Shown here piece by piece: positions 1-64,000 of a stretch of DNA of 64,000 nucleotides. The stretch covers positions 13,317,342 through 13,381,341 of the forward strand of contig OZ024810.1 of NCBI GenBank assembly GCA_964017045.1, read 5' to 3'. The translations under genes and the position numbers were made by a program. How positions within the stretch are numbered: position 1 is the stretch's first letter; each line of letters opens with the position of its first letter. The DNA is from Omphiscola glabra. Taxonomy: Eukaryota > Mollusca > Gastropoda > Lymnaeidae. The notes below the pieces were generated by a model. That model did no database searches. It had not been told where the DNA came from and worked only from the letters and a program-made list of their open reading frames with translations.

Positions 1-1165
1 GAACAGAGTAAAATTCGTCGACGATTAAAGCGTTCTAAACGGGAATAAACAATATTTTTTTTTTAAAATTATATTTTAGCAGTACACAGCCTTTAGAGAA
101 AAATAGTTTTATTTTTCCAAATTAAAAAGTTTCAAAGATTTTTTGAAGCCAATGTATTTTGAAAATTTCGTTACTCTTGGTAACAACCTGTATTTAATTG
201 AGAATATATTACATTTCTTACAACAAATAAAAGGTAAATAATCTTACACTTAAATTTAACATGTTAGTCTAATTTATTGATATTTTTGGGTTTGTTGTTT
301 TTTTCTTTCCATTTTTAATTTTCTGTTAATTTATATGGTTCAGATAAATCATTTACCATTTTTACGAAAAAAGTTCGATGCTACATAATGCTCATCACAT
401 AGCCTGACTTGCCATCCTCCAATAGCAGGCACTCCAGTTTTAGGATTAGAGACAATCCTCTGATCAGCTGGACGAAATGTGTTATATACATGCTAAAAGA
501 CCTAAACGTAATTCTATATCAGCCATTACACCTGACAAACAATCGGCAGAAGCGGTGCTGAACACGAAGCTCTTGAAGCCAATACACTAGATGAGATCGA
601 CAAAATTCACCGCCAAGCGACGTCTCAGCGGTAGAAAAAAACGAAAGATGAAGGAGATCAACTTCAACTGTATGATGTACATCAGCCAATACACCAGATG
701 TGATCGACAAAATTCACTTCCAAGCGACATCTCAGCGGTAGAAAAAAAATGAACGATGAAGGAGATCAGCTTCAACTCCATGGCCATTTTTTTACTTCAA
801 TATAGATGAACGTTTACTTCAATTTAGTGGATTAAAATTAGTATAACTAATACAGTGTCTGCTTTATAGCAATGTTACCAAATGTTATCAAATTACTGTC
901 CTAAGGGGATATGGATGTTATGTACAAACATAATGGACTAAAGCAATATAAAAACAGGATAGGGTCGATTATATGTTTGTAATAGTCTTGTTATTTTCTA
1001 AGGCAATGGAGCAGTGTTAAAGTTGGTTTAAAATTTTAGTACGTATCAAATAACACATTCTTAACTGATATAAACTGATAGTAAAGGCATACCGATAATT
1101 TAGTAGGTGTATTCAGTGAGAATGTCACACGTGTTTTTCTTTATCCATTTCTGAAATTTCCTCAG
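1..1165. other. 3' flank of an upstream gene-family unit, no gene
   Basis: AT-rich noncoding DNA. The first ~100 bases resemble the sequence just downstream of exon 4 in later copies (for example near 7600 and 14920: a short stretch ending in a GATTAAGG-like motif, followed by T-rich DNA). I infer that another copy of the small secreted-protein gene lies upstream of the window. A pair of diverged ~75-bp direct repeats (about 575-780, around a CGACAAAATTCAC core) explains the short minus-strand ORFs here, which I do not regard as genes. Confidence 0.45.
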
Positions 1166-1179
1166 GCTAAGCTATGACT

Positions 1180-1590
1180 ATAATATTATATTATGTTATA
1201 TTATATTATGTTATATTATATTATGTTATATTATATTATGTTAAATTATATTATGTTATATTATATTGTGTTATATTATATTATGTTATATTATATTATG
1301 TTAAATTATATTATGTTATATTATATAATGTTATATTATATTATGTTATATTATATTATGTTATATTATATTATGTTAAATTATATTATGTTATATTATA
1401 TTATGTTAAATTATATTATGTTATATTATATTATGTTAAATTATATTATGTTATATTATATTATGTTATATTATATTATGTTAAATTATATTATGTTATA
1501 TTATATTATGTTAAATTATATTATGTTATATTATATTATGTTAAATTATATTATGTTATTTTATTTTATTTTATGTTATATTATATTATG
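1180..1590. repeat. 15-bp AT minisatellite
   Basis: About 27 tandem units of TTATATTATGTTATA with occasional T-to-A or A-to-G variants. The period is a multiple of three and the unit has no stop in two frames, so two overlapping plus-strand ORFs of tyrosine/leucine repeats result. They are artefacts of the array. Confidence 0.95.
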
Positions 1591-1604
1591 TTAATTATAT
1601 AAAT

Positions 1605-2160
1605 ATAAGGGACTAGTTTTATTTAATATATATATATATGGGGCCTATGGTAGAAAGCTTACCTTTTAAATTCCTGCAGTGACCTTTCAATGATACCAAG
1701 AGATAGGGGTATCAGAAATGGTAAATTATTTTCCCTCAAACTTTGTGAGAAACTTTAACATGTAATATTTTCAAATATTTTAATCGTAGTTCATTTTATT
1801 TAAAAGCTTTCTATTTGATATAACAGCGGTAAATTCATGTAAAAAAAAAAATCAAAAGGATAATGCCGCGATTGGTTTTAGCATCCAACAACTTAGTGTT
1901 GGATCAGATTCTTACTTTGTCCAAAAAAGAGAAACAAAAAATAATACTACTATCACACACAAATTTGATTGTGCGAACTGAACTTAATTGTGAAGCAGAA
2001 TTGCCAATAAAAGTAGTTTGTGTTTTGACATTTTAAAAATTAATTAATTTGTATAAGTGGGGGTGTCGATTGGGATAAAAAATGAGAAATGGAATTTACG
2101 ATAGCTGAATGTCGGATTGCGCCTTTCAATTAAAGTATATGGGATGTGATTATATTGATT
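1605..2160. other. Intergenic spacer of the tandem unit
   Basis: Noncoding. Parts recur in the corresponding place of later units, for example a segment about 'GGGATATCAGAAATGGTA' near 16310 and the 'TTTGATTGTG(C/T)GAACTGA' motif near 1963, 16575 and 23101. This shows that the tandem unit includes long stretches of noncoding DNA. No gene seen. Confidence 0.5.
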
Positions 2161-2161
2161 G

Positions 2162-3640
2162 ATTGATTGGATACTTCTATAGCGCTGGTGCCCATGCTAC
2201 TTTAGCATGCTCACTGCGCTCTGGTTTCCTTAAATCTATTAAACAAAATAGTGTTTAAATGTTTCCGAAATGATTTTCTATCCTTGACAATACTCCTCAA
2301 AGATGGAGGTAAACTATTCCATAACTTTGGAGCTACCGCTTCAAAAGAGCGCACTCCGAACGACTTTTTTCTGTGTTCATTCACACTGGGAATGTTCAGT
2401 AAGGACTGAGTAGAGGACCGCAGGTTCCTTAAGGTGACATGTTTATAAAGCAGTTCTTTCAGATATTCCGGTGCAGAGCCTTCTATGCAGCAATAAGCCA
2501 AGGACATAATCTTGTGGTCAATGCGCTCACTCACAGGAACCAAATGGGTTGATGTGGTCATATCTCTTTATCAGCGACACAATGCGTGCTGCATAATTTT
2601 GCACCTTGTGGAGTCTCTGAATCTGGTTCTGAGGCAAACACCACATATAACTGTTACAATAATCTAATCTTGACTGGGTTAGAGTTACCACTATAGCATT
2701 TGCTGTTCTCTTATTGAGTTGAGGACGCAGCTGAACCAGGGCGCGTAGATGACAGAAGCATGCCTGACTACAGACCTGATATGTGGAATCATACTGACTT
2801 TACTATCAATATAAAAATCAAGGTCTCGGACAGTGGAGGACAATCGAATCTCCGATTCAACAACTTATATTGATGTGATTGCAACTTTCCGAAGATTGGC
2901 GTCTGAACCACACACAATTGTCTCAGTCTTGTTATCATTTAATTTTAGTCTGTTTGATGACATCCATGCTTTTACAGCAAGACAGCAGTCCTCGACAGCC
3001 CGAACAGCAGCAGCACACTCCAAGGGATTAAGACGAAACCACTTGTACAGTTCTGTGTCATCAGCAAATATTTTGCCTGAAATACCATGACGTTCAATAA
3101 TTTTGCCTAGCTGGCTTGTGTATATGGAGAACAGAATAGGTCCTAAAACCGAGCTCCGTGGTACACCGCAGTTAGCGGAAGTGTCCATGGAAGATGCCTG
3201 CTTCACTAAAATACGCTGAGTCCTGTCAGTCAGATAAGAAAAAAACCCAGCGAAGTGCAGTTCCAGAGATGCCTTCTTCGTTCTGAAGCCTTGACAGAAG
3301 AAGCTCATGCATGGTTAATCACATCAAAAGCAGCACTGAGGTCCAACAGGACCAATACTGTCAGAGCGCCACGGTCCTTCATGACACTGAGCAGTGTTTT
3401 CTCAAAGCTGTGCCCAGGTCGAAATTGAAACTTATCAAGCAAGACATAAATGTTTAGATGCTGCATAAGCTGCTGTGACACAACTCTCTCAAAAATCTTA
3501 CATACAAAAAAGGTGGGGGGGACGGTTGGTGACCGGGCGAAAATTATTGCAGTCATTTGGTTCCAGGCCACTTTTTTAAAATAGAGGCTTAACGACCGCT
3601 GTCTTGAAATGATGTGGGACTGTAGCAGACTGAAGGCTAA
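2162..3640 (-). mobile_element. CR1/L2-like LINE, 5'-truncated and frameshifted
   Basis: Read on the minus strand, three frame-shifted pieces give a reverse transcriptase and its C-terminus. About 3305-3571 contains LLDLSAAFDVINH (first catalytic Asp region). About 2865-3308 contains GVPRSSVLGP and the catalytic IFADDTELY. About 2211-2561 is the typical tail domain, with APEYLKELL and PKLWNSLPPSLRS. The 3' end near 2162 carries the terminal sequence 'AGCGCTATAGAAGTATCCAA' followed by ATCA repeats. Frameshifts and loss of the 5' endonuclease region make it a dead copy. Clade assignment rests on motif resemblance only. Confidence 0.85.
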
Positions 3641-3904
3641 TATTCACGATGCTGACCAGTACAGGAAGCAAGACTTACAGACACTCCAAAACAATCTTGG
3701 TTTGGATGTAATATGTTATAAGACGGTGGTGCCTGACTTTGCTATAAATGATGTGAGGCAGTATTATACTTTAAAGGTAAGTGGGGCAGTACTTTACAAA
3801 ATAACTAATTTGGACGTGTAATTTCGGTTAAAGTAAATCTTAAGTTATGTAATATATAACAGATATATGTAAAAAATATATAGGGTCAATAGAAATAATG
3901 TTAT
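3641..3904. other. Unassigned spacer between two LINE fragments
   Basis: No convincing coding sequence. It separates two oppositely oriented fragments of the same LINE family. A 70-codon plus-strand frame crosses it but has no recognisable motif and is probably chance. Confidence 0.4.
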
Positions 3905-4215
3905 TGATCATTATTTCAAATAGTTTTTATAAACATGTAACCTTAAAGAACCTGCTGTCCTCAACTCAGTCCTTACTGAAAATTCCCAGTGTGGATGAAC
4001 ATAGAAAAAGTTGTACGGAGTGCGCTCTTTTGAAGCCGTAGCGCCGAAGTTATGGAATATTTTACCTCCATCTTTGAGGAATATTGAAAAGTATACAAAA
4101 TCATTTAGAAAACATATAAAGACTTTTTTGTTTAATAGATTTGAGTACACTAGAGCGCAGTGATCATGCTAAAGTAGCATGGATACCAGCGCTATAGAAG
4201 TATCCAATCAATTAA
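3905..4215 (+). mobile_element. 3' end of the same CR1/L2-like LINE, opposite strand
   Basis: The plus strand matches the 3' end of the element at 2162-3640: a hydrophilic C-terminal domain with RSFEAV/PKLWN-like codons (frameshifted), then 'GAGCGCAGTGATCATGCT', 'AGCGCTATAGAAGTATCCAA' and TCAAT/TAATC repeats. Together the two fragments make an inverted repeat about 1.4 kb apart. Confidence 0.8.
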
Positions 4216-4657
4216 TCAAGATAAAAATGATGACGCAATTTTTATTTTATTTTAAATGCATGTTTGTCTACTACGTCATTTCCGTTTCTTTCTTTCTTCC
4301 ATCATTTTTCTTTTCAAGTGAAAACATCATCTACACTTTGATACAGGTTATGACAGTTTATTTGTCCTTGTTCCTCGTTTGCATGCGAAGATAACCTAGA
4401 CTGTATTCCACAGTAAGTACGTGATCATCTGCATGGTGTATATTTGCTCGGAAAGTGTTCCCGCATGTGGGTCAAACGAGGTTTTGAAGAAGAGAATGTT
4501 TGCTTTAACTCAAAGACAGCGATATGATCAGAGAATCTACTATAACAAAACACGTTAAATTAACTTAAAACAATTTTTTTTTTTAAAATAGAGAACACGA
4601 TTTCTTTTTTTTTTTATGGACTGTTGCAATAATGCTGTCAACATTGCTCAGTAACTT
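4216..4657. other. Upstream spacer of gene copy 1
   Basis: Noncoding DNA shared with the upstream regions of copies 3 and 4, for example the 'TTCCGTTTCTTTCTTTCTTC' and 'TTTGATACAGG' segments seen again near 17080 and 24100. No gene seen. Confidence 0.5.
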
Positions 4658-4779
4658 TATAACATTTAACACGTATTTTCTGTTTAAACAGGTGATCTAA
4701 ACGTGTTGCACTCAAAACTTCCCCATCTAGGAGCGACTAGTTTTTGGTAAGCAATATCCTTCTCCTTCGCTGCTACAAG
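4658..4779 (+). promoter_or_regulatory. Conserved promoter/5' UTR of gene copy 1
   Basis: A TATAACAT box (4658) lies 23 bp upstream of TGTTTAAACAGG (4681) and about 120 bp upstream of the ATG. The same order and spacing precede all four plus-strand copies. This suggests a TATA-like element with a start site near the TTTAAAC motif and a ~90-nt leader. The alternative is that ACAG is a 3' splice site of a leader exon. The role is inferred from conservation alone. Confidence 0.45.
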
Positions 4780-7309
4780 ATGCTATCTAACACCGTTGGA
4801 TTTTATGGATGTATGGCTTTGTTATTTATAGGGGGTGAGTTTAATTTTAATATTCTCTTTACCAAAAAAAAAATCATCTTACTAGCTACATATTCTGGAT
4901 CTTAGCTGCATCTCTGAACGGAGGGTCGATGCCCACAACATTTCCATGATAAAAAAAAACGAAGAGAAGTATGTTTGTATGAAACAAACAATATTTAATT
5001 TATCTTAAGCTATAATAGAATTATAAACTATAAAAGAATAATCAACATTGGGTAGGTGAGGAACAAATCCGAGAAACATGAGCGTTACTTGCAAGCCTAC
5101 AAAATTAAACTTAACTTTCAAGTAATTTTGTTGCATATAAATAAGTGTTGATTACAAATTGTTTCAATAGAATAGCATTGAGAGCTGAATTTTCGTCGTA
5201 AATGAGAAACTGCGACTCTAGGTATAGCTTTTTCGTTAGAGCAGCGGGCGTACCCATTTTTGTCCCCGGCCAAAAAAACTTTAAAACGATGCTGATTCAG
5301 TGGGTAGGACTTAATTTAAGGGTTAGAGAAAGTATGGAAAATATATTCCCCATCACTTACAACCTGAGAATCGTCTTCTTCTTCTTGATGTAAAAAAAAG
5401 TTTTGGTCACACTAATAAATGTGTGGCGATAAAAGATCAAGATGTTGCTGATGTTTACATTTCAAATGCCCAGTATGCATTTGAAATATAAAGTAAACGT
5501 GCCGCCAGGGGCGGGGCGCCCAGTTTTCGCCCTTTTCTTTAAATGCTGTACTTCAGGCCCGTTACCTCATTAAAATTTTAAAGTCAAGTAACCGATCAGG
5601 GAGCGATGCTTTTCGTACTTGCAAAAATGAACAGTTCCACATATGTAAAGCCAATTCATTAAAAAGTAGATTGAGATTTGTTGACTTGACGATGTATTTA
5701 TTTAGGTGTCAGCACAGATTCAAACACTCTAGAATTTGTTGAAAACTGCCAGGAGAAAATTGACGTGTGCAAGAGACTTGCATCAACGGATAAGGAGCTT
5801 GTGTAAGAGGAACATTATTTATTTGCTAACATTTCGCCATATGAAATAGGTTTTAATTTCGAGTTCGTTTAGTATTGATTACCTTAATGTATACCTTAGC
5901 CCCAATGGCGCGGGATGGTGGAAGAAGTCTGAGGAAGTGCGAAACCACCAATTGTTGCAGTATTTTTATTTAGTTGCATTGGACATATTTTCGGCCGATT
6001 GCAGTGGTGTTAATAGGGCCTATGGACTAATGCAATCTTAGCTAATGAATGCATTTTTTTAAAATGACGAAATAAATGTAATACTATTGAACGAGTATAT
6101 CCCCCATGTATGTATGAGATTATTCGCTACACTAACACAAAACATATAGTGAAATATTTATTTTTCAGAGAAAAACAAACTGAAATAGCTACATGCTTCT
6201 CGGGCTTCCTCTGCAGGGAGAGTGAAGATGACTCTAGGGTGAAAACCATGTTGGATTTTGGAATAAAAATTGCCAGTAATTACCTCTATTATTATAATTG
6301 TGTTCTAGAAATTTACTAAGAGCTGATCGATGGTTAGAGTTAGGTCCTTTTAAATTACTTTCAAATTTATTTCAATGTTTATGCCACTGGCATTGCTATA
6401 TTCTTGACACTCTTCAGTCTTTGCTCTTCACTTATGGAAGATGCACAGCTCTCAGTATCCTGTCATTCTTAAACTTTGCTTAAGATTTTTTGTAATTTTT
6501 TACAGGCAATGCAATGTAGACACGGCTCTGCTCATCTGTACTTTCAACGCACCGTATGAGTCAGAGAGAGAGAGAGAGAGAGAGAAAGAGTGTATGAGAG
6601 AGAGAGAGTCAGAGAGAGAGAGCAAGAAAGAGACATAGATAGAGTGAGAGATATTGAGAGAGAGAGAGTGTAGGAGAGAGAGAGAGCGAGAAAGAGACAT
6701 AGATAGAGTGAGAGAAAGAGAGTGAGTGTGTGTAGGAGACAGAGAGAGACAGGGTGAAAGAGAGAAAGCGAGAAAGAGACATAGATAGAGTGAGAGAAAG
6801 AGAGAGAGTGTGTGTAGGAGACAGAGAGAGACAGGAAGAGAGAGAGAGAGAGCGCGATAAAGAGAAATAGATATAGTGAGAGAAAGAGACAGTACTGAGA
6901 CGTGTTCAATGTTACACCCGCCAAGTTGATGGCAATTACTACTTTGTTCACCTGATTCATAACAGTTCTTATTTTGTTTCATTTTCTCAAAGTATTTACA
7001 TATTACATCTGACTGTTGTTTAATTTTGTATTCATAATGACAATTCGGCTACAGAGCAAAATAAAACTTAGTTGATGGTATGATGGAATATTTAACAAAT
7101 TTATTCGATAGCAATTAAATAAAATAAGTTCATGTTACAAAGACAGCATTTAAATTGTGTTAAAATGTGTTTCAGATGCTGACGATGCGCTCAAGAACCC
7201 TGCTACAGGGTCCTCAAGTTTAGGGTTGACCATCAGGGTTTCCTACAAGACAATGATCATCAGTGCTGTCACGGCGTTTTTCTCAGCTTGGATATTATTG
7301 AACAATTAA
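4780..7309 (+). CDS. Small secreted, GPI-signal-like 4-Cys protein, copy 1 (intact, 4 exons)
   Basis: Four exons join without a stop: 4780-4834, 5706-5802, 6169-6275 and 7176-7309 (130 codons plus stop; intron phases 1, 2, 1). All introns are GT-AG. Exon 1 encodes a signal peptide (MLSNTVGFYGCMALLFIG). Exon 2 carries ENC-x6-C, exon 3 carries TC-x5-C, and the third cysteine lies 19 residues after the second. Both Cys exons are rich in charged residues spaced as in amphipathic helices. Exon 4 has a small-residue stretch (NPATGSSSLG) and then a hydrophobic terminal segment (TMIISAVTAFFSAWILL), which resembles a GPI-attachment signal or a single membrane anchor. I do not recognise the family. I infer a secreted, surface-anchored helical hairpin with two disulfides. 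Four introns' worth of DNA separates the exons, so ordinary ORF searches miss it. A paralogous gene with the same structure lies at 26066-29122. Confidence 0.82.
4835..5705 (+). other. Intron 1 of gene copy 1
   Basis: The donor GTGAGT and the acceptor TTATTTAG are canonical. The intron holds no recognisable element. Parts are shared with intron 1 of the other copies, for example 'GAGAATCGTCTTCT' at 5345 and again near 10964, 19065 and 26525. Confidence 0.7.
6560..6895. repeat. GA-rich microsatellite in intron 3 of copy 1
   Basis: Interrupted GAGAGA runs with GACATAGATAGAGTGAGAGA segments. The run follows a conserved 'CCGTATGA(A/G)TCAG' motif that also precedes the GA run at 12339 and 21894; the run at 28490 follows a related CGTGAATCAG form. 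The GA run is therefore an ancestral part of this intron. Minus-strand Ser/Leu-rich ORFs across it are artefacts. Confidence 0.9.
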
Positions 7310-7349
7310 CAAGCCATAAAGAGTACTCTAACTGTACTCTTTAAAAAAA

Positions 7350-7355
7350 AATAAA
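7350..7355 (+). terminator. Candidate polyadenylation signal of gene copy 1
   Basis: AATAAA lies 41 bp after the stop codon, inside an A-rich run. It is the first such signal downstream of exon 4. Confidence 0.4.
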
Positions 7356-8615
7356 AATATGTAGTTTAACAAACATGCAATGTTAAAGTCTGATGACTTG
7401 TCTTTTTAATGTGTTTCAAGACAAGCAACTAAAAATGGTCAAATTACGGAATAAAAACAAGCTTAAATATATCATAATTGTTAAGTATTTGTTAGGAGCC
7501 CTTGTGATATTTGTTGTCCCTAGCTGAAAAAATTTAAAATCTTAAAATAAAAAAATGAATATTATTATGAATTTGAATGAAATTATTTATTCCTTTGATG
7601 ATTAAGGAGTATTGAAAGGGAATAACATGGTTTTCTTTATTTAAAATATATTTCACCAGTGCATTGCAATTAAAAGAAAATGTTGTTTTTTTCCCTCCAA
7701 ATTAACAATGTTCAAAGATTTATTTATAAGGATCGAGCGAATGTATTTTGAACATTTCTCTTCTTCACATTATGTGTTTACATTGAGGAGATATTAACTT
7801 TCTTATAACCAATAAAATTTAATTAAACCCGCACTCAGGAGTAAAATGTGTTAGTCTATCTTTTATTGTTTCTTTGGGTTTTTTTGTCTTTTCTTTCTAA
7901 CTTACCTATTTTCTGTTAGACTAATTTAACTGTGTCACATAAATCGTTTATATTATTTTTACGAAAGATTTTAAATGGATTCATGACGCCCACCATTCAA
8001 CCTGGCTTGACATCCTAAAATAGCAAGCCTTTTAGAGTCAGCATCAAAGCAATACCTCTTAAGAGCTGGCTCAACTGCGTTATGGGCAGCCTCAAAGTCC
8101 TAAACATAATGTTTTTACATCAGCAATCACACCACTAGTGGTCGCCAACTTTACCTTCAAGCTCAACGCGATCCAAATAGGGGGGAGGAGGGGGGTAAAA
8201 AACGATCTTTTAAAATGCTAATAAAACTCAATGCGGTGATGTTTTTCTAACTACAAAAAAAATTATTTTACTAACACAAATAGAAAAACAAACACCATAT
8301 TATTAAAGTACTTAAATCGATCTTTTAAATGGTATAATTTTTATTAGTATGCATGTTGCAATTGTAAGAAAATATTTTAATGGAGGTTGTGTAAAATGTC
8401 CCAAAAAACACTGCTTCTCAGCGGTTTGGAGATCCTGTTATCAAAAATGTATTTATTTCTCAGGAGTGTATTTATTTCTCTTAAAAGCTCTCTATATGAT
8501 AGAACAGCTGTAAATTCACGTGGCACATAATAATACTACTCTCGCGATTGGTTATCGCATTCAACAACATAGTCATTTATCAAATTCTCATTTTGACCCC
8601 GCACCAAAACTTTAA
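7356..8615. other. 3' flank and spacer of unit 1
   Basis: Noncoding. Its first part resembles bases 1-900 and 14740-15800, including the piece beginning near 'ATCGTTTATATTA' and the 'ACATCAGC(A/C)ATCACACC' motif. No gene is seen in these 1.2 kb. Confidence 0.5.
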
Positions 8616-8980
8616 TGTGACAATGTGCCAATTTTCTATCTATGTATAATTTTGTATATGTTGCTGGGTGCCACCTATGTTGCAACGAAAACACGCTCCT
8701 GTGGCACACGAGGTTTTCTGCCAGGCGTGTCCACGTCATGAGCTGGGTATGCCTGTCCCACGAGTAACTGGTAAACAGCTCACGACGTGGACACATGGTG
8801 ACTACATAAGCCGGGGGAAATTTTGAACTCGTGGCCTTTTGTACGTTTTGTGTTACGGAATCTGGAGTGGATTTGATCTTGTGTGTGTGTGACCCACTGT
8901 TCTTCGGAGTGTGCCTTTACATTAAAGCTATAGTTCTCAGACCTTCTTTTTGGTTTTTCATTTAACCTCTAACCACTACA
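8616..8980. mobile_element. Probable solo LTR (Ty3/gypsy-like)
   Basis: A 365-bp block starts TGTGACAATG and ends CCACTACA, flanked by the 4-bp repeat TTAA (8612-8615 and 8981-8984). It contains a TATA-like ACATAAG (about 8802) and an ATTAAAG poly(A)-like signal (about 8920) in LTR order. It interrupts sequence that is continuous in the equivalent positions of other units. No internal retroviral-type genes are present. The superfamily is inferred from the TGTGACA end only. Confidence 0.55.
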
Positions 8981-8984
8981 TTAA

Positions 8985-10083
8985 AAATCCAAAAATAGTC
9001 CAATCACCTAAAATTGTGGAATTACTTGATTGTTTGAACTGAAGTGAGTGGTTTTGGAGTTTATAAATAAGGTAAATTGTACGGGGTCGTTACATTATGT
9101 GTGAGTGAGGCGGGAAGCTACATTAGTTGAGACTGGGATTGCACTTTTAATTTTAAGTGTATGAGACTTGAGTCTATGTTAGAGGGAGGTGGTCCGTGAA
9201 TTTACAATAGAATTATATGGGGCAGCATTTGCCATTAAAAGTAATTAACTAATTATAAAAGTGTTGGAGTGTGTATAGATTAAATAGACAGTGAGTCTCC
9301 AATGCCAGCTTGCACGGTCCATAGAAAGTGACTTCCACGACTACAGGTCAATGTCTATTGATTTGAGTAAAGCTTTTTAGAAAGTTATTGACGCGTGTTT
9401 GTGAAGTCTGCTATCTGACATTATCGAAAACTCCTTGCTCGTGTACTTTGTCTGTTTAGCAGCATGTGGATGTTTATGAAATCAAAACCTATTTGCACTT
9501 TTTGATCCGGGACTTTGCAGACTGTCGTAGATAGCTTAGGCGGATATGGTCAACTGTCTTCCATGTCTGATTTACACTTATTAACGTTTCGCTTACGCAT
9601 AACTTGTTTAGAGAATAATGCGACCTTATTACACATTTTGGAAAATTAAAGAAATTTATGTTTGTAACAAGCCGGTTAAAACAAGGTTTTACCCAAACAA
9701 ACCAACAGTTATAAAGCTGGGCAAAAAAAAAAAACGGATACAAAAACTTGACATATTTTCTACGTATATTAACTGGTGGATTCTAAGTCTTTTTTGGTTC
9801 TTCTTTCCTCTTTTTGGTTTTGTTATTTAGTTACGATAAAAAGATTTTGAGATATATTTAAAGACGTAAAAAGTTCAGCATCGGTTGCAAATAAATGTAT
9901 CCACGCTTATCAAAATGTAAGAGTATGTTGGCTTATAACTCCAAGATAGCGAAATGATTAGAGTGTCATCGATTAGTAAACAACTTTAAATTAAGTTAAA
10001 ACTTTTGAAATAATTACTTACACCGACCACCTTTTTATGTAATGTACTATTACACTCATGCAATACAAATTGTTCCATAATTT
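8985..10083. other. Spacer upstream of copy 2
   Basis: Unit-type noncoding DNA. It includes 'AACTCCAAGA(T/C)(A/G)GCGA' with a following ATGATTAGAG stretch, present upstream of all four plus copies. No gene seen. Confidence 0.5.
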
Positions 10084-10203
10084 TATAACATGTGACAACA
10101 ATGTCCTGTTTAAACAGGTAGTCTAAATGTGTCTCCCTCAAGGCGTGTCCATCTAAAAGTGACCAGGTTTGGGGAGCAGTATCACTCACGCTCGCTGCTT
10201 CGA
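10084..10203 (+). promoter_or_regulatory. Conserved promoter/5' UTR of gene copy 2
   Basis: TATAACAT (10084) and TGTTTAAACAGG (10108) are spaced 24 bp apart. They are followed by a GGCGTGTCCATCTA block and the ATG at 10204, as in the other copies. Confidence 0.4.
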
Positions 10204-10466
10204 GATGCTAAATAGAACCGTGGCATTTTATGGATGTACGGCTCTGTTATTTATATCGGGTACGTTTTCATTTGTTACTCTTACGACATAATGATCTTCC
10301 TAGCTAAATATTCTTGTGCTAGCAATATCTCCTGATGCAGTGTTGGCGTCCACCACATTTGTATGAGCAAAGTAACTATGATAATTTGTTTTTAATGAAA
10401 CAACATAAGAATAAAACTTATCTGAAGCTTTGCTCGAATTATAAAACGACAAAACTATAGTAAAAC

Positions 10467-10655
10467 CAGTGGCGTAGTGAGGGGGGGGGGGCAAGTGGGG
10501 GTATCATGCCCCGGGCGCTACTCACAAAGGGGCGCCAAATGGTATATTTTACTATACTATTGCATGGTTTTCGAATAGGGGGGCGCTAAAAAGGTATTGG
10601 GGGGCGCTAAAAAGGTATTGTGCCCCGGGCGCGAGTTAAGCTCGCTACGCCACTG
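10467..10655. mobile_element. hAT-type MITE
   Basis: 189 bp with terminal inverted repeats: CAGTGGCGTAG at the left, CTACGCCACTG at the right. It is flanked by near-identical 8-bp direct repeats (AGTAAAAC and AGTGAACC). The interior has GGGGCGC and AAAAAGGTATTG repeats. It is the same family as 12557-12742, inserted in the opposite orientation, in intron 1 of copy 2. Confidence 0.8.
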
Positions 10656-11696
10656 AGTGAACCTCGAGTATGTAAGGGTCAGATTCTAGAATCATGAGAG
10701 TTACTTGCCCGCCTACCAAAGTATACTTAACTTTTCACATACTTTTTTTGCACTAGATATACTTTTTGACTAAAACTTGTTTCAAGAGAATATCATTTAG
10801 AGATTGATTTTTCGTCGTAGATGAGAGACTGTGACTCTGGCTATAGCAGTGGGCGTGGAAATAGTTCCCCAACAAAATATTTGAAATCATGCTGATTCTG
10901 TCGATAAGCTTTAATTTTGGGGAAGCCATTAAAAAATTAAGTTCCCATTGCATACACCTTGAGAATCGTCTTCTATTTGATGTAAAAAGTTTTGGTCACA
11001 AAATAAACGTGGGACAATAACACATCAAGATGTCAGCGATGGTTTGTTTGCATTAACCGTGTTGTCTTTCTTTGAATCTTAAGACAAGAACTGACAATGC
11101 CCAGTATGCATCGATAAAACAAATACGAATGCCAACGGGGATCACCGCCCACTTTGCATCCCTTCCTTACAAGTCCACAAGACTGCATTTCAGGCCATTT
11201 ACCGCCATTGGAATATATTAGTTCAAGTGACCATTCAAGGAGCTCCATATTACGTTCTGAAAATGATTGAATCGTCGACAGTTGGAAATAAAGATGTAAA
11301 AAAAAACCAATCCATTAAAAAGTAGAATGACTTGTTTCCTTATCAATGTAAATTTTTGTAGCTGTCCACATGGATCCAAACGCACTGCCCATTGTTGAAA
11401 ACTGCCGGCAGAAAATTGAGGACTGCAGGAAAATTGCAAAATCGGATAAGGAGATTGCGTGAGAGAAACTAATTTATTTGAGAAGTTTTGCAATATCTAA
11501 TCAAGTATTACTCTCAAGATGTTTTATTATTATGTACGTAAATATGTATATGGTAAATGAAGTAGCGTAGGTAGAAGAATAAGGTAGAGGAGACGCGATA
11601 AGCCAGTGGCGTATCTCATTTTCGTTTTTGATATGAAGGGACACTTTTTTCAGGCCGGGAAGCAGTGATGCTAGAATAAAATGGGTGGGCGTTGTG

Positions 11697-11830
11697 GGGG
11701 GGGGGGGGGGCTTGGTGGGGGGACTAATGCCAGCTTAGCTAAGGCACTCATTTTCTAGCTGTTGCAATAAATGAAATAACCTTGAACGAGTACATCCCCA
11801 TGTATGTATGTATGTATGTATGAAACTATT
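11697..11830. repeat. G run and TATG microsatellite in intron 2 of copy 2
   Basis: A 14-nt G run near 11697 is followed by (GTAT)n at about 11801-11822. Neither is coding. Confidence 0.85.
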
Positions 11831-12338
11831 TGCTAAACTAACTCAAAACGTATCATCAAATGTTATGTTTTTTCAGAAAAAAATCAAATGAAAATAGCCG
11901 AATGCTTTACACGCTTTGCATGCAAGGACAGTGAAGACGATGCTAGGATAACAGCCATGATGGATATAGGACGCAATATTACCAATAATCAGTTCGATTA
12001 CTAAAAAAAAAAATTTCTAGAAATTTACTAAGAGCTGTTCGATGGTTAGAGATAGGACCTTTTAAATCGCTTTCAGCCTTACGTCAATGCTTATGCCATT
12101 GGCAATGCTTTATATTTATAACTCGTCTGTCTTTCCTCTTTCCTTTTGTTAAGATGCACATCTCTATGTATGTTGGCATTGCTTTATTCTTATAATTCAT
12201 CAGTCTTTGTTCTTCCTTTCGAACAAGATGCATAGCTCTCAGTACTCTGTCCTTTGTAAACTGTTCTTGAGACTTTTTTTGTCATTATCACAGGTATCGC
12301 ATCGATGTATGTTACTCTGTACTGTTGAAACGCCGTAT

Positions 12339-12340
12339 GA

Positions 12341-12380
<40 letters not shown>
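12339..12380. repeat. GA microsatellite in intron 3 of copy 2
   Basis: An uninterrupted GA run after the conserved 'CCGTATGAATCAG' motif. It is positionally equivalent to the GA runs of copies 1, 3 and 4. Confidence 0.9.
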
Positions 12381-12382
<2 letters not shown>

Positions 12383-12556
12383 CTAGACGAATTGAACGTT
12401 GCATACGCCTGGTTGTTGCCTTATCACGCAAAATTTTAACGCGTTAAATTTCACTGACTTCAACCACAAAAGGGGAACGTCCCAGCCTGGCTCCTTATGT
12501 TAAACTTGAGAACCTGATTCTTACGCTTTTGTTATCGCTAGATCTCTTGATTGTGG

Positions 12557-12742
12557 CAGTGGCGTAGCGAGCTTAACTCGCACCCGGGGCACGATACCTT
12601 TTTACCGCCCCCAATACCTTTTTAGCGCCTCCGCCCTATTCGAAAACCATACAATATTATAGTAAAATATACCATTTGGCGCCCCTTTGTGAGTAGCGCT
12701 CGGGGCATGATGCCCCCCTTGCCCCCCCTCACTACGCCACTG
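12557..12742. mobile_element. hAT-type MITE with perfect target duplication
   Basis: 186 bp, starting CAGTGGCGTAGC and ending CTACGCCACTG. The 8-bp direct repeat GATTGTGG flanks both sides exactly (12549-12556 and 12743-12750). Eight-bp duplications and CAG...CTG ends are hallmarks of the hAT superfamily. It is inserted in intron 3 of copy 2. Confidence 0.9.
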
Positions 12743-13060
12743 GATTGTGGTCAGGACAATTATTTTTTCTCTCCGAATTTGTGTGGTTCACATTCTCAAG
12801 CTATTTACATACTATACATGTCTGTTGATTTTCAAACAGTTTCATAACGAAAATTCAAATATAGATACTGAAATTAATGATAGTTCAGATAAAATCAATG
12901 CAATTTAATCGATTTATTAAATCGCAAGTTAAGGATTAAAAACAAATCGTCTTATGTAACAAAGACAACATTTAAATTGTGTTAGTATGTGTTCCAGTGG
13001 CGGACGAGGTGTTCCTGGTGTCCGAAATCCGACCCTCAAGTTTTGCATTGACCATCAGCG

Positions 13061-13440
13061 TTTCCTACAAGACATTGGTTGTTAGTGCTGTCGCGGCGTT
13101 TCCTACAAGACATTGGTTGTTAGTGCTGTCACGGCGTTTCCTACAAGACATTGGTTGTTAGTGCTGTCACGGCGTTTGCTACAAGACATTGGTTGTTAGT
13201 GCTGTCACGGCGTTTCCTACAAGACATTGGTTGTTAGTGCTGTCACGGCGCTTCCTACAAGACATTGGTTGTTAGTGCTGTCACGGCGCTTCCTACAAGA
13301 CATTGGTTGTTAGTGCTGTCACGGCGCTTCCTACAAGACATTGGTTGTTAGTGCTGTCACGGCGCTTCCTACAAGACATTGGTTGTTAGTGCTGTCACGG
13401 CGCTTCCTACAAGACATTGGTTGTTAGTGCTGTCACGGCG
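13061..13440. repeat. 38-bp minisatellite made from exon 4 of copy 2
   Basis: Exactly ten units (380 bp) start TTTCCTACAAGACATTGG and end GCTGTCACGGCG. The unit is the piece of exon 4 that encodes VSYKT..VVSAV in the intact copies. Because 38 is not a multiple of three, the expansion shifts the frame and replaces the hydrophobic tail. Units are nearly identical (a T/C difference near the junction), so the expansion is recent. Confidence 0.95.
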
Positions 13441-13564
13441 TGTCTTTTTATCTTAAATCTAAATGGAAATTGAATAATCCATAAATGTAATCAAATTGTA
13501 AGATTTATAAAAAAATAGATATCTTACGAACGAAAAAGTAATAATTTAATAAACGTGGTGATAA

Positions 13565-14700
13565 AGGCCTCTGACCTCCAAGACTGCGCCCTTAATGTCA
13601 AAAACAAGGGAACTTATTACTGATCGGGATAAACAACTCAAACGGTGGATTGAGCACTACTTGGAACTATACGCAACAATGAACCATGTCTCAACCGCTG
13701 CCCTGGACGATATCCCAGACCTGCCGGTCATGGATGAGCTTGACACCCTACCCACCCTAGAAGAGGTAGGTAGAGCCATCGATTGTCTCGCCTTTGGGAA
13801 AGCCCCTGGCAATGATGGAATTCCACCAGAGGTTCTAAAATGTGGAAAGGAAGTTCTATTACGGCCCTTGCACGATCTCCTTACTATGTGCTGGGAACAG
13901 AGACAGCTACCACAAGAGTTGAAAGATGCAAACATTGTTACATTGTACAAGAACAAAGGAGACAAGAGTGACTGCAACAACTATCGTGGAATCTTCCTTC
14001 TTAGCATAGTTGGAAAGGCCTTCGCCCGAGTTGCATTAACACGCTTGCAGACCCTAGCATCGCGTGTACTCCCAGAATCGCAATGTGGCTTTCGAGCCGG
14101 TAGGTCAACCATAGACATGATCTTCTCTCTGCGTCAGTTGCAGGAGAAATGCAGGGAACAACATATGCCTCTATACATAGCGTTTGTCGACCTCACTAAA
14201 GCTTTTGATCTTGTCAGCAGAAGCGGCCTCTTCCAGATCCTAAAAAAAATAGGCTGCCCTGCACGTCTGCTTAACATCATCGAGCAGTTCCACTATAACA
14301 TGCAGGGCACAGTATGCTATGACGGTGCCACCTCAGAAGCTTTTCCAGTAAGTAGTGGAGTAAAGCAAGGCTGCGTGCTAGCTCCTACTTTATTTGCAAT
14401 CTTCTTCTCCATCGCTGTTGTTCTTGAAGGCATCAACATCTCAAATTGGGAGGACCTGGCGGAGGATCGATCCACATGGCGGGGCATCGTGGAGGAAGGA
14501 TCACTACGTGCCGAGGAGCTCTACAGGGCGGAAGCAGCTGTGAAGAGAGCGCGGAGAAAGGCAAGAAAACACTACTCCACCGCATTCGTGTGCGGGACAT
14601 GCATAAGAGACTGCCATTCAAGGATCGGTCTCATTAGCCACACGAAGAGCTGCAACCAGACAAGATAATATATCGTCTCTCGTAGACGGAAAGATGCCAT
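13565..14700 (+). mobile_element. Internally deleted Jockey/CR1-type LINE
   Basis: A 357-codon open frame (13595-14668) starts inside the reverse transcriptase linker, without an endonuclease. It carries APGNDGIPPE, NNYRGI, GFRAGRSTID, FVDLTKAFD (first catalytic Asp) and GVKQGCVLAPTLF. After FFSIAVVL it jumps to a C-terminal region that ends in a zinc-finger-like C-x2-C-x12-H-x4-C. The segment that should contain the (Y/F)ADD catalytic pair and the thumb is absent, and the deletion keeps the frame open. The copy cannot encode an active enzyme. It lies ~120 bp downstream of the 38-bp array. Clade is uncertain. Confidence 0.85.
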
Positions 14701-15486
14701 ACATACAAAGGCTGATATATTTTCTTTTTAATGAGTTTCAAGAAAATCAATCAAATATGAAAGATGACTTAATAAGAACAAGCTGAAATATCATAATTGT
14801 GAAGTATTTTTAGGACCCACTTTTTCGTTTCATTAGCTAAAAATTGAAACTTTAAGATAAAATTAACAGATAGATTTAGTTACTCACAAATGTAAGTTAT
14901 TATCAATAAGGAATAGAAAGTAAAATCCTTCGACGATTAAGGAGCACTAAAAGAAAATAAAGTTAAATTATATTCTATATTATTTTACATTTTAGCAGTA
15001 CTAAGACATTACAGTAAAATATAATTTTTTAATTTTTTTTTTTTACTCATTAAACTTTTGTTTTTGCTTTTCTTTTGAAATAAGTGAGCCAACGTATTTT
15101 GAAATAAAATATTTTGTCTTCGTAACATTTTGTGTTCATTTAAGAAGAGATCGCACGTCTCAAAACAAATGAAAGTGAAATAGAGTTGCACTTAAAATAA
15201 AAACCTTAGTCTAATTTATTGTTTATTTATTTGTTTGTTAGTTTGTTGTTGTTGGTTTCTTTAATTTAAAAAAAATATTTTATAAAACCTTTTTTATTTT
15301 AACAATTCTCTGTCAAGTTTCATCTTGTTTGTTTACGAAAAGAGTTCGGTGCAAACTTACTTCCCTTGAATCAACCTGCATTGCCATCTTACAGTAGCAG
15401 ACACTCCAGTGTCAGTGATCAGAGGCAAACCTCACAAGCGCTGCGCGAACTGTGTTATGTGCACCTTAACAGGTCTAAACATAAAA
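14701..15486. other. 3' flank of unit 2
   Basis: Noncoding DNA homologous to 7330-8100 and 1-500 (for example 'TCGACGATTAAGGAGCA' at 14929). No gene seen. Confidence 0.5.
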
Positions 15487-15645
15487 AGAGAAGCGTAACT
15501 GGGTTTTTGACGCCCTTGGCTAATTTATTTTTGGCGCCCTTGATAAATTGACAAATTAAAAAAAAATTGGAGATTTAGCGGCGCCCTTTTGAACTGGCGC
15601 AGGCCGGCGCCCTTGGCAACTGCCCCAATGCCAAGCCGTTACGCC
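15487..15645. mobile_element. Probable degraded MITE
   Basis: GCGTAACTGGG at the left and GTTACGCCACGG at the right are imperfect inverted repeats. GGCGCCC-rich blocks lie inside. The sequence interrupts a unit segment continuous elsewhere (ACATCAGCCATCACACC), and CATAAAAA and CATAAATA on either side may be the 8-bp duplication. The boundaries are approximate. Confidence 0.5.
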
Positions 15646-15649
15646 ACGG

Positions 15650-18359
15650 AGCATAAATATACATCAGCCATCACACCAGATGTGGTCGCCACCTTCACCT
15701 CCATGCGGCGTCGCACAGGTAAAACAAAACCAAAACAAAACAAAAGATGAAGGAGATCAGCTTCAACGTCGTGGCCAGCGTTAACTTAAAGTAGGGTTAA
15801 CCTCTTTGTTCAATCTACTGGAGTACAATTTGATAATCAAATACTTTTCCGTCTTATATATATTTTACTAAGTTTTATGCAAGTGGCGGCATTTGGGTGA
15901 TATGGGTGTTGTTTACGGGTATAATGGACTTGACAAATATAAACACAAGATAGGATCGATTATGGTGGGATAACCTAATTACTTAAGGACAACTGGAGCA
16001 TCGCTAAATTTGAGTTCACGCCATACAGCATAATATGCTTAAATTATTTAAATTTATAAGGTAGGCATAATGTCAATTTCATTAACAGGTCTATTCAGGG
16101 TGAATGCCATTAATGTTATTGTTCCGCGATAGCTGTAATTATCTCTGGCTAAGCTATGACTATATTACTATATACTATATTACTAAATGGAAATGGTATT
16201 ATTTAAAATAAATATGCCCCATATGATTGCGAGCTTACTTACAATGTAACTTCCCAGGGCCCATCTTCTGAGCACTTCATCTAGTGATATTTCAATTATC
16301 CCATGTTTTTTGGGGGATATCAGAAATGGTATTTTTTTCCTCAAAGGTGTGAGAACCGTTAGCATGTGATGATTTCACATATTTTAATCGTATGTCCTTT
16401 TATTGAAAAGCTTTCATTTTGATAAAACAGCTGTAAGTTCTTGTCAAAATAATAATATTAATGCGTCGATCGATTACCCCATACATAAATTAGTATTTTA
16501 TCAAATTTTCATTTTATTAATAAAAGAAACTACACAAAAAATAGTGCGATCTCACAAAAATTGTCCAAATATTTGATTGTGTGAACTGAGCTCAAATGGG
16601 ATGAGGATTGACAATATACCTAGGCGATTAAGTGGGATAATGTTGCACGGGGGAGTTATATGAGTGTAAATGAAACAGTATGTTAATATAGAGGCATGTA
16701 TGATAGCGAATCCTATTACAGTATATGTGACGTGAAGCTATGTTAGGAGAAGGTGGTGCGTGACTTTACAATATAACTATGTGGGGAAGGATTTAACATT
16801 AGAGGTGAGTAGGACAACACTTAATAAAAGAAGTTATTGCGATGGGATGTCATGGTAGAAAGCTGTCGGGCAGGACCCTAGAAAAGAAGTATGTGGGATG
16901 GGTAGTCACAATTGAAGTAAATCAGAGGATAAAGTAAAAAACGCCAAACTAATATCTCATAGATGAATGGAGAAATATAAAAATCGATCATATAATAATA
17001 TGAATCATTAAATTCAAATCAATTTAAAGATAAAAGGTACACACATTTCTTTTAAATTTTTGTTTGTGTACTATGTTCCGGTTTCTCTTTCTTCCATCTT
17101 TGGCGCAAATGAAAACATCCTCTTAACTTTGATACAGGATTTCAAAAGTTTTTTCTTTTTAAAAAGGCACATATTCTCTGCATTAGCCCTATATAATAAT
17201 GATACCTTCGTTTAAAACCGTTAAAAATTGTATGTATCTTATTTTAAAGGAATATGTCATAGTTTCAGTCAACATGCTTACTAATTTTGAGTGATAGTGC
17301 ACACATTCTTTGATGATTAAACCAAATAAAAATGTTAAAATGTTAACTTGAACCACGACCTCACACAACAAGGTAATGGCAGTTTTGTTGGTGTTCGTCT
17401 TTCGCATGCGAATATGATCTAAAGCAGCGTTTCTTAACCTGACTATATTCCACTGTGAGTACGCAGAAGGTATGTCAGTTCTATATTTGCCCGGACATTT
17501 TTGTCCCGTATGTGGGACAGACCTGGCTCATGGTCCTAGATGAAGTTGTTTCGATTCTGCTGTTCCTTCCTATGTTAATTTGTTTTAAAAAATTTTTGGC
17601 GTACACATTTATTTTTATTGGTGCGAGCGGTGTGCTTCTTCTCTGAAGATTGTGCGCCAACAGTGTGTCCGCAATGCCAGGATGCACAATCCTTAGCAAG
17701 TGTGTGCCACGAAAAACAGATCAATGTCCACGGTTTTAAGTGAAACTGTTTACGTGCTCTCTTGTCCACTAGCTAAGCTTCTTCCACTGGAGTCTTAACT
17801 CGACACTGGTTGTTTCGGGATTATTTGGACTGTCAAATTATTTTAAAACGTTTAAGTAGATAGGCTAAGTGGAGATGGTTAACTGTCGTCTATATCTGCT
17901 GTACACTTTTCTCTTCTAGTTTGCGCATAACGTGTCCAACGGGGTAATGTGAGCTAAATTCACATATTTGTATGATGAAAGAAATTGATGTTTGTAACAA
18001 GCTTGTTGAAAATAGATTTTAACCAACAAACAAAAAGATATAAGGCCGGCCAAAAAAGAGAAAAAAAGGGAATACACAATTTGAAGTACTGTCTACGTAT
18101 ATTAATTTGTCGTTTTTTAATTTACTTTTAGTTAGATAATTACAATGAACATATTTAGCTTACCTAATAACAGATATGTATGCATGCTTATCAAAATAAA
18201 AGAAAGAAAGTTTGCTTATAACTCCAAGACGGCGATATGATTAGAGACTCTTCGATTACTAAACACTTTAAATTCAGTTGGAAAAGGTACCATAATAACT
18301 TACACCGACATGATTAATGTCTTATTACAATCATGTTGTAAACATTGCTCCATGATTTG
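15650..18359. other. Spacer upstream of copy 3
   Basis: 2.7 kb of unit-type noncoding DNA. It shares ordered blocks with 780-2060, 4200-4660, 9470-10080 and 22680-25930: the CTAAGCTATGACTATA block, the GGGCCCATCTTCTGAGCA block, the TTGATTGTGTGAACTGAGC block and the AACTCCAAGAC block. Short ORFs here have no motif. No gene seen. Confidence 0.5.
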
Positions 18360-18482
18360 TATAACATGGGTCCGAAATTTTCTGTTTAAAACAGGTAATC
18401 TAAACTTGTCCCCCCTCAAGGCGTGTCCATCTAGGAGTGGCCAGTTCTGGTGAGCGACATCCTTCACATTCGCTGCAACAAG
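18360..18482 (+). promoter_or_regulatory. Conserved promoter/5' UTR of gene copy 3
   Basis: TATAACAT (18360) and TGTTTAAAACAGG (18383) are followed by the AAGGCGTGTCCATCTAGGAG block and the ATG at 18483. Sequence and spacing match the other copies. Confidence 0.4.
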
Positions 18483-20015
18483 ATGCTGTCTAACCCCGTG
18501 GCATTTTATGGATGTATGGCTCTGTTATTTGTAGGGTGTAAGTCTTATTTTAATTTTCTCTGGACCAAAAAATTACTTTACTAACTACATATTCTGGATC
18601 CCGTCAAAATCTCTTGATATAGGGTCTCTCCACCGACCCCGTTTCCACATTTTCATGAAAACAGTAACAAAGAGTATTTTTAAAATGAAACCAATAAAAA
18701 TAAAATTATCTTCAGCTTGAATTAAAAATGACAAAAATATAACGGGCATTGAGATGGTAAGGGAACAAATCCAAGAAAAATTTGAGTTACTTGCCAGACT
18801 ACCAAAGTACGTATTTAACTTTCAAGTGAATTTGTTGCATATAAATAAGAAGTGTTGATGACAGCTTGTTTCAAGAGAATAACGTTTATAGCTGGATTTT
18901 CATCGTTGATGAGAAACTGCGACTCAGGGTACAGCTTTTCGTAAGAGCGGCGGGCGTAGAAATTTTGTCGCCGACCAAAAATACTTTAAAACAATGCTGT
19001 TACAGGAGATGGCCTTAAGTTTTGGGGAAGAAGATAGAAATATGTTCTTATCTCTTAAAACGTGAGAATCGTCTTCTACTTGAAACAATATGTTTTTGTC
19101 ACGCAATTAAATGTGGGACAAATAACAAATCAAGATGTCAGTGATGTTTTGTTTGAATTATACGTGTTGTCTTTCCTTGAATCTTAAGACAAGAACTTAC
19201 AATGCCCAATAAAATTAACATGCCGCTAAGGGCTAACCGCCCACTTTGCACCCTTTTCTCACAAGCCTACAAGACTACATCTCAGGCCCGTTTCCGCTTT
19301 GAAAGGTTAAGTTAAGTTTCGAGGTGTTCAAATTACACTGGGGTAATGATTAAAACTTCAGCAGTTTGAAATAAAAATTCAAAACTAAGTTAATTAAATG
19401 GTACGTAAAAACAAAAAGTCCCTTATCAATGTATTTATTGAGAGGACGCCCCGCTAACTGTAGAAAACTGCCGGGAGAAAATTGACGAGTGCAAGAAAAT
19501 TGCAACAACGGATGAGGAGATTGTGTAAGTTGTAAGAGAATCTAAATTATTTTTTTTTTAAAGTTTTGCTACATATAATTAAGTATTTATCTCAAAAACG
19601 TTTAGTATTGTATACCTTGATATATATCTTAAGCACAGTGGCGTGGGAAAGGGAAAAAGCTAGAGGAGGTGCAATACTTTTGGGAAGCAGTCATTTTCTT
19701 TATTCGAAATGGATATATTTTCGGCCGATTGCAGTGGTGTTAGCAAGGGGTGGTGGTGGTGGGCTATTTCAAACTAAGCTAATGCGGCCATTTTTTTTAA
19801 CTGTTGCAATAAATCTAATGATATCGAATGATTACATCCCCATGCGATTGTGATGGTATTTTCTAAACTAAACTCAAAACGTAATATCAAATGTAATTTC
19901 TCTTTCAGAGATTATCAAATGGACATAGCCAAATGCACTGCGAGCTTCTTATGCAAGTACAGATAAGACGAATCTAGGATGAAGGCCATGTTTGATTATG
20001 GGAGCAGAATTGCCG
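18483..20015 (+). pseudogene. Secreted 4-Cys protein gene, copy 3 (disabled)
   Basis: Exon 1 (18483-18537) is intact and encodes the signal MLSNPVAFYGCMALLFVG with a GTAAGT donor. Exon 2 (to 19524) has lost its first bases: the usual TTTATTTAG|GTGTCC... reads TTTATTGAGAG. The only acceptor giving the correct phase (after 19442) makes a TAG codon at the junction. The ENC-x6-C codons remain. Exon 3 (19909-20015, 107 nt, C-x5-C) has an in-frame TAA at 19964, where other copies have GAA. No exon 4 is found downstream before the next unit. These independent lesions make it a clear pseudogene. Confidence 0.85.
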
Positions 20016-20087
20016 GTAATTACTTTCACTATTATATATATATAAATTTTCCGAGCGCTGGTCGATGGTTGGAGTTAGGTCCTTTTA

Positions 20088-20340
20088 AATTGAAGACCTT
20101 GGTGTGAAAAGTACTCAAGTCACATTTTTCTCAAAATCAATCTAAACTGTGACCTTTTCTTATCAGGTTTAGCCAAGTGTACTGCAGAAATTTGAACACA
20201 TTAAAATGTGCGTCCCTTAAATAAACAAGACAAAATATGAAAACGATCACATTTTGTAGACGAAAAAGAATATTTGCACTTGATTATCTCAAAATGTGCA
20301 TATTGTGACTTAAGCACTTTTAGCACTAAGGTCTTCAATT
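20088..20340. mobile_element. 253-bp MITE with ~35-bp inverted repeats
   Basis: Starts AATTGAAGACCTTGGTG and ends CACTAAGGTCTTCAATT. The inverted arms continue imperfectly for ~35 bp through AAAAGT-CT-AAGTCACA. Compared with copies 1 and 2, where 'CCTTTTAAATTAC' runs on uninterrupted, the insertion duplicated AATT. It lies in intron 3 of copy 3. The superfamily is not clear from a 4-bp target duplication. Confidence 0.8.
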
Positions 20341-20393
20341 AGTGTTAGTTTTATTTCAATGTTCCTATCACCAAACTGACCATTGTTCCATAT

Positions 20394-20596
20394 CAGGAAG
20401 TCTTTCTACAAATTGGACACCTTTCATCGTCTCGTATATCGGTTGCCATTCCCCGTAACACCATATAATATCCTGTGGTGTAGGGACGACCATTTCTGGT
20501 AAATGTGCCAACATCTTGTTTACAAACACAGTTTTACCACTACCTTTTTGGACCGGCGATAAGCGCCGTAAAGGGATGTTTCCACATAGGATCCAT
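20394..20596 (-). pseudogene. P-loop ATPase fragment, virus-like element relic
   Basis: On the minus strand an ATG at 20596 opens a frame that leads into a Walker A motif of the GPxGSGKT type. One extra base in an A-run just before the motif shifts the frame. The remaining ~50 codons read on in the shifted frame, with a hydrophobic Walker-B-like patch absent or lost. Such short ATPases are known in packaging genes of Polinton/adintovirus-like elements and in related unannotated proteins of invertebrate genomes. This assignment is by resemblance and is uncertain. It sits head-to-head with the ORF at 20665. Confidence 0.55.
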
Positions 20597-20664
20597 TATT
20601 AGTAATGTTGTCTTGACTTAGTAGGAATGTATTTTATAATATTGATCTGGTTTTCTCCCTAGCA

Positions 20665-21141
20665 ATGTCAACAAGACAAAACACGATCCACCAATTGTGG
20701 AGCGGCATAACAGAGAGGCGCAACGTTTGCACCGGATGTCTGGAGGACCAGGCAAATCAGCTGGGTCACTCGTGTATAACATCTAGTCGTTTTGAGGAGT
20801 TGGCGGGGGACCGGCTCCGTAATGCTATGCGGAGCTTGACGAGAAGCCAACTGATCTCGCTGGGTTATAGGAAAACCGGGAGGCGGGTTCTCTGTTACGA
20901 AAGACGGAGAGCAGGCCAATCCGAGACTCCAGCTACTCCACGAGCTCCTCGGGCTCCACGAGCAGGCCCCAGCCATGAGGTTGATGAGGAGGACACGCAT
21001 CCAGCAACTCCTCCTCCTCCACAGGCACCCATGCCACAACCACAGCGGGTGCCACCGCTCACCCTCCGCCGAAACCTTCCTACCGAGCTGGCCCTGGAAG
21101 GTGGCGCCCAGGGAAGCACCACAACCAGCTTCCCTGGGTGA
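20665..21141 (+). CDS. 158-codon ORF, possible partner of the ATPase relic
   Basis: A true ATG-initiated frame with no introns and GC content clearly higher than its surroundings. The N-terminal third has a putative zinc-binding cluster (C-x2-C-x11-H-x1-C, residues ~22-38) and a basic helical part. The C-terminal half is a proline-rich, low-complexity tail (PRAPRAPRAG, PPPPQAP). AATAAA follows 27 bp after the stop, with an A-run soon after. Its base composition and its position next to a divergent ATPase fragment suggest that both came from one virus-like or transposon insertion in the third gene unit. I do not recognise the protein. It may be intact, unlike its neighbour. Confidence 0.5.
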   Translation: MSTRQNTIHQLWSGITERRNVCTGCLEDQANQLGHSCITSSRFEELAGDRLRNAMRSLTRSQLISLGYRKTGRRVLCYERRRAGQSETPATPRAPRAPRAGPSHEVDEEDTHPATPPPPQAPMPQPQRVPPLTLRRNLPTELALEGGAQGSTTTSFPG

Positions 21142-21167
21142 CTATAATTTGTTTGAGATTCGTTTTG

Positions 21168-21190
21168 AATAAAGTTTTAAAAAAAAAAAC
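21168..21190 (+). terminator. Poly(A) signal and A-run after the 158-codon ORF
   Basis: AATAAA at 21168 is followed by GTTTT and an 11-12-nt A run. This is either a real 3' end or the tail of a retroposed transcript. Confidence 0.5.
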
Positions 21191-21555
21191 TACACATCTT
21201 TGTTGTCTATACAATTATTGTTGTCAATTTTGTGTTGTCAATATTTGTCTGTACAATTTTGTGTTGTCAATTTTTTACAATTATTAAAATAAATAACAGC
21301 GAATGTATTTTAATGATTACAATTATTAAAATCAAAATAAAAAAATGAAAGCAATCAATTTAAAAAGCAATAAAATACACAGCATGCAACAACACGATTG
21401 TACAACAAAAATGGAAATTATTACAATTATTATTACTCAAAAGAATAACATTAACAAGGTTAAAATGTAATTAATCGATTATCGCCCTATGATCTACCCA
21501 TGGAAGACCCATAGAAAACTGACCCATCGAAATATCGGCCCAATGGAACTTATAC
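21191..21555. other. AT-rich spacer
   Basis: Low-complexity AT-rich DNA with TTGTTGTC and ATTATTAAAAT motifs. No gene seen. Confidence 0.4.
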
Positions 21556-21562
21556 TACTACT

Positions 21563-21771
21563 GTCGGAGCTCTTAACTCATCAGTCGGAGCTCTTAACTC
21601 ATTAGTCGAAGCTCTTAACTCATCAGTCGGAGCTCTTAACTCATCAGTCGGAGCTCTTAACTCATCAGTTGGAGCTCTTAACTCATCCGTCGGAGCTCTT
21701 AACTCATAAGTCGTTGCTCTTAACTCGTCAGTCGGAGCTCTCAACTCATCAATCGTAGCTCATAACTTGTG
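21563..21771. repeat. 21-bp minisatellite
   Basis: About ten units of GTCGGAGCTCTTAACTCATC(A). The period is a multiple of three, so the minus strand reads as heptads (ELRAPTD). There is no start or context for a gene. It lies in what is left of intron 3 of copy 3. Confidence 0.95.
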
Positions 21772-21879
21772 GACGATGCACTGCTCTCTGTACTCTGTCT
21801 TTCTTAAACTTTGGTTAAGACGTTTTTGGTCATGTCCCCAGTACATAGGTAGTACACGAAGTCTGGGCTCTGAATCACC

Positions 21880-22096
21880 GTATGAATCAGTGAGAGAGAG
21901 AGAGAGAGAGAGAGGGGAGGATATAGAGATAGAGAGAGAGAGGGAGGGGGGAAGATACATTACACATCCGCATAAACTAGGCGATGCTGTGCGAAAGTGC
22001 ATAAAACAGAGAGGAAAGGAGGATAGTTTTCATGTCTTCTCTGGCGCCACAGGGGTACAAGGACTAAGGGACCTGAAGATGATGATGATGAATTAA
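21880..22096 (+). other. GA microsatellite, then a probable LINE 3' tail
   Basis: The conserved CCGTATGAATCAG motif and GA run (21880-21955) show that copy 3's intron 3 continues to here. After it, codons for a short tail (FSGATGVQGLRDL) lead into (GAT)n at 22077-22092. This resembles the end of a Jockey-type LINE. If so, the insertion may be linked to the loss of exon 4. Confidence 0.45.
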
Positions 22097-22329
22097 AGTA
22101 TATCTTACAATGTTTATTTTTTATTTTTTTTTATTTTGCATATTTTCGTTAATGCTCATCTATATTAAATACGACTCAACATAGTGTTACATAGTGTCAC
22201 TACTGTCACATACACAAATACGTTTTTCTACACAATATATAGGCAACTGTGTAGTGGGCATAATGGCTATTTAGTAGGTCTATAAAGTGCGAGTGTTATA
22301 ATTGTTACTTTTAATCAATTGCTGAAATT
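22097..22329. other. Spacer
   Basis: AT-rich noncoding sequence with no recognisable element. Confidence 0.35.
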
Positions 22330-22660
22330 TACAGTGACTTATTATTATTATTATTATTTGTTGTCTTATATAGCGCGGTACCCCAGCCTAGGGCTAGGCT
22401 CACCGCGCTGTACATACAAGGTACCCCAGCCTAGGGCTAGGCTCACCGCGCTGTACATACAAGGTACCCCAGCCTAGGGCTAGGCTCACCGCGCTGTACA
22501 TAAAAGTATTTAAAAAGAGACATAATGGTGACAATAACATAAAATACATATATGTAATAAAGAACAGCTGTATAGAGACAAAACAAAAACTAATGCATAT
22601 TCACCTCATCCACCCCAGAAATTTTACATGACAAGCCATGGACGGCGGCCAGCAGAAGCG
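22330..22660 (-). mobile_element. LINE 3' end with its stem-loop triplicated
   Basis: Minus-strand copy of the tail seen on the plus strand at 61700-61885 and 62505-62706. ATTATTATT (the tail microsatellite) and 'GTCTTATATAGCG' are followed by three 43-bp units of GGTACCCCAGCCTAGGGCTA...GCTGTACATACAA (22377-22505). The remainder, to 'GACGGCGGCCAGCAG', matches the LINE at about 61665-61690. The unit is self-complementary around CCTAGGGCTAGG. Confidence 0.8.
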
Positions 22661-23754
22661 TTTATCGGTCAGAGTGACTTAGCTAAGACTATATGACTAT
22701 TTGTTATATATTACTATATGGGATTGGTACTATGCGATATAAATATAGCACCTAAGAAGGCAAACTTGCTTAAATAATTTCTAAGGGCCCATCTTCTGAG
22801 CAATCCTGGCTGTAAACGTATCCCAAGTTTTGTGGGTATCATAAATGGTATTTATCCTACAAATGACTGAGAAATATGACCAAGTTTTATTTTTTAACTA
22901 TTTCCTAGTTATGTTTATTTGTATGGTTTCCATTTGAAAAAAAATGCTGTAAAGCCATGTCATAAAAACAATAATGTTGCAAATGGTTACTGCATCTTAT
23001 AACTTTGTATTTGATCGAAGTCTCATTTTATCAATTAAAAAAAAAACAAAAACGAACGACACGAAAATTTATACTATCACACACAAATTTAACAAATATT
23101 TGATTGTGTAAACTGAGCTAAAATTGAACGGGATTTTCCAAAAAAGTCAGTGGCTGAGTTTATTATAATGGAATTATGTTGTACTAGGAAGTTATGTGAG
23201 TGTAAATAAGACAGTTGGTTACGATAGTAGCGTGTGGGATAAAACTTTCCAATTAAAGTAAATAGGATGTGAAGTTATATAAGAATTAGGTATTTGGGGA
23301 ACTTTACTTATAGTATGACGTAAGACATGATTTTACATTAGAAGTAAGTAGGTTGCTACTTTACAGAAGAAGTAATGGGGATGGAATATCCCAAAAGAAT
23401 AATGAGGAGCAGCAAATTACAAACGAGCCATTTGCGTTTTGCCTCGTGCCTTTCAGCCCCCAGTTCCTGATGCCCTCACTGAGTAGCTCCTTGCAACCAG
23501 TGAAATATCCTCTTCAATACAAGGCACACAAACATCGTGAACCCCCTCTGCATACATTGGAGCCAGAATGTGCGATACAAATATACAAGAATAATAAGAA
23601 GAAGTAAGTGGGGCAGATAGTTACAATATAAGTAAATGGTAAGGAAAAAAAAAACTTTGTTATATTTGCTTAGCTACAATTTGTTTACATTTAAAGATAT
23701 ACAAGCAATTGAATATATCAAAGAATGTATATATGTATATTTATATATGTATCT
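22661..23754. other. Spacer of the tandem unit
   Basis: Contains the CTAAGACTATATGACTA block, the 'GGGCCCATCTTCTGAGCA' block and the 'TTTGATTGTGTAAACTGAGC' block, in the same order as upstream of copies 1-3. An 84-codon ORF near 23353 shows no motif and is not supported. Confidence 0.5.
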
Positions 23755-23895
23755 ATGCCCTGCCCGCGGTGCCACAGATTATTCCAAGCACGAATAGGAT
23801 TGGCAAGCCACCTACGAACCCACCGTAACCCACCCCCATAACCGGATGACTGGATGGTCCTAGTCGATTTGATGGACGAACAACAACAACAACAT
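23755..23895 (+). mobile_element. 3' end of another LINE (zinc-finger C-terminus plus AAC tail)
   Basis: The frame from 23761 encodes a zinc finger C-x2-C-x12-H-x4-H (CPRCHRLFQARIGLASHLRT then H), then stops at 23839. A short 3' UTR (GATGGTCCTAGTCGATTTGA) and (AAC)5 follow. A small Cys/His finger just before the stop is typical of several Jockey/CR1-type ORF2 proteins. The copy is truncated to its last ~140 bp. Confidence 0.75.
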
Positions 23896-24568
23896 ATATA
23901 TATATATCTAAATAATAGATAAATGTATAAATATATATCGTGCATAAAAACAATATAGATGAATTATTCAAATAGTTTTTTAGTTAATAATGATGACGCA
24001 AAAAAATTGTGTTTTTAAGTGTTGTTTTGTGTACTGTGTCATTTTCTTTCCTTTCCTACATCCATCCTTTTTGGTAATGAAAACAACGTTCAAATTTTGA
24101 TACAGCGCTTTAAAAGTATTTCTTTTAAACCAGGTGAGAATACTATTATGATACCTTCTTCACTGTTAAAGGGTCATAGACCAGTTCCAGTAGCCTTGCT
24201 GAAAAATATTCGAGTGATCGCACACCACTTTTTTTTTAGAGCCTTACTCAAAAAATTATAATATAACACCATGGTTCCCACGGCCGCCATCTTCGTTGCC
24301 ACCACCCGTAAACAGCCGAGGGGTGAATGCAGCGCTGATAGTTAAATAAACGCGTCAAAAGACGTCACTGCACGAATGGTATGAACTGACCAAAGTTAAA
24401 CGTTGACCTCGACCTATCACAACCACGTTTAACGCAGTAATGCTGTTTTTGCTTCTTTCGCATCGTAAAATCATTTAGACTAAATCCCACAGGGAATACG
24501 TAGATGGTCTTACAGTCAAAGAATGTGTGCTCGAAAAGCTTTCCCGCACGTGGGGCACATGTTGTTTT
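23896..24568. other. Spacer upstream of copy 4
   Basis: Unit-type DNA. It includes CGGCCGCCATCTTCGTTGC at 24280, similar to one arm of the hairpin at 38967. No gene seen. Confidence 0.4.
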
Positions 24569-24985
24569 TGGGTACTAGTTGGAGTTGAGTCCATTACGCT
24601 GTTTATTCTCATGCGTGTTTTGGGTACTAGTTGGAGTTGAGTCCAATACGCTGTTTCTTCTCATGCGTGTTTTGGGTACTAGTAGGAGTTGAGTCCATTA
24701 CGCTGTGTCTTCTCATGCGTGTTTTGGGTACTAGTTGGAGTTGAGTCCATTACGCTGTTTCTTCTCATGCGTGTTTTGGGTACTAGTTGGAGTTTAGTCC
24801 ATTACGCTGTTTCTTCTCATGCGTGTTTAGGGTACTAGTTGGAGGTGAGTCCATTACGCTGTTTGTTCTCATTGTTGTTTTGGGTACTAGCTGGAGTTGA
24901 CTCCATTACGCTGTTTGTTCTCATTGTTGTTTTGGGTACTAGCTGGAGTTGACTCCATTACGCTCTTTCTTCTCATGCGTGTTTT
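24569..24985. repeat. 52-bp minisatellite
   Basis: About eight units of TGGGTACTAGTTGGAGTTGA...TTCTCATGCGTGTTT. Variants cluster (GTTGTTTT in adjacent units), which indicates stepwise local duplication. The array sits in the region equivalent to 17510-17640 of the previous unit. Confidence 0.95.
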
Positions 24986-25292
24986 TTTTCCGCGTTGAGC
25001 AGCGTGTTTCCTCTGTGAGGATTGTGCAACAAGAGTGAGCCGACACGCCGTCTTGCTCAAGCCGATGCACATTAGTCCTTGGACGTATGTTATTGTTTCA
25101 TTATGTTACAAGATCAAAATCTTTACACGGAGACAGTTCAAGGAACATGGATTTGAGTGAAAATTTTAGACGGATCTTAAAGCGTTTTTTCTTTCTTTCT
25201 TTCTATGAGTTGAGCGTTTCCCGCTGTTCACAGAACACTAATCGCTTCGGGAAGTTAGCAGTCAGGCGTGGTCACCACATTCCTGCCCATTT

Positions 25293-25329
<37 letters not shown>

Positions 25330-25942
25330 TAGAAGCGTGTTTATGTTGGTAAAATCAGCAAGTTTTTTGGGGGACTTTTGTATCTGGGACTTTGTCACTT
25401 GCCACATCATGTTTGAGACGTTTTACGTAGATGGCGCAGGTGGAGATGGCTAACTGCCGTGCATGTCTGATGTACCCTTACCACGCCTCGTTTGTTACGG
25501 AGCACCATGACCTTAATACACATTTTTGCATAAAGTTCTTGATTGTTATTAATAACAAGCTGAGTAAAGATATATTTACACAAACACAGATAACTGCTAC
25601 AAAACAACATATTAAAAAACCTAGACACGTTGTTTATGTATATTAATTGGTCATTGTATAGTTACTTTTTAGTTAGTAAATAACGATGAACTTATTGTCA
25701 GAAAAGATTATAAGAGAGATTTAAACACGTACAAATATTAGCAGCGTTCAAAGACCCATGTATCCAGCCTTATAAAACATAAGAAGAGAGTATTTACTTT
25801 TAACTCCAAGACAGCGATATGATTAGAGTGTCTACGATTGCTAAACACTTTAAATTAAGTTGAAGCTACTTAAAAATAATACCTCAACCGATCTGTTCAG
25901 TGTACCATTACAATCACCCAGTCAACGGCCATTTCATAAATG
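24986..25942. other. Spacer with a ~36-nt T run
   Basis: Unit-type noncoding DNA with a poly(T) tract at 25292-25328. It resembles 17650-18340 (the AACTCCAAGACAGCGATATG block at 25801). No gene seen. Confidence 0.5.
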
Positions 25943-26065
25943 TATAACATGACGGGAAAAAATGTTGTGTTTAAACAGGTAATCTAAACTTGTTGAACCC
26001 AAGGCGTGTCCTTCTAGGAGTGACCAGGTTTGGTGACTGGCATCCCTCACATTCGCCGCTACAAG
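25943..26065 (+). promoter_or_regulatory. Conserved promoter/5' UTR of gene copy 4
   Basis: TATAACAT (25943) lies 25 bp before TGTTTAAACAGG (25968), with the ATG at 26066. The order and spacing are shared with copies 1-3. Confidence 0.45.
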
Positions 26066-29000
26066 ATGCTATCTAACGCCGTGGCATTTTATGGATATTT
26101 AGCTCTGTTATTTACCGTGGGTAAGTGTCGATGTCAAATTTCGTTTTACCAAAGTATAGCAGCTCTTATAAGCAAATACGTTATTCTCTGCATCGCTGCA
26201 GATGAATACGGGGAGGAATGTGTATAGTTTGAAGCTATAAAAAGTAAAACTAAGGGTAGAGGAAAACCCGTCTCGTCCACCTTAAGATCTGACTCTTGTC
26301 TGTGTAATGTCTTATTATTACAGACACTTGTCTATAAGTCTATCCATGTGCCGTTGTCTAAGTGTATAATCGACCAAAAAAAAGATCTGCTCATCTCACT
26401 GAAACGGTTAATTGCAATATGATACATTGGTGGTTCACAGACCAAAACAATAGCAGGCAATTATTGGTAGAAGGGACTTTGTTTTGGGGAAGGAGGTATA
26501 AACAAAGGCCCGTCTATTATACCTTGAGAATCGCCTTCTTCTTGATATAATACGTTTTGGTCACACCTATGGATTTGGACGAAGAACAAATCAAGATGTC
26601 ATGAATCGTTTGTTTTAATTATGCGTCTTATCTTTCCTTGAATCTTACGGCAATGACTTACAGTTAACGCTCTGCATTAATACAAATGTAAATACAATTC
26701 AACAGTGGGCTGAGTTCCCCTTCTCCACCCCTTTCTTGTAAGACTGAACTACAGGCCCGTTACCACTATGAAATATTAAGTCAAATAACCATTCGAGGAG
26801 CTCCACCTTGCGTTATGGCAATGCATGCATCTTCCACTGTTTGAAATAAAGATATAGAAAACACATTCATTAGATAGTAGATTGACACTTGTTTCCTTAT
26901 CAATGTATTTATTTAGGTGTCCACGCTGATACCAACGTCCCTGAGATGGTTGAAAACTGCAAGGGTAGAATTGACGAATGCAAGCAAATTGCAACAACGG
27001 ATGCTGAGATTATGTAAGAGAAACTTGATTATTTGTGAAATTTTCGTCCCTGCTACCTAGCATTAATCTCAAGAGTTTTAAGTATGTTGCCCTTAAATAT
27101 ATCGCACGGATGCAGCGACGTGGTAAGGTGAAGACGTTTAGAACGAAAATGTTGTCGTTGCATATATTTTTGGACAATGGCAGAGCTTTCAGGGAGAGGG
27201 CACTAACGAAAGTGCATGCATTTTTTTTTAAATGTCGCAATATACGTACTATTACGGAGCGAGTACGTACTTCTGTTTGTGTGAGAATATTTGCAAACCC
27301 AGCTCACAAACAATCAATAATTTCGTTTTTTTTTGGTTGTTGTCTTTTTCAGAATGAAAGAGAAGGAAATCCTAGGGTGCTTTATGAGCTTTATATGCAA
27401 GGAGGGGGAAGATGAACATAGGGTGAAGACTTTGATGGGATATGGAGGAAGGATTGCCAGTGAGTACATTGATTAAAAGGGTTGTTCTTTACAACGTTTA
27501 ATGAGAGCTGAACGATAGTTAGAATTAGGAACTTTGAAATTGCTTCCAGTTCTGCTACGCACCGGAATATCTGAAAGAACTAATTCACGCATCCTTAAAG
27601 AAACTGAGGTCTTCTACACAGTCCTTACTAACAATTTCCAGTGTGGGTGAACACAGAAAAAAGTCTTACGGATAGCGCCAAAATTATGGAATAGTTTGCC
27701 TCAAACTTTGAGGGGTACTGAAAAGGATAAAACATCATTTAAGAAAAATTTTAAAACGTTTTTGCTTAAATAGATTTAGGAAAACCAGAGAGCAGTGAGC
27801 ATGCTAAGGTAGCAAGGATACCAGCGCTATATAACATCAGAGCGCAGTGAGCATGCTAAAGTAGCAAGGATACCAGCGCTATATAACATCAGAGCGCAGT
27901 GAGCATGCTAAAGTAGCAAGGATACCAGCGCTATATAACATCAGAGCGCAGTGAGCATGCTAAAGTAGCATGGATACCAGCGCTATATAACATCAGAGCA
28001 CAGTGAGCATGCTAAAGTAGCATGGATACCAGCGCTATATAACATCAGAGCGCAGTGAGCATGCTAAAGTAGCATGGATACCAGCGCTATAAAAATATCC
28101 AATCAATCTGTCAATCTTTGCGCAATTGGCGTTACTTTAAGCGTGTAACACGTCAGTCGCTGCTCGTCCCTAGAAGAGCGTGTTTAGGGCTCTGGTCTTC
28201 TTAAATCAGCGGTTCTCAACCTGTGGGTCGCGACCCCTTTGTGGGTCGTACGACCCTTTCCCAGGAGTCGCCTAACACAATCTGAAAACACATATGCTCT
28301 ACACCGATGAAGTAATTTTGTGACTGCGGGTCGCCACAAAAATAGGAAATGTCTTTAAGGGTCGCGGCATTAGGAAAGTTGAGAACCACTGTCTTAAATA
28401 GTTCGTGAGACTTTTATGATGATGCCAGGTAAGCAACGACGGCAGGGCTCTACTAGTTACGTACTTTCAAAACCCCGCGTGAATCAGTGAAAGAGAGAGA
28501 GAGAGAGAGAGAATGAGAGAGAGATTAGCCAACTGAACGTAATATACGACTGGTTGTCCCCTTGTCACGCGAACTTTTCGTGCATTAAATATCACTGACT
28601 TCATCCAGAAAACTGGGACGTTGAAGCCTGGCTCCGTTTGTTAAACTTCAGAACATGACTCTCACGCTTTTAGTATCGTTAAAAGTTTGTTATAGTAAGA
28701 ACTACACTTTGTTCGCCCGAATCTTCCATATGTTGTTCAGTTTCTAAGAGTATAATACATACTTTTTTAGACTGTTGGTGTTAATCTTTTTTCATCTTGA
28801 AAAATTCAACCATATTGTCCAATAAACGATATTTCAGATAAAATCAATGAAATATATTCGATTTATTAAATTGTAAGCTTAGATTTAACAAAAAAAATCT
28901 TTATGGGCTTAGTGGTAAGTTAACAAAGACAAACTTCAAATTGTGTTAAAATGTGTTGCAGTGGCGGACATTGACCCGTCTCTTCTGGAAACATGGCAAG

Positions 29001-29122
29001 GCGACGAGCTTGACTTAGATCCAGCTATCACCATTAAGCCCTCAAATTTGGCAGTGATCGTGAGCTTTTCCTACAAGACAATGGTCGCCGCCAGCGCTGT
29101 CGCGGTGTTCCTCTTAGCTTAG
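26066..29122 (+). CDS. Small secreted, GPI-signal-like 4-Cys protein, copy 4 (intact, 4 exons)
   Basis: Exons 26066-26120, 26917-27013, 27353-27459 and 28962-29122 join into 139 codons plus stop, with intron phases 1, 2, 1 and canonical GT-AG sites. The signal is MLSNAVAFYGYLALLFTV. Exon 2 has ENC-x6-C, exon 3 has GC-x5-C, and 19 residues lie between the pairs. Exon 4 is 27 nt longer than in copy 1: an acidic linker (LLETWQGDELDLD) precedes the hydrophobic tail (MVAASAVAVFLLA), which ends at the stop as GPI signals do. Exon 1 is nearly identical to that of copies 1-3, while exons 2-4 differ at many residues. Intron 3 hosts a LINE tail, a 52-bp array and a hAT MITE without harm to the coding parts. 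Function unknown. Confidence 0.82.
27550..28110 (+). mobile_element. CR1/L2-like LINE 3' end with a 52-bp terminal repeat
   Basis: The codons starting near APEYLKEL and a frameshifted PKLWNSLP region match the LINE at 2162-3640. The end segment CAGAGCGCAGTGAGCATGCT...GCTATATAACAT (52 bp) is tandemly repeated about six times (27785-28092) before the usual TATCCAATCAATC end. It is inserted in intron 3 of gene copy 4. Confidence 0.85.
28207..28391. mobile_element. hAT-type MITE with perfect target duplication
   Basis: 185 bp. Ends CAGCGGTTCTCAACCTG and AAAGTTGAGAACCACTG are inverted repeats. TCTTAAAT is duplicated exactly on both sides (28199-28206 and 28392-28399). The 'GGTTCTCAAC' ends are typical of a widespread hAT group. 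The interior is rich in GGGTCGCGACCC palindromes. Confidence 0.93.
28490..28527. repeat. GA microsatellite in intron 3 of copy 4
   Basis: GA run after a GTGAATCAG motif. It is equivalent to the GA runs in copies 1-3 and confirms the shared ancestry of intron 3. Confidence 0.85.
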
Positions 29123-30520
29123 ATCTGAACGAAGAAAGAACATCTGAAAAAGCAATCAATGTACTCGAATTTTAAGCTTTCATTTTAACTTATGAAAGAG
29201 CATTAAAATTGTATCTAGCTCTGTTGAAAATCGGGTAACAATATGAAGGTTTCAAGAAAAGTATTGAGAAATAACAAAACGGTGGAGTAAGAACAAACTA
29301 AAAATATCATAATTGTACATAATTTGTATTGCATTAGCTGAAAATTGAACTCTAAAATAAATTTACTGATATATTTTTTTTATTTCATCTCAAATGAAAA
29401 TTATTATCAATAGGAATAGAATAGAAATATATTTTTTTAATTAATTTTTTTTTATTAACAGGTAGCTGAAAGGAATGAAATGAAATTTTATTCAGAAAGA
29501 AATACATTATTGTTAAGGCATTTCTTACATATTACAGGAAAATGTAAAAAGAAAAAATATATATTTCTGGTCATTAAACATTTTTAGAGATTTATTTTTT
29601 AAATAGCATCGCAATGTATTGTGAAAAAAAAAACATATCTCTTTTACGTAAACCATTTTGTCTTCATTTAAGAAAACATCAAATTTCTTACAACATGCTA
29701 AAGTGAAATAAAACTAAAGTGGAAAAACTTATTCTATTCATAGATTTTTTATTTATTTTTTTTTTGTTCGTTTTGGTTATTAATTGAACGGTTGTCCGAT
29801 AAGTTTAACCATTCAAATAAACCGGTCTTGTTTTTTTATACCAAGACTTCCGTGCAGGCGTCATGCCCAGCAATTACCCTGCAGTGCCATCCTGCACTAG
29901 AACGGACACCGGTGTCAAGTTCGGATACAGACCACTTACGAGCTTGATCAACTGTGTTGTGTGTAACCCTGCGAGTCCACAACATGAATTGAAAAAAAGC
30001 AGACCTCATGAATCACTTATCGTAAACGTTCACCTTCATGCGACGCCTTTTGAGATTTGAACAAACAAAAGAATATCATAAAAATGCATTACTGGGTGAT
30101 GTTTTTTGTGTGAACCGCATTAAAATCAGTAACAGTGGAAAACGGGTGGGAAAAAAATATAATTATTAATTCATACGAATTATGTTGAGGTATTTAATAA
30201 ATAAGTGGTAATAATTAAAACCTAATTAGGTTTTTCGAAGTGAAATCAATTATTTTAAAACTAGCGAGAACCCGGCATGCGTTGCACGCCACTCAATGAA
30301 AAAAGTGTTTGTGTTTTAATTAAGTTTCAAAGTAATTTTTAAAAAGAAAATATTTATTGTTTTTTTCCGTCTGCTGTGTACACAAATAAATTAGACGTTT
30401 TTTCGACGCATGAGCAGGCAACATATCGCAGTCCAAAATTTTCATCACTTTGGATTGATGGTATAGAAGCACATACGGGATACACTATATAGTTTACCGA
30501 ATAAAGATAACTTTTTTGCA
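29123..30520. other. 3' flank of unit 4
   Basis: Homologous at first to 7310-8100 and 14740-15700; from about 30230 it differs. 'GCGAGAACCCGGCATGCGTT' at 30265 looks like the border of a dispersed element I cannot name. No gene seen. Confidence 0.45.
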
Positions 30521-30524
30521 ATTA

Positions 30525-31560
30525 TTCAAGGATGATCTGTCTCTCTGTCTGTCTCTCTCAGTCTGTCTCTCTGTCATTATGTATGTCTCTCTATCTGTCT
30601 GTCTCTCTGTCTGTCTCTCCGCCTGTCTCTCTGTCTCTGCCTGTCTCTCTGTCTGTCTCTCTTTCTCTCTGTCTGTCTCTCTTTATATCTGTCTGTTTTT
30701 CGGCCGGTCTATATGTCTCTCTGTCAGTTTATGTCTCTCTGTCTATCTCTCTGTCTCTCTGTCATTGTGTATGTCTCTCTGTATGTCTCTTTGTCTGTCT
30801 ATATGTCTCTCTCTCTGTCTATCTCTCTGTCTCTCTTTCTGTCTGTCGCTCTGTCTGTCTCTCTGTCTGTATCTCTGTCTCTCTGTTTGTCTCTCTGACT
30901 GTCTCTCTTTCTGTCTCTCCTTCTGTATCTCTGTCTGTCTGACTGCCTGTCTGTTTGTCTGTCAGTTTATCTATCTATCAACCTATCTGTTTATCCTCTA
31001 CCTATCTCCCTATTTACCATCTACATGCCTGCATGCCTACTTACCTACCTGCCTACCTACCTACCTATCTGCCAAACTACCTACCTACCTACCTAACTAT
31101 TTACCTATCTACCTACCTATCTACCTAACTATCTACCTATCCAGCTATTATCTACAGACCTGTTTACCCTCAAAATCTTAAAATCGTACAATATCATCAC
31201 AAAATCGTTCAATACATTATCTTAATAGTAAAAAAACACACAGTATATATAATGTATACACCTCAAAATCGTACATTGTACGCAAAAATCGTAAGAGTAA
31301 ACAGGTCTGTATCTATCTACCCATCTATCTATCTATCTATCTACCTATCTCCCTACCTACCTACCTACATATCTATCTACCTACTTACCTACCTACCAAC
31401 CTACATACCTACCTTTCTACCTACCTATCTATCCATCCATCCTTTCATCCATCCATCCGTCTATCTATCTTTTATCTACATCTCTATCTATCTATCATCT
31501 ATCTGTGTATTTGTCTGTCTGTCCGTCTGTCTTTCTGTCTATCTCTCTATCTAATAAACT
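30525..31560. repeat. Compound GTCT / CTAC / ATCT microsatellite
   Basis: (CTGT/CTCT)n from 30535 to 30960 grades into (CTAC/CTAT)n to ~31145. A ~150-bp unique piece follows, then (CTAT/CTAC)n and (GTCT)n to 31560. Ser/Leu/Cys-rich and Tyr/Leu-rich ORFs of up to 221 codons are by-products of the tetranucleotide repeats. Confidence 0.95.
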
Positions 31561-31627
31561 CTCTATTTTTTTAAATTAAATTTTCACTTGTGTAAAGTGA
31601 TTGGGTTTTGATATCCATGGGTATAAT

Positions 31628-31812
31628 CAGGGCCGGCCTTAGGCCACTGCAACCTATACGGCCGCAATGGGCCCCGCACTTTCATAGGCCACCCGCGAAT
31701 TTATTTTCTAATACAAAATCTTAATTTTCACTTATTATCCTTATTTCTACCCAGACTGGGCCCCGCGCAATCCGTTTCGCACAGGGCCCCGCAATTGTTA
31801 GGGTCGGCCCTG
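31628..31812. mobile_element. hAT-type MITE with perfect target duplication
   Basis: 185 bp. Ends CAGGGCCGGCCTTAGG and AGGGTCGGCCCTG are inverted repeats. GGTATAAT is duplicated exactly (31620-31627 and 31813-31820). It differs from the CAGTGGCGTAG and CAGCGGTTCTC families elsewhere in the window. Confidence 0.93.
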
Positions 31813-31820
31813 GGTATAAT

Positions 31821-34385
31821 TATGTAAATATATTTATGTTTTGTTAAAGTCATTGATTTTCTTAATTAGTTTACATATGTTCATATGTAAATGAGAATAT
31901 AGCTTCTTTTTTTTTTTTACAACTGAAATGTCATTGGATTGAAAGATATTGTCATCCAGGTAAAAATGCATGAACTCAATTTCCTACCATTGATATAAAT
32001 GTATTGAAGAAGGTTAATTAGTGATCAAATTTATTCTGAGGCTTATCTTGTGCTGCATTGGGCAAAATGAATGTATAGTGTATAGTGGGCTACACAGAGT
32101 TTTAAAAAAAATAAATAAATCATCCACTGGATTGTAGCCCCCTTACTTACGCAAAAAGATTTTTTTTGCATTTAATATGCTTTGTTCTTATCTAGATCCG
32201 TGATTAAAAATGCAATTTGGCTATTTAGTTTTGCTGCACCAATTTAATTAAACGGCATATGCTTATTAAAATTATTTTTAAATGTAGAGTTTTCACTACT
32301 TTATAAATTTCATAAAAGTTTATTTTTGGAATGAATAAAAAGTACAAACTTATTAAAAGTTAAAAGTACAAAGCTAAATTAGTATTTAAGTTTAGCAATT
32401 TAAAAAGCAATCAATGTTATTTATTAATTTTACTTATAAGAAGGGGAATGTACATTATCAGTTTGTTACGCTCTTTTATTAAATCAGAGAACTTTTTGCT
32501 TTTGCTAAATAGGCAATTCGCACTATGACGTCATTTGAGTGATTATTTAGAACTAATTAATTTTAATTTTATTTCGCTTTATTGACAACGCGCTAAAGAA
32601 CGCACTAACAACAACTGATGTTTAGGTTTTCCCGATATATGTGATTACTGTGTATTTCTTGGATCATATTTTTTCTATTTAATTTTTTTTTCATAACTTT
32701 CAAAATAGTTGTTTCTTTATATGTATTTGTAATTTATAATAATAATACTTATACTTTTGCTAAAATAAAAGCGGAAATATAATATTTTATGCACATGTAA
32801 ATTTATTCGATTTCCGTAAAATAATAGAAAATAACTATGATTGTTTTTAAGAGTCCGAACGTATCAAAATATTTTCGGGTTTTAAGCATTATATCCCTAT
32901 AGCTCATTCTTATATATATGGCCAAATGGTTTGTTATAAAACAGAAGTAACGAACCGCTAAAAACATTTCTTTGGGTACACATTCTTCATAAATGTAATA
33001 TCGAGCAATGGGGGGGGGGGGGGGGGGTCTGAAATTTGGAGAGAAAAAAAATCATACAACTATTTTTTTTTTTAATAAAAGAAAAAATTGTACCCACTAA
33101 AGCCCGCGTGCGATAATTATTTTTTTTTTAACACACTCTATTTTAGCGAAAATTTAGCAAAACATGCAAATCGCAAAACCCCACATTTTTTCGTCGCCTC
33201 TGAACTATATTAATATTGTTATGATCACCCGTTCTTTCACACATCATATTTATGTCAACAACTATTTAAAAAATAAAAAATATTGCACACCAAACGCACT
33301 TGCGATCATTTTAACACAAAAAAAAAAAAAGGATTCATTTAGCGCAGTTTTCGGGAATTTATTACAATGATAAACAATGCAATGGAGTGAAACTCTAGGC
33401 CGTCTTTCTGTCAAATGAACCGAGCTTAATTTGTTGTTCTCAAAACCAAGATAGTGAGCTTTCTTATTTTGAAGTTAATACAATGGTTCTAATTTGTAAT
33501 TTTAATAAAAAGATAATAAAGGTTTTCCTGCAGTAGTTAAAAAATAAATTAAAGTAAGTTTTCTAAATTTTTTAGCTAATATAAAAATCGGTATTGGTTC
33601 TCATGATGTAGCGAATGCAAGGAAAGGAAAGGTTCTCATTGCTATTTAAAGAAAACCGAGTAAAGGTCCTCCTGTTAAAGTCAATGAAGAAAATAATAGC
33701 GGTTCTCATGCTATAGATAACAAAGGTAATTCTGCATTATTTACGATGATGAAGCCGTTACATTACACTCCAGGAATGGGCTCTTAGTCTTAAGTCACTC
33801 CGTGGGGAGTCAATATTATGAAGTTACTCCCCATCTTCTTATGTGGATGGGCAGGCGCCGTGTTCAAAACAATGAACCTTCATTATGTCCCCTTATGATT
33901 AAATTATAAAGACATTTTGAAATTTAAAAAAATAAATAAATACAACAGCAGTTAATTATATAAAATAAAGGAGATGAACAATTTAAAATAGTTTGCCATC
34001 ACATAGTTTTATTACTATTAATATAATTATGATTTAATAAGATGTTAATAAAAATGTATACCTCAGGATGTAGACAAATTGTACTTGTTTAACATGATCC
34101 TCATTTTCATATAATAAAAGCTGGTTTAAATCTTCAATGTTGTTTTGTGTTTTTTTTATATCTTGCAAACATCAATACGTATTTTTAAAGAAGAATTTCT
34201 ATTTAATCCAAATAAAATTAAATGCCATAGACATTTGGCTGACTACTTTCCAAACATGATGAGAAAAAAATATCAGCTAAAATTATGCCTTAAAAAAAAT
34301 AGGCTAAATTTAAACAGAAATATTGGCGATGTAAAAATTCAACAGGTGAACGAACGCATCGGGAGCATGGCGGCTAACGGTTCTT
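31821..34385. other. Spacer between the two oppositely oriented gene groups
   Basis: AT-rich, with an 18-nt G run at 33010. The segment 33480-34140 is homologous to 48480-49010, the equivalent place downstream of the other minus-strand gene (for example 'TTAATATAATTATGATTTA' in both). This shows that the minus copies also arose by a segmental duplication. No gene seen in 2.5 kb. Confidence 0.5.
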
Positions 34386-34559
34386 TCAGAAGTGAGCCAG
34401 ACCGAGTACTGTGACCAGGCAGGCAGCTACGACCTTGAAGGTGACCTTGTTGGCCGGGGCAACGTTTGTTGAATGTCCGTATCTTGGACGTCCTCCGCGC
34501 ATTTTCCCTTTGGCTAAACCATAATAATAACTTGAGTTTTATAAACATTTATAAAATTA

Positions 34560-35640
34560 GGAGTCATAGTATGAGAAGAATGAGACGTAGGCAAATGTGA
34601 AATGGCGTAGCGAATCCTTAGGTGTATGTAAGCATAAGACGATGTAATTTACAATGTGTGGTAAGGTGATTTGAGACAATGAAATGGCAATTGTATGTAT
34701 GACAATAAAATACATGATACAATGAGCAATGGTGGTTTTTGTAGCAAGATTCGGCAGGGTTAAAAATGCAAGGGTGTAGCGTTAGGAGACAGTGATGAAA
34801 CTTAGGAGATAGAAGGAATACGTGAACAATGCGAGACTTGGGGTTAGGAGATAACGTGATGAAATGAAAACTGGTAATGTTTGCGTAATGTAACTGCATG
34901 ATTTACAATGGGAGAAATGGCGTAGTGAGTTAATGTCAATGTCGGATGTGGATTAGGGAGACATCCTCGAGACATGTACAGTGGGAGTATGGCTTTAGGA
35001 GACAGCTAGATGTATAAAGGAAAATATTATACGTTAGGTGAAATTATGAGAAAAAAAACAACAACCAAGAATCCAGCTCGTTATGAGACACAATGAGAAA
35101 AAATGTAAGATCTGGTCTTTATGGGACACATTGATTAAGAATGTAAGGCATGAGTCACTTTGAGTTGTAACAATGTAAGGTACAATGTTATAACACACAT
35201 TTAGTAACAATGTAAGGTACAACGTTATAACACACATTGAGTAACAATGTAAGGTATGACATTTTGAGACACATTTTTGAACAATGGGATGTGAGGTGTT
35301 AGGAGAAAGTGTGACGAAATGAACAATGGGATGTGAGGTGTTATGAGAAAGGGTGGTGAAATGAACAATGGTATTGGAGGCGTTATGAGAAAGTGTGACG
35401 AAATGAAAAACCAGAATATTAAGCTAGTATACGATAGGATAAAATATGGGAGCGATGGCGATATTTTGGAGTAATACTAGTTTTGGCGATATCGAATAAT
35501 GTGATGAAAAAAGGATTAGTATTGAACGTTAGGACATGATGTGGCGAAATGAATGTTAAGAGATATAGGATTATGAGATGGTGTGTTGTATTGTATAATG
35601 AGAGTTATAAGTACAATTTAAAAATCTAGCGATTATGTAT
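34560..35640. repeat. Decayed ~37-40-bp repeats in intron 3 of copy A
   Basis: Recurring pieces such as GTTAGGAGA(C/T)A, GTGATGAAATGAACAATG and 'GTAACAATGTAAGGTA' occur at irregular spacing. They match the diverged edges of the satellite in intron 3 of copy B, so both introns descend from one repeat-bearing ancestor. Confidence 0.7.
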
Positions 35641-36054
35641 TGCGTTCTATACAAAAAAATAATTTAGATTTAAAAAGGGACTATGTTTGTTGCAACCAGG
35701 TGAAATGGTTTAACGCCTTCTTTAATCTCTTGCTGACCGCTGGCTTCTTGTTTTCTTAGCAACGTTTTGTGCATTATTTGTGTAATTGTTTGTCTTATTC
35801 TGTCACCGTTTGTTATGCTGTATTGAAATAACTTGTATCATCACTCCTAAAGCGTGGCTTGCATTAAGTAGATCAAAGATTAAAGTTTGAATCTATTTAC
35901 CGTCGGCTCTTCTTTCAGCTCTTTGCCTCAGATCCTCGCGTATAGAGTCTTCCCCTGGGTTACACTTGAAACTCGAGAAGCACCTTATCTGCTCTTCGCT
36001 CCTTTTTCTGCAAGATATTAAAGTTAACTTATGCGTGTATGTTCAGTGTAATAT

Positions 36055-36400
36055 GATTGAATGTAACCACAACCTACTCATATTCAACCACCATTTTCTC
36101 CTTTTCTACAAACATTTAATCTTCTTCAACCATCATCTACTCTTGTTTAGCTAACATCTACTTTTGTTCAGCCATGATCTAATATTGTTTAACTGCAATT
36201 TAATCCTGTTCAATCACCACTTACCCGTTTTGAAATAGTATCTAATATTGTTCAACTATCATTTCATTTTTTTTTTTAATTAATCTACTTTTATTGAACC
36301 AGCATAAACTCTTGTTTAACATCTCTCCAGTATTGCTTAACTAACATCTAATCTGGTTTAAGTAAAACCTCTACTTTTCTTAAACTACTTTCTTAAAATA
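36055..36400. repeat. Decayed ~24-bp repeats in intron 2 of copy A
   Basis: Irregular units of the form CTTGTTCAACCACCATCTAC... recur about 13 times. The same motif builds the intron 2 array of copy B (56090-57330). Confidence 0.7.
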
Positions 36401-37061
36401 GATTTTTAAAAAACAAATAACAATACACTTCATCCTCCTCGTCAAATGCCACCTTCTTGCACTCCTCGATACTCTCAAAACAGGTTTTCGGCCACATCCT
36501 GGCATAGCACTGTGGTCACTGTGGAGATAAAGAGCGAGTTAGCCCTTAAAGAAACAGTTTACTTCTCTGTGCTTTTTGTGCCTTAATCTGAAATGGCAAG
36601 TCATTATACCAGAATGTGTCTAATTCAATGGTATATTTATGAATATTTTTTAGACTAAATCACTTCAATGTAGAGTAAATTATATAACCCCCCCCCAAAA
36701 AAAAAAAATCTCGGATAACCTATATTGTATATACAGATTAAAAATCAATTTGCAATGAGATTTAAGCATACAGACAAAATTCAATTTATTGTACAGCGCA
36801 AAATACATCATACATGAGGACATTTTGTCGGCGTTCGTTTTGTTCTGGTTGATATAGCCTCTCCAGGATTTCACAACCTGGTTCCTTATCAGATATTGCT
36901 TTATTACCATTTATTAAGAATGTATAAGTTGTGTGAAATGACAGGACTTTGCGTGCTACAAGGTATCGATTATAAGATCTAGTTAAGGATGGGAGCAAGA
37001 CGAGGTCACATGTTGTTGACCTAATTTTCCCGGTGAACAAGGAACAAAGAAATGAGAGCAT

Positions 37062-37520
37062 GAAATAGAAATTGGGCTCAATGTATTATCTTTTAACTTC
37101 AATCTGTTAAGTGAATGATACCTAAACGTTGGCCTTTCCTGTCTGTCAAAAGTGACTTCCTTTAACCTGAGCAAAATAAAACGAAAATCTAAATTATAAA
37201 TGGCTAGATGATGAAGGTTAAAGAACATGTGTGAAAGCTAAATGGTGTATGGACAAAGTTAGAAGCCAAGAACACTAGACGCGGTCCAACGTATTAAGGA
37301 TTGGAAAGAGTTGCAAAAGAGATAAAAAAAAGGCTCGGAAAAATATAACGGCCTACGCTTCATTTTAAGTTGAAAAGGAAAAAGAAGAAGGTGATCGCAG
37401 TGATCTGAAATATTTTCATATAACAAGACACTTGATACATTCATTGGTGGAAACATTTTATTTTATTTTTTATTTTATACCATAACTCCAAATTGTATGT
37501 TGTCCTTTCTCATTTGGCAA
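37062..37520. other. Upstream region of copy A
   Basis: Homologous to 57890-58060 ('CTTTCCTGTCTGTCAAA') and 58790-58960 ('GTTGAAAA..GAAGAAG..GATC'). It holds whatever promoter the minus copies have. No TATAACAT/TTTAAAC pair like that of the plus copies was found. Confidence 0.4.
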
Positions 37521-37534
37521 CGTGATATGATCTC

Positions 37535-37882
37535 ATTCATTGCTTCCTTGGTACAACGATACGATCTCATTCATTGCTTCCTGGGTACAACGATACGATC
37601 TCATTCATTGCTTCCTGGGTACAACGATATGATCTCATTCATTGCTTCCTGGGTACAACGATACGGTCTCATTCATTGATTCCTGGGTACAACGATATGA
37701 TCTCATTCCTGAATACAACGATACGATCTTCTTCATTGCTTCCTGGGTACAACGATATGATCTCATTCATTGCTTCCTGGGTACAACGATACGGTCTCAT
37801 TCATTGATTCCTGGGTACAACGATATGATCTCATTCCTGAATACAACGATACGATCTTCTTCATTGCTTCCTCAGTGCAACG
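37535..37882. repeat. 34-bp minisatellite
   Basis: Ten to eleven units of ACGATACGATCTCATTCATT...CTTCCTGGGTACA, some shortened to ~26 bp. The unit resembles the single-copy sequence near 59020-59050 (CATTCATTGTTTCCTC), so it grew from ancestral upstream DNA. Confidence 0.93.
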
Positions 37883-38966
37883 CACCGAAATCACATAAAA
37901 GAACACACATAAAATAAATACCGATAAGTATATGTGGATAGATGACGCACTATCTGAAATATTTATTATAGATTATGCAACTCTTCCTCTATTTTACACG
38001 CACAACGTTGTTGCGTTCTTTCATTTTGTATTTATTTATCAGCCACATATCACTCATTCAATCTATGTACCCACATGCTAAGCATGAGATCGACAGAAAG
38101 CCCCACAGACTCACTGAATGCATCCTACTGATGAATTCTGAACAAAGTCACCGATGACACGATGCACTGGGGTGAGGTACGCTTGGTCAGATGTTTAACG
38201 AAATATAATTTGATTATAATATTAATATAAAAAAAAATAATATCTAATATTCTTGTTTGTGAGCGACTACAAACTATACACTCATAACATAAAAAGAAAC
38301 AAAACAAAGAAAAACAGCACGAACCAATACATTTTTTTTCATTTAAAAACTTAATTAATAAATCATTAAAATTAAATGTACAAGTATACGAAATTAATAT
38401 TTCCAGTTAACAAAGTGTCTTGAAATGACTTGTTTCTTTGTTTATTTGATGGCATTCAAAATCCATCTTACACCCGAGATTCCACGTGAACCATTTTACT
38501 ATTTCTTAAACTGATACTTTCTTACTGTTTTTTTGCAAAGTCGTTTCAGTAATGATCTCAATATAGAACGGGAGCTCCTTTTTAAGGGCTTTTATTTCAC
38601 GTTTCCACGCCCTGTCCATCTAAATTAAGTTACGACAGTTGTAGTGATCAATGTCTACTAACAGTACATCATATAGTATAGTATTTTTTGATTTCTTAAC
38701 ACCCTTATCCAATTTCGTCAATATCAAGTGTTCACAATATGGCTAAAAATGTATGGAGCAAGTGTTAAGGAATTTGTCTTTATGTTAGCATACTTTCTTA
38801 ATTACTTTTGTGTGTTCTTTAAATGTGAAGGGAATGCCATCCATATGTAACAGACCTTAAACATCTTTTTCGTTATTAATTTAATATTTCATGATACAAG
38901 TGTGGATTTTTTTTAAAAAAAGAGTTATTTAAAATACAGGTAAATTCTGAGAGATCTATCCGGGTC
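37883..38966. other. AT-rich spacer, no gene
   Basis: No coding signal, repeats or recognisable element, apart from a segment near 38060-38170 similar to 59060-59170 (upstream DNA of the minus copies). Confidence 0.4.
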
Positions 38967-39055
38967 TTTTACCATGGCCGCCATCTTGGTTGCACCGACC
39001 CGCGAACTTTTACGTGTTCACGGGTCGGGACAACCAAGATGGCGGCCGTGGAAAA
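38967..39055. repeat. GC-rich hairpin with paired YY1-like sites
   Basis: Arms 38967-39002 and 39020-39055 are inverted repeats, 32 of 36 bases matching, around a 17-nt loop. Each arm contains CCAAGATGGCGGCC (on one strand or the other), which matches the vertebrate YY1 consensus core AAnATGGCGGC. It is a GC-rich island in AT-rich DNA. It may be a small MITE or folded regulatory DNA. Confidence 0.75.
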
Positions 39056-39149
39056 ATAAAATCACTCATGTTTTTGCTAAAATTACGAATAAAAAGTTTT
39101 AAAAAATGAAAAAATGATCTAAATCTATCCCTCACCCTAACCTGAACCC

Positions 39150-39410
39150 TAAATTCCTCCCTAACAGGGTTTTGACCCTCTCCCTAACAGGTTTTGACCC
39201 TCTCCTAACAGGGTTTTGACCCTTACCCTAACAGGGTTTTGACCCTCTCCCTAACAGGGTTTTGACCCTCTCCCTAACAGGGTTTTGACCCTCTCCCTAA
39301 CATGGTTTTGACCCTCTCCCTAACAGGGTTTTTACCCTCTCCCTAACAGGGTTTTTACCCTCTCCCTAACAAGATTTTGACTCTATCGGAACCAGCGTTT
39401 TGACACTCTC
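39150..39410. repeat. 23-bp minisatellite
   Basis: About eleven units of CCCTAACAGGGTTTTGACCCTCT with small variants. Each unit can fold through AGGGTTTTGACCCT. Confidence 0.93.
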
Positions 39411-40615
39411 CTTAACCTAACGTGGCGCTGGGCTTTGACCCTGAAAAGTAGGAAAATTTAAAAAAAAAAAAAAGAAAAGTGGCCAAAATTAATTATAAAA
39501 TAAAGAAGTAATGAAAACCCAACTTACATTTTCATGAAATACACTTTTACACACTTTATTTCAGGTTCCAACGAAAAGAATATCCAAAAATTAATGAAAC
39601 ACGAATAAAACACGTGTGGTCATCCTCTAAAATAATCTTATGAAATGGCAGACGACATAAAATACTAAATCAGCCAACCAATCAAATTTTATCATTATAT
39701 TTAATCAACCAATAAAAATTTAATTAAAAAACATGCCATCGTAATTTAAGGAAAATGTAACTCTAATAAACAAAATAAGGGGAGTGAATCCACGCAAATG
39801 ACGTCATGGATAAACAACTCAGAATCAGCCAAAATACAAATTAAATATAGGCTGATACATTGGGTAGACCTTAATATCTCATTTTTATCAGTTAACCGAA
39901 AATGAACTGTTTACTTCCTAATTTAAATAGCATAGATTTTAACAAACGAAGTCAAATGGATGTTGATTGTGTGTGTCTTTGAAAGAAATATAGCAACGGA
40001 AGTTTTGCAGTGCGCTAAATAATTTTAATTGCGTCATCGATCTATGTGTATTGCTTTTGCGGAGCTCCAATACTGATAAGAAAACAAATATGCATTGGAT
40101 GTCTTGCAAACTAATACTGTTTAGTTTTGCAAATAGAATTTTAGTTTTTTTTATTCCAATTTCCCACTCGCGCTATACCCACAAAACCTCTAATACCCTA
40201 TCAGCCTTCATCACTTACAACCTTAATTCCCACCAATGAGCTTAATAGAATGTTTCGTTGACATTAGTTGTCACGTCAATTCAAACACATCCAGCTAAAC
40301 CAAAACCACTGACTTCAGGCTTCAGCCATTGCTTCAAACCCTTCCCGAGTACATCGACCCTACCCATTTCAAGGACACTTCCCATTACATCGACACTTAC
40401 ATATTACATCAACCCTACTTTATACACAGAGCATCCCCATCCTGGTTACGTCACACTCCCCACGTTACATTGGCCCTGCGCTTCTCCGCCAACATTTCCC
40501 AAACAACCCCCCCCCCCTACTCAATTATATCAACCCTCCTTTGCAACTCAATTGCTGATACAATGCCGAACCCCTTTTTAGAAAAGTGCCTGAAAAGACT
40601 ATAAATACGCCTCAC
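39411..40615. other. Spacer, no gene
   Basis: AT-rich to 40240, then a more C-rich stretch (40250-40560) with several ATTACATC/TTACATC repeats. These suggest a decayed short tandem repeat. The 107-codon ORF there has no motif. Confidence 0.35.
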
Positions 40616-40619
40616 GAAC

Positions 40620-41090
40620 AAAAACAGACAAGACCTTTCGTTCCCTATTGGATCCCAATCCCAGCGGGATGCAATCGGATCCAATGCCCCGATGGAATCA
40701 CGTTGTCCGATGGTCTGTTTCCCCGGGGATATCCGACCCGTATCCAAGTCCAGGGGGTTCCTGAACTCGTCGTTATCATGATGCCGGTAGAATCCTGATT
40801 CAGGTGGAACACGATCCCGGTGATATTCCAAATCGGGTTGAGTCACATTTACGGTGGGTTCGGAGTTTCAGGTTGCATACCGGTTCCGTTAGGATCCGTT
40901 CTCTGTTTGAGCTTTTTTCACGGCGGTATCCTCTTTTCCAATGGGATCCCAATCCAGGTTTGATTCTGTTACCCGATGGGTCCCGTTACCTGTGGGTTCC
41001 AGTTTAATGTTGGATCTCGTTCACCATTAGGATTCTGTTCGTCGGTGGGATTATGTTCCCATTTGGATTTTTGTTCCCGGTAAAAAAACG
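40620..41090. repeat. Decayed ~22-bp GC-rich tandem repeat
   Basis: Recurring words GGGATCCCAATCC, GTTCCCGGTGGGATTC, GGATTCTGTTCC and GGGTTC occur at ~20-25-bp spacing, with heavy divergence. The GC content and the many BamHI-like GGATCC words set it apart from the flanks. Short ORFs on both strands are artefacts. Confidence 0.6.
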
Positions 41091-42003
41091 AAACGTATCT
41101 TTAGAGAAAACGCCATGACAGCATAGAAAGTAATAGAAGTAAGCCGGCCGTTCAAAAACCTTTTAGATCCAATTATTTATCCTCGAAGAACAATATAGAA
41201 CCTTCTGGAATTTTCCAGATTAAATTAACATCCTCCTCGAAACGTATAAGAAATGTCCTTTTCACTTATTTTTATAATACGAAAAACCATTCAACTTAAT
41301 GCACTACTATAGCTTATTTCAGTTGACAGAAGGTCCTCGACGGTAGCCCATTCAATAATTTACATATTTAGTTTTGCCTGAGATGGGGGAGGGGGGGGGG
41401 GTACAGAACAGTCAAAATTTGAGAATTGTCCAATTAAAATCGGGTTAAAAATTAACTTGATATAGTTTTCAGGAAAATTACTAGACTAGCCCTGAATTGA
41501 GTGGTTATTATTCATTTTAAATCCACCAGTAATTCAGTATTGACTATGAAGGGTAGTGCTTCAATGCTAGGCGTAGATCCTTCTATTCAGATATACCTCA
41601 TAGTTTTGTTTAAGCCTTTTGGTATTTATATAGCTTATATTAGGAGATATGAAAGGATATTATGAGTTCATTACACTTTGTTTTTTGAATAAGGATAATC
41701 AAGTGTTTGTGTACTGAGTTTGGTCAAGATCCATCAATTCGTGTTGGAGTATTTGTTTTTAGTTTGATTTAACGAGCTCATGTAAGAAAGAAAAAAGAAT
41801 CCCCCCTCCCCCCCAACCACCGACCCCGGCGGCCCGAAACCGAATTGCATAAAAAGTTCATAACAATCCTAGATTTCTTTCCGGTTTATGATGGAGATAT
41901 GTGCCAAGTTTGGTTAAGATCCATCAAACCTTGTAAAAACGTATGCGGAACAAAAATCACAAATCAACAAATCCACAAACAAATTTTCACTTTTAGTTAA
42001 ACC
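41091..42003. other. Repeat-rich spacer
   Basis: Two related segments with 'GTTTGGT(C/T)AAGATCCATCAA' (41720 and 41912) indicate a dispersed element whose tail (AAATCAACAAATCCACAAAC) looks retroposon-like. A G run lies at 41390. No gene seen. Confidence 0.4.
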
Positions 42004-42239
42004 GTATTTTCCTGTGTATAAGACGACATTTTAACCCATGTACATATCTTCAAAGGTCGGAGGTCGTCTTATACGCCGGTTGGGGGCGGGGGGTCATCTT
42101 ATAATCTGGTATACGGCGTGCTGAAACTTCAGGGACAGGTGCCCTCTAGCTGAGTCATAGTGCGCTGCATCCCCGGCCAGCCGCTCCCCACGCGCTTCAC
42201 ACATTGGGTATTACCTTTCGGATCTCCTTGGAGACAGGA

Positions 42240-42370
42240 AGGGCTGGGCAGGCATGGAGGGCTGGGCAGGCAGGGAGGGAGGCCTGGACAGGTCGTGAGG
42301 GCTGGGCAGGCCGTGAGGTCTTGGCAGGCCGGGAGGGATGGGCAGGGAGGGCTGGGAAGGCAGGGAGAGC
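42240..42370. repeat. G-rich ~18-20-bp repeat inside the transposon
   Basis: Units like GGGCTGGGCAGGCCGTGA recur about seven times. The three ORFs over it are repeat artefacts. Confidence 0.9.
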
Positions 42371-42569
42371 TGACCCACCCAATCCAAGCTGGTTTTGTAT
42401 GCAGTGTTCACGGGATTTTGAGGGATTGCAGTCTATCTGGTGAGCAGATACATGTGGTGGTGAATACAATACAGCACACGTATATGTATCGACACATACA
42501 GTACCAGTATATATACATAATGTACATAAAGTACAGTACAGCACAAGCATCTGTACCGGTGTGGTGATC

Positions 42570-44140
42570 TAACTTGTGATATAATATTGAGGGGCATCTC
42601 TCGTATGAGATCTCCCCTTGGCACTCTGTCTAAGGATTCGTTAATTAAGCCAAGTTACCACACAGACATAATAACCTACCTACATACATATAGTATAGAC
42701 TGAAACGAAATCTTGGTTAAAGGAGAAAATAACTACACGTATTTATGAATAATAATATTTGCAAATTCCTCCGTAATACACTCTTGGTGATTAATAAATA
42801 TATACATCAAAAAGTTGTCCTCTAATTAGACAGATATATCAATGCAATGAAAGTGTCACTAACATACTGACGGTATCATAATTATAAATGTTATATTGCT
42901 CAAGGTTCTATGTTCAATCTTTGGTGACAGCCTTTATAGTTTCATTGAGGATCTCTTCTGTTCCTGAAGCGTGTCCCTGTTCCGGTCTTCGGAGCTGTTC
43001 CAAGCTTAGCGAAGTCGGAGTTCACGGTCGTAGATTTCGTGGGATCTCTGCGATGGGGAAGATGACTCTCCAGCGATGAATTGTGGTAGTAAGAGTCCCT
43101 CGATCTCGAAGTCCTAGTAGCCGTCAGGTAGTTTGGTGTAGGGTGTAAATCAATCCCATAGTTCTAGCTTCAAGGTCAGTCGGTCCAATAATAGAAATCA
43201 GGCTAAAGGCAAAATGATATAAAAATGGATAAGTATCCAAGCGAATAGTCATACGCTGATAAGTCCCATTCCAACAGCAACGAATTCAGATCGATGTATG
43301 GAAGGTGACATAGCTTGTACATAATATATCTCCAATTAGTGGATGGATTTATAAGTCTGATCATTGTCGGCGTAAGCATATGTTGCTTCACGACAATGTT
43401 GGAACAAGCAAACATTTTAATTAATGAGGTATGAGACATTGAATCATTAACAACCAAAAAATGTACCGGTACATAGTATATACATATTGCCATCTTGTTA
43501 AAAGAGACATGAGTGATTTGGAACAACAACCTAACATATCTATGATGGAATGGCGGTGTGTCGTAGCCCGCGGCAAAGACAATAATAGAATGCATAATAT
43601 CAATATAAGGTAATATAGGCATTATTAGAATAAGATCAAACACGATCGAATATTTGCTACATAGCTATATGAACATTACAAGTGCAATAACATAATATCA
43701 AAATCATGCTTGCGTACTTACTAGTACTCCAGGTAGCAGTCGCAGTTAATGATCACGCTAATGAAGTCCTAAGTCTAGGTACTGCCAGCGTCCACGGTTA
43801 AGTGATCAGATCTTAAAAGACGTATACTTGCTAATTGCCTAAGTTGCAGTTATGTATCACGCTAATGAAGTCCTAAGACTAGTTCTTTCCAGCGTCCACA
43901 GTCAAGTGATCAGATCATAAAAGACATAATCTTGCTTGTTCTGGCTATTTATTCGAGTTGGGTTATGATTCAATTGGGTGATTTAAATGCTGTATGTTTT
44001 CCCATCCAATGATAATCACTTTTGATATTGCGGGTTTGACCTTCTACCCTGAAAGTTAATCGGTGTGAGGTAGAAAATCCATAATCACGCTTATGCGTGA
44101 GCTATTTGGTGTAAGATTGCAATAACAACAAGGGAAGTCC
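42570..44140. other. Unassigned block within the transposon
   Basis: No transposase codons and no recognisable gene. A ~104-bp tandem duplication lies at 43740-43935 (units begin GCAGTTA and contain CACGCTAATGAAGTCCTAAG). It may be a separate insertion, but I find no clear ends. Confidence 0.4.
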
Positions 44141-44254
44141 ATCGGGCTATGCTACTGCGGGCAAAACAGAGGGGAGGAATGGTATTATTTTACAAGGGTT
44201 TCCAAGGGCGGATTTTCGATGGAAGAATTTTACAAAGTCCAGCCTCAGATCATC

Positions 44255-44372
44255 ACAACCGGTACAGCACAGCACCAGTATATGTACCGGTTCATTCAGC
44301 ACAGCACCCGTATCTGTACCGGTTCATACAGCACCCGTATCTGTACCGGTTCATAAGGCACATCACTGGTAT
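44255..44372. repeat. ~30-bp repeat (CTGTACCGGTTCAT)
   Basis: Four units of CAGCACCCGTATCTGTACCG followed by GTTCATA, with a related copy at 42530-42570. Not coding. Confidence 0.85.
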
Positions 44373-44422
44373 CTATACTGGAACATTCTGTACAACACCA
44401 GTACAATCAGTACAGTATACAA

Positions 44423-45957
44423 ATGTCCAACAGTCACGACACCAACAAAGCTCCACCAGCCAGAGGAAAGAAATATGAAGCCAGTTTCAGACTTAACATT
44501 GTTGACTTTGCCAAAGGTCAAATAACTGTGCTGCAAGATCATTTGGAGTAACAGAAATGATGACCCCATGACTGAAAAAGAAATGAAAAAGCATTAAAGA
44601 GCAAATCAAAGGGTACGTGTGTATAATGAAGCGGTACCCCTACATTGGACAGAACTCAAAGAACATGTAGCAGATATTGTTGATGAGCATCGCCAAAACG
44701 GTTGTGTAGTGACACGAAATTAAACACCTCTGTTTGCACTTCAGTAGGCCAAATCCAACCCATATCACAGCAATAGATTTAATGCCGCTGTATCCTGGTG
44801 TACTGGATTCTTGGAAAGGCATAATCTTGTTCTGAGACAAGAGACGATACTTGCACAACAATGACCTGCACATTTCGATGCCAAAGTGAATAGTTGTCAT
44901 GGAGACGTAATACAACAGTGCAATAAACATGGCTGTGCGTTAAGTAGCATCGGAAATAGGGATGAAACCCCAATCAATTTTGAAAGGATTTGAAATAAAA
45001 CTGTCCATCCAAAAGGTTTAAACAAATGTTAAATTAAAACAGCAGGACATGAGAAGTCCAGTTTTACAGTGGTACTAGCAAGGCATGCACATATGATGGC
45101 GCCAAACTGAGACCAATGATTATTTTTTTGATGAAAACAAATGCCGTAACTCAAGCTCCCTGTTGGCTGTTTAGTACATGTGAATGATAAAGGCTGGATG
45201 GATGAAGTAGGCTGTGTGAAAGAAGTAGGCTGATGGATGAAGTAGGCTGGATGGATGAAGTAGGCTGGATGGATGAAGTAGGTTGGATGGATGAAGTAGG
45301 CTGGATAGATGAAGTAGGCTGGATGGATGAAGTTGGCTGGATGGATGACGTAGGTTGGATATATGAAGTGGCTGGATGGAAGAAGTAGGCTGGATGGATG
45401 AAGTAGGCTGGATGGATGAATTAGGCTGGATAGATATAAGTGGCTGGATGGAAGAAGTAGGCTGGATGGATGAAGTAGGCTGAATGGATGAAGTAGGCTG
45501 TATAGATGAAGTAGGGGGTAAAGCTTGATAAGGTATGGAGCAGGCGACCAGGTGGACTTATTAAAAAAATGTGGTCTACTGGTGTGGGATATGTCCAGGG
45601 CTCATTTAAATGCCAGCACCAACTGAAGGCTGGCAAGAATAAAAAAAGAAAAGATGAGGCAGTTACTCCTGCAGGATTGACATCGGTGTTAAAGCCCTTG
45701 GATGTGTGCCTAAACAAGCCATTTAAAGATCACATTTCAGAACAGTGGAATGAGTGGATGGTTAGCGGCGAAAAGTCATTCGAAAAAGGAGAAAACAGCG
45801 TTTTTCATAAAAGCCTGGAATGATATTGATGCAGAAACATGAATCAAGTCTTTCAAGAATAGCGGTATTAGATTCATCAGATGATATGGAGGACGACTAC
45901 TTGTGGCAAGATGAAGAGGAAGACGAAGCTGAGACCACACCATCTGATACGGAATGA
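44423..45957 (+). pseudogene. pogo-like transposase, fragmented
   Basis: The frame opens at ATG 44423. The N-terminal helix-turn-helix segment has RGKKYEASFRLNIVDFAKG, like the Brinker-type DNA-binding domain of pogo-related transposases. Further pieces follow in shifting frames: DDE-domain words NRDETPINFE (~44950), VHPKG and TAGHEKSSFTVV (~45005-45075), KGWMDE (~45190), VWDMSRAHL (second catalytic Asp, ~45585), LTSVLKPLDVCLNKPFKDHI (~45680-45740). An acidic C-terminus (DDMEDDYLWQDEEEDEAE) runs to the stop at 45957. Many stops and frameshifts, plus an 18-bp array in the middle, make it inactive. Confidence 0.85.
45190..45515. repeat. 18-bp minisatellite grown from a transposase motif
   Basis: About 18 units of GGCTGGATGGATGAAGTA. 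In the transposase frame the unit reads GWMDEV, the same residues as the conserved KGWMDE motif at the left edge of the array. The gene resumes after the array. Confidence 0.93.
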
Positions 45958-46079
45958 GATCCATACAGATGACTGCCTGACATATGTAACACACGATGTC
46001 ATTGATGTACTTAAGATATCAGATGACGAACAGGAAGATTTTGAAGGCGTTTATAAGTAAACTGTCACGTCGGTAACAC

Positions 46080-46218
46080 ATGTATAAATAACTTATGAAT
46101 GGCGTTGTTGACTTTCCAGGAACCTGTTCGGCACTTGCTCGCTCTCTATTGTTTGATATCTTCCTCCCATCGTCATCAGTTCCAGTTTGGTTGACAGCTT
46201 ACTTACAAAACAAACAGT
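46080..46218. other. Short unique piece of the transposon
   Basis: Sequence between the transposase relic and the 40-bp array. No gene. Confidence 0.4.
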
Positions 46219-46705
46219 ATGGCAGCTCCCAAGGGTTTATTGTCTTGTCCTTCCTTTCATGGCAGCTCACATGGGTTTATTGTCTTGTCCTTCCTTTCAT
46301 GGCCGCTCCCATGGGTTTATTGTCTTGTCCTTCCTTTCATGGCAGCTCCCATGGGTTTATTGTATTGTCCTTCCTTTCATGGCAGCTCCCATGGGTTTAT
46401 TGTATTGTCCTTCCTTTCATGGCAGCTCCCATGGGTTTATTGTATTGTCCTTCCTTTCATGGCAGCTCCCAAGGGTTTATTGTCTTGTCCTTCCTTTCAT
46501 GGCCGCTCCCATGGGTTTATTGTCTTGTCCTTCCTTTCACGGCAGCTCACATGGGTTTATTGTCTTGTCCTTCCTTTCATGGCCGCTCCCATGGGTTTAT
46601 TGTCTTGTCCTTCCTTTCATGGCAGCTCCCATGGGTTTATTGTATTGTCCTTCCTTTCATGGCAGCTCCCATGGGTTTATTGTCTAGTCCTTCCTTTCAC
46701 TTTTA
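46219..46705. repeat. 40-bp minisatellite
   Basis: Twelve units of ATGGCAGCTCCCATGGGTTT...CCTTCCTTTC. Because 40 is not a multiple of three and the unit lacks stops, all three plus frames stay open (up to 203 codons). The frames give the same peptide cycle offset, which is a sign of an artefact and not a gene. Confidence 0.96.
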
Positions 46706-46789
46706 GAGAGAATTCGAAAATGTTTATTCCACGCGCACTGTTTTATGTTTACATGTTCGATGATAAACATCCTTATTTTTATAAGTGAC

Positions 46790-47830
46790 ATTTGTCCTTC
46801 TAAGTACCTGTGTGTCATAAGCCTTATCTTTATAAGTGATAGCTTTCCTGCTAAATACCTGCTTGTCATAAGCATTATATTTATAAGTGACAGTTTTCCT
46901 GCCACGTACCTGCATGTCATACGAATTATGTTTATAAATGACAGTTTTCATGCCAAGTACCTGCTTGTCATAACCCTTATGTTTATAAGTGACAGTTTTC
47001 CTGCCAAGTACCTGCTTGTCATAACCCTTATGTTTATAAGTGACAGTTTTCCTGCCAAGTACCTGCTTGTCATAACTCTTATGTTTATAAGTGACAGTTT
47101 TCCTGCCAAGTACCTGCATGACATAACCCTTATGTTTATAAGTGACAGTTTTCCTGCCAAGTACCTGCATGTCATGCTCCTTATGTTTGTAAGTGACATT
47201 TTTGCTGCCAAGTACCTGCTTGTCATACGCCTTATGTTTATAAGTGACAGTTTTCCTGCCAAGTACCTGCTTGTCATAACCCATATGTTTATAAGTGACA
47301 GTTTTCATGCCAAATACCTGCTTGTCATAACCCATATGTTTATAAGTGACAGTTTTCCTGCCAAGTACCTGCTTGTCATAACCCTTATGTTTATAAGTGA
47401 CAGTTTTCCTGCCAAGTACCTGCTTGTCATAACCCTTATGTTTATAAGTGACATTTTTGCTGCCAAGTACCTGCTTGTCATACGCCTTATGTTTATAAGT
47501 GACACTTTTCCTGCCAAGTACCTGCTGTCATAACCCTTATGTTTATAAGTGACAGTTTTCCTGCCAAGTACCTGCTTGTCATAACCCTTATGTTTATAAG
47601 TGAAAGTCTTCCTGCCAAGTACCTGCTTGTCATAACCCTTATGTTTATAAGTGACAGTTTTCATGCCATGTACCTGCTTGTCATAACCCTTATGTTTATA
47701 AGTGTCAGTTTTCCTGCCAAGTACCTGCATGTCATACGCCTTATGTTTATAAGTGACAGTTTTCATGCCAAGTACCTGCTTGTCATAACCCTTTTGTTTA
47801 TATGTGGCAGTTGGCCTTCCAAGTACCTGT
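46790..47830. repeat. 51-bp minisatellite
   Basis: About 20 units of ATAAGTGACAGTTTTCCTGC...CCTTATGTTT. The period is 17 codons, so the plus strand has a 262-codon frame of 17-residue repeats (TLMFISDSFPAKYLLVI) and the minus strand similar frames. No independent evidence of a gene. Confidence 0.96.
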
Positions 47831-47984
47831 ATATCAAACGCATTTTAGTTAAAATTACCATATTGAAGTCAAATCTGATGGTTTTTTTAAATTTTTATTT
47901 GGTGCGTTGGAAGAGGGTTAGTCTGGTACGGCAAACAAAGGCCAAACCCTATATTTCAACAGGAAAAGTATGGGGGGGGGTCGT

Positions 47985-48215
47985 CGTATACGCCCAGTCG
48001 TATTCTACGCCCAGTCGTCTTTTACACCCAGTCGTCTTCTACGCCCAGTCGTCTCTTACGCCCAGTCGTCTTCTACGCCCAGTCGTCTCTTACGCCCAGT
48101 CGTCTTCTACACCCAGTCGTCTTCTACGCCCAGTCGTCTCTTACGCCCAGTCCTCTTCTAAGCCCAGTCGTCTCTTACACCCAGTCGTCTTCTACGCCCA
48201 GTCGTCTAAATACGC
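47985..48215. repeat. 17-bp minisatellite grown from the transposon end
   Basis: About 13 units of CGCCCAGTCGTCTTCTA. The unit resembles GTCGTCTTATACGCC, the subterminal sequence of the same transposon at 42066. The array lies directly inside the right end. Confidence 0.93.
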
Positions 48216-48229
48216 CTGAAAATAAAGTA

Positions 48230-49236
48230 TGTTACATTAATGTTGCAAGTTTACTGTTTTGTATTGTTCTTTTCAAACTGAGTTGCCGTTAAATATATTT
48301 GTACAACGGTAACGTATTTTCGTTAAAACATTTTCAATCACAAAATCCTACAGAAACCCACCCCGCGTGGAAATGAATATATTAAGCATTAGTAAATAAA
48401 AAATAAAGCTATTTCAATATATTTTGCACACTAATTAAATAATATTTTATATTATAGGACGAAGAGACTATGTCTGCAATATGACTTTCTCTGCTGTAAT
48501 TAACATAAACTTAGTAAATTTTGTCATTCCTGAGCTAATACAAAGAAATTAACATATCTCTCGCGTTAGTTAATGAAAAGTATTCAAGTATGCAACAAAA
48601 GTAGCAAACGTTTTCCTGCATTTAGCCGATGAAACAAACTTTACATTTGCACTTCAAGATGGGATCTTTAGTCACTCAGAAGGGAATCAATATTACGGAG
48701 CTACAAAAATGAGACTTATGTGTATGGACTAGTGCCGAATTCAAAACGATTGAAACATAATTATGTCCGCTCATGATTAAATTTAAAAAAAAAATATTTT
48801 TAAAAATTTTTATAAAAGAACTATGACAGAAAAAAAAAAGATATAAAAAATTTAAAATTATTTTTGCAATCAAATTTTTTTTATTACTTTTAATATAATT
48901 ATGATTTATAAAGATGTTTATTAAAATGTATACCACAAGATGTAGAAAAGTGTACTTTTTGACATGATTCTCATTTTCATATCATTAAAACTGGCTCAAT
49001 ACTTCAATTTTCTTAAATATAAATAAATATTCATAAAAATTAGTTACAATTGGACTTATTAAAATTCAAAATACAAATAAATACTATTGATGTTCCATTG
49101 GTTACTATCCAAACTTTCAGAGATAAAAATTGGCTAAAAGTAGGCCCTAAAAATATGCAACATTTTTAGCAAAAGTTGTTGCTATGGCAAATTGAACACA
49201 AAACACATTTTGAGCATGTTGGCTGACAGGTTTCTT
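48230..49236. other. Spacer downstream of minus-strand copy B
   Basis: AT-rich. 48480-49010 is homologous to 33480-34140, the same position relative to copy A. No gene seen. Confidence 0.5.
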
Positions 49237-52200
49237 TCAGAACTTTGTTACGCCAAGTACTGCAAACAAGCAGACAGCTACGAACTTGAAGGTGACCTTA
49301 TTAACCGGAGCACTATTTATATCACGAAATCGACCTCCTAAGAAAGGGTGTTCCCGAACGGCTAAAAAATGATAATAACTTTATTTTATTACTATTATAC
49401 ACTCTTGAGAATGAAGACAGACTAGTGATATGAGACAATGAAATAAACGATGTAATATGAGAAAAAAATAATTTAACAATGCGAGCCAGCACGCTGGTAG
49501 ACACTAAACAGACTATTGTTTGTCAGACTTTAAAAGACATCGTTATCAAATGAACAATGAGGGTATTTTACAGTAACAATTGAGCTATGTCATTAGGAGA
49601 TAGGGTGACGACCAATGGGAGGTGTAGAGGTAGAAGAAAAACTAAGATATGACGTAAAGATTAAAGGATTATTTGAACATTAGGAGGCTCGTGTTTGAAA
49701 GACAACTCGATGGAAGGATTATTACCCTGTATGATTACCAATAAGAGGAATGACGTAAGTAAGAAGGCAGCATGTCGAGCAATGGAAGATATGGTTTTAT
49801 GATTCAATGTGATGATCAAATTGAGGTATGGATTTTGGAGACAATGTAAAAACACAAGTAATGTGAGGTATGGCGTTAGGAGAGAGTGCACTGAACAACG
49901 TAATATATGGCGTTAGGAGAGAGTGCAATGAACAACGTAACGTATGGCGTTAGGAGAGAGTGCAATGAACAACGTTGTGTATGGCGTTAAGAGAGAGTGC
50001 AATGAACAACGTAATGTATGGCGTTAGGAGAGAGGGCATAGAACAACGTAATGTATGGCGTTAGGAAAGAGTGCAATAAACAACGTAATGTATGGAGTTA
50101 GGAGAGAGGGCATAGAACAACGTAATGTATGGAGTTAGGAGAGAGGGCATAGAACAACGTAATGTATGGAGTTAGGAGAGAGGGCATAGAACAGCGTAAT
50201 GTATGGCGTTATGAGAGAGGGCAATGAACAACGTAATGTATGGAGTTAGGAGAGAGGGCATAGAACAACGTAATGTAAGGAGTTAGGAGAGAGGGCATAG
50301 AACAACGTAATGTATGGAGTTAGGAGAGAGGGCATAGAACAGCGTAATGTATGGCGTTATGAGAGAGGGCATTGAACAACGTAATGTATGGCATTAGGAG
50401 AGAGTGCAATGAACAACGTATTGTAAGGAGTTATGAGAGAGGGCATTGCACAACGTAATGTATGGCGTTAGGAGAGAGTGCAATAAACAAACGTAATGTA
50501 AGGAGTTAGGAGAGAGGGCATTGCACAACGTAATGTATGGAGTTAGGAGAGAGGGCATAGAACAACGTAATGTAAGGAGTTAGGAGAGAGGGCAAAGAAC
50601 AACGTAATGTATGGAGTTAGGAGAGAGGGCATAGAACAACGTAATGTATGGAGTTAGGAGAGAGGGCATAGAACAACGTATTGTATGGAGTTAGGAGAGA
50701 GGGCATAGAACAGCGTAATGTATGGCGTTATGAGAGAGGGCATTGAACAACGTAATGTATGGAGTTAGGACAGAGTGCAATGAACAACGTTATGTATGGC
50801 GTTAAGAGAGAGTGCAATGAACAACGTAATGTATGGCGTTAGGAGAGAGGGCATTGCACAACGTAATGTATGGCGTTAGGAGAGAGGGCATTGCACAACG
50901 TAATGTATGGCGTTAGGAGAGAGTGCAATGAACAACGTAATGTATGGCGTTAGGAGAGAGGGCATTGCACAACGTAATGTATGGCGTTAAGAGAGAGTGC
51001 AATGAACAACGTAATGTATGGCGTTAGGAGAGAGGGCATTGAACAACGTAATGTATGGCGTTAGGAGAGAGTGCAATGAACAACGTAATGTATGGCGTTA
51101 GGAGAGAGGGCATTGCACAACGTAATGTATGGCGTTAGGAGACAGTGCAATGAACAACGTAATGTATGGCGTTAGGAGAGAGGGCATTGCACAACGTAAT
51201 GTATGGCGTTAGAAGAGAGTGCAATGAACAACGTAATGTTCGGCGTTAGGAGAGAGGGCATTGCACAACGTAATGTATGGCGTTAGGAGAGAGTGCAATG
51301 AACAACGTAATGTATGGCGTTAGGAGAGAGGGCATTGCACAACGTAATGTATGGCGTTAAGAGAGAGTGCAATGAACAACGTAATGTATGGCGTTAGGAG
51401 AGAGGGCATTGAACAACGTAATGTATGGAGTAAGGAGAGAGTGCAATGAACAACGTAATGTATGGCGTTAGGAGAGAGGGCATTGCACAACGTAATGTAT
51501 GACGTGAGGAGAGTGGGCATAGAACAACGTAATGTATGGAGTTAGGAGAGAGGGCATAGAACAACGTAATGTATGGAGTTAGGAGAGAGGGCATAGAACA
51601 ACGTAATGTATGGAGTTAGGAGAGAGGGCATAGAACAACGTAATGTATGGAGTTAGGATAGAGGGCATAGAACAACGTAATGTATGGAGTTAGGAGAGAG
51701 GGCATAGAACAACGTTATGTATGGAGTTAGGAGAGAGGGCATAGAACAACGTAATGTATGGAGTTAGGATAGAGGGCATAGAACAACGTAATGTATGGAG
51801 TTAGGAGAGAGGGCATAGAACAACGTTATGTATGGAGTTAGGAGAGAGGGCATAGAACAGCGTAATGTATGGCGTTATGAGAGAGGGCATTGAACAACGT
51901 AATGTATGGAGTTAGGAGAGAGGGCATAGAACAACGTAATGTAAGGAGTTAGGAGAAAGGGCATAGAACAACGTAATGTATGGAGTTAGGAGAGAGGGCA
52001 TAGAACAACGTAATGTATGGAGTTAGGAGAGAGGGCATAGAACAGCGTAATGTATGGCGTTATGAGAGAGGGCATTGAACAACGTAATGTATGGAGTTAG
52101 GAGAGAGGGCATAGAACAACGTAATGTAAGAAGTTAGGAGAGAGTGCACTGAACAAAGTAACGTATGGCGTTAGAAGAGGGTGCAATGAACAATGTAATG

Positions 52201-55200
52201 TATGGCTTTAGGAGAGAGTGCACTGAACAACGTAATGCATGGCGTTAGGAGAGAGTGCAATGAACAACGTTATGTATGGCGTTAAGAGAGAGTGCAGTGA
52301 ACAACGTAATATATGGAGTTAGGAGAGAGGGCATAGAACAACGTAATGTATGGCGTTAGGAGAGAGTGCAATGAACAACGTTATGTATGGCGTTAAGAGA
52401 GAGTGCAATGAACAACGTAATATATGGAGTTAGGAGAGAGGGCATAGAACAACGTAATGTATGGAGTTAGGAGAGAGGGCATAGAACAACGTAATGTATG
52501 GCGTTATGAGAGAGGGCATAGAACAACGTAATGTATGGAGTTAGGAGAGAGGGCATAGAACAACGTAATGTATGGAGTTAGGAGAAAGGGCATAGAACAA
52601 CGTAATGTATGGCGTTAGGAGAGAGGGCATAGAACAACGTAATGTATGGAGTTAGGAGAGAGGGCATAGAACAACGTAATGTATGGAGTTAGGAGAGAGG
52701 GCATAGAACAACGTAATGTATGGAGTTAGGAGAAAGGGCATAGAACAACGTAATGTATGGCGTTAGGAGAGAGGGCATAGAACAACGTAATGTATGGAGT
52801 TAGGAGAGAGGGCATAGAACAACGTAATGTATGGAGTTAGGAGAGAGTGCAATGAACAATGTAATGTGTGGCGTTAGGAGATAGAAAGATTCAATGAACA
52901 ATATGAGGTATGTGTTTTTCAGACGGCATGATTAACAGTGGGAGAAATATAGTGAGGCAAGACAACAGCACGATGAAAACACAATGTGATGAATGCATAA
53001 TCAGTCATGTTGAACGATTGGAAATATTGGTTCTGTGAGACATTAATATGATCAGCGTGAGGTGTGGATTTAGGAGACAGTGTCATGGCATGACTATGGT
53101 ATGGTGTTAACAAAACAAAACAAAAAATGTCATGAACCATGTGTGCCGTTGCGCTTGTATACGGCGAGAAGGACAATGTGATGTGTGGCCTTTTTGGGAC
53201 AGGGTGAAGAAATGAGCAGTGTGGGGGAGGTTGATATGACATGGTGTGGTGAACAATGAGGGGTTTGGAGTTAGAAGGCAATGTGATGAAATGAACGTGG
53301 GTTTGTTTTGTTTTTTTTTGCATTAAGTGACAGCGTGGTGAACATTAGAAGGAATGATGATAAAAATCAAAGTCATGAAATGAAAGCTGAGATTTAAGCA
53401 GTTAGGACACATCGTAATAAACTATGGGAGAAATGATATTAACCGACTGTGTGAGACACAATGAGAGCTATAACGCTAGAAGACAATGTATTGAACTGAA
53501 CTATTGGAGGTACTCTTGTATGGAAAATGTACGATGGGGCGTTCGGCTTGAAGAGACAGCGTGGCAAAGAAAGATAATGTGATGATTGGGGTTAGGAGAC
53601 GGCGTGAACAATGTGAGGTACATGGCGTTAGGATACTACGTGATAAACACATTTATGGCTGTGGTTAGGAGACGTTAACTGAAGATACGACCCTAGGAGA
53701 CTTCACAATGAAATGAGGAAAAGGAGGATTAGCGTAGATTGACAACTAGGTGAACATTGGGAGATATAATATAATATGACAAGGCGATAAACAATGGCGG
53801 GTATGGCGTTATGAGATGGTCGGGAATATAGCAGTACTAAGTCTGGCACGAGGAGTCAGCTTCATGCACGTCACGAGGTATGAGTCAAGGAGACAGCGTC
53901 ATGCACGTCAAGAAGTATGACGGTATGAGATGGTCGTGAATATAGCAGTAGGAAGTCTGGCACGAGGAGTCAGCTTCATGCACGTCAATAGGTATGGAGA
54001 CAGCGTCATGAAACACAAAACGGAAGGCATTGTGTTAGGAGACAAAAAGGAAATAAACTATGAGGTAAGGCGTTAAGGAGATGTGTTATAAGGAGACAGT
54101 TTGTTGAAAAATGTAATATATTTCACAATGAAAAATGATGATGAAATGAACAATGCCAGTATGGCGCTAGGAGAAGCCGTCATTAACAAAATTGCAAGTT
54201 TGGCGTTAGGGGACATCGTCAAGAAATAAACATTGGGAGGATGTTTCATAAGTAGACAGTTTGTTGAAAAATAGAAAAAGTGGCGTTAAAATAAAATTTG
54301 ATTAAATTTAACAATGGTCGTTTTTACATCGTTATGGAAATCGGGAGATTTAGCCCTAGTAGAAAATGTCTTGAAATTAATAAGAAATTATGACGATAAG
54401 CAATGTGATGTGAGGTGTTGTGAGAAGGAATGATAAAAAATGAACAATGGGATGTTAGGTGTTATGAGAAGGAGTGATAAAGTGGATAATGGGATCTGAG
54501 GCGTTATGAGAAAGGATGATGTAGTGAACAATGGGATGTGATGCGTTATAAACATATGTGATACAATGAACAATGGGATGTGTTTACGTGATGTGAGCCG
54601 CTATGATATAAATGATGAAATGACATGGCTTTATTGACTAATGTGATGAATTGAAAAATGAGTATTAAGCGTTCGCAGTTAATGTGTTGAAACGAACAAT
54701 TAGATTTATAGTATAAGTTCATTATGTCATTTTGGCGCTATTAAAACATGTAAGGAAGTTGAAAATGAGAGTCACGCGTTTGGAGATAATGTGATGAAAT
54801 AAATAGTACGAGTTATAGGGTCATGAATAATGATATTCACTGGGGTAGAGTGAACCAAGATTAACACTGCAATTTAAATAAGAGAAAAATGTAATTTAAA
54901 TTTTATTTTTAAGAATGACGCATTAAGACTTAGTGATGACTTTTGTTCTTGGAATTTAACTGACGAATAAAAATAGTGCATGTGTCTCAAAGCTATTCAA
55001 TGTTTTCAACAGTGCATTTTAAATCTAGTGATAATAAATTGTTTTCAATAGAACATTTTAAATCTAGTGATAATAAATTGTTTTCAATAGAACATTTTAA
55101 ATCTAGTGATAATAAATTGTTTTCAATAGAACATTTTAAATCTAGTGATAATAAATGGTTTTCAATAGAACATTTTAAATCTAGTGATAATAAATTGTTT

Positions 55201-57905
55201 TCAATAGAACATTTTAAATCTAGTGATAATAAATTGTTTTCAATAGAACATTTTAAATTTAGTGAGATTAAATTGTTTTCAATAGAATATTTTAAATCTG
55301 GTTATAATGAACTGTTTTCAAAAAGTAACTAATAAAAACGATTTGTTGAAGCTAAATGAAATTCGTTATGGCCTATTTGAGTCTCGTGCTCACCTCTCGC
55401 TTCTTGTCTTCTTATCAAAACGATGTGCATTGTTGGTCTCGATGTTTGTGTTATTATGTCACTGTTTGTAAAGTTGCATTGAAATAACTCGTATCATCCT
55501 CCCTAACGCATGGTCCGCATTAACTGGAATAAGATTGATGTTTGAATCTATTTACCTTCGAATCTTGCGGAAGCCACCTTCTTCAGATCTTCGCGTTTGG
55601 AGTCCTCCCCTGGGTTACACTTGAAACTTGATAAGCAATCCATCTGATATTCGATCATCTCTCTGGAACATAGAGACGACGAATTTCTCATTGGATGAAT
55701 TTAAAAAAAAAAAACGATTGTTTCAGAACAATAATTGTGTATGTCATGTGCCCATCGAAACATACAAGCATAAAAAAATAAGGCCGTTCATTATGTAACG
55801 GTTATGCTCTAACCAAAGTCTTTTGAGGTGCTTACACGACATTCAAGTAACACTAAATAACACTCTGCCTATTCGATGAAATTTACGAAGCTAAGGCACT
55901 AAAGGCAGACAGGCATTTTGAATTGAGTTTCAGTGGTACCCAAATTGTTTCGATATTTTAGGAAAATGACACCGAGACACCTTCACATGTGTCTTATTTA
56001 TAATTATGTACGTGATGACAGATCAATAAAATACATTTTTAAGTGCATCATTTTTTAAATTGTAATATAGTATTATTGAATGTAACCACATTTTCTCATG
56101 TTCGCTTATCAACTTCTGTTTAAACACAATCTACTCCTGTTTAAACACAATCTCTCTTTCTCTTTCGCCTTTTCGTCCTCGAGGTACAGCAGCCGATCTT
56201 CATCGACGTCTGTGATTAGGACATTGGCCGCCTACAAGAGCCCTCCAGGCATCACGATCCTGAGCCAATCTCTCCAGCCTCCCCCAAGTGTGGCCAAGTT
56301 TCTTGGTATCCGCCTCCACTTCACGGCGCCAAGTGTTCTTAGGCCTGCCTCTTTTCCGTTTTCCTTGAGGGTTCCAATTCAATGCTTGTCTAGTTATGCT
56401 GGAGGCAGGTTTCCTGAGCGTATGGCCAATCCATCTCCATCTTCTCTGGAGGATCTCTTGTTCTACAGGTTCTTGCTTTGTCCGCTGCCACAGTTTCTGG
56501 TTGCTGATTCTGTCGGGCAAATGAATCCCGAGAATCCTTCTTAAGCAGTTATTGATGAAGGACTGGATTCTCTTCATATTCCCATCAGTGATTCTCCATG
56601 GTTCTGCACCATACAGTAGAACCGGTTTCACCATTGTGTTGAAGGTTCTGATCTTCAGTTTGGTATTTAGGTGTTTGGAGGCCCAGACATTTTTTATTTG
56701 TTGGAAGGCTTCCCGTGCCTTTCCTACCCTTATTTTGATGTCAGCATCTGTCCCACCTTGCTTGTCCACGATGCTGCCAAGGTAGACAAAGCTCTCTACC
56801 TCCTCGAGCGCTTCCTCTTTGAGCCTGATGGGTGCTGTATTGGTAGCGGCATTGACCTTGAGGACCTTGCTCTTCCCCTTGTGAATATTAAGACCAATAC
56901 GTGCAGAAGTGTCTGCAATATTTCTGGACACAATCTAGTCGTGTTTAAATACAATCAACTCATGTTTAAACACTATCTACTCATGTTTCAACACAATCTA
57001 CTCACGTTCAAACACAATCTACTCATGTTCAAACACCAATATACTCATGTTCAAACACCAATCTACTCGTGTTCAAACACCATCTACTCTTGTTCAATCA
57101 CCAACTGTTCATGTTTAGCTATTATCTGCTCTTGTTTGACTACCATATAGCATTCTCCAAACAACACCCTCATCTTGTTCGACAAACAAATACCCTTATT
57201 TCTTTACTACCCAAAACTGTTTAACCTAACTAACATCAAATCTTGTTTAGCCACCATCTACTTTTCTTATGTGTCATATAATCACGTTTCAGCGCAATCT
57301 AATATTGATTAACTACCATCTACTCTTCTTAAACTAGTATATAATCAATTCTTTTTCTTAAATAAAAAATAAAAATAAAAATAAAAACAAAAAAACAAAT
57401 AACAATACACTTCAAACTCCTCATCTAATGCCACGTTCTTGCACTCTTCGATTCTCTCATTGCAGTTTGCCACCACATCCTGGCATAGAACTGTGGTCAC
57501 TGTGGAGATAAAGATGGAATCAACTCTGGGGGAACAATGTACTTCTCTGGGCACATGTTCTTTTAAAACAAATGGTCAGTTATTATCCTCGAATATATTG
57601 TTTTCTTACCATTTTTTTCAAACATAGTCGCTCAAAATTGTATGTAATTTGACAAGTCATTGTGAATATTGTGTGTAAAATTACATGTCCATGTGAATAT
57701 TGTGTGTAAAATGACAAGCCCGTGTGAATATTGTGTGTAAAATGACATGTCATTATGAAAATTGTGTGTAAAATGACATGTCATTGTGAATATTGCGTGG
57801 ACTATCAGGTCTCTATTTGAATATCTAGTTAAGGATAAAACCAAGACGAGGACCGCCTTTCTTGACACACTCTTGCCACTGAACAAGCAACGAGTAAATG
57901 TATGA
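49237..57905 (-). CDS. Diverged secreted 4-Cys protein gene, minus-strand copy B
   Basis: Minus-strand exons 2-4: 57499-57409, 55662-55556 (107 nt) and 49361-49237. They join without a stop in phases 1/2/1, as in the plus-strand family. Exon 2 encodes VLC-x6-C-x6-C (an extra cysteine one heptad upstream of the family pair), exon 3 DC-x5-C within [17 protein letters not shown], and exon 4 ends in a hydrophobic tail ([19 protein letters not shown]) just before TGA, as in a GPI signal. Exon 2 to 3 uses donor GTATTG, the others GTAAAT. The first exon is the weak point: the position homologous to copy A's exon 1 (about 57905-57877) has no ATG, although it could end at a GC donor (GCAAGAG). Intron 3 is 6.2 kb and is mainly a 37-bp satellite; intron 2 hosts a LINE. 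Three coding exons look constrained, but expression is uncertain. Confidence 0.68.
49362..49857. repeat. Diverged edge of the 37-bp satellite
   Basis: Words such as GTTAGGAGACA, GTGATGA and TGAACAATG occur at irregular spacing, grading into the regular array. Confidence 0.6.
49858..52885. repeat. 37-bp satellite array, ~82 units
   Basis: The consensus is ACAACGTAATGTATGGCGTT then AGGAGAGAGTGCAATGA. Two main variants differ at two places: GGCGTT...AGTGCAATGA and GGAGTT...AGGGCATAGA, with a third ending GGGCATTGC. In 50930-51480 the first and third alternate regularly, a 74-bp higher-order dimer. In 51530-51850 and 52500-52830 the second is homogeneous. Several larger blocks are repeated as well, for example around 'GAACAGCGTAATGTATGGCG' at 50190, 50340, 50710, 51860 and 52040. 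Short minus-strand ORFs are artefacts. Confidence 0.97.
52886..54900. repeat. Diverged flank of the 37-bp satellite in intron 3 of copy B
   Basis: Irregular copies of GTTAGGAGACAGCGTGATGA and AATGAACAATG(G/T)GA. A ~120-bp local duplication lies at 53810-54000 (GCACGAGGAGTCAGCTTCAT twice). No coding sequence. Confidence 0.7.
55000..55325. repeat. 39-bp minisatellite
   Basis: Eight units of GTTTTCAATAGAACATTTTA...GTGATAATAAATT. The plus strand reads as 13-residue repeats ([13 protein letters not shown]). It lies in intron 3 of copy B, ~230 bp from exon 3. Not a gene. Confidence 0.95.
55663..56089. other. Intron 2 of copy B, unique part
   Basis: Noncoding DNA with no element recognised. Confidence 0.5.
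56090..57330. repeat. ~24-bp intron repeat interrupted by a LINE
   Basis: Units like CATGTTCAAACACAATCTACT occur on both sides of the LINE at 56168-56934 (56098-56160 and 56935-57330) and grade into diverged forms. The family is shared with intron 2 of copy A. Confidence 0.8.
56168..56934 (-). mobile_element. RTE/Jockey-type LINE, 3' part
   Basis: A 243-codon minus-strand frame (56931-56200) encodes the end of a reverse transcriptase. It has [28 protein letters not shown], the thumb with [12 protein letters not shown], and the C-terminal [19 protein letters not shown] and [14 protein letters not shown] motifs. The catalytic palm is absent (5' truncation). The 3' end has a GAAAG-rich tail. 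ACACAATCT on both sides is the likely target duplication. The open frame shows that the insertion is young. It lies in intron 2 of copy B. Confidence 0.9.
57640..57815. repeat. ~32-bp minisatellite in intron 1 of copy B
   Basis: Five units of GTGAATATTGTGTGTAAAAT followed by GACATGTCATT. Not coding. Confidence 0.9.
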
Positions 57906-58093
57906 ATGAATGTGAAATGTGCTCGATTGTGTCTCTTTTTATCAATATGATTAGTGAATGTTAACTTAAAGTGATTCTTTCCTGTCTGTCAAACGAGTTT
58001 TCTTAGAATCTAAATACAATACATAAAAAAATCTAATTTATAAATGAGTCGATTACGGAAATTGAAGCACTGGCATTGTTAAAGCTCAAGGAT

Positions 58094-58740
58094 CAATGGA
58101 CTACGATGAGTCACTTCCTTGTTTTGTCACGTGATACGTACCAGCCATTGGTAGGCTTTCTGCTACACATAAAAACACATAACAACAGATAAAAGCTGAT
58201 CAGCCATTGCCATTATCATTAATTCTAAAGCAAAATGTTTGTCTCCATCAGCGCTTCCCCAGTGTTAATTAAAAATTTTACTTTTCAAAATATTCTTGAA
58301 TACACGTGTGTTTTTTTAATGACATTCATTAAATGTGACAATAATTATAATTCAGTTATGATTAAAGGAAGAAAGTTGTTTGAAGAAAAAATTTGTGAGT
58401 GACTAGTATGTTGCAGACAGCATACCGGAAGCGTATCCGGAAATTTGATCGAAAGAAATTTGGTCGACGGAAAATTTATCGACGGAAATTTGATCGAACG
58501 GAAATTTGGTTGAATCGTTTTTTTAATTTATACGTTAGAATTTTGCGTCAAATTTCTTTTTGAACGCATTATTTTGTTTTACTATATAATATAGTGCAAA
58601 TTTCCGTTCAATCAAATTACCGTCGATCAATTTTCCGTCGACGAAATTTCTTTCGATCAAATATCCGGTATCCTACCGGAAGTCTTACGCGTACTTACGC
58701 TTATCACGTGACAAAACAATCGACTCATCGTAGTCCATTG
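58094..58740. mobile_element. TIR element (copy 1) containing a nested MITE
   Basis: The left end CAATGGACTACGATGAGTCA and the right end TGACTCATCGTAGTCCATTG type sequence form ~40-bp imperfect inverted repeats that continue through TTGTTTTGTCACGTGATA. The interior (CTGATCAGCCATT, GTTTGTCTCCATCAGCG) is shared with 62461-63047. Without the nested element it is ~400 bp. Non-autonomous; superfamily unknown. Confidence 0.8.
58432..58673. mobile_element. Mutator-like MITE, nested
   Basis: 242 bp with arms of ~85 bp built from GATCGAAAGAAATTT and GTCGACGGAAAATT words in inverted orientation. TACCGGAAG is duplicated exactly on both sides (58423-58431 and 58674-58682). A 9-bp duplication with long inverted repeats fits MULE-type elements. 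Copy 2 of the host element reads CCCGGAAGTC at this site, without the insertion. Confidence 0.85.
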
Positions 58741-59330
58741 ACCGAGGAGATACCAATAAAACACGTGACGTCGATAGATCCGAAAGTATGCAAGAAAGAT
58801 TGGAAAGGATATAGAAAAGACCGATAGACTTAGAATAATTGTTATACTATAGGCTCAAACTTCACTAAAAGTTGAAAAAAAAGAAGAAAATGATCTTGAA
58901 GATCTATAATAACAATATCTGATGGATTCATTAAGGGTAAAATTTTTTTGAATAAAATTGTATACAATATCTCCTGAGTGGATGGTGTCCGAATCATTGA
59001 ACTACGTGACGCGAAAGCATTCATTGTTTCCTCCGTACTACGCATCAAACGCACAAAAAAAGAACACTAATAGACTCACGTGCTAAACATGAGATTGCCA
59101 GTAGACCCCACAGACTCTTTGAAAGCATCCTGCAGCTAGATTCTGTCTGTGGTCACTGATAACAAGATGCAAAGGAGTGACGTATTCTTTGTCAGCAGTT
59201 TAGCGAAACCTAATTTTATTTATATATGTTTTTTTTTAATATAAAATATTTCATTGCAAAGTTGTAATTTTATAAATTTTACAATCAAGAAATAAAAAAA
59301 GGAAATACAAACTTAACCCACACTGTTACT
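58741..59330. other. Upstream-type spacer
   Basis: 58790-59170 resembles 37260-37480 and 38060-38170, the region upstream of copy A. This suggests that the duplicated unit extends here. No gene seen. Confidence 0.45.
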
Positions 59331-59334
59331 GTGT

Positions 59335-61890
59335 TACAGATGATGTGTTTCATCGGGAGTTCCCACATCTCATAGATTATTGCAACACATTGGCTTGCAA
59401 GTATATTTTAGTAGGTGATATAAGCTTTCACTTCGAACAGCCACAGCACCCCTCCACTGCCAGGATGATGGTTCTTTTGAATTTAGTTAGTCTTCACCAA
59501 TAAGTCGACCAACCGACTCATAATCGTGGACATGTTCCTGATTGGTTACTACATAGTCCTCAGGATGCTGTAGTTAGATCTACTTCAATCACTCAAGATT
59601 TGTCCTCTGACCACTTCTGTGTTGTTTACGAGCTCAGTGTTAGGGCCCCCAATCCTCTCCCTAAGTTCAGTCAGGTCCGCAGTCTGAGAGCTATAAACAG
59701 GAATGCCTTTAAACACGACCTAAGTTTAGAAGTGTCTTACGCCCTCTGCCCTTTTTTGGAAACGCTAGATCGTGCATTGCGTGCTGTGCTTGATCGGCAC
59801 AACCCCTTGTCACCCGCCGCAATGTTAGGTTAGCACAGTCAGCTCCCTGTATGCGATCATTAGTGAAGAGCTACGCAATGTCAAAAAGAGCGCCGTATTG
59901 CGAAACAAAGTGGTTTGGGTCAGGTCTTGTGGATTTTAAGCAGATCTATTCTACTGCCAAGAAGCGTGTCAATCAGATTATTTGTCGTGCTAAGGAATTA
60001 GTATTCTAGCCAAAAGAAAAGTATGGGTAAAACCAACAGGCAGTTGTTTGTAGCCACCTCAGTGGGAGTAACAAAACTACTGTTCTTTCTTCAGTGTTTC
60101 CGTTGCCCCATCCAACCAGATATTTTCTGTGATTTCTTTACAAAAAAATTTGCTGACAGTCGCGCTGACCTTGATCGCCTTGACGCACCGCCCCTAGATT
60201 ATCCTTCTTCTTCTTGTGTTAGTTCACATTTCCATGTTTTAAAGCCCGTTTCAGAACTCTAAACCTACGTCATGTTCTTTGGACCCCATGCCCATCTCCC
60301 TGTTGGTTGAGTCATTAGATCATTTGCTCCCAACGATAACCCACATAATCAATGAAAGCTTGTCTTCTGGCACTGTTTCATCTATTTGTAAGAAAACTCT
60401 CATCAAATCATTGAAGCCTGGTTCGGATGAAAATAATTTGAAAAACTCCAGACCTGTATCTAACTTATCATTTTTATCTAAAGTCATTGAAAAACTAGTT
60501 CTAAAACAAATGTTTGCCTACTTAAGCGACCACTCTCTTCTCAGTCCTAATCAGTCAGCCTATAGGCATTTCCACGGCACAGAGACAAGACAGCTCTCTT
60601 GAGAGTCACACATGATTTCTTACTCGCATTGGACAGTGGTAATGTCTCAATCCTGATCCTCTTAGATCTCAGTGCGGCCTTTGATACTGTTGACCATGGA
60701 ACCCTTTACAAAACCATTAACAATTACTTTGGAATTTCTGGTTCTGTCTTGGCTTGGTGTAGGTCATTCATTTCCAATAGAATGCAGGCGTTCTCTGTCG
60801 ATGAATGTCTCTCCGGCGGTGCTGATTTGGTGTACGGAATGCCACAGTGGTCAGTTTTTGGCCTGGTTCTATTTACATTGTATACAAGGCAACTGCTCCA
60901 CTTGCTAGGGAGGCATGCTGTTGAGAGCCAGTTATTCGCAGATGACACGTAGTTATACAAGCATACACATCCCTCTCTTGTGGATTCCGCTGTCCAGACG
61001 TTGCGGGAGTGCATTTGTGATGTCAATTCTGTGATGATACTCAGCAAATTGAAACTTATTGATGACAAAACGGAATCACTCCTCATTCACAATGACACAT
61101 CATCCTCTTATCTCTCACATTTGTCGTTCTGAATAACACTGCTATTCGTCAGATCAGCGCCATCCCCCACTACCTCACAGTTAGCGCAACAAAAACACTA
61201 GTCTGTGATCTTGTTCTCTCTCGTCTTGACTATTGCAACTCTCTTCTGTCACCAAAACACTGCATAGAGGTTCAAAGTTCAGCTGCTAGGCTAGTTCTAA
61301 AGGCAAAAAGACGTGATCATGTCACTCACTACTCCACTCACTTCATTAGCTCCCTATACATGTACGCATTGATTACAACTTTTTTTTTATTCTTGCCCGT
61401 CCTATCTAACATAACTTCTTTATATCTATTCATCCCTTCAACAGCATCGTTCCTCTGCAGAGACGCGTATTCTGTCCGTTGCTACTACGCGTACTAAAAC
61501 ATAAGGTGAACGATCATTTTCTTTCTCCGCTTCCAAACAATGTAATTCTCTGCCACTACACACGCGCAATATACCAACCACCCAGGCCTTCAAAACTGCA
61601 CTCAAAACACATCTCTTTAAACTCTACTACCCCGACTGATTCCCCACATCTGACAGATAAACGATGCTGCTGGCCGCCGTCCATGGCTTGTCATGTAAAA
61701 GTTCTGTGGTGGGTGGGGTGAATATGCATTTGTTTTTGTTTTGTCTCTATACAGCTGTTCTTTATTACATACATGTATTTCATTGTCACGATTATGTCTC
61801 TTTTGCTAATATTTTTATGTACAGCGGGGTGAGCCCATCCCCAGGCTAGGAAACCGCTCTATATAAGACAACTAATAATAATACTAATAA
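59335..61890 (+). mobile_element. CR1/L2-like LINE, nearly full reverse transcriptase, degraded
   Basis: Pieces in order: endonuclease end (ILVGDISFHF at ~59400, SSDHFCVVYELSV at ~59600), linker, RT from ~60280 (ENNLKNSRPVSNLSFLSKVI, LILLDLSAAFDTVDH, YGMPQWSVFGLVLFTLYT) to QLFADDT (60930-60950), where the next codon is a stop. The C-terminal domain is frameshifted (61100-61640) and a 3' UTR follows. The terminal stem-loop CCCCAGGCTAGG and (AAT)n end the copy at ~61890. Several stops and shifts make it inactive. It is the source family of the tails at 22330 and 62505. Confidence 0.9.
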
Positions 61891-62460
61891 ACACTCCGAA
61901 AAAAATGTATTTATGTTTTGAAAAAAAAAGAATACATAAATGATTAAAATGTATCATGAAATTGAAGATTAGACGTAACAAAGTTTCACCAAATGTCTAG
62001 TTTCATATTTGGTTTTCTAGCAACGGAAAATCTGCGTTACCTTTGAGATATCACGTAAACCATTAACTATAGCTTGATGCACGTACTACCTACATAATAC
62101 TTTTGCTGTGAGGTTTTTAGCTGCTAGTTACCAAAATCTAAAGAAAGAAAGAACGGTAAAGGGATTTAATTTCATGTTGTTGGTTCCAAGCTTTGTTGAT
62201 CTAAATAAAGTCAACCAAATATTAACTAGTACATATCAGAACGTAGTGTTTGTATTCATTATAAACCGTTGTAAAATGAGATTTTTAAAATAATTAACAC
62301 ATTTGCCGAAAGCACGAAGTTGATTATAGCTAAGAATTTATGGATAAGGTCTTATTTGTGTGTGGCTTCAATCAAGGTCACTCATCCACGCGTTTTTTTA
62401 AATCCAAAAAATAGTATTTATGTACTTAACCGTATGTGCTACCTATTCGAACTCGTTATC
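61891..62460. other. Spacer, no gene
   Basis: AT-rich noncoding DNA. Short ORFs without motifs. Confidence 0.4.
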
Positions 62461-63047
62461 CAATGGATTACGATTAGTCACTTCCTTGTTTTGTCACGTA
62501 ATAGTTCGGTTGTGTGGATGAGGTGAATATGCATTAGTTTTTGTTTTGTCTCTATACATCTGTTCTTTATTATATAAATGTATTTTATGTTATTGTCACG
62601 ATTATGTCTCTTTTTCTAATATTTTTATGTACAGCGCGGTGAGCCTAGCCCTAGGCTGGGGTACAGCGCTATATAAGACAACAAATAATAATAATATTAA
62701 TAATACGTGTAAGCCTTCGGTATGCTGTCTGCTACACATAACAACACATAACAACGGATAACATCTGATCAGCCATTCTCATTAATTTTTAAGCAAAATG
62801 TTTGTCTCCATCAGCGTTCCGCAATGTTAATTAAAAATTGTACTTTTCAAAATATTCTTGAGTACACGTGTTTTTTTAAATGACATTCATAAATGTGACA
62901 ATAATTATAATTCAGTTATGATTAAAGGAAGAACGTTGTTTGAAGAAAAAATTGTGAGCGACTAGTTTGTTGCAGACAGCTTCCCGGAAGTCTTACTCGT
63001 ACTTACTCTTATCGCATTACAAAACAATCGACTCAACGTAGTCCATT
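62461..63047. mobile_element. TIR element (copy 2) containing a nested LINE tail
   Basis: The ends CAATGGATTACGATTAGTCA and ...ACTCAACGTAGTCCATTA match the inverted ends of the copy at 58094-58740. The interior is collinear with that copy except for a LINE tail at 62505-62706. Confidence 0.8.
62505..62706 (+). mobile_element. 5'-truncated LINE tail, nested
   Basis: About 200 bp matching 61700-61885: GTGAATATGCATT, TTGTCTCTATACA, the terminal stem-loop CCTAGCCCTAGGCTGGGG and (AAT)n. ATAATACGT/CGTAATA-type words flank it. Confidence 0.85.
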
Positions 63048-63455
63048 ACATTTTTCAACGCGAGGATTTTTAAAAGAAATCAAATTACTTTTTTTTTAAA
63101 GTTCTGAATACAATGTTGTAGTGTTGGAATTCCTTTTGTATGTATTTTTTAAAAATGTTGTTGTATTTTTAATCAATTATATTCCCTAAATTAAATAGCA
63201 GATCACTTTACCGACAAAAATAAACTGGTGTTCATTGTTTAGGTTTCTCAAGGAAAGAACGTAACGGAGATGTCTGGCGCTCATTAATTAATTCGCAATT
63301 GCGTCATCGTTACTTGTGTATTGCTCTTTTATGTCTCCGGTATTCATCGCAGTCCATATCTTGCAATAACTCTCATTATTCTTTATATCCCAACACTGTA
63401 AATAAAAAAAAAAATACCCTCATTGTTTATCACGCTGTTTTATAACGGTATACCT
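63048..63455. other. Spacer, no gene
   Basis: AT-rich. 63220-63330 ('CAATTGCGTCATCG') resembles 39990-40050, another sign of duplicated upstream DNA. Confidence 0.4.
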
Positions 63456-63459
63456 CTGA

Positions 63460-64000
63460 TTTTTCCATCTCTTTACTCAGTATTCTAATGATTCTCTCCC
63501 AACTCCTGGATCACCTCACTCAGTGTGACTTGCTTTAGCCTTTTCAGTCTGCACACAGGGCGCATCACTCTACTGAGACAGCCCTAATGCGCGACTTAAA
63601 AGACCATTTGTCGTCTTGTGGTGAGGATCAGGTATCCCTTTTATTGTTACTTGATCGATCGGCGAAGTTCGATACGCTTGACCACAGCAGACTTCTCCAA
63701 CGTCTGCATAAAACCGTCCGCATACCATCCTGAGATGGTTCCGCTCGTATTTGATAAATCGGGTCCAATTATTTATGACAAACGACTTGACCTCGAGGAA
63801 ATCTACTATCGAATGCAGAGTACCCCAAGGCTCGGTCCTAGGCCCGATGCTTTTCTCTAAGTACGTTCAGCCCCTGGGTGCAGCTTGACATGCTATATCA
63901 CATGTTCGCGGATGATACCCAACTTCAGCTGTCCGTTATCCCCTCTCAGTTCCATCAGCTTCTTAGTATCCTAAAGAAGACAGTGGTGTCAGTTAAGCAC
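63460..64000 (+). mobile_element. CR1/L2-like LINE reverse transcriptase, partial, runs off the window
   Basis: Frameshifted RT pieces: RAHHSTETALMRDLKDHLSS (~63550-63610), a damaged catalytic block in which LLDLSAAFD has become LLDRSAKFD (~63645), [26 protein letters not shown] (~63815-63855), and FADDTQLQLSV (~63905-63940). It is a different family from 59335-61890. Inactive. Confidence 0.88.

What the first reader, a model, noticed from the sequence alone, without database searches (positions are those of the whole stretch)
4780..57905. Hidden family of six four-exon genes for small secreted, Cys-paired, tail-anchored proteins
Seen: six sets of exons with the same phases (1/2/1), exon 3 of 107 nt in five copies, exon 2 of 97 nt (plus strand) or 91-92 nt (minus strand), the same order signal / C-x6-C / C-x5-C / hydrophobic tail, and two copies open from ATG to stop (4780-7309, 26066-29122). 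All exons are 55-161 nt, so ORF searches show only fragments. Known: tandem families of short secreted proteins are often immune, reproductive or venom-related effectors. Inferred: this is such a family, which I cannot match to a named one.
Basis: partly seen in the sequence, partly recalled or inferred. Interest (0 to 1): 0.9.

Follow-up and report, generated by a model that had tools for sequence, protein, structure and literature searches.

The report
Snail cluster of small surface proteins
A pond-snail-type genome carries a tandem cluster of short four-exon genes for small, probably lipid-anchored cell-surface proteins that match no named family; half of the six copies in this window look intact, and their job is unknown.

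Summary
The window holds six copies of a four-exon gene (phases 1/2/1; signal, C-x6-C, C-x5-C, hydrophobic tail). True starts of the minus copies are 59128 and 38123. c2, c3 and c6 are broken. The eight database relatives found are unnamed Lymnaea stagnalis proteins; with the window copies they form two subfamilies, A (plus strand) and B (minus strand). In the window's own genome the matches at E <= 1 lie at one locus of about 207 kb: A 21 of 21 plus strand, B 25 of 25 minus strand. Three more intact genes flank the window. dN/dS is below 1 with bootstrap support in 4 of 6 pairs; the youngest pair shows no constraint. No Pfam, NCBIfam or PDB sequence match reached E 0.001. 'Tail-anchored' is better read as a GPI-attachment signal. 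Best reading: a fast-turnover family of GPI-anchored, disulfide-braced helical surface proteins, most likely for recognition or adhesion. That role is inferred, not shown.

The parts
4780..4834 (+). c1 (subfamily A, intact) exon 1: signal peptide, phase 1
5706..5802 (+). c1 exon 2 (97 nt): C-x6-C
6169..6275 (+). c1 exon 3 (107 nt): C-x5-C
7176..7309 (+). c1 exon 4 (134 nt): linker, GPI-like tail, stop
   Evidence: tail hydropathy
10205..10259 (+). c2 (A, broken) exon 1
11362..11458 (+). c2 exon 2 (97 nt)
11877..11984 (+). c2 exon 3 (108 nt, frameshifted; donor lost)
12998..13441 (+). c2 exon 4 running into a 38-bp tandem array (13058-13441) built from its own tail-coding segment
18483..18536 (+). 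c3 (A, broken) exon 1 (54 nt as cut; 55 nt if the donor is taken one base later)
19443..19524 (+). c3 exon 2, shortened to 82 nt
19909..20015 (+). c3 exon 3 with an in-frame stop; no exon 4 found
26066..26120 (+). c4 (A, intact) exon 1
26917..27013 (+). c4 exon 2
27353..27459 (+). c4 exon 3
28962..29122 (+). c4 exon 4 (161 nt)
38075..38123 (-). c6 (subfamily B, broken) exon 1
36427..36518 (-). c6 exon 2 (92 nt, 1-nt frameshift)
   Evidence: coordinates counted by hand from the sequence printed
35901..36007 (-). c6 exon 3 (107 nt)
   Evidence: coordinates counted by hand
34386..34513 (-). c6 exon 4: GPI-like tail, stop
   Evidence: coordinates counted by hand from the sequence printed
59080..59128 (-). 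c5 (B, intact) exon 1
57409..57499 (-). c5 exon 2 (91 nt)
55556..55662 (-). c5 exon 3 (107 nt)
49237..49361 (-). c5 exon 4 (125 nt): linker, GPI-like tail, stop

Best explanation
This is part of a tandem, birth-and-death cluster of genes for small cell-surface proteins, so far found only in this genome and in L. stagnalis. Each gene has four short exons. Exon 1 encodes the signal peptide. Exons 2 and 3 encode a roughly 65-residue helical module, probably braced by two disulfides between the C-x6-C helix and the C-x5-C segment. Exon 4 encodes a short linker and a hydrophobic C-terminus that is most likely exchanged for a GPI anchor. The mature product would be a helical knob of about 80-100 residues on the outer cell surface, with no cytoplasmic part. 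SHOWN: gene structure, open frames in six genes, two conserved subfamilies in two snail genomes, one chromosomal locus, long-term purifying selection in most pairs tested, several broken copies. INFERRED: GPI anchoring, disulfide pairing, and a role in recognition or adhesion at the surface (immune or reproductive) rather than catalysis.
For: Six genes, three in the window (c1, c4, c5) and three beside it (c0, c7, c8), read from ATG to a single stop with phases 1/2/1 and 18 of 18 GT and 18 of 18 AG splice ends. Eight annotated L. stagnalis proteins align along their length with them. The trees give two 100/100 subfamilies, each with members from both genomes, and a cross-genome pair c5-P0006 (98/97, 98/94); c4-P0003 is 88/94 but an open fork in the larger tree. 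dN/dS and bootstrap: c1-c4 0.54 (0.32-0.79), c0-c4 0.50 (0.33-0.78), c5-c7 0.42 (0.27-0.69), c5-c8 0.52 (0.29-0.90). Invariant in the eight L. stagnalis proteins: N-C-x-E-x4-C, C-x5-C, one D, one R; in the 13-row alignment with the window copies the second cysteine pair, D and R stay invariant, N and the first pair nearly so. AlphaFold2 gives helices over the core, block pLDDT about 70-89. C-terminal 14-residue hydropathy maxima are 1.7-2.6 in 11 of 11 proteins examined, and the last 13-19 residues are uncharged in 10 of 11. Own-genome matches at E <= 1 all lie on contig C18: A 21 of 21, B 25 of 25.
Against: No RNA or protein evidence was seen. The youngest pair, c0-c1, has dN/dS 1.18 (0.53-3.43), and c7-c8 0.73 (0.46-1.29), so recent constraint is not shown. 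In 2 of 6 exon comparisons with broken copies dN exceeds dS. Wrong-frame readings of c1-c4 give 0.78 and 0.85 against 0.55, a modest contrast. Introns align between copies about as well as exons (66-83%). Whole-model pLDDT is only 65-69, pTM 0.46-0.47. No trained GPI or signal-peptide predictor was available; c5 has a Lys as its second-last residue, and in P0002 and P0004 the most hydrophobic stretch lies just before the terminal one. Nothing measured bears on function.
Confidence: 0.6

Rival explanations
1. A snail immune-recognition cluster that works like the Biomphalaria GRC/PTC2 transmembrane clusters: variable surface proteins whose alleles decide compatibility with trematodes.
For: One dense cluster of paralogs with several broken copies and paralog identity of 0.49-0.82, no relatives found outside L. 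stagnalis, surface-type layout. In the passages read, PTC2 genes also lack known domains and show paralog similarity under 50% (PMC7494358).
Against: No expression, polymorphism or association data. The proteins are shorter (117-139 aa against 166-530 codons in PTC2), lack a cytoplasmic part and are predicted helical, whereas GRC ectodomains are described as beta-rich (PMC4361660).
Confidence: 0.25
2. A gamete or accessory-gland surface family shaped by sexual conflict in these hermaphrodites.
For: Apparent lineage restriction, divergence of cross-genome relatives (best 56-67% amino-acid identity), turnover by duplication and loss; such patterns are common for reproductive proteins (recalled).
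Against: No tissue data; equally expected for immune genes.
Confidence: 0.25
3. A freely secreted peptide family such as a toxin, pheromone or antimicrobial.
For: Signal peptide, short length and paired cysteines; three of the eight L. stagnalis relatives (P0005, P0006, P0008) carry the UniRef label 'Secreted protein'.
Against: The hydrophobic C-terminus of exon 4 is kept in 11 of 11 proteins examined; a soluble peptide would not need it.
Confidence: 0.12
4. A decayed family: relics with chance open frames.
For: In the window 3 of 6 copies are broken; introns align about as well as exons between copies (66-83%).
Against: Six full-length open genes with all splice ends kept, dN/dS below 1 in 4 of 6 pairs, annotated full-length relatives in a second genome.
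Confidence: 0.06

Closest known systems
Unnamed Lymnaea stagnalis proteins P0001-P0008 (NCBI/UniRef, no precomputed Pfam domain)
   Same: Similar length, signal, cysteine pattern and tail; both subfamilies A (P0001-4) and B (P0005-8).
   Different: Best identity of a window copy to them is 56-67%, so they are relatives and not alleles; A and B proteins are listed on contigs of different length (623,041 and 2,213,957 bases).
Biomphalaria GRC (grctm1-7) and PTC2 single-pass transmembrane clusters
   Same: Snail clusters of divergent surface-protein genes.
   Different: Longer proteins; GRC transmembrane helix more than 50 residues from either end, beta-rich ectodomains, four genes with FN3 domains (passages read). 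No sequence comparison was made here.
CRASP of Achatina achatina (PMC4596865)
   Same: Small helical, disulfide-braced, taxonomically restricted snail protein (passages read).
   Different: Soluble, 158 residues, ten cysteines, N-glycosylated. No sequence comparison was made here.
GPI-anchored small surface proteins in general (e.g. Ly6/uPAR; recalled)
   Same: Signal peptide plus C-terminal GPI-type tail, tandem families.
   Different: Ly6 domains are beta three-finger folds with 8-10 cysteines (recalled); no Pfam match here.

Membership tests
GPI-anchored protein (layout) | N-terminal signal peptide | tested here: met
   12-residue hydropathy maximum 1.8-2.6 within the first 26 residues in 11 of 11 proteins examined; hydropathy only, no trained predictor
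GPI-anchored protein (layout) | Hydrophobic stretch at the C-terminus, no cytoplasmic tail | tested here: met
   14-residue maximum 1.7-2.6 near the end in 11 of 11; last 13-19 residues uncharged in 10 of 11, c5 has a Lys as second-last residue
GPI-anchored protein (layout) | Small-residue omega site and spacer accepted by transamidase | tested here: inconclusive
   Ser/Gly/Asn/Ala residues stand before the tail by eye; no predictor or experiment
Biomphalaria GRC TM1 genes | Transmembrane helix more than 50 residues from either end | tested here: not met
   Hydrophobic segment is terminal; feature from passages of PMC4361660
Biomphalaria GRC TM1 genes | Ectodomain rich in beta-strand (some with FN3) | tested here: inconclusive
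   Model is helical but mean pLDDT is only 65-69; no FN3 family among the Pfam hits
Biomphalaria PTC2 TM1 genes | 166-530 codons | tested here: not met
   117-139 aa in six intact genes; feature from passages of PMC7494358
Biomphalaria GRC/PTC2 | High allelic diversity tied to parasite resistance | not testable with these tools
   single genome only
CRASP | Ten cysteines, soluble, 158 residues | tested here: not met
   Four cysteines conserved in the core, hydrophobic tail, 117-139 aa; feature from passages of PMC4596865
Ly6/uPAR | Match to a Ly6-type Pfam family | tested here: not met
   Not among the families listed at E up to 10 for the 6 rows of A2 or the 8 of A5

The most novel reading that the evidence does not exclude
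The locus is a lymnaeid-specific recognition complex: two convergent arrays (A on plus, B on minus) of GPI-anchored helical proteins with an uncharacterised core fold. It would turn over like GRC/PTC2 but be unrelated to them, and its copy content and alleles would decide parasite compatibility or mating compatibility.
Probability: 0.17. Interest if true: 0.75.

Novelty: new variant of a known kind. Interest (0 to 1): 0.45.

Why it matters
It adds an undescribed, apparently lineage-restricted surface-protein family, invisible to ORF searches and unnamed in databases, in a snail group whose members carry trematodes (recalled) and are models for hermaphrodite reproduction (recalled). The locus is compact and its gene models are precise, so expression, polymorphism and anchoring can be tested directly.

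Tried and rejected

Wrong-frame control for c1-c4: NG86 dN/dS 0.78 and 0.85 in the two wrong frames against 0.55 in frame, so the signal is modest.

The genome-wide search with the C-type fragment did not complete, so the reach of that third group is unknown. The viral fold library and the PADLOC and PHROGs libraries were not used.

Full report
Observation. The six exon sets exist. I rebuilt each gene from the sequence. c1 (4780-7309), c4 (26066-29122) and c5 (59128-49237, minus strand) are open from ATG to a single stop, with 130, 139 and 123 codons before the stop and intron phases 1/2/1. c2 has a frameshift at the start of exon 3, has lost the donor after exon 3, and its exon 4 runs into a 38-bp array. 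c3 has a shortened exon 2, a stop in exon 3 and no exon 4. c6 has a 1-nt frameshift in exon 2. Exon-specific HMMs find these exons at 18-81 bits (the low end being halves of split exons), against a best of 12.5 bits in ten Markov-shuffled windows. The HMMs hold c1, c4, c5 and partly c6, so part of that is self-match; c1 alone and L. stagnalis peptides alone also find the other copies. Chance is excluded.

Correction. The finding ends at 57905, where no family exon lies. The L. stagnalis B proteins begin with MH and a LWGFL-ISCLA-like signal, and such peptides are encoded at 59128-59080 and 38123-38075. With that exon c5 becomes a third intact gene. Its intron 2 holds an ORF with a Pfam DUF6451 hit, and its 6.2-kb intron 3 contains the 3-kb 37-bp satellite at 49868-52881.

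Relatives. A search with c1 alone found nothing. The six-row alignment found seven proteins at E 7e-28 to 9e-21 (7 of 882 candidates), all Lymnaea stagnalis, unnamed or labelled 'Secreted protein'; a wider alignment added an eighth (6 of 4373 candidates; two of the earlier seven were not listed). They align along their length with the spliced window genes. The trees split all rows into two fully supported subfamilies, each holding both genomes. c5 pairs with P0006 (98/97 and 98/94). c4 pairs with P0003 in one tree (88/94), while in the larger one they lie at an open fork. The two subfamilies therefore predate the split of the two genomes.

Locus. The window is G000:C18:13317342-13381341 of a 744.8-Mb assembly in 37 contigs. 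c1 matches 21 places, all on C18 plus strand, 13303.6-13344.8 kb (22 candidates scored). c5 matches 25 places, all on C18 minus strand, 13351.7-13510.9 kb (27 candidates scored). Both lists use E <= 1, so the weakest rows rest on their position, and the tool calls its counts lower bounds. In the flanks fetched three more genes are intact: c0 (130 aa), c7 (119 aa) and c8 (117 aa). Others are broken or partial. The six intact genes have 18 of 18 GT donors and 18 of 18 AG acceptors. Two more distant relatives (C-type) lie left of A, on both strands.

Selection. NG86 ratios are: c1-c4 0.54, c0-c4 0.50, c5-c7 0.42, c5-c8 0.52, c7-c8 0.73, c0-c1 1.18. Bootstrap intervals exclude 1 in the first four and include it in the last two. 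Other estimators give a weaker signal for c1-c4, and 2 of 6 exon comparisons with broken copies have dN above dS; the wrong-frame control is 0.78-0.85. So older paralogs show constraint, and the recent pair shows none that can be measured.

Architecture. Invariant in the eight L. stagnalis proteins: Met1, N-C-x-E-x4-C, C-x5-C, Asp and Arg; in the 13-row alignment the second cysteine pair, Asp and Arg. Models are helical over the core, with mean pLDDT 65.2 and 69.2. No solved structure is convincingly similar. The C-terminus is hydrophobic in 11 of 11 proteins examined, and the linker before it carries a computed net positive charge in 7 of 14 proteins above +2, six of them among the seven B proteins. 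A signal peptide with a terminal hydrophobic tail is the recalled layout of GPI-anchored proteins. That is why I prefer GPI to 'tail-anchored', a term for proteins without a signal peptide (recalled).

How it most likely works. The exon 2-3 module is displayed on the outer cell surface by a lipid anchor and binds another surface or soluble partner. Duplication and loss at one locus change the set of modules. Immune recognition and reproductive recognition are about equally likely, and nothing here separates them. The nearest functional precedent read is the GRC/PTC2 clusters of Biomphalaria (passages). Length and position of the membrane segment differ, so this is not filed as a member of that group.

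Verdict. A real, unnamed, apparently snail-restricted gene family in a large tandem cluster.

Noticed in passing
13058-13441; and about 320-670 bases left of the window (L024): Two copies (c2 and the next copy left of c1) each carry a 38-bp tandem array made from their own exon-4 tail segment. Unit variants differ between the two arrays, suggesting independent amplification of the same segment.
   Followed up: partly
L022 and L028, window coordinates about -21.7 to -21.2 kb (+) and -36.2 to -37.1 kb (-): More distant relatives (C-type) with the same exon 2/3 cysteine pattern; the genome-wide search with one of them did not complete.
   Followed up: partly
49868-52881: A 3-kb, 81-copy satellite of 37 bp lies inside intron 3 of the intact gene c5.
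   Followed up: no
2865-3308 (-), 13595-14668 (+), 60279-60952 (+), 56200-56931 (-): Reverse-transcriptase fragments (Pfam RVT_1, two of the four hits below Pfam's cut-off), and a DUF6451 ORF inside intron 2 of c5.
   Followed up: partly
58134-58299 and 62703-62861: An 86% identical repeat that contains a hydrophobic stretch resembling a signal peptide but with no ATG in frame; not part of the genes.
   Followed up: yes
113118-108895 in window coordinates (L030, minus strand): A further B copy in which only exons 1 and 4 were recognised.
   Followed up: no
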